Below the pieces are notes generated by a model. It searched no databases. It was not told where the DNA came from and worked only from the letters and a program-made list of their open reading frames with translations. From NCBI RefSeq assembly GCF_001544615.1, contig NZ_FCNV02000021.1, positions 1-45,826 of the forward strand: a DNA stretch of 45,826 bases. Direction: 5' to 3'. Each line of letters starts with the position of its first letter. The stretch's first letter is position 1. The translations under genes were made by a program, and so were the position numbers. Below are positions 1 to 45,826 of the stretch, in pieces. This DNA comes from Caballeronia concitans. GTDB taxonomy: Bacteria; Pseudomonadota; Gammaproteobacteria; Burkholderiales; Burkholderiaceae.

Positions 1-2
1 AG

Positions 3-62
3 CCCGTCAAATGGAAGTATGACGACCCTTCGCGTCGGATTCGTCCGGTGCAAAATCAATGA
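3..62 (+). CDS. possible 3' end of a gene cut by the window edge
   Basis: Frame 3 is open from the window start to a TGA at 60-62 and encodes a basic C-terminus ending in RRIRPVQNQ. The stretch is too short to assign. It is reported only because its composition looks coding and the next gene starts about 70 bp later on the same strand. Confidence 0.25.
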   Translation, partial: PVKWKYDDPSRRIRPVQNQ

Positions 63-131
63 CGCAGTCGACTAGTGTTAGACATTGTAATGCAGTGATG
101 CTCGCTCGATAACGGGAGTGTGCCGAAAGCC

Positions 132-656
132 ATGATCATAATTGACCACCTGTACGTGTTGGCTAATGAATCCATGCCGGGCATCTACAAGATCGGATGC
201 AGTGGCAACCCTGTCGCTCGGGCTTTCCAACTTAGCAGCCCCCCGGGTGTGCCAACACCGTTCTATATTGTTGGCACGTTCCATCACCCCTCGGCACAAG
301 CCTACGAGCGCGATGTGCACAAGGAACTTCATGTGCATCGCGTCTCAAAGCAGCGAGAGTTCTTTTGCGGACTAGGCCTTGATCAAATGCTGGCGAAGAT
401 TGTGAACGTAGGAGATCTTCACTACGAGAACTACGAGTTCTTTCTCGATCGCATCGACGCTATATGGACAGACCCTGTCGGTGGTCCGCGCGTCCGCCAG
501 CACCTAAAGCAGCTTGGAATTCACAACCCCGAGACATACAACGAAGACCATTTCAAGGCCCTGATGCAAGTGCTAAATCACATTATGTACGGCGATGACT
601 TGTTCAAAGAGCACGGACAAAACAGAGACGAGAACGACGGGGACGGCGAATCGTGA
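132..656 (+). CDS. GIY-YIG nuclease-like protein (T5orf172/MUG113 type)
   Basis: About 174 residues. The N-terminus (LYVLANES..GIYKIGCS) reads as a GIY-YIG core of the T5orf172 / Meiotically-upregulated-113 type. In that group YVL and GIYKIG form the first strands, and a downstream Arg/His/Glu region (YERDVHKELHVHRV..REFF) completes the fold. Such proteins are predicted single-domain endonucleases or DNA-binding factors, often phage- or plasmid-borne. The C-terminal 70 residues are unassigned and end in an acidic tail (DENDGDGES). A GTG at 120 is also in frame, but GGGAG (114-118) lies too close to it. ATG 132 begins the conserved domain directly and was chosen. It is the first gene of a same-strand run of eight. 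Nuclease activity is inferred from the fold only. Confidence 0.7.
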   Translation: MIIIDHLYVLANESMPGIYKIGCSGNPVARAFQLSSPPGVPTPFYIVGTFHHPSAQAYERDVHKELHVHRVSKQREFFCGLGLDQMLAKIVNVGDLHYENYEFFLDRIDAIWTDPVGGPRVRQHLKQLGIHNPETYNEDHFKALMQVLNHIMYGDDLFKEHGQNRDENDGDGES

Positions 657-772
657 TAGCTAACAGAGAAATTTTAGGCCGATAGGGGCACACGGAAGCG
701 TCGCGCATCGGATAGTGCGTGCCATCGACTCGAAACAGAAGGTATCGACTGCGAACCGGTGCAGGTGATGAG

Positions 773-1426
773 ATGACCAATACCTCGCTCGAGAACGCTC
801 GAATTGAACATGTCATCCGTCGCGCCGCAATCGCCGCCGTTATCTTCGACCCAGTGGGTGCCAAAGCGCTTCTTGCTTTCTCCGATGCAGAGATTGGCCG
901 ACGCTTTAAGACAAAACTATGGGAAGTCGTAGGCGTGGCAACGATCTATAACTTGGACCTTCCCGCGATTCGCAATGAAGAACAGAGCCTCAGCAGGCGC
1001 ATTGACCGAGCCTCAAAACGTCGAACGACGGAACATGGGCCGCCAAACGCAACCGTATTGGGAAGCTCGGACGGCTTGTCACTGGTTCGACAGGGAAAGA
1101 TATTGCGCGCGATCGACTTTTGCGAGGCCGCGGGTTTGACAGAGAAAAAGCTGAACAAGAATGTCGCGTCGGGCCGGCTCTTTAGCTTTGACGTCGGGCG
1201 GGAGTCGTACATTCCTGCGTTCTTTCTTCCGTCCGTGATCGACCGCAATGACCTCGCGAGGGTCATCCGTCGCTTGCGTGATGCATCCGGATCGAAAAAG
1301 TGGGAATTTTTCACCACACCGATTGGGCCGGAGGGTGGCTCCACGCCACTTCAGCTTCTCGCGAACAAAGAGGTTAAGAGAGTACTAGTGGCCGCCGAAG
1401 GCTTCATGAAGAGATCACCGAATTAA
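773..1426 (+). CDS. unknown protein with a single C-terminal repeated module (copy A)
   Basis: 217 residues and not recognised as a named family. The N-terminal 90 residues are mixed and probably helical. From about residue 105 it carries a module also found in the genes at 1890 (twice) and 4491 (once): a helical segment (QGKILRAIDFCEAAGLT), then G-x-IF/LF-S-F, an aromatic strand (ESYIPAFFLP), helices, and a tail resembling FF..P.....GGSTPLQLL followed by VLVAAEGF. The tail recalls the C-terminal toxin-binding segment of Xre/MbcA/ParS antitoxins (WF..pn..LgG.tPl..L), but this is resemblance by eye. An upstream GTG at 719 extends the frame. ATG 773 was chosen because the upstream residues look non-coding. 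Role unknown. Confidence 0.7.
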   Translation: MTNTSLENARIEHVIRRAAIAAVIFDPVGAKALLAFSDAEIGRRFKTKLWEVVGVATIYNLDLPAIRNEEQSLSRRIDRASKRRTTEHGPPNATVLGSSDGLSLVRQGKILRAIDFCEAAGLTEKKLNKNVASGRLFSFDVGRESYIPAFFLPSVIDRNDLARVIRRLRDASGSKKWEFFTTPIGPEGGSTPLQLLANKEVKRVLVAAEGFMKRSPN

Positions 1427-1551
1427 CGCTCGTTGGCGCGCTACGGAAGTCAGCGTCGCCTGACGCGCGGTGCAGAACACACAGGCAATAGAGGGTGGTC
1501 CATTTTTGCGTGTTCGGCGCCAGGACGTTTTTGCTGACGATGGAGTGTTCT

Positions 1552-1872
1552 ATGAAGGTTCGTGAACTGCTAGAGCGTCTGTCCAACGTAGACCCCGACA
1601 GCGTCGTCCTGTTTCTCGAGGCTTGGTCCTGGATCGACGAAGCGGATGAGATTGCGACCGTCACTGTTCCGACGGAGGCTTGGACGTTCGAAGAAAGCAG
1701 CCAACCGGGGCATGGGTACTCGGTCTTCTACCCGGGAAATGACCGCGATATTGAGGAGCGCTCGAGGCGGTATGTACGTCAGCGACAGGTGCGCGTTGTT
1801 ATCTTGTCGAACGGTACGATCGACTTGAAGCGCGACAGCCAGCCGTTTGTTAGTGACATTGACCCTAACTAA
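1552..1872 (+). CDS. small hypothetical protein
   Basis: 106 residues, acidic, beginning MKVRELLERL. The start at ATG 1552 is supported by GGAG at 1542-1545, 6 nt upstream. An in-frame ATG at 1540 lacks such a site. The N-terminal ELLERLSNVDPDSVVLFLE resembles the opening of small housekeeping-like proteins that predict a short helix then a strand. No signal peptide or membrane segment is visible and no family is recognised. It lies 17 bp upstream of the double-module gene at 1890, so the two are probably co-transcribed. Confidence 0.6.
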   Translation: MKVRELLERLSNVDPDSVVLFLEAWSWIDEADEIATVTVPTEAWTFEESSQPGHGYSVFYPGNDRDIEERSRRYVRQRQVRVVILSNGTIDLKRDSQPFVSDIDPN

Positions 1873-1889
1873 CCGCAATACGGCGCGAC

Positions 1890-2978
1890 ATGACGACGCC
1901 ACACGAAAGAGCGCGCGCCGTGAGGCAGGCTCGTGAACTGTTGATGGAAATAACGACAGGGCGACTTGAGCCTGAAGCCTTAAAGTTGCGAGCCATCGGA
2001 ATCCTGAGGCACTACCCGGGAGACATGGATATGTCCATTGCAGCAGCGAGGGCCCCCACAATATTTTCCGAAACGTTCGTCGGATCTTTAAGTCCTGTCA
2101 GCACTGCTGGGCTTTCGGAGTTTGACCCGGGGCTGGAGCTGGCGCACTGGCGAACCAAAGTTGAGTCAGGGGAGCTCATTTCGCGAGACGCTCTTCGAGA
2201 GACGCTACAACTGAGTTCCGCTCACTTCCGTCGCTTACATTCGCAAGGAAGCATCTTTTCAGTCAAGATCGATCGGGATAAGTACTTCCCAGCCATCTTC
2301 GTACATCAAAGGTTCCGACGCCGGCTATACACGGTCTGCCGAATCATCGAGCCACTGCCCGAGAAGTATCGACTATTGTTCTTGACCTCACGAAGAAAAG
2401 ACCTCGGTGGCTTCACGCCGCTCGCATGTCTTGACGACAACGAGAAATATCGCAGGCTGAAGCGGATGGCAACTGCATGGGTAGTCGACTCCTGCGCATT
2501 GGTACGCGCCGAGGTCGGTGAGCAGGAGAGCGTTGCGTTCCAGGCGCTTATCGACGCGTCTCCGGTCGCATTGTTGGAGCCATCCCGCGCTGAGATGGAG
2601 AAGCGAGTGGTGGACGCTGTGCTCAACAATACCAAGTGGCTGACCGCCGAGATGATTGGACGCAGGGACGATTCGAACGCATCGAGCGTTCTGGATGCAA
2701 CGCGCAGGTGGAAGAAGGCTGGGAAGATCTTCTCTATCGAGCGAGCCGGACAGACCCTGTACCCTCTGTACGTTTTTGACGAGCTCGGCAACCCGATTCC
2801 GGAAGTAGCAAAGGTCTTGAAGATCTTCAAGGGCTACCGGCCATTCCGAGTCGCCTCCTGGTTCGAGTCAACAAACGCCCTGCTTCGTGGCAAGCGTCCT
2901 CGCGAGCTGCTCGGATCGGACCCGGCAGCCGTGGTGGAAGCAGCGAGAGACCATGTGGTAGGACCGGTGCATGGATAG
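1890..2978 (+). CDS. unknown protein with two tandem copies of the repeated module (B1 and B2)
   Basis: 362 residues. Residues 1-75 are a helical lead. Two copies of the local module follow. B1 (about 90-205) has SQGSIFSVKIDRDKYFPAIF and LGGFTPLACL. B2 (about 235-355) has KAGKIFSIERAGQTLYPLY, then FRVASWFES and LRGKRPRELL. Each copy runs: winged-helix-like helices, G-x-IF-S/x-V, an aromatic strand, then a WF/FL....L.G..P..LL tail ending in an alpha-helix. The B2 tail is the one most like the DUF2384-type toxin-binding segment. There is no strong ribosome site before ATG 1890. Domain duplication within one protein and across neighbours suggests self-association or modular DNA/protein binding, which is inference. 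Confidence 0.7.
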   Translation: MTTPHERARAVRQARELLMEITTGRLEPEALKLRAIGILRHYPGDMDMSIAAARAPTIFSETFVGSLSPVSTAGLSEFDPGLELAHWRTKVESGELISRDALRETLQLSSAHFRRLHSQGSIFSVKIDRDKYFPAIFVHQRFRRRLYTVCRIIEPLPEKYRLLFLTSRRKDLGGFTPLACLDDNEKYRRLKRMATAWVVDSCALVRAEVGEQESVAFQALIDASPVALLEPSRAEMEKRVVDAVLNNTKWLTAEMIGRRDDSNASSVLDATRRWKKAGKIFSIERAGQTLYPLYVFDELGNPIPEVAKVLKIFKGYRPFRVASWFESTNALLRGKRPRELLGSDPAAVVEAARDHVVGPVHG

Positions 2979-3032
2979 TTCAGTGACCGCGCGACGATGT
3001 TGTTTATCCGCATTGGATTCCGAGGTGTGCAC

Positions 3033-3740
3033 ATGATGAGGATCGACTACGACCAAAACGAAGACATTCTCCACATCACGTTTTCGGACGCGCCTATCGT
3101 CCGAGACGTCTCTCACGGCTGGAACGTCAATTTGGGATTTTCCGAGACAGGCCTCGCGGAGATCACTATCCTCGACGCGAAGGCCAATAATTTCTGGCCT
3201 ATCGAGGACGTGCAGCGCCGCATGACTCAGGAAGGTTTGGACGACGTGACTGCCGGACATCTGGTACCGATGTCGGAGGCCCGCGCATGGGCTGATAGCA
3301 TCGGCACGGACCACGAAAAAGCGACCCCGGAGTGTTCTCCGAAACCCTCCGTCGCGCGCCAAGCGAGCAACCCCATGAGCACAAAGGCAACTCTCGCTTT
3401 TCATGCATCCGAAGGCGATGAACCGGCTTGGCACCTCTACGAAGAGCTCGGCGAGTCGCGCGTGGTGTACTTGGATCTCGAGGATATCGGCGTTGAGTTG
3501 CTCGCGTGTGACTCCTGCTCGCGTGAACGCGGCGCCAGGGTGGTGTTGCGACTGCCTACCAAGACGGCGACTCAGCTCGGGCTGGCGTCAATTGTGCCGC
3601 CTGATCGGTGGGAGAGCGTCTGTGACCCAAACAAAGGCAGGCACCTGCGTCGGCGCCTCGACGCGCTCCGTCGGCACCGCGGCTCCGTCGGCCCCAACGA
3701 TGATCCCACGGAGCCGATCCCGGGGTCGGAGGAGCCATGA
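3033..3740 (+). CDS. DUF2283-like N-terminal domain protein
   Basis: 235 residues from ATG 3033 (ATG 3036 is the next codon; GAGGTG at 3022-3027 supports either). The first 50 residues (RIDYDQNEDILHITFSD..VRDVS....VNLGFSETGLAEITILDA) match the pattern of DUF2283, a small beta domain of unknown function found alone or near toxin-antitoxin-like genes. The remainder is unassigned. A second beta-rich part (residues about 125-190, AWHLYEELGESRVVYLDLED then SCSRERGARVVLRLP) precedes an Arg-rich, low-complexity tail. The fusion of DUF2283 to this C-terminal part is unusual in length. Soluble, no signal peptide. Confidence 0.65.
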   Translation: MMRIDYDQNEDILHITFSDAPIVRDVSHGWNVNLGFSETGLAEITILDAKANNFWPIEDVQRRMTQEGLDDVTAGHLVPMSEARAWADSIGTDHEKATPECSPKPSVARQASNPMSTKATLAFHASEGDEPAWHLYEELGESRVVYLDLEDIGVELLACDSCSRERGARVVLRLPTKTATQLGLASIVPPDRWESVCDPNKGRHLRRRLDALRRHRGSVGPNDDPTEPIPGSEEP

Positions 3741-3785
3741 TCGGGCGCATGATGGGTCGCACAGTCAATATAAAAGAAACAACGC

Positions 3786-4112
3786 ATGATCGTTCCGGAT
3801 AAGGAGGACGCCTTGATCGACACGCTCGGCGCACTGATGCGTGAGATGGTTGATGGGCCGGGTCCCGACAGTGTCAAGGTGCTGCGGGACAAGGACGGCA
3901 CGCCGCGCGCATTCGTGATCGACGCTGAGACGCATGCTCAGCTCGTCCGTCCGCAGACTAATGGCCCGAGTCTGTTTTCGGTAGGCGGCGTCATCCCACC
4001 ACTGGAGTCCATGGGAGAGGGAACGGCCGCGGAGGACGAAGGTCGGCGCGAAGATCGCAAGCCGCTCGAGAGCGTGCTGTGCCGGGCGGCGCAGGCAAAG
4101 GCGAAGAGATGA
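3786..4112 (+). CDS. hypothetical protein, 108 aa
   Basis: The translation starts MIVPDKEDALIDTLGALMREMVDGPGPDSVKVLRDKDGTPRAF (given in part). It has an N-terminal helix, a short beta stretch (SVKVLRDKDG, RAFVIDAE) and a charged Lys/Arg/Glu-rich tail. The size and the DGTPRAFVIDAETHAQL segment recall small antitoxin-like proteins, but no toxin partner is adjacent and the assignment is not secure. It lies 45 bp after the DUF2283 gene on the same strand. Confidence 0.5.
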   Translation: MIVPDKEDALIDTLGALMREMVDGPGPDSVKVLRDKDGTPRAFVIDAETHAQLVRPQTNGPSLFSVGGVIPPLESMGEGTAAEDEGRREDRKPLESVLCRAAQAKAKR

Positions 4113-4215
4113 GCAACATCGTTCGCGTCCCCTGCGGTCACCAACAGGGCTTCGACGTAGTATCGATGTTGTTGCGTGCACGAGCACACTTCAGCGCGGT
4201 GCTGCGGAGGTACTA

Positions 4216-4530
4216 ATGATTGAAGTCCCCAACGATTTCCCTCGTGCCGCACCCGGCGTCGTCGCAGGCGCGCAACCAAAGGTCTGCGTGGTTCTATGCC
4301 AGGACGGAAAGTATCGGGAAGAATCTTCCGACGAGGTAAGAGCTGAGCGCTACGAGGTTTGTGAAGACCTCGCCCATCAGCTCTGCGCGATCGCATTGAA
4401 GGACGCTGAAGAGCACCCGCATCAAGCGGTGCTTGATCGCGTCACCGCCGCTGTGCAACGTAAGGGCTGGACAAGCCCGTCAGAGACGACGTGGCTGATC
4501 CAACGACTACGGCACCTATTGGCTTGGTGA
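4216..4530 (+). CDS. hypothetical protein, 104 aa
   Basis: Opens MIEVPNDFPRAAPG and contains KVCVVLCQDGKYREESSDEVRAERYEVCEDLA followed by a helical C-terminus (shown in part). A strong GGAGG (4205-4209) lies 6 nt before ATG 4216. The 3' end overlaps the possible start of the next gene by 40 bp, which suggests translational coupling. No family recognised. Soluble. Confidence 0.6.
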   Translation: MIEVPNDFPRAAPGVVAGAQPKVCVVLCQDGKYREESSDEVRAERYEVCEDLAHQLCAIALKDAEEHPHQAVLDRVTAAVQRKGWTSPSETTWLIQRLRHLLAW

Positions 4531-5222
4531 CGAATTCGCATTCGCTCGCAAAAAGCCAGCGTTTGCGTGCGCGACAGGCGGAGGTCGACGTGAAGAAGTT
4601 GAGTAAGTCAGAGCCAGAGTCGGCAAATCTCTTTGTCACCGTGCCGTTGCCGCGTGGCTTGAGTCCGGCTTTGGCGGCTTCACTTCAATCCGGCGTTGAG
4701 CAGGCAATTTGCGCGATCGGCTTGGACCTTAGCGCGAGCCTGCTTTCCAGAGCGGACGATCTCGCGAAGTTAATCACAAGGCTGACGCAGCCAGATGCCG
4801 GACTGATCGAGGAGCGGGTGCTGCGTCGAAAGACGATGCAGGCGGTGTTTGAGCAAGGAGAGTGGCTCACCTCCGAGGACATTAATCGGTTGCAAGCTTC
4901 ACCGCCACGAAACAAATCGCGTCCGGCCAGTGACTGGAAGCGGCGAGGCCATATTTTCGCGGTGTCCTACGACGGGACGAATTACTTCGCGCGATATCAG
5001 TTCGACGACGGGTATCGGCCCCTTCCCATCATCAAGGACATCCTGCAGGAAATTGGCGAAGTGGCGGATGCGTGGGAGACCGCCGCTTGGTTTCACTACC
5101 CCAGTGGGTGGATTGCCGACCTTGTCGATGGCACGAAACCTATTGCCCCGAAGGATGCGCTAAAACGCCGGGATGAGGTGTTGACGGCTGCGCGCCGAAT
5201 GCGCGGGACCTATGAAGCTTGA
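4491..5222 (+). CDS. unknown protein with one repeated module (copy C)
   Basis: Up to 243 residues from GTG 4491. A GTG at 4590 preceded by GGAGGT (4580-4585) is an alternative start giving about 210 residues. The C-terminal half carries the cluster's module: VFEQGEWLTSEDINRL, then RGHIFAVSYDGTNYFARYQFDDGYRP, then ETAAWFHYPSG, DLVDGTKPI and VLTAARRM. It aligns by eye with module B2 of the gene at 1890 over its full length. The tail resembles DUF2384 / Xre-MbcA-ParS toxin-binding segments. The N-terminal part contains a region about 55-100 rich in short helices. Last gene of the left cluster; the SOS cassette follows after 300 bp. Function unknown. Confidence 0.65.
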   Translation: MADPTTTAPIGLVTNSHSLAKSQRLRARQAEVDVKKLSKSEPESANLFVTVPLPRGLSPALAASLQSGVEQAICAIGLDLSASLLSRADDLAKLITRLTQPDAGLIEERVLRRKTMQAVFEQGEWLTSEDINRLQASPPRNKSRPASDWKRRGHIFAVSYDGTNYFARYQFDDGYRPLPIIKDILQEIGEVADAWETAAWFHYPSGWIADLVDGTKPIAPKDALKRRDEVLTAARRMRGTYEA

Positions 5223-5496
5223 ACGTGCCGGTACAGGTCGCGGCCTCGCGATTCACGGACGTTTCTAAGTCTCGTCCGCGATTCAAGATGGTCGCAAACA
5301 TCAACGCGGCTTTCACTCCCACGAGCGTGTATTCGCGCCTACATGCTCTCTATCGCCCGCGGTCGCGCGCTCGGTGCGGAGCGAGATCGAAAGAAAGGCT
5401 GGGTGTAGCCCTCGCGAACTCCGATCCCGACTCGCAAATCGCGCTATGAGTACCAACTAAAAGGGCCAGTTCATGGGTCCCATTTTTGGTTTACGA
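5223..5496. other. intergenic region before the SOS cassette
   Basis: No convincing gene. A 76-residue open frame on the plus strand lacks a ribosome site and looks like chance. The 3' end leads into the LexA box and the imuA promoter. Confidence 0.5.
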
Positions 5497-5516
5497 TACT
5501 GTACATCCATACAGTA
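5497..5516. promoter_or_regulatory. LexA-binding SOS box
   Basis: The 20-bp sequence TACTGTACATCCATACAGTA fits the gammaproteobacterial-type consensus TACTGT-N8-ACAGTA exactly at both half-sites. It ends 10 bp before the chosen imuA start, so bound LexA would block transcription of the whole imuA-imuB-dnaE2 unit. Confidence 0.9.
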
Positions 5517-5526
5517 TTTCAGAAAG

Positions 5527-6240
5527 ATGGCCGCTTTGCCTCAACCCATCGAGTCGATTCATCCCAGCCTCTGGCGCGGGTCTCAGCTCGCGCGTGCATA
5601 CGGCAAGACGGTCGACACGGGGTACGCTGCGCTGTCAGCTGAGTTGCCGGGCGGCGGCTGGCCGCTGGGCGCGCTGGTGGAGTTGCTTGTCCAGCAGCCG
5701 GGAATAGGCGAGATGCGGCTATTGAAGCCGGCAATTATGGAACGCAGTACACGGCCCGTCGTGCTGCTGCAGGCGCCGCACGTTCCAAACGCGTTGGCGT
5801 TCTCGTATCTCGGGTTGCCGTTGAACAAGCTGTTGAGGTTGCAAGCGTCAAAGACGGCGGACGCCCTCTGGTGCGCCGAACGCGTGCTGCAAGCCAAAAG
5901 TTGCGGTGCGCTGGTGTTCTGGCAGCAGCACATCAGGGCTGAAGCTCTGCGGCGTCTTCACCTGGCTGCCCAAGCGACCGAAACTTTGCTCGTGCTCATC
6001 CGGCCGTTGGCGAGTGCGCAAGACGCGTCGCCAGCAACGCTGCGGCTTGGAGTGAGGCCCGCTGATGGCGGCCTCGTCGTCGATGTGGTGAAGCGACGAG
6101 GCCCAACCAAAATCGAACAGCTGTCCGTCTCACTCCAACCATCGCCGATTCTCTTGAGCCCTTATGGCCGTGTTCGTCGCCATCTTCCTGCCCCGGCTTT
6201 CGCTGGAGGTGTTTCGTCCGAGGTGGTTACCTCCGACTGA
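5527..6240 (+). CDS. imuA: translesion synthesis-associated protein ImuA
   Basis: 237 residues; the start MAALPQPIESIHPSLWRGSQ matches the usual opening of proteobacterial ImuA (IHPSLWR..QLA). ImuA is a RecA-like accessory protein that works with ImuB and DnaE2 in SOS-induced mutagenic repair. The core shows the RecA/SulA-like pattern GGGWPLGALVELL, RPVVLLQAPHVPN, a LWCAERVLQAKSCGALVFW stretch and a C-terminal beta tail (RLGVRPADGGLVVDVVKRRG). There is no intact Walker A lysine, as is normal for this shortened family. ATG 5527 lies immediately after the LexA box. The earlier in-frame start at 5473 would run through the operator and is unlikely. The 3' end overlaps imuB by 77 bp. Confidence 0.92.
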   Translation: MAALPQPIESIHPSLWRGSQLARAYGKTVDTGYAALSAELPGGGWPLGALVELLVQQPGIGEMRLLKPAIMERSTRPVVLLQAPHVPNALAFSYLGLPLNKLLRLQASKTADALWCAERVLQAKSCGALVFWQQHIRAEALRRLHLAAQATETLLVLIRPLASAQDASPATLRLGVRPADGGLVVDVVKRRGPTKIEQLSVSLQPSPILLSPYGRVRRHLPAPAFAGGVSSEVVTSD

Positions 6241-7627
6241 ACACGGGTGTGCGGTGCTTGAGCGCGACAAGGTGATTGTGATGGATGCGGCGGCACGAGA
6301 AGCAGGCGTTCTACCGGGGATGAAACGAGGCGGGGTGACGACGCTTGCCCCGGACGCTGCGGTGTATGACCGAAGCGTCCAGCTTGAGGCGGAGATGCAG
6401 CGCGCAGTCGCCTTCGGCCTGCTGCGCTTCTCCCCACAGGTCGCGGTATGCGACGAACAAACCATCGTCATGGACGTGACCGCCAGCCTGCGACTCTTCG
6501 GCGGCATTCGAAGCGTCTGTTCGCAAATCCGAAGCGTCGTGAAGTCGATAGGCGTAACGGTTCGCATGAGCGTGGCGCCGACCGGGCAAGGCGCCTGGCT
6601 GCTTGCCAAGGGCGGTCGCTGCCGCGTACTCAAGATGCGCTCGCTCGAGCGGCATCTCGACTCGTTGCCGTTCATGGTCGTACAGGAAGTCCGCGCATTC
6701 GCTGACTGGTTCCACGGTCTCGGCTGCCGAGCGTTGAGTGACATCCGGCGCCTGCCGCGCGCTGGGCTAAAAAAGAGATGTGGTGTCGATATGCTGGATT
6801 CACTTGACCGCGCTTATGGTCTTTCCCCCGAGCTCTACGAATGGCTCGAGGTCCCGCCGAATTTCAGCGCGCGCACCGAACTCCCGGACCGTGTCGAGCA
6901 TGCCGAAGCGGTGCTGTTCTCGGCGCGTCGGCTTATCGTGCAGCTCTGCGGCTGGCTTAGCGCGCAACAGCTTGCGCTCACGCACGCGACGGTGTCGCTC
7001 GAACACGAGCGCGGTCGACAGGCGGTCGAGCCGACCGTCCTGGAAATTGCGCTCGCGGAGCCAACCTGGCACGAGGAGCATCTCGTTCGTTTGCTGAAAG
7101 AGCGGCTTGGGCGCACGGAACTACAGGCGGCAGTTATCGCGGTGCGCTTGACCGCGTCGAAGGTCCAACCCGCTGAACCGCCGTCGGAGGACTTATTCCC
7201 GGACCCGGGCGGTTCGGCAGAGGACCACAACCGCCTCCTTGAACTGCTGGTCGCAAGACTGGGTGCTGAAAATGTGCTGCGCCCGGCGCCAACGTCCGAC
7301 CACCGGCCCGAACTCGCGAACCGATGGGTGTCCGTCCAGGATGACGCGAAGTTGTCGGTGCCACCGGAGGGTTTGCCGCGTCCGACCTGGCTGCTCGACG
7401 AGCCGCTACGCTTGATGATGAAGAATCATCGACCTTTCTACGGCTCCCCGCTCAAACTCGTCTCAACCGGTGAACGAATCGAAGCAGGTTGGCATGATGG
7501 CGAGTTGGTGACACGCGACTACTATGTCGCCGAGGCGAGCGACAAGAGCTGCTACTGGATATACCGCGAACGCCCGAGCGTGAAGACGGAAGAAGTCCGA
7601 TGGTTCCTCCACGGCCTGTTCGGATAA
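6164..7627 (+). CDS. imuB: Y-family polymerase-like protein ImuB
   Basis: 487 residues. ImuB is a non-catalytic Y-family homologue that tethers the DnaE2 mutasome to the beta clamp. Visible family signatures: AIFLPRLSLEVF at the N-terminus, where active Y-polymerases have the first catalytic Asp (replaced here); VMDVTASLRLFGG in the palm, where the acidic pair is also lost; DIRRLPRAGLKKRCG (helix-hairpin-helix); and the C-terminal DYYVAE...CYWIYRERP...WFLHGLFG. It overlaps imuA and ends 12 bp before dnaE2, forming a single operon under the LexA box. Complete and typical in length. Confidence 0.93.
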   Translation: MAVFVAIFLPRLSLEVFRPRWLPPTEHGCAVLERDKVIVMDAAAREAGVLPGMKRGGVTTLAPDAAVYDRSVQLEAEMQRAVAFGLLRFSPQVAVCDEQTIVMDVTASLRLFGGIRSVCSQIRSVVKSIGVTVRMSVAPTGQGAWLLAKGGRCRVLKMRSLERHLDSLPFMVVQEVRAFADWFHGLGCRALSDIRRLPRAGLKKRCGVDMLDSLDRAYGLSPELYEWLEVPPNFSARTELPDRVEHAEAVLFSARRLIVQLCGWLSAQQLALTHATVSLEHERGRQAVEPTVLEIALAEPTWHEEHLVRLLKERLGRTELQAAVIAVRLTASKVQPAEPPSEDLFPDPGGSAEDHNRLLELLVARLGAENVLRPAPTSDHRPELANRWVSVQDDAKLSVPPEGLPRPTWLLDEPLRLMMKNHRPFYGSPLKLVSTGERIEAGWHDGELVTRDYYVAEASDKSCYWIYRERPSVKTEEVRWFLHGLFG

Positions 7628-7639
7628 GCAGGTGTCGTC

Positions 7640-10600
7640 GTGGACTTCCCCTCGTCGGCGTTGCCGGACTACGCGGAGCTATTCGCATTCACCAACTTCT
7701 CTTTCCTACGTGGCGCGTCGCACGGGGAGGAGTTGGTGCTGCGCGCATCGCAGCTCGGCTACTCCGGCGTCGCTATTACCGATGAGTGCTCGCTGGCGGG
7801 TGTCGTGCGCGCTCACGTCCAGGCGAAAGAAGAAAAGCTCCCGCTTATCATTGGCTCGTTTTTCCGGCTTGTGAATGCAGACAGGAGTCCGGCGTTCGGG
7901 CTCATTCTGCTGGCTCAAAACCGCAATGGCTACGGCAACCTGTCTGAGCTCATCACGCTGGGCCGCATGCGGGCCGCCAAGGGCGAGTATCTGCTCACAC
8001 CGAATGACATCGCGAGGCCCGAGAAAGAATACGCACATCTAAGAGGCATGCCCGATTGCCTCGCGATTCTCGTGCCAGATTTCCCCGCAAAGGAAGACGC
8101 GCTCGCGGCTCAACTTGAGTGGATGAACTATGTCTTTGCCGGGCGGGCATGGGTCGGGCTCACCTTGCACCAACGCGCGATGGACGACATCCACCGCGGC
8201 GTGGTCGAATACATCGCCGACCAGTATCGCGTGCCGGTTGTCGCGACGGGCAACGTCGTCATGCATGTGCGGTCGAGAAAGCCGCTACAAGACACGATGA
8301 CGGCAATCCGCATTGGGAAGCCCGTTGCCGAGTGCGGTTATGACCTGGCGCCAAACGCAGAAGGGCATTTGCGCTCGCGGTTGCGGCTGGCGAATCTCTA
8401 TCCACCGCATACGCTGTCCGAAACGCTCAATATTTCGGAGCGATGCAATTTCTCTTTGGACGAGCTTCGATACGAATACCCGGACGAAGTCGTCCCCGAG
8501 GGGTTCACTCACGAGGCCTACCTGCGACAGGAAACGTACATCGGCGCACATCGTCGGTTCCCGTCCGGCATCCCGCACGCGGTGCAGGAACAGATTGAGC
8601 ACGAACTGCAGCTCATCCGTGAACTGCAATACGAGGCCTACTTTCTCACCGTCTATGACATCGTCCGCTTCGCTCGCAGCCAGCACATCCTCTGCCAGGG
8701 GCGCGGTTCCGCTGCTAACAGCGCCGTGTGCTACTGCCTCGGCGTGACCGAGGTCGACCCCTCTCGCGGCAACATGCTGTTCGAACGTTTCATCTCGAAA
8801 GAGCGAGGCGAGCCGCCTGACATCGACGTCGACTTCGAGCACCAGCGTCGTGAAGAGGTCATCCAGTACATCTATGGCAAATACGGTCGCGACCGCGCCG
8901 CGATTGCCGCTGCTGTTTCGACTTACCGTCCGCGCGGGGCACTGCGCGAAACAGGGAAGGCGCTCGGCATCGACCCCCAAATCGTCGACAAGGTCGCTAA
9001 ATCGCACCAGTGGTTCGACCATTCACAGGACCTGCTCCGGCGGTTCGAGGAATCCGGCCTCGACCCTTTGAATCCGCTCATTGCGATGTGGGCGACGCTG
9101 GCCGCGCAGATACTGAACTTCCCACGCCATTTGTCTCAGCACTCTGGTGGCTTTGTCATCAGTCGCGGCAAACTTACGCGGCTCGTGCCTGTGGAGAACG
9201 CCGCCATGCAAGACCGCAGCGCTATCCAGTGGGACAAAGACGACCTTGAAGCGCTCGGCCTTCTCAAGATTGACGTGCTTGCGCTCGGTATGTTGTCGGC
9301 CATCCGGCGCGCGCTCGACATCGTCTCTGAGCAACGTGGCGAGCGGTTTGAGTTGCAGGACATTCCGTCTGAAGACGACGCGACGTACGAGATGATTTCG
9401 CGCGCCGATACAGTGGGTGTCTTTCAGATTGAGTCGCGTGCTCAGATGAGCATGCTGCCTCGCATGAAGCCGCGCGAGTTCTATGACCTCGTTATTGAAG
9501 TTGCCATTGTGCGTCCCGGTCCTATTCAGGGCGGCGCCGTTCATCCTTATCTGCGACGACGCCAAGGCTTTGAGCCCGTGAGCTATCCAAGCGAAGCGTT
9601 GAAAACAGCGCTCGGTAGAACGCTTGGCGTGCCTATTTTCCAAGAGCAGGTTATGCAGGTCGCCATCCTTGCTGCTGGTTTCACGCCGGGCGAAGCCGAC
9701 CAGCTTCGCCGGGCAATGGCAGCGTGGAAACGCAAAGGAGGCTTGGACAAGTACTATGACCGTATCGTTGGAGGCATGCTGCAGCGAGGTTATGATAAGG
9801 AATTCGCAGAGTCCATCTTCCAGCAGATCCACGGCTTCGGCGAATACGGTTTCCCGGAGAGCCACGCAGCTAGTTTTGCGCTTCTCGTGTATGCAAGCAG
9901 CTGGTTGAAATGTCACGAACCCGCCGCCTTCCTCGCTGCGATGCTCAATAGTCAACCGATGGGCTTCTATTCTCCGTCGCAACTGTTGCAAGACGCCACG
10001 CGTCACGGAGTGAAGGTCGTTCCCGTTGATGTAACCATCAGCGGGTGGGATTCCGTTCTGGAGAAACAAGCTGACGGCTCTGTGGCCGTGCGCCTCGGAC
10101 TCTCGCTCATGAAAGGCATGAAGGATGGTGCGGCAGAGCGTATCGAGGCAGCGCGAGCCGTGAAACACTTCTCGAGCGTCAGCGACCTTGCAAGGCGTGC
10201 GCAACTGGACCGGCGTGACCTCCAGGTGCTGGCCGCAGCAAATGCACTCTCTTCGCTCGCCGGTAACCGGCGCGAGGCGCTCTGGCAATCAGTCGCGGCG
10301 GTCCCGGACCGCGACATCCTTGCCGAAGCGCGCATCGATGATGAGACGCCGGTCCTTGGCGCGCCGTCGGAGGCAGAGAACATCGTCGCTGACTACAACT
10401 CGACAGGCCTTACACTCGGACGTCACCCGCTCTCGTTGCTACGCCCGACATTACTCGAGCAGCGCTTAATGCCGGCCTCGACTCTGATTACGTACCGCAA
10501 TGGTCGGCTCGCCCGGGGCTGCGGCCTAGTCACGGTACGGCAGCGACCCGGTACGGCGAAAGGCGTCATGTTCGTGACGATTGAAGATGAGACCGGCAAC

Positions 10601-10786
10601 GTGAACGTCATCATCTGGCCGTCACTGTTGGAACGCCAGCGGCGTGAGGCTCTCGGTGCGGCGTTGCTAGGCGTCTATGGCACGTGGCAATGTGAAGGCG
10701 AGGTTCGACACCTCGTTGCGCAGCGGCTCGTAGACATGTCTCATCTGCTTGGTGGCTTAAACACGGTGAGTCGGAACTTCTGCTGA
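7640..10786 (+). CDS. dnaE2: error-prone DNA polymerase DnaE2 (ImuC)
   Basis: 1048 residues from GTG 7640, preceded by AGGTG at 7630-7634. It is a C-family polymerase alpha-subunit homologue for SOS-induced lesion bypass. Order: PHP domain (from about residue 10, FTNFSFLRGASHGEELV, VAITDE); polymerase palm with the catalytic Asp cluster DIDVDF at 394-399; GRGSAAN just upstream; fingers with REFYDLVIEVAIVRPGPIQGG; a helix-hairpin-helix region; and an OB-fold near 940-1000 (GLVTVRQRPGTAKGVMFVTIED). The usual FGEYGFPESHAASFA motif is present. No disruption was seen. The protein lacks the C-terminal tau-binding extension of DnaE1, and its length is normal for DnaE2. Confidence 0.95.
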   Translation: MDFPSSALPDYAELFAFTNFSFLRGASHGEELVLRASQLGYSGVAITDECSLAGVVRAHVQAKEEKLPLIIGSFFRLVNADRSPAFGLILLAQNRNGYGNLSELITLGRMRAAKGEYLLTPNDIARPEKEYAHLRGMPDCLAILVPDFPAKEDALAAQLEWMNYVFAGRAWVGLTLHQRAMDDIHRGVVEYIADQYRVPVVATGNVVMHVRSRKPLQDTMTAIRIGKPVAECGYDLAPNAEGHLRSRLRLANLYPPHTLSETLNISERCNFSLDELRYEYPDEVVPEGFTHEAYLRQETYIGAHRRFPSGIPHAVQEQIEHELQLIRELQYEAYFLTVYDIVRFARSQHILCQGRGSAANSAVCYCLGVTEVDPSRGNMLFERFISKERGEPPDIDVDFEHQRREEVIQYIYGKYGRDRAAIAAAVSTYRPRGALRETGKALGIDPQIVDKVAKSHQWFDHSQDLLRRFEESGLDPLNPLIAMWATLAAQILNFPRHLSQHSGGFVISRGKLTRLVPVENAAMQDRSAIQWDKDDLEALGLLKIDVLALGMLSAIRRALDIVSEQRGERFELQDIPSEDDATYEMISRADTVGVFQIESRAQMSMLPRMKPREFYDLVIEVAIVRPGPIQGGAVHPYLRRRQGFEPVSYPSEALKTALGRTLGVPIFQEQVMQVAILAAGFTPGEADQLRRAMAAWKRKGGLDKYYDRIVGGMLQRGYDKEFAESIFQQIHGFGEYGFPESHAASFALLVYASSWLKCHEPAAFLAAMLNSQPMGFYSPSQLLQDATRHGVKVVPVDVTISGWDSVLEKQADGSVAVRLGLSLMKGMKDGAAERIEAARAVKHFSSVSDLARRAQLDRRDLQVLAAANALSSLAGNRREALWQSVAAVPDRDILAEARIDDETPVLGAPSEAENIVADYNSTGLTLGRHPLSLLRPTLLEQRLMPASTLITYRNGRLARGCGLVTVRQRPGTAKGVMFVTIEDETGNVNVIIWPSLLERQRREALGAALLGVYGTWQCEGEVRHLVAQRLVDMSHLLGGLNTVSRNFC

Positions 10787-10893
10787 GAGACAAATAGCAA
10801 GATCGGTGGCTCCGACTCATCTGCACATAAGATGGTGACCGATGGCACGACCGTCTGCGAGTCTACGAGAGAACGCCTCAGCAGGAGAGAACT

Positions 10894-11127
10894 ATGGGGC
10901 AAGCTAGAAAAATTTGTGCCGAGGCTGCGGCAGTTGCTCGTATAGCCGAAGCTGCTCGTGAAGTGCAAGCTGCCTCTGTTGCAATCGAGCCTTATTATCG
11001 ACACGAGCAAAGCGACGGTCCGTCAACGCTGCTTCTCGCTCGCCTTACGGCCGCTCTGGCTGAACTCCAGCAAGCTCGAGAGGCATTCACCGAACTGATG
11101 GCGTCCGGAGCCGGTTCGCCGGAATAA
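10894..11127 (+). CDS. small helical hypothetical protein, 77 aa
   Basis: It begins MGQARKICAEAAAVARIAEAAREVQAAS (in part) and is Ala/Glu-rich throughout, predicting two long amphipathic helices. GGAGAG at 10884-10889 is 4-5 nt before ATG 10894. No family recognised. It follows dnaE2 by 107 bp but is probably not in the SOS operon. Confidence 0.5.
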   Translation: MGQARKICAEAAAVARIAEAAREVQAASVAIEPYYRHEQSDGPSTLLLARLTAALAELQQAREAFTELMASGAGSPE

Positions 11128-11725
11128 TGAATGCCGGTTTGACGGCGACCAAGACGATTCACTTGGTATCCTTCTTTCGGCCCGGGAAGGGCCCGTTCGT
11201 CCGGTCCGCGCGCCGGACACTGCGATGACCGCGTCGCGCAACGAAGTCTCAGTTCAAGGCTGGAATTCCGCGGCCAGGGCGAGGCCGTGATGGACCGTCA
11301 ATGCGTACCGCGCCAGCGGCTGCGCGTCGACAAATCGAGCTTCGCGCTCGGCCTGGCTAGGGAAGCGGTGATTTTCATGAGTACGTCGTCCGGACTGAAG
11401 CGATGGAAACGGCGCGCCCGGTGCACGCATTGCTGCGATGAGCCAGAGCGCTTGCATACGGCAATCGCGGATTTATACTGATTCTGTCTCCTCCATGTCC
11501 CAGTCGATGTGGATTCAGCCCGCCGATATGAGCGAGCTTTTCCTTCCCCGTGCAGGGCCAGGGCCCCTTGCACGAAACGGAGTACTGGCTCAAGCAGTAA
11601 GGGCCGTCAGGCTTGCGTCAGCGCGAACCACGTTGCGAACGCCGGCACAAACGGCGGGCCTACCGACCGGATCTTCGGCGTTCGTGACACCATAGAGGCA
11701 TCGGTTTGTTAGGGAGACACGCACT
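11128..11725. other. gene-free stretch between the 77-aa ORF and ccdA
   Basis: Only short overlapping frames on both strands (for example 11287-11481 plus and 11298-11573 minus), none with family signature or clear ribosome site. The last 30 bases hold the ccdA ribosome site (GGGAGA, 11711-11716). Confidence 0.45.
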
Positions 11726-11968
11726 ATGGCAGTCAACAACACCCCAGGCCCGAAGACAGCGACGAACGTTTCGCTGAAGGAAGCCCTACTCGTGGAGGAC
11801 AAGGATCTCGGCGTAAAGGTATCTCAGGCGGCAGAAGCGGGTCCGGCTCGAGCAGTGTCGTACAAGCGTGCCGAGATTTGGGCGAAGGAGAACATGGAAG
11901 CGATCACATGCTACAACGCCTACGTGCGGCAAAACGGCCTGCCGCTCGATGAATTCCGGATGTTCTGA
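11726..11968 (+). CDS. ccdA: CcdA-family antitoxin
   Basis: 80 residues. The C-terminal half, RAEIWAKENMEAITCYNAYV followed by RQNGLPLDEFRMF, fits the CcdA pattern (ENxEAIxxYNxxVxxxGxxxDEFRxF), the intrinsically disordered segment that wraps the CcdB toxin. The N-terminal half would be the ribbon-helix-helix DNA-binding part (KTATNVSLKEALLVEDKDLGV). GGGAGA precedes ATG 11726 by 9 nt. The normal partner gene follows immediately but is a broken stump (next entry), so this antitoxin looks orphaned. It could still counter a CcdB encoded elsewhere. Confidence 0.8.
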   Translation: MAVNNTPGPKTATNVSLKEALLVEDKDLGVKVSQAAEAGPARAVSYKRAEIWAKENMEAITCYNAYVRQNGLPLDEFRMF

Positions 11969-11969
11969 A

Positions 11970-12095
11970 ATAGATAAATTCGATGTCTATCCGCACCCAA
12001 CAATACGTTGCGACCTGTTGAATATCCGCTCAACTCGGCGGGACAAATACATAGGTACGGTTCCGAAACGTTCGCCTACAGGCGCGCCGGTATGA
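11970..12095 (+). pseudogene. CcdB toxin remnant
   Basis: Directly after the ccdA stop, a frame without ATG reads IDKFDVYPHPTIRCDLLNI and continues through VPKRSPTGAPV to a TGA at 12093-12095. Intact CcdB proteins start M-x-x-FDVY and have about 100 residues with an internal VPKR...G.PV segment. Here the start codon position holds ATA, the central region appears deleted and the C-terminus is missing. The frame begins 1 nt after the antitoxin stop, the normal ccdAB spacing. The toxin is predicted inactive. Confidence 0.6.
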
Positions 12096-12539
12096 CGATC
12101 AAACCGTGTAATTGAGCTCGTTGGAGAGCCTGATGGACACGACGGATGGCGTGTTAGCCATCCTATGACCGAGCCGAGCGGCAGAAACTGGCTGCCTACG
12201 CTTACGGACGACCACTTAGGCGAAACATTTGTATTTCGCGGGCCTTTCCTTCGAAGGTCTCAAACACTCGAACGGACCGGTTGAGTCCAGAACCGCCCGA
12301 CACTCATCCACGCTTATCGGCCATTGCTGACGTTCAGATGTAGGCTTGGGTATGTCGGCTCTACAACGCTCTCCGGCCGTTCCCACCAAATCGGCCGTGA
12401 GCGACGCGTTTCGCCAACGCCAATGCGTACTTGCGACCCTCTTCGGTCATACGCGGCTGCGTTTGCACGACGGCCGCTTCCAAGGCACAGCGGCCATCCG
12501 TGCTGTCACGTCGGCTGCCTGTACTCGGCCAAAACTGAC
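12096..12539. other. gene-free stretch
   Basis: Short frames only. Nothing with a ribosome site or recognisable domain was found. It may be decayed DNA downstream of the ccdB stump. Confidence 0.4.
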
Positions 12540-13313
12540 TTAGCGCACGGCGTCAGGTCTGCGAATCGTGGCAGCGATCAAATCCCGCAGAACGCTGATG
12601 TCCATGGCTGGCTTATCCGTGTGAAGCATTGCATGGCAGTTGGGACATACAGGGCGCAGGTCCTTTATCGGATCCACTTGGTATTCGGCGCCGATCGTGG
12701 CTAGATCGACAATGTGATGCACGTGAATGAAGCCACGCCCGAGTTCTCCATATTTCGCCTCAAAGTCGAACCCGCACGCACAGCACCTGCAACCGTAGTG
12801 CGCGATCGCGGCGGCCCTTGCATCTGGGTCTCGTTCGTAGCGGTTGACCAGCACTTGCGTTACCGCACCTTCGGAATAGGTCTTCGACCCTACAACGTCG
12901 TCGGGGTAGACGACGTTTAAGGGCGTAGCGGCGAGCAACATCTGATAAAGCGCGCGTTGGCTCTTTCGGAAAGCCCGCCTGCCGAGTCGTTCGCTTTCGT
13001 TTTTTTCCCAGAACTCGATGTTTCTGAGAACCGCCTGCAGCGCCAACACGCGCTTCGCCAAACCGTGCTCGGCGGTGATGGCTTCGACGTAGATGTTCAC
13101 GGCAAGATCGCTCAATGTTTTCTTGTAGAGAATGCCGTCGAGCATCGCCGGATAGGCCTCTGTAAATTGCGCAGCTGTATAGGGCTTCGCGCCGAGCTTT
13201 TCGATGATGAGTCGGTTTCCGGCACTCCGCGTCAGATCTCCGCGAGCGACGCCACGCGCAATGCTGTACGCGATCTTCACTTCGTCGTCGTTAAAGTCCT
13301 CGCGATTGGGCAT
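12540..13313 (-). CDS. HNH endonuclease
   Basis: 257 residues. The C-terminal HNH nuclease reads CRCCACGFDF (first CxxC-type zinc pair), then FIHVHHIVDL (catalytic His region), then LRPVCPNCHAMLHT (second CxxC and metal His). This layout is typical of McrA-like HNH proteins found in restriction systems and mobile islands. The N-terminal 150 residues (ARGDLTRSAGNRLI, LQAVLRNIEFWEK) are helical and may recognise DNA or a modified base, which is inference. ATG at 13313 with weak GAGA upstream. No methyltransferase is adjacent, so a modification-dependent or orphan enzyme is plausible. Confidence 0.8.
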   Translation of the reverse strand: MPNREDFNDDEVKIAYSIARGVARGDLTRSAGNRLIIEKLGAKPYTAAQFTEAYPAMLDGILYKKTLSDLAVNIYVEAITAEHGLAKRVLALQAVLRNIEFWEKNESERLGRRAFRKSQRALYQMLLAATPLNVVYPDDVVGSKTYSEGAVTQVLVNRYERDPDARAAAIAHYGCRCCACGFDFEAKYGELGRGFIHVHHIVDLATIGAEYQVDPIKDLRPVCPNCHAMLHTDKPAMDISVLRDLIAATIRRPDAVR

Positions 13314-13611
13314 AGCTGTCTCGTAGCAAGGTTCGTCTCGACCGGTTGAGAGATTTGCTTTCTCAGCTCAGCACTTTATCCCATCATTGCCGACGCTAGA
13401 TAGTTCCTCGTCCCAACAGGCACAATGCTGCGCCTTGGGCTAAAGAAGACCGTAGCCGACCCTAAACCGCACGTCGGGCTTTTCGAAAGCCGCCGTTCAC
13501 CGGATGCGAAGGGCGATGTCCCCCGTGCTGACGTGGACCTCGAGGCACAGTGTGCCCGAATGACCGGAACGGGCCCGGCGGGACGTGGTCCCATCAAGCA
13601 ACCTTCACCCC
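13314..13611. other. intergenic region
   Basis: Nothing convincing on either strand. A 75-residue plus frame overlaps the 3' end of the membrane gene and is taken as chance. Confidence 0.4.
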
Positions 13612-14176
13612 TTACCCTTCGTTATTTCGAACATCGATCCAGGCATCTTTAATGTAGTCCCTGTTCTTTAAGAATTGCTTGCTTTGCCACAACATTACAA
13701 AAAATACCGGCACTATCACCAATGCATGAGGGCTAACTTCTTTTGTCCAGATGAAGATTGAGATAACGAAAAGAATGGAGTTAAAACTGAACAGCGTCCA
13801 TGCGACGTACACAGCCGGATCTTGTGATTCTCCCATATACCGCAAATGAGCCAAGCGAATATGCCATGCAGGGCCGCTGAACCGTTCCTCGAAGAATACG
13901 TTAATGTAATAGCCAATTTTAAAGATATCGTCGCGATGAGCCGTCAGCATTTTCATTCCAAACATAATAAATGGAACCGGAACAAGGAGCAGGTAACAGT
14001 GCCACCATGTGATTCTCTCCGGTGACGATGAAATGATTTGGAAGACGTACGCCGCAATTGCACCGGTTGCTGTCGTTACGCCCGTTGTCATCAAAGTAAG
14101 CAATTGCGTCATCGCTACTTCCCGCTGACGAAGGTGCTCATGCATTTGCTTGAATTCTTCTGCCAATAGCTTTTCT
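13612..14176 (-). pseudogene. 3' part of a membrane-protein gene split by the cointegrate
   Basis: The reading frame from the IS boundary to the stop at 13612 encodes EKLLAEEFKQMHEHLRQREVAMTQLL and about four hydrophobic segments (ATGAIAAYVF; CYLLLVPVPFIMFGM; YVAWTLFSFNSILFVISIFIW; ALVIVPVFFVMLW), ending KDAWIDVRNNEG. The 5' part is at 35621-35666 beyond the second IS. Joining 35666-35621 to 14168-13612, with one 8-bp target copy removed, gives an uninterrupted 200-residue protein that starts at a GTG with a perfect AAGGAGG site. The open frame that extends into the IS to 14421 is an artefact. Family unknown; a four-helix inner-membrane protein. Confidence 0.85.
14169..14176. repeat. 8-bp target repeat GCTTTTCT, outer left
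   Basis: GCTTTTCT directly left of IS66 copy 1. The same 8 bp lies directly right of copy 2 at 35621-35628. IS66 elements make 8-bp target duplications, so these two mark the original host target site. Confidence 0.9.
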
Positions 14177-14244
14177 GTAAGCGCGTCTTCATTACCGTGT
14201 AGATTTCGTCGTTGAGTTTGGCTACTTTGGTGCCCACCAAATGA

Positions 14245-14646
14245 ATGGTGGACGCAACAGTGGACAGCTCTCCTCAATCCAAACGGCCGAAGCGGCCCAA
14301 TTTTTCTGTCGAGTTCAAGCGGCAGATCGTCGAGGCGACGCTCAAGCCGGGTGCGTCGGCCGCGCTCATCGCTCGCGAGCACGACATCAACGCCAATCTG
14401 CTGTTCAAATGGCGTCGTCATTATCTTGCCGGCGATTTCGGCATGCCCGACGTCACGCTGCCAGAGGCGCCTGTGCTCAACTGGCTACCAGTGGCAGTGG
14501 CTGAGTCTTCACCGGAAGTACCGGCGTGCCCAGCGTCGGACAGCGCGAGCATGTACGAGGTCGAATGTGGCGACGTCCGTCTACGCCTGAGCGCGGATAC
14601 GCCCATCGCAACCCTGATCAAGATCATGCGGGGCCTTGCCCGATGA
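14245..14646 (+). CDS. tnpA: IS66 accessory protein TnpA
   Basis: 133 residues. The N-terminal helix-turn-helix ([20 protein letters not shown] followed by [21 protein letters not shown]) is the IS3/IS66 OrfA type DNA-binding domain. It ends in ATGA overlap with tnpB, so the two are translationally coupled. Required with TnpB and TnpC for transposition in the IS66 family. Confidence 0.9.
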
Positions 14647-15014
14647 GCCTGCTGATGCTGCCGTCCGCCGTTGGCCTGCCGTCCGGGTCCCGCGTTTGGC
14701 TGGCCGCGGGAGTCACCGACATGCGGGCCGGGTTCAACAGTCTCGCCGCCAAGGTGCAGACCGTGCTCGAACGGGATCCGTTCTGCGGGCACATCTTCGT
14801 GTTTCGCGGCAAACGCGGCGACCTGCTCAAAGTGCTGTGGTGGAGCGGCGATGGCATGTGCCTGCTGATGAAGCGACTCGAGAAGGGGCGCTTCGTATGG
14901 CCGCAGGCCGACGGTGGCGTTATTTGCCTGAGCCCGGCGCAACTGTCGATGCTGCTGGAAGGCATCGACTGGCGGCAACCGACGAGAACGGCACGACCGA
15001 CCTCGGCGTTGTAA
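14643..15014 (+). CDS. tnpB: IS66 TnpB (Orf2-type)
   Basis: 123 residues from ATG 14643, which overlaps the tnpA stop by 4 nt. It shows the Orf2 signature [33 protein letters not shown] and [17 protein letters not shown]. Its biochemical role in IS66 transposition is not settled. This is unrelated to the RNA-guided nuclease TnpB at 27951. Confidence 0.92.
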
Positions 15015-15043
15015 ACGTCGTTGCGGGCGCGTAAACTGCCTGC

Positions 15044-16636
15044 ATGACGCGCGCGAGCCCACTTCCCGACGATGTCGAAACGCTGAAGGCCATGCTGCTC
15101 AGCCAGGAAGCGACGCTGCGCGAGCGCGACGCACAAGTGCTCAAACTGCAGGAAACTGTCGACTCGCAACAAGCTGCGTTGGCTTCACGCATCGCCGAAG
15201 TCGAACACCTCAAGCTGCTCATTGCCAAGCTGCGCCGCATGCAGTTCGGCCGCAAGTCGGAGAAACTGGACCATCAGATCGAGCAACTCGAACTGCGCCT
15301 CGAAGAACTTGAGGCCGACGAAGGCGCGACGCCGGTCGAAATCCCTAGGACGCCGCGCGCGGCCGTGGAACAAGCGCCGCGCAAGCCACTGCCTGAACAT
15401 CTGCCGCGCGAGCTCCGGACGCACTTGCCCGAATCTGCCGGGAAGTGCTCCGATTGCGGTGGCGAGATGAAGCTGCTGGGCGAAGATGTTGCCGAACAAC
15501 TCGAGTACGTACCGGCAAGCTTCCGGGTTATCCGTCATGTGCGCCCGAAGTTTGCGTGCGTGTGTTGCGACAACATCTCACAGGCCCCCGCACCCAGTCG
15601 TCCTATCGAACGCGGTCTCGCCGGCCCAGGGCTGCTGGCACACGTGCTGGTCTCGAAGTTCGCAGACCATGTGCCGCTTTACCGGCAGTCGGTGATGTAC
15701 GCGCGAGAAGGCGTCGAGCTTGATCGCTCGCTGCTTGCGAAGTGGGTCGGTCACGCTTCGACGCTGCTGCAGCCGCTCGTTGAAACGCTGCGTCGACACG
15801 TGATGTCGGCGACGAAACTCCACGCCGACGACACGCCGGTTCCAGTGCTGGCACCGGGTAACGGCAAGACGAAGACCGGTCGCTTGTGGGTGTACGTGCG
15901 CGATGATCGTACATCGGCCGATATGACGCCGCCCGCGGTGTGGTTCGCCTATACGCCAGATCGCAAGGGTATCCATCCGCGACAGCATCTCAAGTCATTC
16001 GACGGCACGCTGCAAGCCGATGCATACGGCGGCTACCAGGCCATCTACGAAACCGGGCGCGTCACAGAGGCGGCCTGTTGGGCGCACGCTCGACGTCAGT
16101 TCTATGAACTGCACGCAGCGCGCCCGAATGCGTTGAACACCGAGGCGCTTGCGCGTATCGGCGCACTATACAGGATTGAGGAAACGATCAGGGGCAAGCC
16201 GCCCGACCAGCGCCGTGCGCATCGCCAGGAGCATGCGCGACCGCTACTCGATCAATTCCACGCGTGGCTCACAACGACGCTGGAGACGCTCTCGCGCAAA
16301 TCGGATACGAGCCGGGCGATCCTCTATGCGCTGAACCGGTGGGAAGCGCTCACACGCTATTGCGATGACGGCCAGCTCGAAATCGATAACCTGCCAGTCG
16401 AGCGCGCGCTACGCGGGGTGGCCATCGGTCGACGCAACTATCTGTTCGCTGGAGCAGACTCCGGCGGCGAACGTGCCGCCGCGATCTACAGCCTCATTGG
16501 CACCGCAAAACTCAACGGCATCGATCCAGAGGCGTATCTGCGCTTCGTGCTCGCGCGCATCGCGGGGCATGCGATCAACCGCATCGATGAACTCACACCG
16601 TGGGTCGTCGCCGATCAGATCCGCACCGCGCTCTAA
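15044..16636 (+). CDS. tnpC: IS66 DDE transposase TnpC
   Basis: 530 residues. N-terminal coiled coil ([19 protein letters not shown], residues about 14-95 with leucine heptads), a zinc-binding motif (CSDCGG...CVCC), then the IS66 DDE core: the first Asp region [10 protein letters not shown] (Asp262/263), the second region LQADAYGGY, and the Glu region in [17 protein letters not shown]. The C-terminal [20 protein letters not shown] is the conserved IS66 C-terminal domain. Length is normal and the frame intact. Confidence 0.93.
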
Positions 16637-16679
16637 AGATCTCAGTCTCCAGTCAAGACGTCGCTGGAGCCACGCTTAC

Positions 16680-16687
16680 CCGCAGGG
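16680..16687. repeat. 8-bp repeat CCGCAGGG, inner left
   Basis: Directly right of IS66 copy 1; identical to 33110-33117, directly left of copy 2. Confidence 0.88.
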
Positions 16688-16796
16688 GCCGGTGCAGGGC
16701 GAAATAATTTACAGCGTGCCGACAGCTGGCATCGCACCGTGCGACCCTCTATACAAACCGGAAGTCGGCCCTAAAAGCGGACCCTCTCTCATATAA
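16680..16796 (+). pseudogene. 3' fragment of the plasmid gene split by IS66
   Basis: Starting in frame with CCG-CAG-GGG, this stretch encodes PQGPVQGEIIYSVPTAGIAP and further to a TAA at 16794-16796. The 5' part is at 32528-33117. After removing one 8-bp copy the two join in frame to give a 232-residue protein. The stretch also extends the antisense-to-tnpC frame from 16365, but that link is an artefact of the junction. Confidence 0.8.
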
Positions 16797-16815
16797 ATAA
16801 CTGCCTGCCCGGATT

Positions 16816-16863
16816 GGCCCGTTTTTGCCCGCTACCTATAGGTGGAGCGGGCAAAAACGGACC
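16816..16863. repeat. long hairpin with palindromic loop
   Basis: Left arm 16816-16833 (GGCCCGTTTTTGCCCGCT) and right arm 16846-16863 are inverted with one mismatch. The loop contains the palindrome ACCTATAGGT (16834-16843). Further CGGGCAAA copies and a CGGACC follow to 16918. It could be a bidirectional terminator behind the split gene or a replication/partition site. Confidence 0.6.
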
Positions 16864-17297
16864 GGATGCCAATTGGCCAGAAGGACCGAAAACGGGCAAA
16901 CCGGGCAAATCCGGACCAAGCCAGCCTGTCGTCGGGGTGATACACGCCTACATTGCCCCGTCGCGCAGAGCTCTTGTTTCCAGCTGCGGACAAAAAATTC
17001 CCCGCTGGCATTGATTTTTCTGCCCCCGGCATACCAGCTTGAACACCGAAACGGGTCCCATCGCGTCGCGTGGTAGCGGACAGGGCCCCGAAAAATTTTA
17101 AAAATTTCTAGCTGTGATGCTCTGTTAAGGGCGGCTCTCTCATAGAGATTGGCAAAGTTCGCCGGCAGCATCAGCGAGGAGCGTGCCATCGATTCCGCAT
17201 ACAGGTATCGCGCGCCCGCGCGTAGCTATTCAGGCGCTCCAGCCCACTACTGCACTTTCTGGCAGTTGCCTAGACGCAACGAGCGCTAGCGTCATCG
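16864..17297. other. noncoding stretch before the par operon
   Basis: No supported gene. It contains CGGGCAAA-type repeats (16892-16918) and an AT-rich block at about 17090-17110 (poly-A/T, GAAAAATTTTAAAAATTT). Open frames here on both strands lack ribosome sites. Confidence 0.45.
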
Positions 17298-17327
17298 TTG
17301 ACTCCTTTCGCACTCAACTCAGATAAT
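17298..17327 (+). promoter_or_regulatory. parA promoter
   Basis: TTGACT (17298-17303), an 18-bp spacer, then GATAAT (17322-17327), 30 bp before the parA start. The CAACTCA repeats overlap the -10 end, so binding of the small partition protein would repress transcription. Confidence 0.65.
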
Positions 17328-17347
17328 CAACTCATTTACTCAACTCA
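17315..17347. repeat. par operator/centromere repeats
   Basis: CAACTCA occurs at 17315, 17328 and 17341, spaced exactly 13 bp. Inverted TGAGTTG copies and variants lie between parA and the next gene (18002-18034: TGAGTTG, TTAACTCA, GAGTTGAG). This fits the binding-site arrays of ribbon-helix-helix partition proteins. Confidence 0.6.
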
Positions 17348-17356
17348 GAGGCTGCC

Positions 17357-18004
17357 ATGATTGTTCTAGTCGGTGCAGAAAAAGGGGGCGTGGGGAAATC
17401 CACCATCGCCAGCAATCTAGCCGTTCATTTAGCGCATAACGGCGTAGACGTGGTGCTGCTGGATACGGACGGGCAAGCGACGTGCGCCCGTTTCATCGAG
17501 CGCCGCGACGAAGCCGGCATAACTCCCCCCGTTCCGTGCGTCCAGCGCACGGGCGACGTGGCCGCCACGCTACGAGACTTGGCGCGCCGCTATCAAGTCA
17601 TCGTGGTGGATGCAGGGGGCCGGGATTCGCGCGAAATGCGTTCGGCGATGGCGGTTGCCAATCTGCTGTTAGTGCCGACGCGTGCCAGTCAAGCCGACCT
17701 GGAAACGCTGCCTAAGGTTAATGAGTTGATCGCCCTCGCACGCGGGCTGAACCCTGAATTGAAGGCGTCGGCGGTGTTGTCGATGGCTCCATCGAACCCG
17801 GTGATTCGTGAAGTGGAAGACGCCCGCGAACTGATGGCACAGTTCGACCAACTGGAGCTGGCCGATACCATCATTCGCGACCGCAAGGCTTATCGGGATG
17901 CACTGCTTAGTGGGCAAGGAGTGGTGGAACGGGACAACTCCCAGGCGCGCGCCGAAATCCAATTGCTGGCTCAGGAATTCTTCGAGCTAGAGCCATCAAT
18001 CTGA
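17357..18004 (+). CDS. parA: ParA-family partition ATPase (ParF-type)
   Basis: 215 residues. Deviant Walker A motif at residues 9-16 (KGGVGKST), Walker A' near VVLLDTDGQATC, and IVVDAGG...S (Walker B-like). The short length without an N-terminal helix-turn-helix is characteristic of the type Ib ParF/Soj-like plasmid group, which moves plasmids on the nucleoid or by polymerisation. The partner is the small gene at 18035, 30 bp downstream. The operon is flanked by CAACTCA/TGAGTTG repeats, supporting autoregulation. The start ATG 17357 begins the first strand directly, as usual. Confidence 0.92.
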   Translation: MIVLVGAEKGGVGKSTIASNLAVHLAHNGVDVVLLDTDGQATCARFIERRDEAGITPPVPCVQRTGDVAATLRDLARRYQVIVVDAGGRDSREMRSAMAVANLLLVPTRASQADLETLPKVNELIALARGLNPELKASAVLSMAPSNPVIREVEDARELMAQFDQLELADTIIRDRKAYRDALLSGQGVVERDNSQARAEIQLLAQEFFELEPSI

Positions 18005-18034
18005 GTTGATGATTAACTCATTGGAGTTGAGTGA

Positions 18035-18274
18035 ATGAGTAAATTTAAGATTTCCAGCAACACAACCCGCACGGAAAAGCCAGCCACGCGCGAAGAATTC
18101 GTTTCCGGTGCCGCCCTCGTTCAATCGCAGGCCGGCACGCGACCGCCTAAGCCGGTTCGCCTCAATCTTGACCTAGACCCTGAATTGCATCGGCAGCTTA
18201 AATTGCGTGCCGTCGAAAACGGAATGACCATCGCGCAGCTGGTGCGCGGGCTGATCGCGCAGGAGATCGGCTAG
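18035..18274 (+). CDS. ribbon-helix-helix partition protein (ParG-like)
   Basis: 79 residues. The C-terminal KPVRLNLDLDPELHRQLKLR then AVENGMTIAQLVRGLI is a ribbon-helix-helix: a beta strand (VRLNLDL) and two helices. The basic, flexible N-terminal half fits ParG, whose tail stimulates the ParF ATPase. It follows parA, and the intergenic gap contains the same heptamer repeats as the promoter, the likely DNA target. Confidence 0.8.
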   Translation: MSKFKISSNTTRTEKPATREEFVSGAALVQSQAGTRPPKPVRLNLDLDPELHRQLKLRAVENGMTIAQLVRGLIAQEIG

Positions 18275-18340
18275 ACCGTGGCCCACCAAAAGTCGTGACG
18301 CCAAGCTGAAGCCTTCTTTCTAACCCGAAGGGGGGCTTTG

Positions 18341-18445
18341 ATGTACCAGTGCACAACAGCAGGACGGTGGGTAAAGTTAGTGCAGCTTTTTGCCGATGTA
18401 TCCGGCATTGGCGACGACGCCCAGGCATGGGCGCAATGTGACTAG
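18341..18445 (+). CDS. possible 34-residue ORF
   Basis: MYQCTTAGRWVKLVQLFADV and 14 further residues, from ATG 18341 preceded by GGGGGG (18330-18335) at 5 nt spacing. No homologue recognised. It may be chance or part of a structured leader, since the preceding sequence can fold into an imperfect hairpin (AAGCCTTC...GAAGGGGGGCTT). Confidence 0.3.
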   Translation: MYQCTTAGRWVKLVQLFADVSGIGDDAQAWAQCD

Positions 18446-18527
18446 AAGTGCAGCGAAGCGCGGCGCTGTGAATGGATCGCTGCGTGTCCGCTCGATGATT
18501 TGAACGACAACGAAGAAGAGAGCAACA

Positions 18528-18929
18528 ATGAAAAAAACACTACGGGGAATGGTGGTGCTGGTGGGGTTGACCGTGTTCGGGGTGGCGCAAGGGGCAAACT
18601 GGGTGATGTTGTCAGCGCAAAGCAATGTGAGCACATACCTGATTGATACGGACTCAATCGTTAAGGGGCAAAACGACACAGTACGCGCCTGGATTCAGGA
18701 GCGCCCGAAAGTCATCCCAATGAAGCTCTCAAATGGGGTGGCCTATGACGATCATAAGTATCTCACCCTGGTCTACTGCAAGACCCGCATGAATTCCGTT
18801 GGGCCGTCCTATTGGTACTTAGTTGGAAACCCCGTTTTCACAATGGGCGGTTATTCAGAACCATCCGAGGTTATCCCTGATTCAATGGGTGAAGCCATTT
18901 GGACGACGCTGTGCCGCCCGGGAACGTAA
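18528..18929 (+). CDS. secreted surface-adhesin-E-like protein
   Basis: 133 residues. Signal peptide MKKTLRGMVVLVGLTVFGVAQG, then WVMLSAQSNVSTYLIDTDSI and a C-terminal region with two cysteines (YCKTR, TLCRPG). The pattern W-x-x-x...YIDxxSI matches the surface-adhesin E family, a small periplasmic or surface protein common in Burkholderiales. It stands alone on the plasmid between par and rep, with a terminator downstream. Role in adhesion is a family label only. Confidence 0.75.
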   Translation: MKKTLRGMVVLVGLTVFGVAQGANWVMLSAQSNVSTYLIDTDSIVKGQNDTVRAWIQERPKVIPMKLSNGVAYDDHKYLTLVYCKTRMNSVGPSYWYLVGNPVFTMGGYSEPSEVIPDSMGEAIWTTLCRPGT

Positions 18930-19003
18930 GCGCCCAATCTTGCGTTGCAGCATGCCCGCCAGCGGCAGGCGCCATAGGTGAAACGCTAACACGCCCCTTT
19001 CAT

Positions 19004-19026
19004 CCGCCCTGGGTGGCGGGGTTTTT
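19004..19026 (+). terminator. Rho-independent terminator
   Basis: CCGCC (19004-19008) and GGCGG (19015-19019) form a stem followed by GGTTTTT. It terminates the adhesin-like gene. Confidence 0.65.
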
Positions 19027-19055
19027 GTGCGGGCGGCGCACGCAATGTAGGTAGG

Positions 19056-19361
19056 ATGATCGCGTTTTCCTCTCAACCAGAACGAGAAGCCATGGACTAT
19101 TTAGAGCGCGCATATCACGAGCCTTGGGACTTCAATCCGGCCGTTCATAGCGAGCCACCATCCTCGTTCGACAGCACCCCGACTCACGACACCAGCACGC
19201 CAGCAGCAACCCACTCTTCAACAGGTGCCGCTGGCGGTTTCATCAACAACAATCCGGAACTCGTTGCTGTCGTGATCGCGGCAGCGGTGCCGCTCGTTGT
19301 CCAAGCAAGCATATGGGGCTTTCGGCGCGCCAGTGAATGGTTGCGTCAAAGTGACGCCTGA
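19056..19361 (+). CDS. small membrane-anchored hypothetical protein
   Basis: 101 residues from ATG 19056, or 89 from ATG 19092. An N-terminal Pro/Ser/Thr-rich soluble part (PPSSFDSTPTHDTSTPAATH) precedes a single C-terminal hydrophobic helix (LVAVVIAAAVPLVVQASIW) and a short basic tail. This is a tail-anchored topology. Unknown function. Confidence 0.5.
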   Translation: MIAFSSQPEREAMDYLERAYHEPWDFNPAVHSEPPSSFDSTPTHDTSTPAATHSSTGAAGGFINNNPELVAVVIAAAVPLVVQASIWGFRRASEWLRQSDA

Positions 19362-19598
19362 CTCTCATTGAGGATCGCTACCAGACCGGGAAAATACACG
19401 TCACAGCGTTCCTCGTGAGAGGTTGCGCTCCGGTTCGGGCAGTCGTTAGCCCCGCGCCTAAGTCCGTCGGAGGAAAGTCCGGGCCGCGGCGGGCCACGAG
19501 TCGCGCGAGTTGATACCGGGTCGCCGTTCGCAGCGCGAGCATACATCGAGTGACTCGCGCTGCGGCCACGTCTTCAAGGGCCACGCTTTCTAGTCCGG
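19362..19598. other. intergenic region between convergent genes
   Basis: No gene supported. It lies between the 3' ends of the 19056 gene and rep. Confidence 0.35.
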
Positions 19599-20375
19599 TC
19601 ATAGCAACCGGCCCTGCGGATCGCGTTCGAACGTGAAACGGACAGCCTTCACCTTGCGACCCGCCTTGATCGGCTCCCATTCGATGATCCAGCCGTCTTT
19701 CGCGTTGAGTTCCGCAACGGCCGGCTCGATGATGCGTCGCTTGATATTGTTGAAGTTCTCGCGCTGCTTCTCAGTGGCATCCATCGCGGTAGCAAAGTCG
19801 TCGATGTCGTACTCGGCCCATCCGGTCGACTTGAAACGCGTCAGCAGCTCGAGCAGCCGCCAGGAATAGATCGATCGCAGCGCAGACGCCTGCTGAAGCT
19901 GATAGGTCGTGAACTGTCCCTTCAACGCAGTTAAATGGGGCAGCAAGTCAGGCCACCAATGAAGTTCCACCCATCCTTCACCGACTTGGTATTTCACGAT
20001 CCCCACCCAACGCATTTGAACCTTCGTCGGTGGAAGTGGGGCGCCGTTGCGACGATGCGCGGCCTCATAAAAAGTGATCGATCTACTGTAGAGCGTCTTG
20101 GCCGCAGCCTGAAGCTGCTCGTATGCGGTATTGGGGTCGACGTGGAACGTCTCCGCGTACTCGGTAGCCGTGATCCGGGTAATGGGCGTCTCACCGCCTT
20201 GTGGAGCTCGACGGCTATCCAGTTTGCTGACCGCCGCGGCAACGATGCGCTTTTCGGCCAAAGTCAGTCCCTGTCCCGCTCGCGTAAGGGCGTTGCTCAT
20301 AGAGATCCATCGATCGCCGGCCGGTCGGTTAAGGCCAAGCAAGTAATTCGCTGTCTTCGCTACATTGCTGCTCAC
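19599..20375 (-). CDS. rep: Rep_3-family plasmid replication initiator
   Basis: 258 residues with the RepB/Rep_3 double winged-helix pattern: LIMSNALTRA-like opening (here ISMSNALTRAGQGLTLAEKR), FHVDPNTAYEQLQAAAKTLY, QLQQASALRSIYSWRLLELL and a C-terminal winged helix (NIKRRIIEPAVAELN). Rep binds iterons and opens the origin. Start is GTG 20375 with GGAGG 5 nt upstream. The DNA just upstream carries TGACGCAAT sites (autorepression) and, 300 bp further, the iterons. The gene is complete, so the plasmid could in principle still fire from its own origin. Confidence 0.9.
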   Translation of the reverse strand: MSSNVAKTANYLLGLNRPAGDRWISMSNALTRAGQGLTLAEKRIVAAAVSKLDSRRAPQGGETPITRITATEYAETFHVDPNTAYEQLQAAAKTLYSRSITFYEAAHRRNGAPLPPTKVQMRWVGIVKYQVGEGWVELHWWPDLLPHLTALKGQFTTYQLQQASALRSIYSWRLLELLTRFKSTGWAEYDIDDFATAMDATEKQRENFNNIKRRIIEPAVAELNAKDGWIIEWEPIKAGRKVKAVRFTFERDPQGRLL

Positions 20376-20402
20376 ATCTTCCTCCGCGTCGTGCGGAGAC
20401 TC

Positions 20403-20466
20403 TGACGCAATCGCCCCATTGCGTCAATAAAATCTCATGACGCAATTACCCGAAACTTGACGCAAT
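20403..20466. repeat. Rep operator repeats TGACGCAAT
   Basis: TGACGCAAT at 20403, 20438 and 20458, plus an inverted ATTGCGTCA at 20418-20426. The first pair forms an inverted repeat with a 6-bp gap just upstream of the rep start, the usual place where Rep dimers repress their gene. The core GACGCA is shared with the iterons. Confidence 0.7.
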
Positions 20467-20558
20467 ACAGAGATCAGTACAGTTACTTTCCTGCCCGCCT
20501 GCCTGTGTCCGGCGTTTGGGCATACATATGGCCATCCATACCTCATGCGATGCCTTAA

Positions 20559-20594
20559 TTCCTTGGTTCCTTGGTTCCTTGATTCCTTGATTCC
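20559..20594. repeat. 8-bp tandem repeats in the origin region
   Basis: TTCCTTGG, TTCCTTGG, TTCCTTGA, TTCCTTGA and a final TTCC run without gaps. The perfect palindrome TTGCTTGCAAGCAA follows at 20611-20624. Confidence 0.7.
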
Positions 20595-20659
20595 AAGCTT
20601 GCTTGGAAGGTTGCTTGCAAGCAAGAAACCAAGTTCCCAAGAAGAGGGCCGCGGTTGCT

Positions 20660-20668
20660 TGTGGATAG
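20660..20668 (+). promoter_or_regulatory. putative DnaA box
   Basis: TGTGGATAG differs by one base from TGTGGATAA, the complement of TTATCCACA. It directly precedes the first iteron. Confidence 0.5.
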
Positions 20669-20670
20669 CG

Positions 20671-20828
20671 CCCGGAAAAAGACGCACAGACCCGGAAAAA
20701 GACGTAGTTGACCCGGAAAAAGACGCAATAGCATCCTTCAAAGCCTTGCGGGGTAAGGCTCACAGCCTCTTATAAACAAGAAAAAACTATCTAAAAACCT
20801 TCACGCCAAGGCAACCCGGAAAAAGACG
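20671..20828. repeat. plasmid origin iterons and AT-rich zone
   Basis: CCCGGAAAAAGACG occurs at 20671, 20691, 20712 and 20815. The first three are spaced 20-21 bp, about two helical turns, as expected for Rep-bound iterons. Between the third and fourth lies an AT-rich stretch (20768-20802), a likely strand-opening site. With the DnaA-like box and rep this forms a complete theta-type origin. Confidence 0.8.
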
Positions 20829-20901
20829 CAGTTCATGGCTCCCCTAGGTACATGTGAGCTTGTGCCCTGCCGTGCATAGGCGCGGGAATTAAATGATATC
20901 T

Positions 20902-20931
20902 TTGCACCCTATAGTACTTTTGATGTATGAT
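20902..20931 (+). promoter_or_regulatory. sigma-70-type promoter of the small RNA
   Basis: TTGCAC (20902-20907), 18 bp, TATGAT (20926-20931). It drives plus-strand transcription into the structured region that ends at the terminator near 21078. Confidence 0.55.
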
Positions 20932-20937
20932 TTCTTC

Positions 20938-21079
20938 CGTGGAGCGCATACGCTGGTGTCCTCTCAGGAGGTAGCGCCCATGCCGCCAACTCATGTTTTC
21001 ATGAGCTGGCCTCCGCCAAAGGTGGACATACCCAAGAGGCCCAGCATTATTCTTAAAGCCCGCTTTCGAGCGGGCTTTT
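20938..21079 (+). ncRNA. structured small RNA candidate
   Basis: A transcript of about 140 nt is defined by a good promoter and a strong terminator. It can close with GCTGG (20952-20956) against CCAGC (21041-21045) and CCTCT (20960-20964) against AGAGG (21035-21039). It encloses an 11-bp hairpin, 20985-20995 with 21000-21010 around a TTTT loop (one mismatch). An alternative pairing is GGAGG (20967) with CCTCC (21010). The architecture recalls phage C4-type antisense RNAs, but that is not confirmed. A short ATG frame at 20981 with an AGGAGGT site overlaps it. Confidence 0.5.
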
Positions 21080-21080
21080 T
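21055..21080 (+). terminator. Rho-independent terminator
   Basis: AAAGCCCGC (21055-21063) and GCGGGCTTT (21070-21078) form a perfect 9-bp stem with a 6-nt loop followed by T residues. It ends the small RNA and also lies at the 3' end of the convergent gene at 21080. Confidence 0.85.
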
Positions 21081-21679
21081 CATTTCTGCTGCTTGTCGTT
21101 CTCAGTATCGCCATCATCAGCCGAGAAGTTTTGCAAGAAATCCTCGCGGTGCTTGAACCACTCCGCAACTAGGGCGGGTAACTTCAACGAACCAGTCCAC
21201 CTCAGGTTCTCAGGCTTGCTCTGCCTATAGTGGTAACTGGTCACGCTAAGCCTAAGCGCGACAGGACTCCCAGCTTTAGAACGATCAAACGTAAACAACA
21301 CGTACCATCCGCGCCACTTTTGGGTAGTCGTAGCATCGTGAATATGGATGTAGTTTCCCTTGTCGAGCTTGTAACAAGAGCTACCACCTTGCTCAATAAG
21401 CGTCCGCATACGCTCGGGAAGAGCTAACGATGTTTGGTAGCGCCGGGGGCAAAAATCACGATGCCCTGTGTGGTCCGTCATAAAGTAAAGTGGGCTATCC
21501 ATGCGAACCGTGCTCCGCTTCCCGTCGGTGTAGCAGTGAGGCGAAAAAATTACTACGGTAGGAACACGATAGCGCTTGCCCTGGACGGTCACCGACATGA
21601 CAGAGCTAATCGGCTGCATATGGTCGAAGGTGTAAGTTCTACCGTCTGGGCTCTCGAATGGTGGATATGGCGCAGCCAT
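21080..21679 (-). CDS. hypothetical protein, 199 aa
   Basis: It begins MAAPYPPFESPDGRTYTFDH and includes YRVPTVVIFSPHCYTDGKRS, a GNYIHIHD motif and a C-terminal helical part rich in Trp, Lys and Asp (EWFKHREDFLQNF). No signal peptide or membrane helix. The family is not recognised. No clear ribosome site before ATG 21679; a later internal Met is possible. It may be co-transcribed with the interrupted ORF at 22130-21798. Confidence 0.5.
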   Translation of the reverse strand: MAAPYPPFESPDGRTYTFDHMQPISSVMSVTVQGKRYRVPTVVIFSPHCYTDGKRSTVRMDSPLYFMTDHTGHRDFCPRRYQTSLALPERMRTLIEQGGSSCYKLDKGNYIHIHDATTTQKWRGWYVLFTFDRSKAGSPVALRLSVTSYHYRQSKPENLRWTGSLKLPALVAEWFKHREDFLQNFSADDGDTENDKQQK

Positions 21680-21797
21680 CGTGGAATCGAAGAAGGAAAA
21701 CTTGCTACTCTACCCGATGACAGATGGCAATTCGGATTACACGCAACAGCTCTAACCAGCGGCGTGCTTTCCTACGCTGAGCGCCGACGCTTTGCCA

Positions 21798-22130
21798 TTA
21801 CGCTAGACGTGACATCGGAGTGAGCTCGTAGATCGCATGCACGTTCGAGGGTCCGCCGGGCAAGTTGCAGCACCGGATGTGAGCTTCCCCTTGACCGCGA
21901 GGCTGCTCATGAACGAGACGGTAGAAGACCTGCCCCACACGGCGACGAACATCATGGGGCAACGACTCCCACTGCACCGCGTGTTCCGAATCGGTCTTGC
22001 ATAGATCGCGAAGCGTTCCAATGCGATGCTCCCGCAAAGCACGCAACTAGGCGAGCAGGCGCTCGGCGACGGTAGTAGCTTCAAAGGAACGACAAGTCGG
22101 GGAAAAATGGGAAATTGGTTCGATGGGCAT
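21798..22130 (-). pseudogene. small gene interrupted by an in-frame TAG
   Basis: ATG 22130 has GGGAGG at 4 nt. It encodes MPIEPISHFSPTCRSFEATT then VAERLLA, followed by TAG (22049-22047). The same frame continues without gap as LRALREHRIGTLRDLCKTDS..WESLPHDVRRRVGQVFYRLV and stops at 21798. Both halves look like one 110-residue protein with a DUF1413-like C-terminus (weak resemblance). TTG at 22046 could restart translation but has no ribosome site. Confidence 0.55.
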
Positions 22131-22427
22131 AGCGCCTCCCAATGGTGTGATGAAGGACGCCACCAAGAAATATCAGGTGGCTTGCTATATAAGAAGCATG
22201 GCCCGAAAAACTACACCGATTGTCCCTTGTGTAAACGACTGTTACACCAAACGGTCACAAAAGTCTTCTGGCAACGCAAATCGGCAAGAACGTCTGGCTC
22301 GATCGAAGGGTTCAGCGCCCGATGTAGCGGACCAGCTTTGGTGCCACCGCTCGTACACGTATTGCCTGGCTTGGCAGGGCTCGACAGTGTCATGATGGTA
22401 GACAAGATCATTAACAGGACACGGAAG

Positions 22428-22865
22428 ATGACCTTAACACTGCCGCCGGAGAAAGCCAGCGCGCCGATCACTACCATCGACTCGGCCCCGAATGAAGCGA
22501 CGCTTAAGCCTAGTACTTCTGGCATGACGCCGAGGATGCTCATGTGGCTAAAGAAAATCGAACAATGGGACTGGCTGACGCAAAAGCATTTAACACATGT
22601 GGTGCTTCTCCATAGCGACGCCGCACACGCGGACTTCTTGAAGCCCAATGAATATCGAACGCGCATGCTGAGGCGAGCAGCTGACGAAGCCACGCGCGAA
22701 TTACCTGACGAATTCCAGCCTCTTGTTATGGCTGAGGCGAACAAAGGCCTTTTTTGCAGGGCTGATCAGGGTCGCTTTGCCGACTACTTCGAAGAACTTC
22801 TGCCGTATGACGAGGAACGTCAGATACTTTTCGGAGATGACGCCTCGAATACACACGAGGATTGA
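22428..22865 (+). CDS. hypothetical protein, about 145 aa
   Basis: The frame is open from 22026, but the part before 22428 looks non-coding. ATG 22428 starts MTLTLPPEKASAPITTIDSA, then a helical core (MLMWLKKIEQWDWLTQKHLT, RRAADEATRELPDEFQPLVM) and an acidic end. GGA lies at 22423. No family recognised. Convergent with the repeats downstream. Confidence 0.5.
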   Translation: MTLTLPPEKASAPITTIDSAPNEATLKPSTSGMTPRMLMWLKKIEQWDWLTQKHLTHVVLLHSDAAHADFLKPNEYRTRMLRRAADEATRELPDEFQPLVMAEANKGLFCRADQGRFADYFEELLPYDEERQILFGDDASNTHED

Positions 22866-22893
22866 TGTTCGACTCAGCAAAGAGCAGCGTGAA

Positions 22894-23163
22894 CGGCCCC
22901 GCCAGTACTGCAAACCTAGGCGGGCTTGCGGATCGTCCAGCACATTCCGACGATCACCGTTCATCGGTGAGTATAGAAGAGGAACGGCCCCCGGCCGGAC
23001 TTCGGACGTAGCCGGGATTGCTGGCGGTCGCAGTGATATTCCCGACCTCCGCCGTTCGAATGTCAGTATACAGCGGCCCCGCCAGTACCACGAGCTTAGG
23101 CGAGGTGAAGGAACTACGCCGTTCACTCCCGAGTTCCGCCGCACAAAGCATTATGATGGGAGC
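22894..23163. repeat. three degenerate ~90-bp GC-rich repeats
   Basis: Units begin CGGCCCC at 22894, 22985 and 23074 (spacing 91 and 89). They share a start (CGGCCCCGCCAGTAC in units 1 and 3), a middle TAGGCGGG/TAGCCGGG block and an end like GTTC...TGAGTAT. A fourth, inverted copy of unit 1 lies at 27803-27873. No gene is supported here. Confidence 0.6.
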
Positions 23164-23192
23164 TTATTGCCGTGAGCGAGTGGCAGTACTTA

Positions 23193-23381
23193 CTATTCTT
23201 CGTGACGGTTGCAAAGCCAACTGAGAAAAGCGAAACCGTACCAGATTGCGGCCGCAATGGCGCCGCCAATCCAAGCGCCAACACCAGTGCCATATTCTTT
23301 GATCCATGGCAGGCTGATAAAGCCCCAAAGGATGAGTTGGGCGAGGAGTTTGTAGTCTGCGGCTGTCTTTTCCCTTTTCAT
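23193..23381 (-). CDS. small membrane protein, 62 aa
   Basis: MKREKTAADYKLLAQLILWG, then two hydrophobic stretches (LILWGFISLPWI and WIGGAIAAAIWYGFAFLSWL) and a charged end NRHEE. It is probably a two-helix or hairpin inner-membrane peptide. Weak ribosome site (AGAGA). Unknown function; it lies downstream of the primase-helicase. Confidence 0.5.
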   Translation of the reverse strand: MKREKTAADYKLLAQLILWGFISLPWIKEYGTGVGAWIGGAIAAAIWYGFAFLSWLCNRHEE

Positions 23382-23555
23382 TTCTGGTCTCTATTTAGTT
23401 TTGCAATCGTTCTACGGCATCAGCCAGTTCTGGTCTGTGGTGTCTAGCACGAAGCAGGGTTTCGCTGTGAGCGTGTCAATGCGAAAGCCGGTTCGTGCCA
23501 CGTCCGGTTTTGCACGTTTTCGGGGATTTCGGGCAAATCCAAAATCACAAGAAAA

Positions 23556-25646
23556 TCAGACGCGCCACAGCCAGTCGCCCTTCGCGCCCAAGATGCCTCT
23601 TGCCACTAGGCCCTTCACGGCGTCTTTGGCTCGCTCCTTCTTCTTCCTTGGCTGATCGCACAGCATCCGTTCGGCCACGAGCGCAATGGCCTCATCGAGG
23701 CGGATGCAAGGTCGATCTTCCGGCGCGCCATCCTTCCCGGTCTCGAAAGAATTGCGCAGCGGCTCGGCCAAGGTGTCGAGCGCGATCTTTTGATTACCAC
23801 CAGAAGGCAGCTTCGTCCGTTTCACCGCCTGCACCGATTCATCCGGCACAATCACGCAGCTCGTGATGGAATCGCCACAGTCATCGTCGCCGAGCTCCAC
23901 GATGAGCAGCTTGAATGGGTGAGCAGCGCCGGTCTCATCGTCCTTCGACTTGGCCACGATCCACTCGCGACGGCTGTCGGTCGCGTTCACTTCGATGGCA
24001 CCATCGAGCGCTGCATGCAGGCTCGAATGCCCGCGCAGGCCCTTCGTGGCGTCCTTGCCCGTGTGATGGACGAGCAGGACCAAGCCGCCGAGCAGGCTCT
24101 GCAGGCGCTTGGCAGCGGCAATGATGTTGCCCATATCCACGGACGAGTTTTCGTCCGCGCCGGGCGCAGCGCGGTTCAGCGTGTCCAGCACAACCATGCC
24201 GCCAGCACCTCCAGCGCTTTCGATCAAGTGAGCAAGCTCGGCCACGCCTGCGTCGTCGAGCAAGTCGAAAGGCGCGGTCATGAAGCGCAGATCGTCAGGC
24301 AACGGCTTTTCATGGTGGGTGGCCCACGCTTTGACGCGCTTGCCCATGCCAGCGTCGCCTTCCAAGGCGCAGTAAGTTACCGGGCATTGCGTGACGCGAC
24401 GTCCGAACCATTCGGCATCGCCACCCGACACGGCGGCAGCAACGTCGAGCATCAGAAACGATTTTCCGCTTCCGCTCGGACCAAACAGCGCGGCCAGACC
24501 TTCGAGCGGCAACATCCCGCGCACCAGCCACTTCATCGGCGGCGCATTCGCCAAGTCGGCAGCAGAGCGCAGAGGAAAGCGCACAGTCGCAGGACTCTGC
24601 GCAGCTCCAGACGGCGGGTCGATGGTCTGACGGTCTTTCCTTGCCTTGCGCGCTTCCCGTGCCCACTGAATCAGGGTTCCGATCGTTGCGACGTTCCTCG
24701 CACGGCCGAAGCTTTCCCATTCCTTTTCGCATAGGCCAGGCTGATACATCAGCTCGCCGTCATCTTTCACGCGCTCGTCGTTTGCTGACCAGGAATCCCA
24801 CAATTCGAGCCATTCGTCGTTGCCGCAGCCTTGGTGATGCAGGATCATGCCGAGCTTCAGCCAACGATTGCGATCCCATTCCGCCGCGTTTGGATCGAGG
24901 TGAGACAGCAGCTCGTGCTGGACGCGCTTCAGGGACCAACGCAGATCGGGCTGCTTCATCTCCAACATGCTGAAATTGTCATCGTTGCACGCTTCAGCTT
25001 CAGTCGGCGTCACCACTTCGGAGCTGGGACTCACCAAGTAATAGTCGGGGTTGAAGTAGCCGCCCCCGCGATGCGCCCAAGACTTGTATTCAGCTCCCTG
25101 GTTTTGTACGGGCACATACATGGCGCGTTCGGCTTGCGCCGAACCAGGATCGAGCTTCGCTCCAAAAAACGAAGCGATGTCGGGCGTCACCGCGAGGCGT
25201 TCTTCACGGGCCATATCGCGTCCGCTGGGAACGATAATCCGCAGGCGCGGCGCGTCCGGCGTATGGGATCGCGTGGTATGTGCTACGTAATCGAAGGGCG
25301 CGAGCACAGCGCCCCGCTCGAGAGCGGCATACAGCTCGACCGTATCATCGTCAAAATCGAGAACCACTGCCGAGCTGTACTTGAGAGCATCACGGGTGCG
25401 CTTGTCCCCGTCGAAAGCACCCCATGCGATGAACGGATCGCGCTGCTTTGCTTCGTTGCGCTCCGCTTTGCCCAGCGCCATGAAGTCGCTGTGCGGAACC
25501 GGGTTTTGCATCGGCTTCGAGACAAACGCTTCGAGCGTGGCGAAGCTGATCGGCTTCGTAGGGCGGACAATGCCGAGGTTTCCTTTACCGGTAGACGCCG
25601 ACAAGAGGCGCTCTTCAAGGACTTGGGGAGTTTGGCTTGCTACCAT
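23556..25646 (-). CDS. plasmid primase-helicase fusion
   Basis: 696 residues. N-terminal primase-like part with VVLDFDDD (about 94-100) and HTTRSHTPDAPRLRIIVP. A PriCT-2-like helical linker follows at about 240-295 (HELLSHLDPN...WLKLGMILHHQG...LWDSWS). The C-terminal RepA-type hexameric helicase has Walker A GPSGSGKS (about 388), Walker B MVVLDTLNRA and LVLLVHHTGKD (about 525), then RGHSSLHAALD. A combined archaeo-eukaryotic-type primase and RSF1010-RepA-like ATPase would supply priming and unwinding for the plasmid. Catalytic residues of the primase half were not fully checked. Confidence 0.85.
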   Translation of the reverse strand: MVASQTPQVLEERLLSASTGKGNLGIVRPTKPISFATLEAFVSKPMQNPVPHSDFMALGKAERNEAKQRDPFIAWGAFDGDKRTRDALKYSSAVVLDFDDDTVELYAALERGAVLAPFDYVAHTTRSHTPDAPRLRIIVPSGRDMAREERLAVTPDIASFFGAKLDPGSAQAERAMYVPVQNQGAEYKSWAHRGGGYFNPDYYLVSPSSEVVTPTEAEACNDDNFSMLEMKQPDLRWSLKRVQHELLSHLDPNAAEWDRNRWLKLGMILHHQGCGNDEWLELWDSWSANDERVKDDGELMYQPGLCEKEWESFGRARNVATIGTLIQWAREARKARKDRQTIDPPSGAAQSPATVRFPLRSAADLANAPPMKWLVRGMLPLEGLAALFGPSGSGKSFLMLDVAAAVSGGDAEWFGRRVTQCPVTYCALEGDAGMGKRVKAWATHHEKPLPDDLRFMTAPFDLLDDAGVAELAHLIESAGGAGGMVVLDTLNRAAPGADENSSVDMGNIIAAAKRLQSLLGGLVLLVHHTGKDATKGLRGHSSLHAALDGAIEVNATDSRREWIVAKSKDDETGAAHPFKLLIVELGDDDCGDSITSCVIVPDESVQAVKRTKLPSGGNQKIALDTLAEPLRNSFETGKDGAPEDRPCIRLDEAIALVAERMLCDQPRKKKERAKDAVKGLVARGILGAKGDWLWRV

Positions 25647-25716
25647 GGTTTTTGTAAACGTAAGTTATCCTTAACGGCTTACCGCCTGTTTTCGCGCAGA
25701 CGGTTGGAGCTTTCTT

Positions 25717-26082
25717 TTAGTTGCCGAGCATGAAAAAGATGTCAGGATTGAATGTCGCGCCGAGCGCGGACGGCGGATAGTAGACGCCAGTGCTGACCGC
25801 TGCAGAAGAACGGCGCACGGGCTTCAGACCCCATCCCTCGAATTCCAATGCGACAGTGTCCGCAATGCCCAGGTAGTCGAGGAGAGAAGTCACACGCTGT
25901 GAGAGGGGGATATCGATGGACAAAGGCGGCACTCCGCGCGGCGCGTTCTCACGCCACGCATACGAGAAACGGAATGGGTCGAGCCAGCGAGACTTTGCCC
26001 AGATCGTGTCGAGGACTTCGAACAGTTCGCGCGGGGTATTGTAGAAATCAAGCATGAGGTGGTCAGCCGAAACCTGCGTCAT
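25717..26082 (-). CDS. hypothetical protein, 121 aa
   Basis: From ATG 26082, MTQVSADHLMLDFYNTPREL, then an acidic and aromatic core (LDPFRFSYAWRENAPRGVPP, LEFEGWGLKPVRRSS) and a hydrophobic tail. The start overlaps the stop of the upstream gene as ATGA, so coupling is likely. Not recognised. It lies between the excisionase-like gene and the primase-helicase. Confidence 0.6.
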   Translation of the reverse strand: MTQVSADHLMLDFYNTPRELFEVLDTIWAKSRWLDPFRFSYAWRENAPRGVPPLSIDIPLSQRVTSLLDYLGIADTVALEFEGWGLKPVRRSSAAVSTGVYYPPSALGATFNPDIFFMLGN

Positions 26083-26288
26083 GCCGCACCTCCCGTCAGG
26101 CGCTCGACGGAATCGGCGGGCCACATGAGGCGGCCGTTCGGCAGCTTCACCGGGTGCAAGCAAAAGTACGCGCCGGTCTGGTAGTAACGCTTGCGGATGG
26201 AGTGCGGGCGAAGCGCGAGACTCGCCGCGAGTTCTTCGGTGGAAATGAGCTTGCGCTGAGGCTCGCTCGACATGGTTCGGTTCGTCAT
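26079..26288 (-). CDS. AlpA/excisionase-like helix-turn-helix protein
   Basis: 69 residues from ATG 26288, with GGAG 7 nt upstream (frame open to 26393). KLISTEELAASLALRPHSIR followed by KRYYQTG and LPNGRLMWPADSVERL is the MerR/AlpA-like winged-helix pattern: a helix-turn-helix followed by a wing and PADSVE. A likely regulator of the downstream primase-helicase operon. Confidence 0.65.
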   Translation of the reverse strand: MTNRTMSSEPQRKLISTEELAASLALRPHSIRKRYYQTGAYFCLHPVKLPNGRLMWPADSVERLTGGAA

Positions 26289-26443
26289 AAGGTCTCCAAG
26301 CATGAAACAGGGTTTCACGTCACAGGAGTCCGGGGCTTCGATGTGGAATGCACTATCTATCGACCGGGCTGGCTGCGAATCGCTTAGCTGCAACCTTATT
26401 TCTGAATGGCCAACGTTCCTATAGCTACGTCGCCTACGGTATC

Positions 26444-27052
26444 TTACCGACGCTTATCGACGGCAACCGTCGGACCGGTTTCGCGGCGGCGAAGACGAGC
26501 ATCTAAGGCGTCTCTGGTCAACATGCCCTTCCTGTTTTGCGTGTCAGTGTATTCCAGCCCTTTTTCAGTGACGGTTCCGGAAAAAGGGTGTACCTCAGCC
26601 AGCGCCATCTCTCTCAACACCAGGAAAACCGCCGCTTTAGAAGCGCCCCTTCCCGCTTTCTCAATCGCCTGATCAATCGGGGCGTCCAGAATACCTCGGC
26701 GCTCTTTAGGGCGAGGCGTTACCGCTGTCATCGCACTGGCAGCGATTGCTTCGCCCGCAGTATTGGCCGTCTTGCTCGGCAGGGTAATGCCCATCTGCTG
26801 GCACCAGGCGTCCAAATCCACGCGCTGTACGATCGTCGCCATTGGGTTGATAGCGCCAAGGTAGTTTCCCCTTTGGTAGTCAACCACTTCCCAGTGGACA
26901 ATCGGCTCAGCCAGCAAATCGCCGCTCTCGATGGCTTCGATGAGCAACGTAGACCACTGCCCCTCGTCGTGTCCACTAACGGCGAGCAGGCATGCTGCTT
27001 CTTCAACGGTCAGTTGTTTCCGCAGTTGCAGCAAGCCAACGTCTTTCATCAT
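26444..27052 (-). CDS. hypothetical protein, 202 aa
   Basis: It starts MMKDVGLLQLRKQLTVEEAA and has QQMGITLPSK in the middle. The C-terminal helix segment IDQAIEKAGRGASKAAVFLV and the end RKGMLTRDALDARLRRRETG suggest a DNA-binding part. The frame is intact. No family recognised; neighbours suggest a plasmid maintenance function. Confidence 0.55.
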   Translation of the reverse strand: MMKDVGLLQLRKQLTVEEAACLLAVSGHDEGQWSTLLIEAIESGDLLAEPIVHWEVVDYQRGNYLGAINPMATIVQRVDLDAWCQQMGITLPSKTANTAGEAIAASAMTAVTPRPKERRGILDAPIDQAIEKAGRGASKAAVFLVLREMALAEVHPFSGTVTEKGLEYTDTQNRKGMLTRDALDARLRRRETGPTVAVDKRR

Positions 27053-27073
27053 TTCTCCAGTGTCAGTTTTAGG

Positions 27074-27376
27074 TTATCGCAACAAAGCCTGCCATTGAGT
27101 CGTCGCCTTGATGACGGCGTTAATGATCGTAGGAAGCGTGGTGTATATCAGCACGCAGAACATCAGAAGCATAAAACCGATCGCAAATCTGGCAAGCAGC
27201 AACATCCAATCGTCTGCGCCCCACTTACCTTGTGCCTTCCGCAAGTCTTCCGCTGCGCGTTCGGCCGCGCGTGCTTTGAACCAGCGCTCGTTGTCCTCGC
27301 GCATTTGCCGCACGGTGTCCTGCATCTGGTCGACGGTCTCGCGTGACCGCTGCAAGCGCTCTTCGTCGGTCAGCAT
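27074..27376 (-). CDS. coiled-coil protein with C-terminal membrane helix
   Basis: 100 residues. A helical, charged N-terminal half (ERLQRSRETVDQMQDTVRQM REDNERW) is followed by LLLARFAIGFMLLMFCVLIY. It resembles its neighbour at 27384 in layout, and the pair may be diverged paralogues. Confidence 0.6.
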   Translation of the reverse strand: MLTDEERLQRSRETVDQMQDTVRQMREDNERWFKARAAERAAEDLRKAQGKWGADDWMLLLARFAIGFMLLMFCVLIYTTLPTIINAVIKATTQWQALLR

Positions 27377-27383
27377 GTTGGCC

Positions 27384-27665
27384 TCACAGAAGACTGGGCA
27401 GATCGTGAAAGAGCTGGCCCCACTCGTGAGCCGCTTTGATCAGAACACGAATGATCGTCGGCCCAAGAAAGTACACATAGACCACCCCGAGCGTCCCGAT
27501 CCACCCGCGAAACATCCACTTGGATCGGCGCAACTTGCGTTCGCTTTCGCGTCTGTACGCTTCCTCCTGTGCCCGCACTGCCGCTCGTTCCGCTTCCCAC
27601 TTGGCTTCCCGGCGCTCCCTCTCTACACGCAGTTCGGCCTCTTTGTCTTCCATCATTGCGCCCAT
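27384..27665 (-). CDS. coiled-coil protein with C-terminal membrane helix, paralogue
   Basis: 93 residues from ATG 27665, supported by GGAGG 5 nt upstream (the frame extends to 27728). A strongly charged coiled coil (DKEAELRVERERREAKWEAE RAAV) precedes WIGTLGVVYVYFLGPTIIRV. The two genes are separated by 7 bp. Function unknown; anchored scaffolds or entry-exclusion-like roles are speculative. Confidence 0.6.
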   Translation of the reverse strand: MGAMMEDKEAELRVERERREAKWEAERAAVRAQEEAYRRESERKLRRSKWMFRGWIGTLGVVYVYFLGPTIIRVLIKAAHEWGQLFHDLPSLL

Positions 27666-27802
27666 TGCAGCCTCCCGTTGGTTCCCTAAATGGTAGCGCC
27701 CAACGCCGGCCGGCTGGGGATTTGACATTTATTTGCATAATGTCGAAGATTTATTTTGGTATCGCGGTCAGACTCGCTTTGGTATCGACGATCGATACAA
27801 TG

Positions 27803-27873
27803 GCTGAGCGGTGGTCGTCGGACCGCGCTGGACGATCCGCAAGCCCGTCTAGGCGTGCAGTAGTGATGGGGCC
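27803..27873 (-). repeat. inverted copy of the 22894 repeat
   Basis: The reverse complement, starting at 27873, matches 22894-22965 over about 70 bp, including a shared run GGGCTTGCGGATCGTCCAGC. A perfect hairpin GTATCGA-CGA-TCGATAC sits just left (27781-27797). Confidence 0.7.
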
Positions 27874-27950
27874 GCACATACTTCCTACGGTAATGCCATC
27901 GCGCAACTCACCGTTGCGGCCAGATATGGACCTGGGCTACGCTTTCGTCC

Positions 27951-29216
27951 ATGAAACGACACCAAGCCTTCAAGTTCGAGCTTCGCCCGAATGGCGCACA
28001 AGTCCGCTTGCTGCGGCAGTTCGCCGGCACTTGTCGTTTCGTCTATAACAAGGCGCTTGCGTTGCAGAATGAGCGGTTCGAGCGCGGCGAGAAGCGGCTG
28101 ACTTTTGGTCAAATGGGGTTGATGCTGACTCAGTGGCGGGCCGACAAAACGATCCCGTGGCTTAAGGCGGGCGGCACTGCGCAAACGCAACAGCAGGCGC
28201 TCAAGAATTTGGAAGCCGCCTTTGTGAACTTCTTCTTGAAGCGCGCTGATTGCCCGCGCTTCAAGAAGAAGGGCGACGGCGATAGCGTCCGGTTCCCCCA
28301 GCACTTCAAGATCGACCACCAAAATGGGCGTGTGTGGCTGGTCAAGCTCGGCTGGATGCGCTATCGAAACAGTCAATCAATCGTCGGGACCGTCAAGAGC
28401 GTCACGGTATCGTTGCGAGCCGGGAAATGGTTTGCGTCCATCCTAGCCGAGCGTGAGGTGGAGATTCCGCTGCCGGAATCGCGAAGCGCTGTCGGTATCG
28501 ACCTCGGTGTCACCACCTTCGCGGCGCTGAGCACGGGCCAGACAATCGCGCCGCTCAATAGTTACAAGAAACATCAAGATGCGCTTGCGAAGGCTCAGCG
28601 TCGCATGGATCGCAAAGTGTTAAACAGCCGCAACTGGAGAAAGGAAAAGGCGCGTGTATCGAAGCTGAACGCTCGGATCGCGAACGTTCGTCGTGACTTT
28701 CTCAACAAGGCGTCGACTGCCATCAGCAAAAAACACGCAATGGTGTGCGTCGAAGACCTGAAGGTGAAAAACATGACCAGGTCGGCTTCCGGTACGGTTG
28801 ACGCGCCGGGGAAAAGCATTCGCCAGAAGTCGAGTTTGAATCGCGTAATTCTGGACCAGGGCTGGTGCACGTTCCGACGCATGCTTGAGTACAAGGTGTT
28901 TTGGAATGGCGGAATCTTCATTGCCGTACCACCGAAGTACACGAGCCAGACCTGTCCCGCGTGTGGACATGTCGCTGCGATCAACCGAAGCAAACAGCAG
29001 TTCGCATGTGTGGAATGTAGCTATCACAATCACGCCGATGTTGTTGGCGCGATGAACGTTTTAAGGGCGGGGCACGCCCAGTTAGCCTGCCGAGTGAACG
29101 GTGCAGCAATTCCGTCAGCAACAGGAACCCATCGAAGCGACCTTGCCATTTCATGGCCGGGCGCAGTAGAAGTCGCCGAAAGCCGATGGATGTCACGAGG
29201 ACGATATTCCTCCTAG
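27951..29216 (+). CDS. tnpB: TnpB RNA-guided nuclease (IS200/IS605-type)
   Basis: 421 residues. N-terminal wedge/REC region (QAFKFELRPNGAQ, FAGTCRFVYNKAL), then a split RuvC nuclease: Asp184 in GIDLGVTT, Glu268 in CVEDLKV and Asp363 in NHADVVGAMN. The zinc ribbon CPACGH...CVEC lies between the last two. All catalytic residues are present, so it is probably active. No TnpA transposase is adjacent. A small left hairpin (CGCAAC-TCACC-GTTGCG, 27902-27918) may be the element's left end. The guide RNA would be expected at the 3' end, about 29150-29300. Confidence 0.92.
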   Translation: MKRHQAFKFELRPNGAQVRLLRQFAGTCRFVYNKALALQNERFERGEKRLTFGQMGLMLTQWRADKTIPWLKAGGTAQTQQQALKNLEAAFVNFFLKRADCPRFKKKGDGDSVRFPQHFKIDHQNGRVWLVKLGWMRYRNSQSIVGTVKSVTVSLRAGKWFASILAEREVEIPLPESRSAVGIDLGVTTFAALSTGQTIAPLNSYKKHQDALAKAQRRMDRKVLNSRNWRKEKARVSKLNARIANVRRDFLNKASTAISKKHAMVCVEDLKVKNMTRSASGTVDAPGKSIRQKSSLNRVILDQGWCTFRRMLEYKVFWNGGIFIAVPPKYTSQTCPACGHVAAINRSKQQFACVECSYHNHADVVGAMNVLRAGHAQLACRVNGAAIPSATGTHRSDLAISWPGAVEVAESRWMSRGRYSS

Positions 29217-29888
29217 CGACGAGGACGCCAAGAGGATGATATTCCGTCGCGACGGATGCCACGACTTGTTGTTTGCCATTGGTGTAGCGACGGATGCCAC
29301 GGACGCCGGATAACGACTACGCGACGGGCGCCAAATGTTGTTGTAGAGGGCAAAAAAAAAAAAGCCGGCCACGCGGGCCAGTAGCGCCAATATGCGCCGT
29401 GGGGCGTGCCGCAGATCGCGAGCGGGTTTCGCCACCCATGCGGGGTACAGAGCCAGCACCGCGAGAGGGGGCAACGCCAGACGTGCGGTTTCACTCGATG
29501 TCTGCCGTGAACCCCATGCAGGGTTCGTGTTCTTCCGAGCCACCACCCGCGCGCAGCTGCTGTTCATTCGCCGCGAACTGCGTCCCGCAAGGCTGGGTGA
29601 ACCGCTGGCAATCCGTCTTTCCGGGATTGCTGGCAATATGACGGCGATGAGGGCCCCAGCCTTCGATTAAGCAGTTCTTCATTGAACTGCACTGGTGCTC
29701 CTTCTTGTTGTTGGTTATGAAAGGGGCTGCGACACATCAAGTATAAGGAACCGGTATTTGCGCCGCGAACGATTTCACGACTCCCTACAAAGGGTCGTTT
29801 TTTTGGCGCGGGTGATCCTCTCGCCGCCAATCGACCAGGATCATGAGTGATCCCAGCGGAGTCGATGCCCCGCTCTTCACTCAAGCGT
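29217..29888. other. mostly gene-free stretch downstream of tnpB
   Basis: It contains the palindrome CCGTCGCGACGG (29245-29256) and a 15-bp direct repeat GCGACGGATGCCACG (29249 and 29287). It also has a run of 12 A's near 29351 and an AGTATA element at 29740 that reads as a -10 box on the minus strand. No strongly supported gene. Confidence 0.4.
29564..29692 (-). CDS. possible 42-residue ORF
   Basis: GTG 29692 with AAGGAG 5 nt upstream; encodes VQFNEELLNRRLGPSSPSYC and 22 more residues. A -10-like TATACT lies upstream at 29745-29740. It may be real or a remnant; a second overlapping frame is also open. Confidence 0.3.
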   Translation of the reverse strand: MQFNEELLNRRLGPSSPSYCQQSRKDGLPAVHPALRDAVRGE

Positions 29889-30527
29889 TCAAGCAGCCCT
29901 CAGTTCCGCCGATACGCTTGCGACGGTCGCGCGGCTAGTGTCGAGATGCGAGACGATCCACGACCAGCTAAGGCCCTTTTGCAGAGCGTCAGCAATCGCA
30001 CGACGCTTCTCAATGTCAACCGGACGACCCCTGAACTTGCCTTCGTCTTTCGCTTTAGCGATGCCTTCGGCCTGACGGCGGCGGCGGTCTTCGTAGTCTT
30101 TGCGTGCAACTGCCGCGAGCATGTCGAGCAGCATCGAGTTGATGGCGGCAAGCATGCGGCCTGTGAATGCGTCAGTCGCCCCCGAAGCGAGTGCCGCATG
30201 TGACGTAGGCAGATCGAGCGCCACAATCACGATGCCCTTCTCGTCGATCTTGCGGCGAAGGGTTTTCCAATCGTCTTCATTCAGTCGTGCAAGCCGGTCA
30301 ACCTGTTCGAGCAAAAGCACGTCCCCAGCCTTCGCGCGTTCGATCAGCTTGAACAGTTCCGGGCGTTTCAGAGTGGCACCGCTTTCGTTTTCGACAAACT
30401 CCGCGGCGACGCGCTCCCCATGCTCTTCCGCGAACTTTTCGAGGGCTGCGCGTGCGCGCGCGGCGTCTTGCTCTTTCGTCGATGCACGCAGGTAGGTGAA
30501 CACATGGCGCTTAGTGCTTTTCGGCAT
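29889..30527 (-). CDS. serine recombinase (resolvase/invertase)
   Basis: 212 residues from ATG 30527 (AGGTTAGAG upstream). Catalytic region HVFTYLRASTKEQD with Ser as in RAST, DVLLLEQVDRLAR and the helix KDYEDRRRRQAEGIAKAKDE. A C-terminal helix-turn-helix follows (SWSWIVSHLDTSRATVAS). Likely DNA resolvase or invertase on the plasmid. It is divergent from the resolvase at 30721, and the gap between them may hold their recombination site. Confidence 0.85.
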   Translation of the reverse strand: MPKSTKRHVFTYLRASTKEQDAARARAALEKFAEEHGERVAAEFVENESGATLKRPELFKLIERAKAGDVLLLEQVDRLARLNEDDWKTLRRKIDEKGIVIVALDLPTSHAALASGATDAFTGRMLAAINSMLLDMLAAVARKDYEDRRRRQAEGIAKAKDEGKFRGRPVDIEKRRAIADALQKGLSWSWIVSHLDTSRATVASVSAELRAA

Positions 30528-30720
30528 CTCTAACCTGTCGGTCTGGTTTAACTGGTTTTGATTATGCGGTCTGATATAAGTACAGTAAAGGGGTTTTATG
30601 TACCGATATGAGAGGTGCCGCACCGGTCTGCTTGAGGCATAGCCTAATTTGACTGTCAGGCGGCCCCGGTGACAGTGTCAGAATAAAGACCAAGCGGGCA
30701 AAGGCAAACGGGTCGGATAC
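30528..30720. promoter_or_regulatory. divergent intergenic region, candidate res site
   Basis: Imperfect inverted repeat ATATAAGTACA (30574-30584) against TGTACCGATAT (30599-30609), and a TGTCA/TGACA pair (30654-30658, 30670-30674). Dyads beside resolvase genes are typical of res subsites. Confidence 0.4.
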
Positions 30721-31257
30721 GTGCGCGTCAGCTCAGCGGATCAGAACACCGAACGGCAGCTTGATGGCGTTGAGATCGACAACGAATTTACGGACAAGGC
30801 GAGCGGCAAAGACACGAACCGCCCAAAGCTGAAAGAAGCCCTCGAATTTCTGCGCGATGGCGATACCCTCGTCGTCCATTCGATGGACCGTATCGCCCGC
30901 AATACGGAGGACTTGTTGCGCCTGGTGCGCGAGCTGAACGCGAAGCACATCAAAGTTGAGTTCGTGAAAGAGCGGCTTGAGTTCACCGGGCAAAACGATG
31001 ATCCAATGGAGCAACTCATGATGACGATGCTGGGTGCGTTCGCTCAGTTCGAGCGGGCGCTAATCCGAGAGCGCCAGCGCGAAGGGATCGAGTTGGCGAA
31101 AGCCAAGGGCGTCTACAAGGGCCGTAAGCCGGCATTGACCGCCGAACAGGTCGGGCGGTTGAAGGCGCGCGTCGAAGCCGGGGAAACCAAGTCCGCCGTC
31201 GCTAAGGCGTTTGGGATTAGCCGGGAAACGCTGCACCAATATATGCGGACCAACTAA
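30721..31257 (+). CDS. serine resolvase, possibly N-terminally frameshifted
   Basis: The conserved core starts VRVSSADQNTERQLDG with the catalytic Ser in VSS. It continues with VVHSMDRIARNTEDL, GQNDDPMEQLMM, RQREGIELAKAKG and a C-terminal helix-turn-helix (TKSAVAKAFGISRETLHQYM). The frame upstream reads KGKRVGY directly before it, but no start codon lies in this frame before a TGA at 30670. Dropping one T at 30684 would connect a GTG at 30675 (VSEKDQAGKGKRVGY). Either a 1-nt insertion inactivates it or a shorter GTG 30721 start is used. Confidence 0.8.
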   Translation: MRVSSADQNTERQLDGVEIDNEFTDKASGKDTNRPKLKEALEFLRDGDTLVVHSMDRIARNTEDLLRLVRELNAKHIKVEFVKERLEFTGQNDDPMEQLMMTMLGAFAQFERALIRERQREGIELAKAKGVYKGRKPALTAEQVGRLKARVEAGETKSAVAKAFGISRETLHQYMRTN

Positions 31258-31354
31258 ACACCTGCATAATAGGAAAACTGTTCGTCGCCACACACAGAGA
31301 ATTGGTCCGAAAGCACTAGCCTCTACGCACTGCGCTAAGACGGTGAGGATGCGG

Positions 31355-32281
31355 ATGCAAGCGAAACTGAAGAAAGGCGATCGAGTGAAGCACGCGACAA
31401 GACCCGAATGGGGAGTCGGAGAAGTTCTCGCCGATCAATCGGCCGATCGCGTTCGTATCATGTTCGAAGTCGAGGGGTTGAAAGAACTCGATCCAACAAG
31501 GGCGAGCTTCACGAACGTGACGGGCGATGAGGCGCAGTCGGTCCGTCTGACGGAACGTGTTGCTCACCAGTTGGCTCCAGTCAAAGGAACGGCATTGAAG
31601 GCAAGGAAGCCGCCCACGATCCTTTCCCTTGAGAAAGCCTCCGAAAACTTTCTCAAATATTTTCCGAAAGGATTCAACGATCCCGATTACCTTTCCGGGC
31701 GACGAAGCGAGCGGGATTACAAAGACTCGGCCGTTACCCTGCTGCACGAACGTCTTGAAAAGAAAGTGCTCACCGAATTGCTCGAAGCCCATGCATTCAA
31801 TGAAATATGCGACCGAGCGAAGGCGGTCATCAACAAGACCAATTTAATTCACCAGCAGGAAAAGATCGCGTTGGGGAATGGTTTGTCGCGCGATGGTGGA
31901 CAACAGGTGTTCGCTGAAGCGCTCAACGATCTCCTTAACGGCCTTGAATCCGAGCAACACCGGTTCGAGCGTTTTAGCAAAATGCTCGACAAGGTCGGCG
32001 CAGCGAAGTGGCCTATCGCAACATATTTCCTTTTCATCGGCTTTCCGAAGACACATGCCTTCCTTAAGCCCGAAGCCACCAAGTTTGCGGCCGATATGCT
32101 TCGGATCGATATCAACTATCGGCCCGAGCTGAACTGGCTTACCTATCGCTGCGTCCAGACGCTCTTCGAGACGCTGAAGGCCAGATTGATCAAGGATGGC
32201 CGCGCGGAACTCGTCCCGCGAGACATGATCGACGTGCAATCATTTATCTGGGTCACCGCCCCCACTTATGCGGAAAGCTAA
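31355..32281 (+). CDS. DUF3553-like N-terminal domain protein
   Basis: 308 residues from ATG 31355 (GAGG 6 nt upstream; the frame opens at 31211). LKKGDRVKHATRPEWGVGEV fits DUF3553/CarD-like small beta domains. The rest is unassigned and helical, with SLEKASENFLKYFPKGFNDP and FLFIGFPKTHAFLKPEATKF. Soluble. The 97-bp gap after the resolvase suggests a plasmid accessory gene. Confidence 0.6.
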   Translation: MQAKLKKGDRVKHATRPEWGVGEVLADQSADRVRIMFEVEGLKELDPTRASFTNVTGDEAQSVRLTERVAHQLAPVKGTALKARKPPTILSLEKASENFLKYFPKGFNDPDYLSGRRSERDYKDSAVTLLHERLEKKVLTELLEAHAFNEICDRAKAVINKTNLIHQQEKIALGNGLSRDGGQQVFAEALNDLLNGLESEQHRFERFSKMLDKVGAAKWPIATYFLFIGFPKTHAFLKPEATKFAADMLRIDINYRPELNWLTYRCVQTLFETLKARLIKDGRAELVPRDMIDVQSFIWVTAPTYAES

Positions 32282-32527
32282 GCAGCGCCGTTTTCCTTCC
32301 TTCGCTGTCTTCGTGGCCTCCGATGACCCGCACGGAAGCCGTCGTCCCGCACAGACCAAGGACCGCCGGCGGCACTCAGAACTGCATGTGCCGTGACGGT
32401 AGCCGAACCATCCGCTTCAACAGCCCAAAGTTCCGGGCACTGCCGTTCGACTTTGCAATAAAAACGCTCATCGCGACGAGCCTGGCTTTCAGACCGCTGG
32501 GCAAAAAACCTATAAAGGAACAAAGAC
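32282..32527. other. intergenic region
   Basis: No convincing gene. A strong-looking site before ATG 32528 is AAAGGAACAAAGAC (AAGGA, 32515-32519). Confidence 0.35.
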
Positions 32528-33117
32528 ATGGTCAATCCCTCGTTCCACTGGCGGCACTACGCCTCACCAAAGCAACGAAGTCAGGCGCTTTGGGTCCAAT
32601 TTCAGGCATGTTTTGTTGACGCACTCAAGGCGACTGACCCGTGCTCTTTTTCCTGGGCTTGGGAGTCGGCGGCAAACAGGACGAGTTTCTATCAAAACGG
32701 CATTCTCCCAAAGGTCGCGCAGTGCCTTGGTCTTATTGACGTGTACGAGTTGTTTCGCGTCGACTCAACGTTTTGCGTCGGGCAGAGCGCGGCGGAAAAG
32801 GCGACGCTCGTGCCCATCATTCATGTCGAGTCGGAGAACAACACACCAAGCGCAGGGCACGAAGTCAGGAAGCTCTGTGCGCTTACGTCACGCCTGAAGG
32901 TTCTGATTGTGTGCGACGAGTGGTCCTGCGCGTGGTCGCATGGTGGCCATGCATCACGTTATCTCGCCGAGTGGCGCGATCTTGTTCGCAACCACAATCT
33001 GTATCATCCGGACGATTGCGAGGTGGGCGTCATTGTCGCCGAGCGCCGTGACGATGGCACGTCCGCAGAGAAAATCTATTTCTATGCGACTGTTATCACC
33101 GACCCTGTACCGCAGGG
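32528..33117 (+). pseudogene. plasmid gene, 5' part, split by IS66
   Basis: MVNPSFHWRHYASPKQRSQA then a conserved-looking core with IIHVESENNTPSAGHEVRKL and VLIVCDEWSCAWSHGG. The frame runs to CCG-CAG-GG at the IS boundary; the G and TAA that follow come from the IS. The 3' end lies at 16680-16796. Removing one 8-bp copy joins them into a 232-residue protein. The VESENN and KLCALTS..VLIVCDEW pattern could be nuclease-like, but no catalytic motif is certain. Confidence 0.8.
33110..33117. repeat. 8-bp repeat CCGCAGGG, inner right
   Basis: Directly left of IS66 copy 2; the partner is at 16680-16687. Confidence 0.88.
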
Positions 33118-33185
33118 GTAAGCGCGTCTTCATTACCGTGTAGATTTCGTCGTTGAGTTTGGCTACTTTGGTGCCCACCAAATGA

Positions 33186-33587
33186 ATGGTGGACGCAACA
33201 GTGGACAGCTCTCCTCAATCCAAACGGCCGAAGCGGCCCAATTTTTCTGTCGAGTTCAAGCGGCAGATCGTCGAGGCGACGCTCAAGCCGGGTGCGTCGG
33301 CCGCGCTCATCGCTCGCGAGCACGACATCAACGCCAATCTGCTGTTCAAATGGCGTCGTCATTATCTTGCCGGCGATTTCGGCATGCCCGACGTCACGCT
33401 GCCAGAGGCGCCTGTGCTCAACTGGCTACCAGTGGCAGTGGCTGAGTCTTCACCGGAAGTACCGGCGTGCCCAGCGTCGGACAGCGCGAGCATGTACGAG
33501 GTCGAATGTGGCGACGTCCGTCTACGCCTGAGCGCGGATACGCCCATCGCAACCCTGATCAAGATCATGCGGGGCCTTGCCCGATGA
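33186..33587 (+). CDS. tnpA: IS66 accessory protein TnpA
   Basis: 133 residues, the same sequence as the copy at 14245, with an OrfA-type helix-turn-helix. ATGA overlap with the next gene. Confidence 0.9.
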
Positions 33588-33955
33588 GCCTGCTGATGCT
33601 GCCGTCCGCCGTTGGCCTGCCGTCCGGGTCCCGCGTTTGGCTGGCCGCGGGAGTCACCGACATGCGGGCCGGGTTCAACAGTCTCGCCGCCAAGGTGCAG
33701 ACCGTGCTCGAACGGGATCCGTTCTGCGGGCACATCTTCGTGTTTCGCGGCAAACGCGGCGACCTGCTCAAAGTGCTGTGGTGGAGCGGCGATGGCATGT
33801 GCCTGCTGATGAAGCGACTCGAGAAGGGGCGCTTCGTATGGCCGCAGGCCGACGGTGGCGTTATTTGCCTGAGCCCGGCGCAACTGTCGATGCTGCTGGA
33901 AGGCATCGACTGGCGGCAACCGACGAGAACGGCACGACCGACCTCGGCGTTGTAA
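33584..33955 (+). CDS. tnpB: IS66 TnpB (Orf2-type)
   Basis: 123 residues, the same as the copy at 14643, with [17 protein letters not shown] and [16 protein letters not shown]. Confidence 0.92.
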
Positions 33956-33984
33956 ACGTCGTTGCGGGCGCGTAAACTGCCTGC

Positions 33985-35577
33985 ATGACGCGCGCGAGCC
34001 CACTTCCCGACGATGTCGAAACGCTGAAGGCCATGCTGCTCAGCCAGGAAGCGACGCTGCGCGAGCGCGACGCACAAGTGCTCAAACTGCAGGAAACTGT
34101 CGACTCGCAACAAGCTGCGTTGGCTTCACGCATCGCCGAAGTCGAACACCTCAAGCTGCTCATTGCCAAGCTGCGCCGCATGCAGTTCGGCCGCAAGTCG
34201 GAGAAACTGGACCATCAGATCGAGCAACTCGAACTGCGCCTCGAAGAACTTGAGGCCGACGAAGGCGCGACGCCGGTCGAAATCCCTAGGACGCCGCGCG
34301 CGGCCGTGGAACAAGCGCCGCGCAAGCCACTGCCTGAACATCTGCCGCGCGAGCTCCGGACGCACTTGCCCGAATCTGCCGGGAAGTGCTCCGATTGCGG
34401 TGGCGAGATGAAGCTGCTGGGCGAAGATGTTGCCGAACAACTCGAGTACGTACCGGCAAGCTTCCGGGTTATCCGTCATGTGCGCCCGAAGTTTGCGTGC
34501 GTGTGTTGCGACAACATCTCACAGGCCCCCGCACCCAGTCGTCCTATCGAACGCGGTCTCGCCGGCCCAGGGCTGCTGGCACACGTGCTGGTCTCGAAGT
34601 TCGCAGACCATGTGCCGCTTTACCGGCAGTCGGTGATGTACGCGCGAGAAGGCGTCGAGCTTGATCGCTCGCTGCTTGCGAAGTGGGTCGGTCACGCTTC
34701 GACGCTGCTGCAGCCGCTCGTTGAAACGCTGCGTCGACACGTGATGTCGGCGACGAAACTCCACGCCGACGACACGCCGGTTCCAGTGCTGGCACCGGGT
34801 AACGGCAAGACGAAGACCGGTCGCTTGTGGGTGTACGTGCGCGATGATCGTACATCGGCCGATATGACGCCGCCCGCGGTGTGGTTCGCCTATACGCCAG
34901 ATCGCAAGGGTATCCATCCGCGACAGCATCTCAAGTCATTCGACGGCACGCTGCAAGCCGATGCATACGGCGGCTACCAGGCCATCTACGAAACCGGGCG
35001 CGTCACAGAGGCGGCCTGTTGGGCGCACGCTCGACGTCAGTTCTATGAACTGCACGCAGCGCGCCCGAATGCGTTGAACACCGAGGCGCTTGCGCGTATC
35101 GGCGCACTATACAGGATTGAGGAAACGATCAGGGGCAAGCCGCCCGACCAGCGCCGTGCGCATCGCCAGGAGCATGCGCGACCGCTACTCGATCAATTCC
35201 ACGCGTGGCTCACAACGACGCTGGAGACGCTCTCGCGCAAATCGGATACGAGCCGGGCGATCCTCTATGCGCTGAACCGGTGGGAAGCGCTCACACGCTA
35301 TTGCGATGACGGCCAGCTCGAAATCGATAACCTGCCAGTCGAGCGCGCGCTACGCGGGGTGGCCATCGGTCGACGCAACTATCTGTTCGCTGGAGCAGAC
35401 TCCGGCGGCGAACGTGCCGCCGCGATCTACAGCCTCATTGGCACCGCAAAACTCAACGGCATCGATCCAGAGGCGTATCTGCGCTTCGTGCTCGCGCGCA
35501 TCGCGGGGCATGCGATCAACCGCATCGATGAACTCACACCGTGGGTCGTCGCCGATCAGATCCGCACCGCGCTCTAA
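33985..35577 (+). CDS. tnpC: IS66 DDE transposase TnpC
   Basis: 530 residues, the same as the copy at 15044, with intact coiled coil, zinc motif, DDE core and C-terminal domain. Both transposases are predicted functional, so further mobility is possible. Confidence 0.93.
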
Positions 35578-35620
35578 AGATCTCAGTCTCCAGTCAAGAC
35601 GTCGCTGGAGCCACGCTTAC

Positions 35621-35628
35621 GCTTTTCT
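35621..35628. repeat. 8-bp target repeat GCTTTTCT, outer right
   Basis: Directly right of IS66 copy 2; the partner is at 14169-14176. Confidence 0.9.
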
Positions 35629-35666
35629 GATAGTTCTTTGTTTTGCTCATCGATAGTTTTCAGCAC
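35621..35666 (-). pseudogene. 5' stub of the split membrane-protein gene
   Basis: From GTG 35666, preceded by AAGGAGG (35679-35673) 6 nt upstream, the stub encodes MLKTIDEQNKELSEK (first residue from GTG). It continues in frame at 14168 as LLAEEFKQMHEH. The ribosome site is strong, so the original gene was probably expressed. The stub is now without its body. Confidence 0.85.
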
Positions 35667-35679
35667 GCGTAGCCTCCTT

Positions 35680-36371
35680 ATTATGCTCATCAATGCTACG
35701 GCGAGTCGACCTGATGTCCGGAATTGGCCGGGTCGAGGCGGTGCGGCCCGCGATGTGCTCGCTGAATAGCGGTCATTGTACGAGGGCCGATAAGGTCTGG
35801 TCCAACTGAACTGGACGACGACTTCGACCATCCCTTCACGGCCCGCTTGCGGTAGCGCCGGCGGCGATCGGCTTTGCGGACAACGGTCATTGAGCCAAGG
35901 CGGACGGGCCCCCCGATTGCCGACTGGATGACCACCTGGACCGTCCGTTCACGGGCGCGTGCGGCCCGATTGTTCGTCCCTAGCCGACCCGAAGCTAACT
36001 CTCAGCTGAATTCTGCGAACGACTCTACCCCTTCCAAAGCGGCCATTCTTGGTCGTTTGACAAACCGTATGTCGGCTGACGCCGAAAAGTGAACGAATCA
36101 ATTATTTCTCGGCGCGCCATATCTAAAGGGGCACGATACCTTCTTCATCGAATTGTCTCGCTAAGTGATTGATTTTCGCCGGGGCGACTTCGGTCTCGGT
36201 GAAGAGTCTGTAGATGACGGTCAGCGGCGCATTCAAACTTTATACACGAAAGTTGGCCGCCTCTTACCGACGGACGTGGCCAGAATTTTTCCTTCCTTGA
36301 CCGTTAAATTGAGAATTGCCTGTGTGGCGAGGCGCGTCACCTCAGTCGGCTCGGTTGGTGTCAGCGTGCAT
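35680..36371. other. degraded repeat-rich intergenic region
   Basis: GC-rich short dyads with recurring TGACCGCT / CGGTCATT-type and CGGCCC-type motifs. These resemble the decayed intergenic elements often seen in Burkholderiales. Open frames here (for example 35874-36092 plus) lack ribosome sites and family features. Confidence 0.4.
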
Positions 36372-36809
36372 CTATGAGTTACCTAGCGAATTGATATCCT
36401 TTCGGAGTTGACATAGTACGTCGGGTGCTTGCTTGCCTTGATTGCGCAAGTCCTCAATAACGACTCCAACAATCGAACTGATATCTTCGGGACCGATGAT
36501 TCCAGCGACGTCTGGTTGTGCGTCCGCCTGCCCAGTAGTTTTGTATGAGCCGGCCTGCGGAGGTGATGGTGTCGCGAGCCCAGCAAATGCCAATGCAACG
36601 ATCTTTTTCATCGCCGATTGCGAAACCATGTTCGCGCCTTGCGGTATAGAGGTTGAAGCAATACGCGCCACGCAGAAGGGCACGAAACGCTTGTCTGTAG
36701 AGTCAATCGGCTCGAAGCAGGCGATCAACGATCTAGGTGCGGCAGAGCCAATCGAGCAAATGATACAGAGGCTAAATATCAACGATGCTTGATAGCGATT
36801 TTTGGGCAT
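36372..36809 (-). CDS. exported hypothetical protein, 145 aa
   Basis: MPKNRYQASLIFSLCIICSI and a GSAAP cleavage region form a signal peptide. The mature part includes FEPIDSTDKRFVPFCVAR and a helical C-terminus with EDISSIVGVVIEDLRNQGKQ. GAGGTG 6 nt before ATG 36809. Last gene of a four-gene exported-protein operon. Unknown function. Confidence 0.6.
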   Translation of the reverse strand: MPKNRYQASLIFSLCIICSIGSAAPRSLIACFEPIDSTDKRFVPFCVARIASTSIPQGANMVSQSAMKKIVALAFAGLATPSPPQAGSYKTTGQADAQPDVAGIIGPEDISSIVGVVIEDLRNQGKQAPDVLCQLRKDINSLGNS

Positions 36810-36829
36810 ATTTTCACCTCGTGTTGAGT

Positions 36830-37597
36830 TTAGTGACCGGCAGCCGCCGCTGGAAGCGGCGGAGGGAATATGGCTACCAAGACCCAGTCGGTGGGAAAAA
36901 ACTGTGTAACCGTGACGTTGCCACTGCCGCTCAGGAAGGGGCGAAAAACGTGCGGATCCGGCACAGATATGTCGCCGCTTACCACGGTCGAAGGGTTCAA
37001 GGTTATCGGCCGCGAGGTACTGTCCGTTAGAGCGTCCCGCGCATTCTGCTCACTGACAGTGCTGCCCTTGGCGCTGACCATACGCCAGTTCCATGTTCCT
37101 ATTTCATCAATGGATAACTGCGGGTACTGTTGAGCAACTGCTTGGCGAAGGTCCGCAACGCAGCTGTCTGAACTAGCTCGAGCGCAAACCGTCACGATCG
37201 CGTTGGACTGCGGCTCTATATGTAATGTCACATCAGGCGTCGTTGGTGAAGGAAGTGACGTTGAAACGACTGTGCAAACGTCCAAGCTCAGCGTTTTGAG
37301 CAATTTTCCACCTTCGTCTTTACCTTCGAGCTTCGTGTATCCGCCAAGAAAAGGCGTCCCACTGGCTCGCGCGTTCGCCGAGATCAAAGTGGAATCGAGC
37401 TTTCGAAGCGCTTGTTGTAGTGTGGCAGCGTACTTATCGAGCGAATCTGCGTCACTACTTCTAATCTGCGTCTGCGCACACCAAGTGTTCCTTGGCGGAA
37501 TCGAAACGCTTACGACAGAGATATTCGGTTGCGCAAACGATATCACCATCCAAGATGCGAAAATGATCATGAAGAGAAGCTTTTTCCAAGTATCCAT
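36830..37597 (-). CDS. exported hypothetical protein, 255 aa
   Basis: The signal peptide MDTWKKLLFMIIFASWMVIS with FAQ cleavage supports ATG 37597, although the frame opens at a GTG 37639. The mature protein has about five cysteines (NTWCAQ, LDVCTVV, VTVCARASSDSCVADL), likely disulfides. The C-terminus is hydrophobic with FFPTDWVLVAIFPPPLP. No family recognised. It lies 20 bp upstream of the 36372 gene. Confidence 0.6.
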   Translation of the reverse strand: MDTWKKLLFMIIFASWMVISFAQPNISVVSVSIPPRNTWCAQTQIRSSDADSLDKYAATLQQALRKLDSTLISANARASGTPFLGGYTKLEGKDEGGKLLKTLSLDVCTVVSTSLPSPTTPDVTLHIEPQSNAIVTVCARASSDSCVADLRQAVAQQYPQLSIDEIGTWNWRMVSAKGSTVSEQNARDALTDSTSRPITLNPSTVVSGDISVPDPHVFRPFLSGSGNVTVTQFFPTDWVLVAIFPPPLPAAAAGH

Positions 37598-37654
37598 CGA
37601 TCGCAGTTTCGTTGTATGGGATAGTAGGCGTATGTCCACGAGCCCACCGATCTG

Positions 37655-40600
37655 TCAGTGTTTCTTACCCAATATCTGGCACGCTAAAGTACCTAAGACG
37701 GGGTCGTTGAACACGAAGCCAGCAATACCGGCTGCGGATGTTCCAATTGCTGTCAATAGTGCTGACTCGTAAGATAGTAACGTCGCGCGGATCGTGCCGT
37801 TAACAATATCCTTTGCAATTTGAGGGAGGGTGTTGTTGAAAACGAATTGCGGCGTAATTCCCATAGCTATTCCCTGCGGTGTCACTTGCATCGGTGGAAC
37901 AAGACAAACGAGATTTTCGCTTTTATCCATTTTCAGATAGGCGCTAGTGGCTGCGGCGCCTCCCGCCATGGCGCCGAAGTCAAACTGGAGTCTATAGGAA
38001 AACTTAATAGCTGGAATGATGGTGTACCACTCGCAGGTGCGGCCCGGGTTACTCCAAGTAGGACACCAGCCAGTCATAGAGATCTTTTTCTCTTCGGAAA
38101 CTATGATGTCTTTACTCGAACCTGGGCAGCCGGTCGCTTTGTTACTGGTGAAGGCATATCCAACCGCTGCTAATGCTCCTGAGACGCCAAAGTCACCTTT
38201 ATCGACGGAGATTGCGAGATCGCCAACGGTTCCGCCAGTCGCAAATCGGCCGTCAAGGGTTGTTCTCGGTTTGGAGCCATCTTCACACCCGAATGCAAAT
38301 TCATAAGGGGTCGAATAGGTTCCGCTGAACGCCCCGATTCGAACCTTACCCGCCCCATCTAGTCTGTCCGAGCGTCCTGATACTTTTAGCACGAGGTTAC
38401 TCACAGTGGGGGGCACATCGAGAGCCATGTTTGGTGAGAACTCCGATTCCTTGAGTCTTCCGCTCGCGTGAACCTCAAGGTTTGTGAAGTACTGGCGGGC
38501 TACCGAAACCGGCCTGCAGTTTTCGTCGCATTTCGCGGTTCCATCGTCGTTCTTATCGCGTTCATTCTTAGATGCGACAACATCAACGCTAACGCTGATA
38601 CCCGCACTATCGAGAACTAATGTCTCACCCAAGGTTAGCATTGCGTCAGTGAGAGAAAGGCGTAGACCGGAAGCATCGATCTCATCGATAAACATACTCG
38701 CCGAACTCAAACGAGGGATAGCATCGATCTTTTCGATCTGAAACGCGCCTTCTGGCCTTCCTGAAAAGGCCGTTTCAGATGGACTTTGGCGAGGACGCTC
38801 AAACCGCGAACCACTGATGCTAAGTCCTTGTGCGACTATCGAGTTCGTTTTGCTCAGAGCGTCGATGTCTATTTCTAGGTTCTTGAGCTCGACATTCGGT
38901 TCGGTAACGATTGTTCCCCCGATGTCTATACTAGACCCTGCTACGTCGATAAATTTGAACCCAGCTTTGGCTTTTAGTATCGCCTTCGTTAGTACCAACG
39001 AGGGAGAAGCAATTGGCATCGCGAATAGTGCCTTTCCGTCTAAATCTAGATCAAGGTTTGCGCGCCGCTCGGTTCCACCTTTGCCAATACGAAGTATAGG
39101 CTGACCAAGAGTTAAGACATCCGTGCTAAGTATGAAGTGTCCCACACTTAAGTCTTCGCTTATACGCACTGCAACAGGATTAGATAATTCGACATTTAGA
39201 TTCGCTAGCGTAGGCTTTGTGCCCGCAAGCCACGGCTCAGTGGAGATGCTGTTTTGCATGGCCACGTCGAATTGATTGGGAGCGATTTCGAGCCTTGCCG
39301 CATCGGGGGCGGTTATCGGAATAGCCACCTCCGCTTTCAAACGAAGTCGCTGGAGCTTCGCTGTAACAAGTACTTTCTGATCGTAATCGCTCAGTTCTAT
39401 GCTACCGCCACCCGCGGGCACGTTCAAATCAATGGGCAGTCTCAGTTCTTGAGCATTGGGCGCTCGGCCAAACAGGAGCTTAACAGGACTTGCAATGCCT
39501 ACTCCCCTCCATCCGAAAGAGGCGGCCTGCAGCCATCCGTTGACGGCTGGCGCATTCGTTGTTCCCTTCAATTGAACGTTGATACGCTGTACAGAGTCTT
39601 GCGCAAAGCGAAGCGGTAGACCCGAGACCTTAGGCTTTATCCAATCAACAATCCCATCGAGTGTATCTTTCGATAAAGTGTTGAAAGTAGCCGACATAGG
39701 CCCCTCTACAATATCGGAGTTCCCTTCCTTGGGAGACAAACCAACGTCGGCGCCACTGAGCTTTATATTGGTGGCAGCGAGGGATTCGATGGCGAATGCG
39801 GTAGTACTTTGGGACGTTGATCCATTAAGTGAAGTCGCGACCAGTGAAATTTGTTTACCTTGAGCGCTCAAGCCGCCGGCGGTCGTTGAGAAGTTGGCAG
39901 CAGAACCACTTACATCATTCACAGACGTGATCAGTTTCCCATGGTCTGCTGTTAGACTAGCGCCATGCGTCGAGAGTTTCGGCTTTCCGAACCTCATGGG
40001 ACCTACATCCAGTTCGTCGCCATCGATCGTCACGGGCATCATCGCATACTTTCCCTGCCATATCGTCGCGGCCCCCGTTGCGATGTCCAATCTAATCTGC
40101 AGATTGTCGTTTGCAGGATCTTTCAATCTAAGGTCCGACGTCGCCTTCGCCTGCCCGGGAAATGCTAGTTGCACACCGGTGATTGCTCGGGGAAAGTAAC
40201 CGTGGATCTCGACTTCGCCTTCGACGGAACTGGGTTGGACAAGCCACTCGCGCGTGCTCTCGATGTATAACCTTGACTTTGCGAGATCAAGTTTTCCTCC
40301 GCCGACAGGAAGCAATCCGGTCGAGACGTAACCGAGCGTTAGATCGAGTTTTCCTTCGCCGCTTGGAATCCACAACGAGTTGCTTAGACCACGACCTATG
40401 CGACCGTCAAGAGTCAGGTGTTCGATCCTTCCCGCGATGAGCACGCTAATTCCCTGCGCTTTTGCTAGCGCAAGTTGTCGATCACAGCTTGGCGTCGGCC
40501 GAGGGTCATCAACAGGTTTGGAGAAAATCACGAATCGAGCGTTGGGCTCGGTCCCTGGCCCTGGGTATTGATATTTCACTCGGACCCAGTCAATACTGCC

Positions 40601-40762
40601 CTTGGTCGATACGTCTCCTTGGAACTGTCTCCCGCTTACTCCGCTGAAGCACAGTTGACCCACGCTCGCGTCTGTCGCAAGAGCCGGCGCGCTCAGCGTT
40701 AGCGCGGTGACAAAGGAGACAATCCCGAGAACGGAATGCTTCAATACTTGGCGTAATTTCAT
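37655..40762 (-). CDS. large exported beta-rich protein, about 1035 aa
   Basis: From ATG 40762 (ATGA overlap with the upstream gene; the frame opens at 40852) the signal peptide is MKLRQVLKHSVLGIVSFVTA with APALA cleavage. The mature protein is built of long beta-prone stretches with repeated V-x-L/I alternation (INVQLKGT, NLNVELSNPVAVRISEDLSV). This layout resembles AsmA/TamB-type periplasmic proteins, but no such domain was confirmed. A calcium-loop-like DKNDDGTAKCDENC lies near residue 760. C-terminal Cys residues occur in GWCPTW and CEWYT. Unknown function. Confidence 0.6.
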   Translation of the reverse strand: MKLRQVLKHSVLGIVSFVTALTLSAPALATDASVGQLCFSGVSGRQFQGDVSTKGSIDWVRVKYQYPGPGTEPNARFVIFSKPVDDPRPTPSCDRQLALAKAQGISVLIAGRIEHLTLDGRIGRGLSNSLWIPSGEGKLDLTLGYVSTGLLPVGGGKLDLAKSRLYIESTREWLVQPSSVEGEVEIHGYFPRAITGVQLAFPGQAKATSDLRLKDPANDNLQIRLDIATGAATIWQGKYAMMPVTIDGDELDVGPMRFGKPKLSTHGASLTADHGKLITSVNDVSGSAANFSTTAGGLSAQGKQISLVATSLNGSTSQSTTAFAIESLAATNIKLSGADVGLSPKEGNSDIVEGPMSATFNTLSKDTLDGIVDWIKPKVSGLPLRFAQDSVQRINVQLKGTTNAPAVNGWLQAASFGWRGVGIASPVKLLFGRAPNAQELRLPIDLNVPAGGGSIELSDYDQKVLVTAKLQRLRLKAEVAIPITAPDAARLEIAPNQFDVAMQNSISTEPWLAGTKPTLANLNVELSNPVAVRISEDLSVGHFILSTDVLTLGQPILRIGKGGTERRANLDLDLDGKALFAMPIASPSLVLTKAILKAKAGFKFIDVAGSSIDIGGTIVTEPNVELKNLEIDIDALSKTNSIVAQGLSISGSRFERPRQSPSETAFSGRPEGAFQIEKIDAIPRLSSASMFIDEIDASGLRLSLTDAMLTLGETLVLDSAGISVSVDVVASKNERDKNDDGTAKCDENCRPVSVARQYFTNLEVHASGRLKESEFSPNMALDVPPTVSNLVLKVSGRSDRLDGAGKVRIGAFSGTYSTPYEFAFGCEDGSKPRTTLDGRFATGGTVGDLAISVDKGDFGVSGALAAVGYAFTSNKATGCPGSSKDIIVSEEKKISMTGWCPTWSNPGRTCEWYTIIPAIKFSYRLQFDFGAMAGGAAATSAYLKMDKSENLVCLVPPMQVTPQGIAMGITPQFVFNNTLPQIAKDIVNGTIRATLLSYESALLTAIGTSAAGIAGFVFNDPVLGTLACQILGKKH

Positions 40763-41856
40763 GGGCGCGCCAGAAGGTTGGCCATGAAAATGCAATCCCA
40801 AACCATGCTCTTTTTTTCTGCGCCCGTGCCGTCGGCGCGCTCCCAAGTCCACTGCACCTTATCTTTCGGTACGCTCAGTGCGCTGTCGGGACAAAATTGC
40901 AAGACCCCTTGCGCGACAGTGTTCTTCGGTTCGCCCGCCAGGTATGCGAAGAATGGGTTTTTCGGCTGGCGGCGATGGAGGATGGCAGCTGCGCGGTCGA
41001 GAATCGGAGAGGTGTCGTCGCTGGCGCCGAAACTACGCCACAAGAGAATTTCGACCGCTACTAGATGTAGCGGATAGTCGGTGTCGTTCGTATTCGCGTC
41101 CGCGAAGGTAATCGGGATAGCCGCTTCGACAAAAGCGTCAAATAACTGCCCCATGGCTCCGCCTGGGCCCTGCGGTAACGGAAGATTCAGCCGGTGCAAA
41201 ACAGTTGCCAATGTGGCGATGTCGCCAGGGCGCAATCCGCAACCATGCTCATTGTCGTCCCTGCAAAAGCGCGGCCATCCTCGCAGACAAAGAGGCTCGT
41301 TCCCAATGATGCATGCTGCATTGGCTTCGATCCACGTTGTCCAAGCGGAAAGCCGATCTAGATACTTCTGTTCGGAGCGATGGTTGACGACACTAAGCAG
41401 CACTCCAAGGTTCTGGTCGTTGGAGAAGGAGTTCGAAGGGTGCAGTTCCGGGTTGAGCGCGAGACGGGGTGAACGAAACCATTCGCCGCGGCGCGGTAAA
41501 GCCGCCTCGCGAGACTGAGCGTTCTGCACGGCGTCACAAGCCACGTTTTCGCCCGAATAGCAAAGCAGACCGTTGAAAATCACTGCGTCGCCGTCATCGC
41601 AATTTCCATTGGCGTCAACCTTTGATGGGAACGCTTTTCCCTGCCCATCGGTACACCATGGGGCAGCGGGACGCCAAACTTGCGCTGAGAGCTGCGCTAC
41701 CGTGGCGACTGGATCCGCGTGCACCGGGTCGATGAGCAGATAAGCGAAAAGGGCGAGCAAGATCCGCAAGCGACCGTCGAAGAAACTGTGTCGCTTCATG
41801 GCTTTGAAATCCCGTCTGCAGGAAATAGCAAGGGGTGCGCAGTAAGCCGGTTGCAT
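40759..41856 (-). CDS. exported hypothetical protein, about 365 aa
   Basis: A strong AAGGAGG (41873-41867) supports ATG 41856; ATG 41799 would give the compact signal peptide MKRHSFFDGRLRILLALFAY. The mature part has WCTDGQGK...DANGNCDDGDAVIFNG (a calcium-loop-like Asp/Gly/Asn motif), CYSGENVACDAVQ, EWFRSPRL, FCRDDNEHGCGL and a long helical C-terminal region. Cysteine-rich and probably periplasmic. First gene of the exported-protein operon. Not recognised as a family. Confidence 0.6.
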   Translation of the reverse strand: MQPAYCAPLAISCRRDFKAMKRHSFFDGRLRILLALFAYLLIDPVHADPVATVAQLSAQVWRPAAPWCTDGQGKAFPSKVDANGNCDDGDAVIFNGLLCYSGENVACDAVQNAQSREAALPRRGEWFRSPRLALNPELHPSNSFSNDQNLGVLLSVVNHRSEQKYLDRLSAWTTWIEANAACIIGNEPLCLRGWPRFCRDDNEHGCGLRPGDIATLATVLHRLNLPLPQGPGGAMGQLFDAFVEAAIPITFADANTNDTDYPLHLVAVEILLWRSFGASDDTSPILDRAAAILHRRQPKNPFFAYLAGEPKNTVAQGVLQFCPDSALSVPKDKVQWTWERADGTGAEKKSMVWDCIFMANLLARP

Positions 41857-41873
41857 GAGGTGCATCCTCCTTC

Positions 41874-42318
41874 CATGGCCATACGCTGCGGAAAACGAAG
41901 AACCGCCTCATGTGACGTACCCGCGGTTATAAGAAGGGCATAAGGCTACGAGAGCCCGCTATTTGCATCGATGCGCTCTTCCATTACGCAGACGACTTGG
42001 TTTCAAATTTTAGGCATTACGGGATTGCTTTGGCATATTTCGGAGCTGATTTTGGCATCCGATGTTTCGTTATGTTGGGTTGCCCACATTAGAGCGTGTA
42101 GTGGGTTGCGATCTGCGGATGTAAGTGAAAATTTAATGAAGTGCTGCCCTTCTAATACCGGCGAGGATTGAGCGTAGGTTGCTGGCTAGTTGTAATTGCG
42201 GTTTCCACAAACGGTGAAGTGGTCTCTCGGCGGTTACCCGTTTCTGCGCAATGAACTGAATTCTACTGACTCGCAATTTATTCCGGACGCCGAACCTCAG
42301 TACTGACCAGGAGAGTCC
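41874..42318. other. upstream region of the exported-protein operon
   Basis: AT-richer than its neighbours. It contains a 66-residue plus frame at 41971 with a hydrophobic middle (WFQILGITGLLWHISELIL) but no ribosome site. Probable promoter zone of the minus-strand operon. Confidence 0.4.
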
Positions 42319-42540
42319 ATGCCGGTGCTGGGAACCAGCGCTTCAAGGCCAGACAACACGGATTCAGCCGTAACGGACTGGTCGGCCGACCCCGAAGACT
42401 GGGGTTACTTCCTGTCCCAAATTAATGCACGGTGGACGGCTCTGATACTTTCATCGAAGCATAGTCCCGCGTCGGCTGTGATTAAAGATGCTCTTCCTCA
42501 CGTGGCCAGCAATTCTGGCAGCTCGAATGTCTGTAAATAA
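42319..42540 (+). CDS. small hypothetical protein, 73 aa
   Basis: MPVLGTSASRPDNTDSAVTD, with DWGYFLSQINARWTALILSS following; GGAGAG 5 nt before ATG 42319. No family recognised. Confidence 0.45.
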   Translation: MPVLGTSASRPDNTDSAVTDWSADPEDWGYFLSQINARWTALILSSKHSPASAVIKDALPHVASNSGSSNVCK

Positions 42541-42717
42541 TTCACACTCCGGTTCTTTCAGTTCGGTCATTGTTGACTGTCGCTTTGTGGCCGCTGAACG
42601 AAACCGCTCGCGCGGTAGGGGCTGCGGTTCGACTTGGTGGGTATTGAGAGGTGGATGGTGCGATTCCGTATGTTGAAGGTCGGGGCAATCCGCCCCGTTC
42701 TTCAACGGAGCCGCATC

Positions 42718-43216
42718 ATGACCTCCATTCAACCGGGCGTCAGCCCTCTGCGTCAGCGTATGACAGATGACATGCGCATGCGCCAGCTTTCTCCGAAGAC
42801 TCAGGCGAACTATCTGCGCATCGTGCGTGAATTCGCTCGCTATCTCAAACGCTCGCCCGACACCGCGACGGTCGAAGACCTGCGAAACTACCAGTTGTAT
42901 CTGGTCGATCGCGGAACATCGCCTATCTCTCTCAATGCGGCAATCACCGGCCTGAAGTTCTTCTTCGACATTACGCTTTGGAAGCCGGAATTGATGAGCT
43001 CGATGCAGCCGGTGCGCGTGCCGCGCGTACTGCCGGTTATCCTCAGCCCGAACGAGGTCCGGCGACTGATTGCGGCAACCTGTAATTCAAAGCATTAGAC
43101 AGCGTTGTCGCTCGCCTACGGCACCGGGTCGCGGGCCGGCGAAATGGTCGCGCTCCAAGTGGGCGACATCGATAGCCAGCGCATGACGCTGCGTGTCGAA
43201 CAGGGCAAGGGCCGTA
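42718..43216 (+). pseudogene. broken tyrosine recombinase/integrase
   Basis: ATG 42718 starts MTSIQPGVSPLRQRMTDDMR, then the SAM-like core-binding domain (LSPKTQANYLRIVREFARYL, LVDRGTSPISLNAAITGLKFF) and LSPNEVRRLIAATCN. A TAG at 43096-43098 interrupts it, probably from CAG (...KH*TALSLAYGTG). The next segment RAGEMVALQVGDIDSQRMTL and KGRK follows in frame, but the catalytic Arg-His-x-x-Arg-Tyr part is lost. A non-functional remnant of an integrase or IS91-associated recombinase. Confidence 0.8.
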
Positions 43217-43240
43217 AGGTCGTTCATCAACCGAGAGTGA

Positions 43241-43453
43241 ATCACACTCGGGGCTTCTGACATCTTTGCTCCGGAGCATCAGTGGATAGAGCCCGGGGAA
43301 ACGATAAACCAGGAACGATTGATTTTCATCTCAAGCGACGACTATGCCGCTTTTCCACTAGATGTTCGCATCGTAGCCCAAGTAACTGCATGGAATGCCA
43401 CGACCACCGTCATGTCTGACAGACTCGTGCCGCACACCGCACCAAGTTCTTAG
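43241..43453 (+). pseudogene. C-terminal fragment of an unknown gene
   Basis: Frame without start from 43241 to TAG 43451-43453: ASDIFAPEHQWIEPGETINQ then LIFISSDDYAAFPLDVRIVA. The composition looks coding and it abuts the recombinase remnant, so it is probably the tail of a gene cut by an insertion or deletion. Confidence 0.4.
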
Positions 43454-43504
43454 CGCGGGCTAATTTTTTTATCAGCTTCAATTCGCTTTTTGCCGGAGGG
43501 TGCT

Positions 43505-43735
43505 ATGTTACAACGAAGAGTCGGACCGGCTTCGGCGCACGCTGGTTTGGTATGCGCGGGACATCAGGATGGCAGCAATGAGGAAAACCGGAGTGAGAGT
43601 TCTCCCAGTGCCCAAGACCAGAGATGTGGCGCGACAGGTCAATCAAAGGAGGAGGAGATAACCATAAAGGAAATTGAGGAGTTAAAGAAGCAGTCGACCG
43701 AGAAGCCGCCAGCGCCGCCTCCGTCCAAACCGTAG
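43505..43735 (+). CDS. possible small protein, 76 aa
   Basis: ATG 43505 with GGAGGG 4 nt upstream: MLQRRVGPASAHAGLVCAGH, then a Glu/Lys-rich end with KEIEELKKQSTEKPPAPPPS. Another open frame overlaps. Real or chance cannot be settled. Confidence 0.35.
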   Translation: MLQRRVGPASAHAGLVCAGHQDGSNEENRSESSPSAQDQRCGATGQSKEEEITIKEIEELKKQSTEKPPAPPPSKP

Positions 43736-43930
43736 GGATAGTGATATGGCATCGATGATGTGCGCTGTCCCGGACGATTCGAACGTGTACGTTCGTACGC
43801 GTTAACACATCTGGCAATCCGATGTAATGGGCGCGCGGAATTGAACGTTCAGCCGCCCTGCCTCTTACGTCGGATGCGGGTGCAGTTCGGCTGGCGCAAG
43901 TCAGCACCTACTATCGCGGAGGACTGAGTG

Positions 43931-44734
43931 ATGCTAAGCCTAATCAGTTTATATCGCTGCTGCGTCAGTTCGCAGACCGCCAGTCAACGGGTCGCAAGAA
44001 GTGGAATAGCCGCGTCTCTATTGGCTCTTCTTGCGCTTTCACTTTCAGGGTGCGCCGTCGGCTCGCTTGGTAACTCTGGCGCCGACAACCGATATGAATC
44101 CGCGATCGTGGACGCGGCAGTGGTTACTCCACGCAACGTCAGAACCTTGCAGCCGCTTCCAGAAGGCGACGTCGTCACCGTCGTCACCTGGGTAGGTGCC
44201 TCTAAACACTACTGCCAAGCCGAGGGGGCGTGCGAAATAACCGTTGGAGCTACACCCATCTGGGTCTCATTGCCTACCGAGATTCAGCTGATTTGTCGAA
44301 GCTGGGGGCTTTCCGGCGACGCACTTCGGAATCGACTAGAACAGCTTCTTGGGCTTCCTCCTAACTCTCCTCCTTCTTATCGTAAGGTAGCGTTTGTTGA
44401 GCTGGCCGCGCCGCGGAGCAATATTGCGCGCCCATGTCTTGGCGTACATTCAACCGATGATGGCCGTCCGCAATGTGCGCTTCGGGCGGATGGAAGTCAG
44501 GACCAAATCGAATTACGTATTGTCAACGACCAGATGGCTTACGCGTATGTCGTTGGCGACAGCGGTGCGCCAGGATATCCCTTTACTCGTCTTGGATATA
44601 CCTATGACTGGGGCAGCAACACCGATGGTGCGTCAGGACACTACGGCGTGTCCGAATTCATCGTGCTGCCGGGATCGAAAATTTCCGTTCTCCGATCTTT
44701 ACCCACAGACGAATATTGCAGCCATGCAAACTAA
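43931..44734 (+). CDS. lipoprotein of unknown function, about 267 aa
   Basis: ATG 43931, with GGAGG (43918-43922) upstream. The hydrophobic segment LLALLALSLSGC is a lipobox with Cys at about residue 41, giving an outer-membrane or periplasmic lipoprotein after a long n-region. The mature part contains VVTVVTWVGASKHYCQAEGA, six or more cysteines and a C-terminal YTYDWGSNTDGASGHYGVSE. No family recognised. Confidence 0.65.
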   Translation: MLSLISLYRCCVSSQTASQRVARSGIAASLLALLALSLSGCAVGSLGNSGADNRYESAIVDAAVVTPRNVRTLQPLPEGDVVTVVTWVGASKHYCQAEGACEITVGATPIWVSLPTEIQLICRSWGLSGDALRNRLEQLLGLPPNSPPSYRKVAFVELAAPRSNIARPCLGVHSTDDGRPQCALRADGSQDQIELRIVNDQMAYAYVVGDSGAPGYPFTRLGYTYDWGSNTDGASGHYGVSEFIVLPGSKISVLRSLPTDEYCSHAN

Positions 44735-44765
44735 AAGCAATGCGGGCCGGACGGAAGGGGATTTT

Positions 44766-45679
44766 TTACGGCAGCCGCTGCGCTAGCAGATAAGCCTGAC
44801 CGAGTGCCGTGTCGAACGCCTTTTCGCTCGAAGACCAGTAGGCCCTCTGGGCTTCCATATCGGCTTGCATTGCTAGCCAGAGAGCTCGACCTCTCGGATC
44901 TTGCGCAAAGATTCGATTCGCCCGGTCGAGGTTGAAGGCGGTCGCTGTGTCGTACCATTTCTGTTTGAATTGCTCGCGATAAAGAAGTTTCAATGCTGTG
45001 GCATACGCCCATGCTACCGGACTCGTTAGCTCTAATTTGCTGTCTGCTTTGAAGTGCTCGAGATAGACGCCAACCTTTCTGGTCCTGCGCTCCAAACCTT
45101 TATAGTCCGCAGCACGGCGTTGCAGGCGGCTAACACTGCACTCACCATCGGATCCAAAGCTTTCCGAGTTATCGCTGGAGCTAACCCTGCTGAAGGAGGC
45201 GGGAAACCGTTCTCGAAGACGACTAGCGTCGGTCGTTCTTCGCATCCGCCGAGTTCGTTGACAAGCCAAACGCGTACGGCCTTATCTGTGACGCCGACCT
45301 CTCCGAACATGAGCACATCTCCGCCATACTTTTGCAACAAAGCTTTGCTAGCTCGGACCACTTCCTCCTGCGATGAGTTGTTTTCCTTCACGGGATCGAA
45401 TGCAATTCGCTCGCAGGAGGTGTACGCATTCACGCCTTGTCCGCGAAATGCGCCGAGGAGGCGCGCGGTCTGTGTTTCGCTTGAATCGTCTCCAGCAAGA
45501 GGTGATATGAGTACAAGCAGCCGTTTGTCGTCTTGTTTTGGCTTCGTAGCAAGAAGGTGGCATTTGATTCCACCTAGCTTTTCGGAGGCTGACGTCAACA
45601 ACGGCTGCAGTTGACCTGTAACGAAGCCGCTCAGCGCAGTCGCGACACCCGCAATCAGCAGCCCTGCGAGCCAACGCAA
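44766..45679 (-). pseudogene. frameshifted membrane-anchored protein gene
   Basis: The first frame starts near TTG 45679 (the upstream frame is open without ATG) with WLAGLLIAGVATALSGFVTG as an N-terminal helix. It runs to LAACNAVLR before ending at 45032. The natural continuation is in another frame, RRAADYKGLERRTRKVGVYL, then ALKLLYREQFKQKWYDTATA and a tetratricopeptide-like tail to 44766. A 1-nt deletion near 45120 would explain both frames. Original protein about 300 residues: an anchor, a ligand-sensing-like domain, and helical repeats. Confidence 0.6.
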
Positions 45680-45826
45680 GAGCCGCCTCCGCGCAGACTT
45701 GAACCGCGTAGCAGCTCCCGTCTGTGTCTTGACTATCGACTTTTTTATCCGTAAGCGATCCGCGAACGACGCCCCTCAGAGTAAGGTGGTAGAGCGCGTG
45801 ATGTGTGATAGCGAAGTGGGTCAGCG
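45680..45826. other. window end, upstream of the frameshifted gene
   Basis: The 5' region of the minus-strand gene at 45679 lies here. The same frame is open back to a TGA near 45777 but has no clear start, so the true N-terminus may lie in a frameshifted part. No other gene is supported. Confidence 0.4.

Follow-up and report, generated by a model that had tools for sequence, protein, structure and literature searches.

An IS66-family insertion sequence probably shared by an 18.9-kb iteron plasmid and a larger replicon of Caballeronia concitans, and the ambiguous contig that joins them

Plasmid fusion involving an IS66-family element has already been published. In E. coli T28R, ISCro1, a member of this family, took part with ISCR2 in a homologous recombination that united two plasmids; the product, pT28R-F3, was found in 23 of 200 transconjugants, and the authors state that no ISCro1-mediated fusion of plasmids had been reported before (PMC12115866). 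In Agrobacterium 15955, recombination between a direct pair of IS66 copies removes 270 kb from pAt15955 (PMC6778807). Outside the family, an IS26 plasmid-chromosome cointegrate was described in Salmonella PJM1 (PMC9019673). As regards the footprint of these elements, two IS66 elements of Paracoccus are tabulated with the figure 8 in what is apparently the duplication column (PMC3281130), and passages of two further articles (PMC8066831 and PMC12375680) make no tie between IS66 and a fusion.

The window, i.e. the whole stretch of DNA that was analysed, is a complete contig (C7, 45,826 bases) of a 47-contig draft genome of C. concitans, and what it displays can be set against each of these cases. 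Like pT28R-F3, it presents an IS66-family element joining two replicons; but there two sites were involved (ISCro1 and ISCR2), large segments were lost and the junctions were confirmed by PCR (PMC12115866), whereas the window has identical copies of a single element, with no loss of sequence and with junctions read from a draft contig. With pAt15955 it shares direct IS66 copies around a large segment, a substrate for homologous recombination, but in that plasmid the duplications match across each single IS, so that the pattern is not the exchanged one seen here (PMC6778807). The PJM1 case is similar in that direct IS copies enclose a plasmid within the chromosome, and fused and free forms are described as interchanging; it differs by the family of the element, IS6/IS26, and by its evidence, which came from matings, S1-PFGE and long reads as against a draft contig in the present case (PMC9019673).

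The two IS copies of the window are direct and of 2,503 bp each, with ends GTAAGCG and CGCTTAC (Table 1). A first-pass annotation, made from the letters of the sequence, had seen no differences between their translated frames; they are in fact identical at the DNA level, with 0 mismatches over the whole element. Each encodes an IS66-type DDE transposase with the TnpA and TnpB accessory ORFs (NF033517, 5.6e-146), and the three ORFs with their family domains, the GTAAGCG ends and the 8-bp duplications leave no difference of substance from the rest of the family (e.g. IS66 of Agrobacterium). The claim of matched flanks is confirmed: both outer 8-mers are GCTTTTCT and both inner 8-mers are CCGCAGGG, so that the locus has the two matched pairs and the direct copies expected of a cointegrate. 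Going by base composition, both matches would arise by chance with a probability of ~3e-10, and the empirical collision rate of a single 8-mer in the window is 2.6e-5. Eight base pairs is the normal footprint of this IS, since a relative with 99% identity in Caballeronia sp. M1242 and another with 91% in a second genome (G019) each lie within an 8-bp duplication, ATTTCGGA and TTGCCGGC, respectively. In its own genome, in which ten contigs of <3 kb were masked, these two are the only full copies visible, the remaining DNA matches being of 102 bp at 80% and of 87 bp at 74%. Between the copies lie 16,438 bp, an interior which together with one IS would make a circle of 18,941 bp.

Table 1. Features of the window (positions count from its first base)
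Feature	Position	Strand	Remarks
3' part of interrupted host gene	13612..14176	-	whole product 200 aa, with hydrophobic stretches on visual inspection
Outer left 8-bp target duplication (host)	14169..14176	.	GCTTTTCT; matches 35621-35628
Left IS66-family IS, 2503 bp	14177..16679	+	Pfam HTH_Tnp_1, TnpB_IS66, DDE_Tnp_IS66 with zinc finger and C-terminal element
tnpA of left IS66	14245-14646		
tnpB of left IS66	within 14526-15014		
tnpC (DDE) of left IS66	15044-16636		
Inner left 8-bp target duplication (plasmid)	16680..16687	.	CCGCAGGG; matches 33110-33117
3' end of interrupted plasmid ORF	16688..16796	+	stop ends 16796
Palindrome-like stretch, 48 bp	16816-16863		~20 bases after ORF stop
ParA/MipZ-type partition ATPase	17357..18004	+	MipZ 1.9e-17; 93.5% identical to that of NZ_CP084264.1
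79-aa possible ParA partner	18035..18274	+	weak ribbon-helix-helix match: RHH_10 1.8e-5, 25.3 bits, Pfam cut-off 27
Rep_3 replication initiator	19599..20375	-	Rep3_N 9.4e-37, Rep3_C 4.6e-18
Four ~20-bp iterons upstream of rep	20670..20833	.	ACCCGGAAAAAGACGCAGTT type
Primase-C-terminal / AAA_25 protein	23556..25646	-	Pfam
TnpB-type RNA-guided nuclease gene	27951..29216	+	NF040570 2.9e-95
Serine resolvase 1	29889..30623	-	PF00239
Serine resolvase 2	30721..31257	+	divergent from serine resolvase 1; PF00239, HTH_7
5' part of interrupted plasmid ORF	32528..33117	+	196 of 232 aa
Inner right 8-bp target duplication (plasmid)	33110..33117	.	CCGCAGGG
Right IS66-family IS	33118..35620	+	identical to left copy
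Outer right 8-bp target duplication (host)	35621..35628	.	GCTTTTCT
5' end of interrupted host gene	35629..35679	-	GTG start 35666-35664; AAGGAGG ribosome site 35679-35673
First 76 bp of a different IS66-type element, at contig stop	45751..45826	.	terminal sequence shared with ends of C9, C34 and C45

When the outer flanks are joined, with the IS and one duplication removed, a host gene of 200 aa is restored on the minus strand, which argues that the outer DNA was once continuous, before it received an IS insertion of its own. The 185-aa piece of this gene has no Pfam match; a search of 398 family genomes returned its own genome alone, and the plasmid collection gave no match. Likewise, 900 bp of the host join gave no junction-spanning match beyond its own genome among 58 genus genomes. 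Among the outer genes are one of the impB/mucB family and one for a dnaE-type polymerase. Of the 86 plasmid records matching this side, 84 come from Burkholderiales genera, but this collection is made of plasmids only, and the host replicon may be either a plasmid or a chromosome.

The same operation on the inner ends restores an ORF of 232 aa, running from 32528 through the joint to the stop. Taken alone this open frame is a weak argument, a second frame being open there for ~30 codons too. Of more help is a comparison of 600 bp of the plasmid join with the 398 family genomes, which matched 7 of them, its own included: five matches are short and one-sided, and the sixth, in G019, is a 118-bp stretch of DNA that crosses the inner joint and has no IS. 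Once translated, this locus aligns with residues 176-232 of the ORF (52.6% identity over 57 residues, one internal stop, E 2e-14 in that locus) and is a decayed, IS-free remnant of it. Because the alignment runs straight across the joint, the two inner ends belong together and, the ORF being restored as well, the interior would have been a 16,430-bp circle before the IS entered. With the 196-aa plasmid piece as query, the only match among the 58 genus genomes was in its own genome, the G019 remnant overlapping just the final residues of the piece, and the plasmid collection gave none. The first-pass annotation would have been contradicted by a related genome in which the inner DNA keeps its linear surroundings but lacks IS66; a search for such a genome found none.

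The gene content supports the view that the interior is a whole plasmid replicon: a Rep_3 initiator adjoins iterons, and related Rep genes are found on plasmid records. All the elements that had been listed for this segment are present (rep, iterons, parA and its partner, resolvases), except that the partner is a 79-aa ORF whose weak ribbon-helix-helix match stays below the cut-off. In a plasmid of B. glumae, a CopG gene adjoins the MipZ gene. The interior occurs once in its own genome. A Pfam scan of 18 interior proteins revealed no relaxase domain, no phage match was found for the interior, neither junction pattern has an exact occurrence in viral_contigs, and Rfam gave nothing in the window at gathering scores. 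The nearest ParA on a plasmid record belongs to p2 of Caballeronia sp. SL2Y3 (NZ_CP084264.1), a circular molecule of 20,142 bp. Its Rep is 71.8% identical, and the convergent arrangement of rep and parA and the iteron stretch are conserved, but the cargo is different, with type I restriction genes, and the annotation shows no IS66. The closest Rep overall (88%) is from C. zhejiangensis OP-1, where it lies on a contig of 7.5 kb, and the stretch with the first three iterons is conserved in three genus relatives (L021, L022 and L025; 80-89% identity over 140-158 bp).

The outer join, the inner join and the alignment with the G019 remnant thus all agree with the first-pass annotation in calling the segment a replicon, and in assigning the inner flanks to the duplication made by the plasmid's IS66 and the outer ones to that of the host. 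On this evidence we put at about 95% the probability that one IS66 insertion took place in the plasmid and one in the host locus: an 18.9-kb iteron plasmid (Rep_3, ParA) would carry one IS66, and the host replicon an identical copy, each within its own 8-bp duplication. Most likely the IS arrived with the plasmid, since no further high-identity copy is visible in the unmasked genome, and would then have moved to the host locus, although the direction of the movement is something we infer. For an IS66 to be shared by a plasmid and a larger molecule is an ordinary kind of event.

The annotation had gone one step further and proposed that the plasmid is cointegrated. A whole plasmid with its own insertion is indeed there, but the integration is not established, because a free 18,941-bp plasmid and a host IS66 would give the same flanks and the same k-mers. 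We compared the fused contig with a pair made of the host carrying one IS (26,885 bp) and of the circle: their k-mer multisets coincide for each of the ten tested k that do not exceed 2,504, and diverge for the three tested from 2,505. In other words, the host-IS-plasmid-IS-host linkage is present in the contig, but any k-mer up to 2,504 bp is the same for separate molecules. The draft itself has 15 pairs of contig ends overlapping by exactly 77 bases, two of which are a contig's own ends (we discarded 210 more overlaps as runs of N and regarded one of 17 bp as fortuitous), and at 53 of the 74 unmasked contig ends the terminal 60 bases recur at another end. Only one 16S gene was found, on a contig of 5,364 bp, whereas nine genus genomes assembled into 3-9 contigs have 4-6 apiece; four other searched genomes (at least 30 contigs each) have 0 or 1. 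A two-copy repeat of 3,448 bp (C4), with two neighbours on each side, was left collapsed. All this looks like a k=77 de Bruijn assembly in which short reads failed to bridge those repeats, and in such a draft a single contig that passes twice through an exact 2.5-kb repeat calls for an explanation; from the value of k, our guess would be SPAdes, whose repeat resolution is given as a common source of misassembly in an excerpt of the Unicycler paper. As the k-mers are identical and other long repeats are collapsed, the order of the contig across the 2.5-kb exact repeat is not backed by sequence. A tuf pair on contig C44 was considered as a control for the resolution of long repeats and rejected, since its longest exact shared run is of 518 bp, to be compared with 2.5 kb.

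Several histories could lead to such a contig. A composite transposon, in which the two IS66 copies would have moved the 16.4 kb as a unit, accounts for the direct identical copies and for the matched outer flanks. It predicts neither the matched inner flanks (~1 in 55,000 by composition, where unrelated flanks would be expected), nor an ORF restored across the inner ends and an IS-free relative of it, nor a complete replicon with its own circle junction between the copies; the annotation had already objected that the inner match is not among its predictions, and we consider it very improbable. We would give even odds to the plasmid being free, or interchanging with a fused form, next to a host IS66, the contig being an unrolled loop. 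The linear order would then result from the assembler unrolling a simple loop into host flank, IS, circle, IS and host flank: only one linear walk through such a loop takes in all its pieces, and an assembler that resolves it would therefore draw a cointegrate in either case. The plasmid itself would be free or would alternate with the fused form by RecA recombination between the IS66 copies. The flanks and the identity of the copies, the host gene and the 232-aa ORF restored by the joins, the IS-free remnant and the full replicon with its circular relative all agree with an unrolled loop, as do the equality of the k-mer sets and the state of the draft, with its 77-bp end overlaps, single 16S gene, collapsed C4 and repeats at contig ends. 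Against it, one contig passing through both IS copies and exactly once around the circle is also what a real 1:1 fusion would give, and a multi-copy free plasmid might unroll otherwise. Besides, two circles with a 77-bp self-overlap, C10 (103,628 bp) and C30 (11,036 bp), were kept as separate contigs, so that free plasmids were not always merged, and long-insert read pairs could in principle span 2.5 kb. Finally, fusions of plasmids by an IS can persist, with a stability of ~95% over 14 days in one published case (PMC12115866).

A real cointegrate, whatever its mechanism, comes in our estimate a little short of an even chance. Perfect 2.5-kb direct repeats are a good RecA substrate for splitting a fusion again, which speaks against it. 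Two routes could have led to a fusion, and both predict the flanks observed, as the annotation had pointed out; this sequence does not separate them. RecA recombination between the plasmid IS66 and a copy already present in the host gene would give exactly these flanks, and the two IS66-family rearrangements in the papers cited here are both due to homologous recombination (PMC6778807, PMC12115866), for which reason we place this route above the other; it requires two prior insertions and a crossover, and hinges on a contig order that the sequence does not back, so that it is on the whole unlikely, if a serious candidate. Replicative transposition of IS66 from the plasmid into the host gene, by which the outer duplication would be new and the inner one the old duplication of the plasmid, has the merit of accounting for all the flanks in one event after the insertion into the plasmid; moreover, the copies are identical and the unmasked genome shows no other high-identity copy to recombine with. 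It suffers from the same uncertainty of contig order, and a literature search of partial coverage found no replicative fusion by an IS66 element; we regard it as somewhat more doubtful than recombination. A true Caballeronia cointegrate that is stably inherited and was formed by IS66 acting replicatively, not by RecA, is a shade less probable again. As to age, a recent event, as suggested from the identity of the copies, is reasonable whether the molecules are fused or separate, but 100% identity is weak evidence of it, because copies of a repeat that the reads cannot tell apart come out identical.

What the locus means depends on which of these histories is right. If the fusion is real, nature would here offer a clean example of a small plasmid united with a larger replicon through an IS66-family element, and one in which the two duplications can be read, and, should it prove a replicative cointegrate, a natural example of IS66 itself, and not RecA, fusing replicons. 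If, on the other hand, the plasmid is free, the locus is a warning that a free plasmid and a host insertion leave the same matched inner and outer flanks in a short-read contig, and that such contigs are not to be counted as integrated plasmids before their junctions are checked.

Two minor observations may be added. The 8-mers GCTTTTCT and CCGCAGGG each have further chance occurrences in the window, and one more IS66-family transposase is encoded in this genome, on contig C15.

The IS66-broken plasmid ORF is followed directly by a palindrome-like stretch of terminator-like appearance, and a 55-bp stretch covering this palindrome is found at 91% identity in contig C10 of another genome, G053. 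A decayed remnant of the same ORF, 57 residues long and with one stop, lies in G019 (L185, 1481-1651). Within the plasmid segment, one arm of a 70-bp inverted repeat sits immediately upstream of the TnpB gene; the pair is possibly the end of a TnpB element and a stray copy of it.

Features of the window and their positions
Feature	Position	Remarks
impB/mucB-family gene and dnaE-type polymerase gene	5473-10786	behind 255-aa ORF; Pfam
Palindrome-like stretch	16816-16863	directly 3′ of the stop codon that ends the IS66-interrupted ORF
Tandem 8-bp units (GATTCCTT)	20549-20594	about six; between rep and iterons
Inverted repeat, 70 bp	22894-22963 and 27805-27874	arms 84% complementary
Second IS66-type element, first 76 bp	45751-45826	begins GTAAGCGATCC; contig ends inside element

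The terminal sequence of the second IS66-type element is also carried by the ends of three other contigs of the draft (C9, C34 and C45), and the element is, as these ends suggest, multi-copy and collapsed in the assembly. In the Caballeronia sp. M1242 copy of the window's other IS66 (L143), a 90-bp internal stretch is inverted (8009-8098) and 49 bp are absent; the 8-bp duplication around this copy is retained despite both changes.

In the outer DNA, the impB/mucB-dnaE gene set is presumably an imuA-imuB-dnaE2-like mutagenesis cassette; a Pfam scan of the 255-aa ORF ahead of the impB/mucB-family gene gave no match. Elsewhere in the draft, the two ends of contig C10 (103628 bp) overlap each other by 77 bases, as do those of C30 (11036 bp), so each of these contigs probably represents a whole circular plasmid. 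Contig C4 (L101, 3448 bp) is a collapsed repeat with two neighbours per side; it holds three long ORFs in succession, a set which we take to be recombinase-in-trio-like, and both of the two that were scanned belong to the phage-integrase family.
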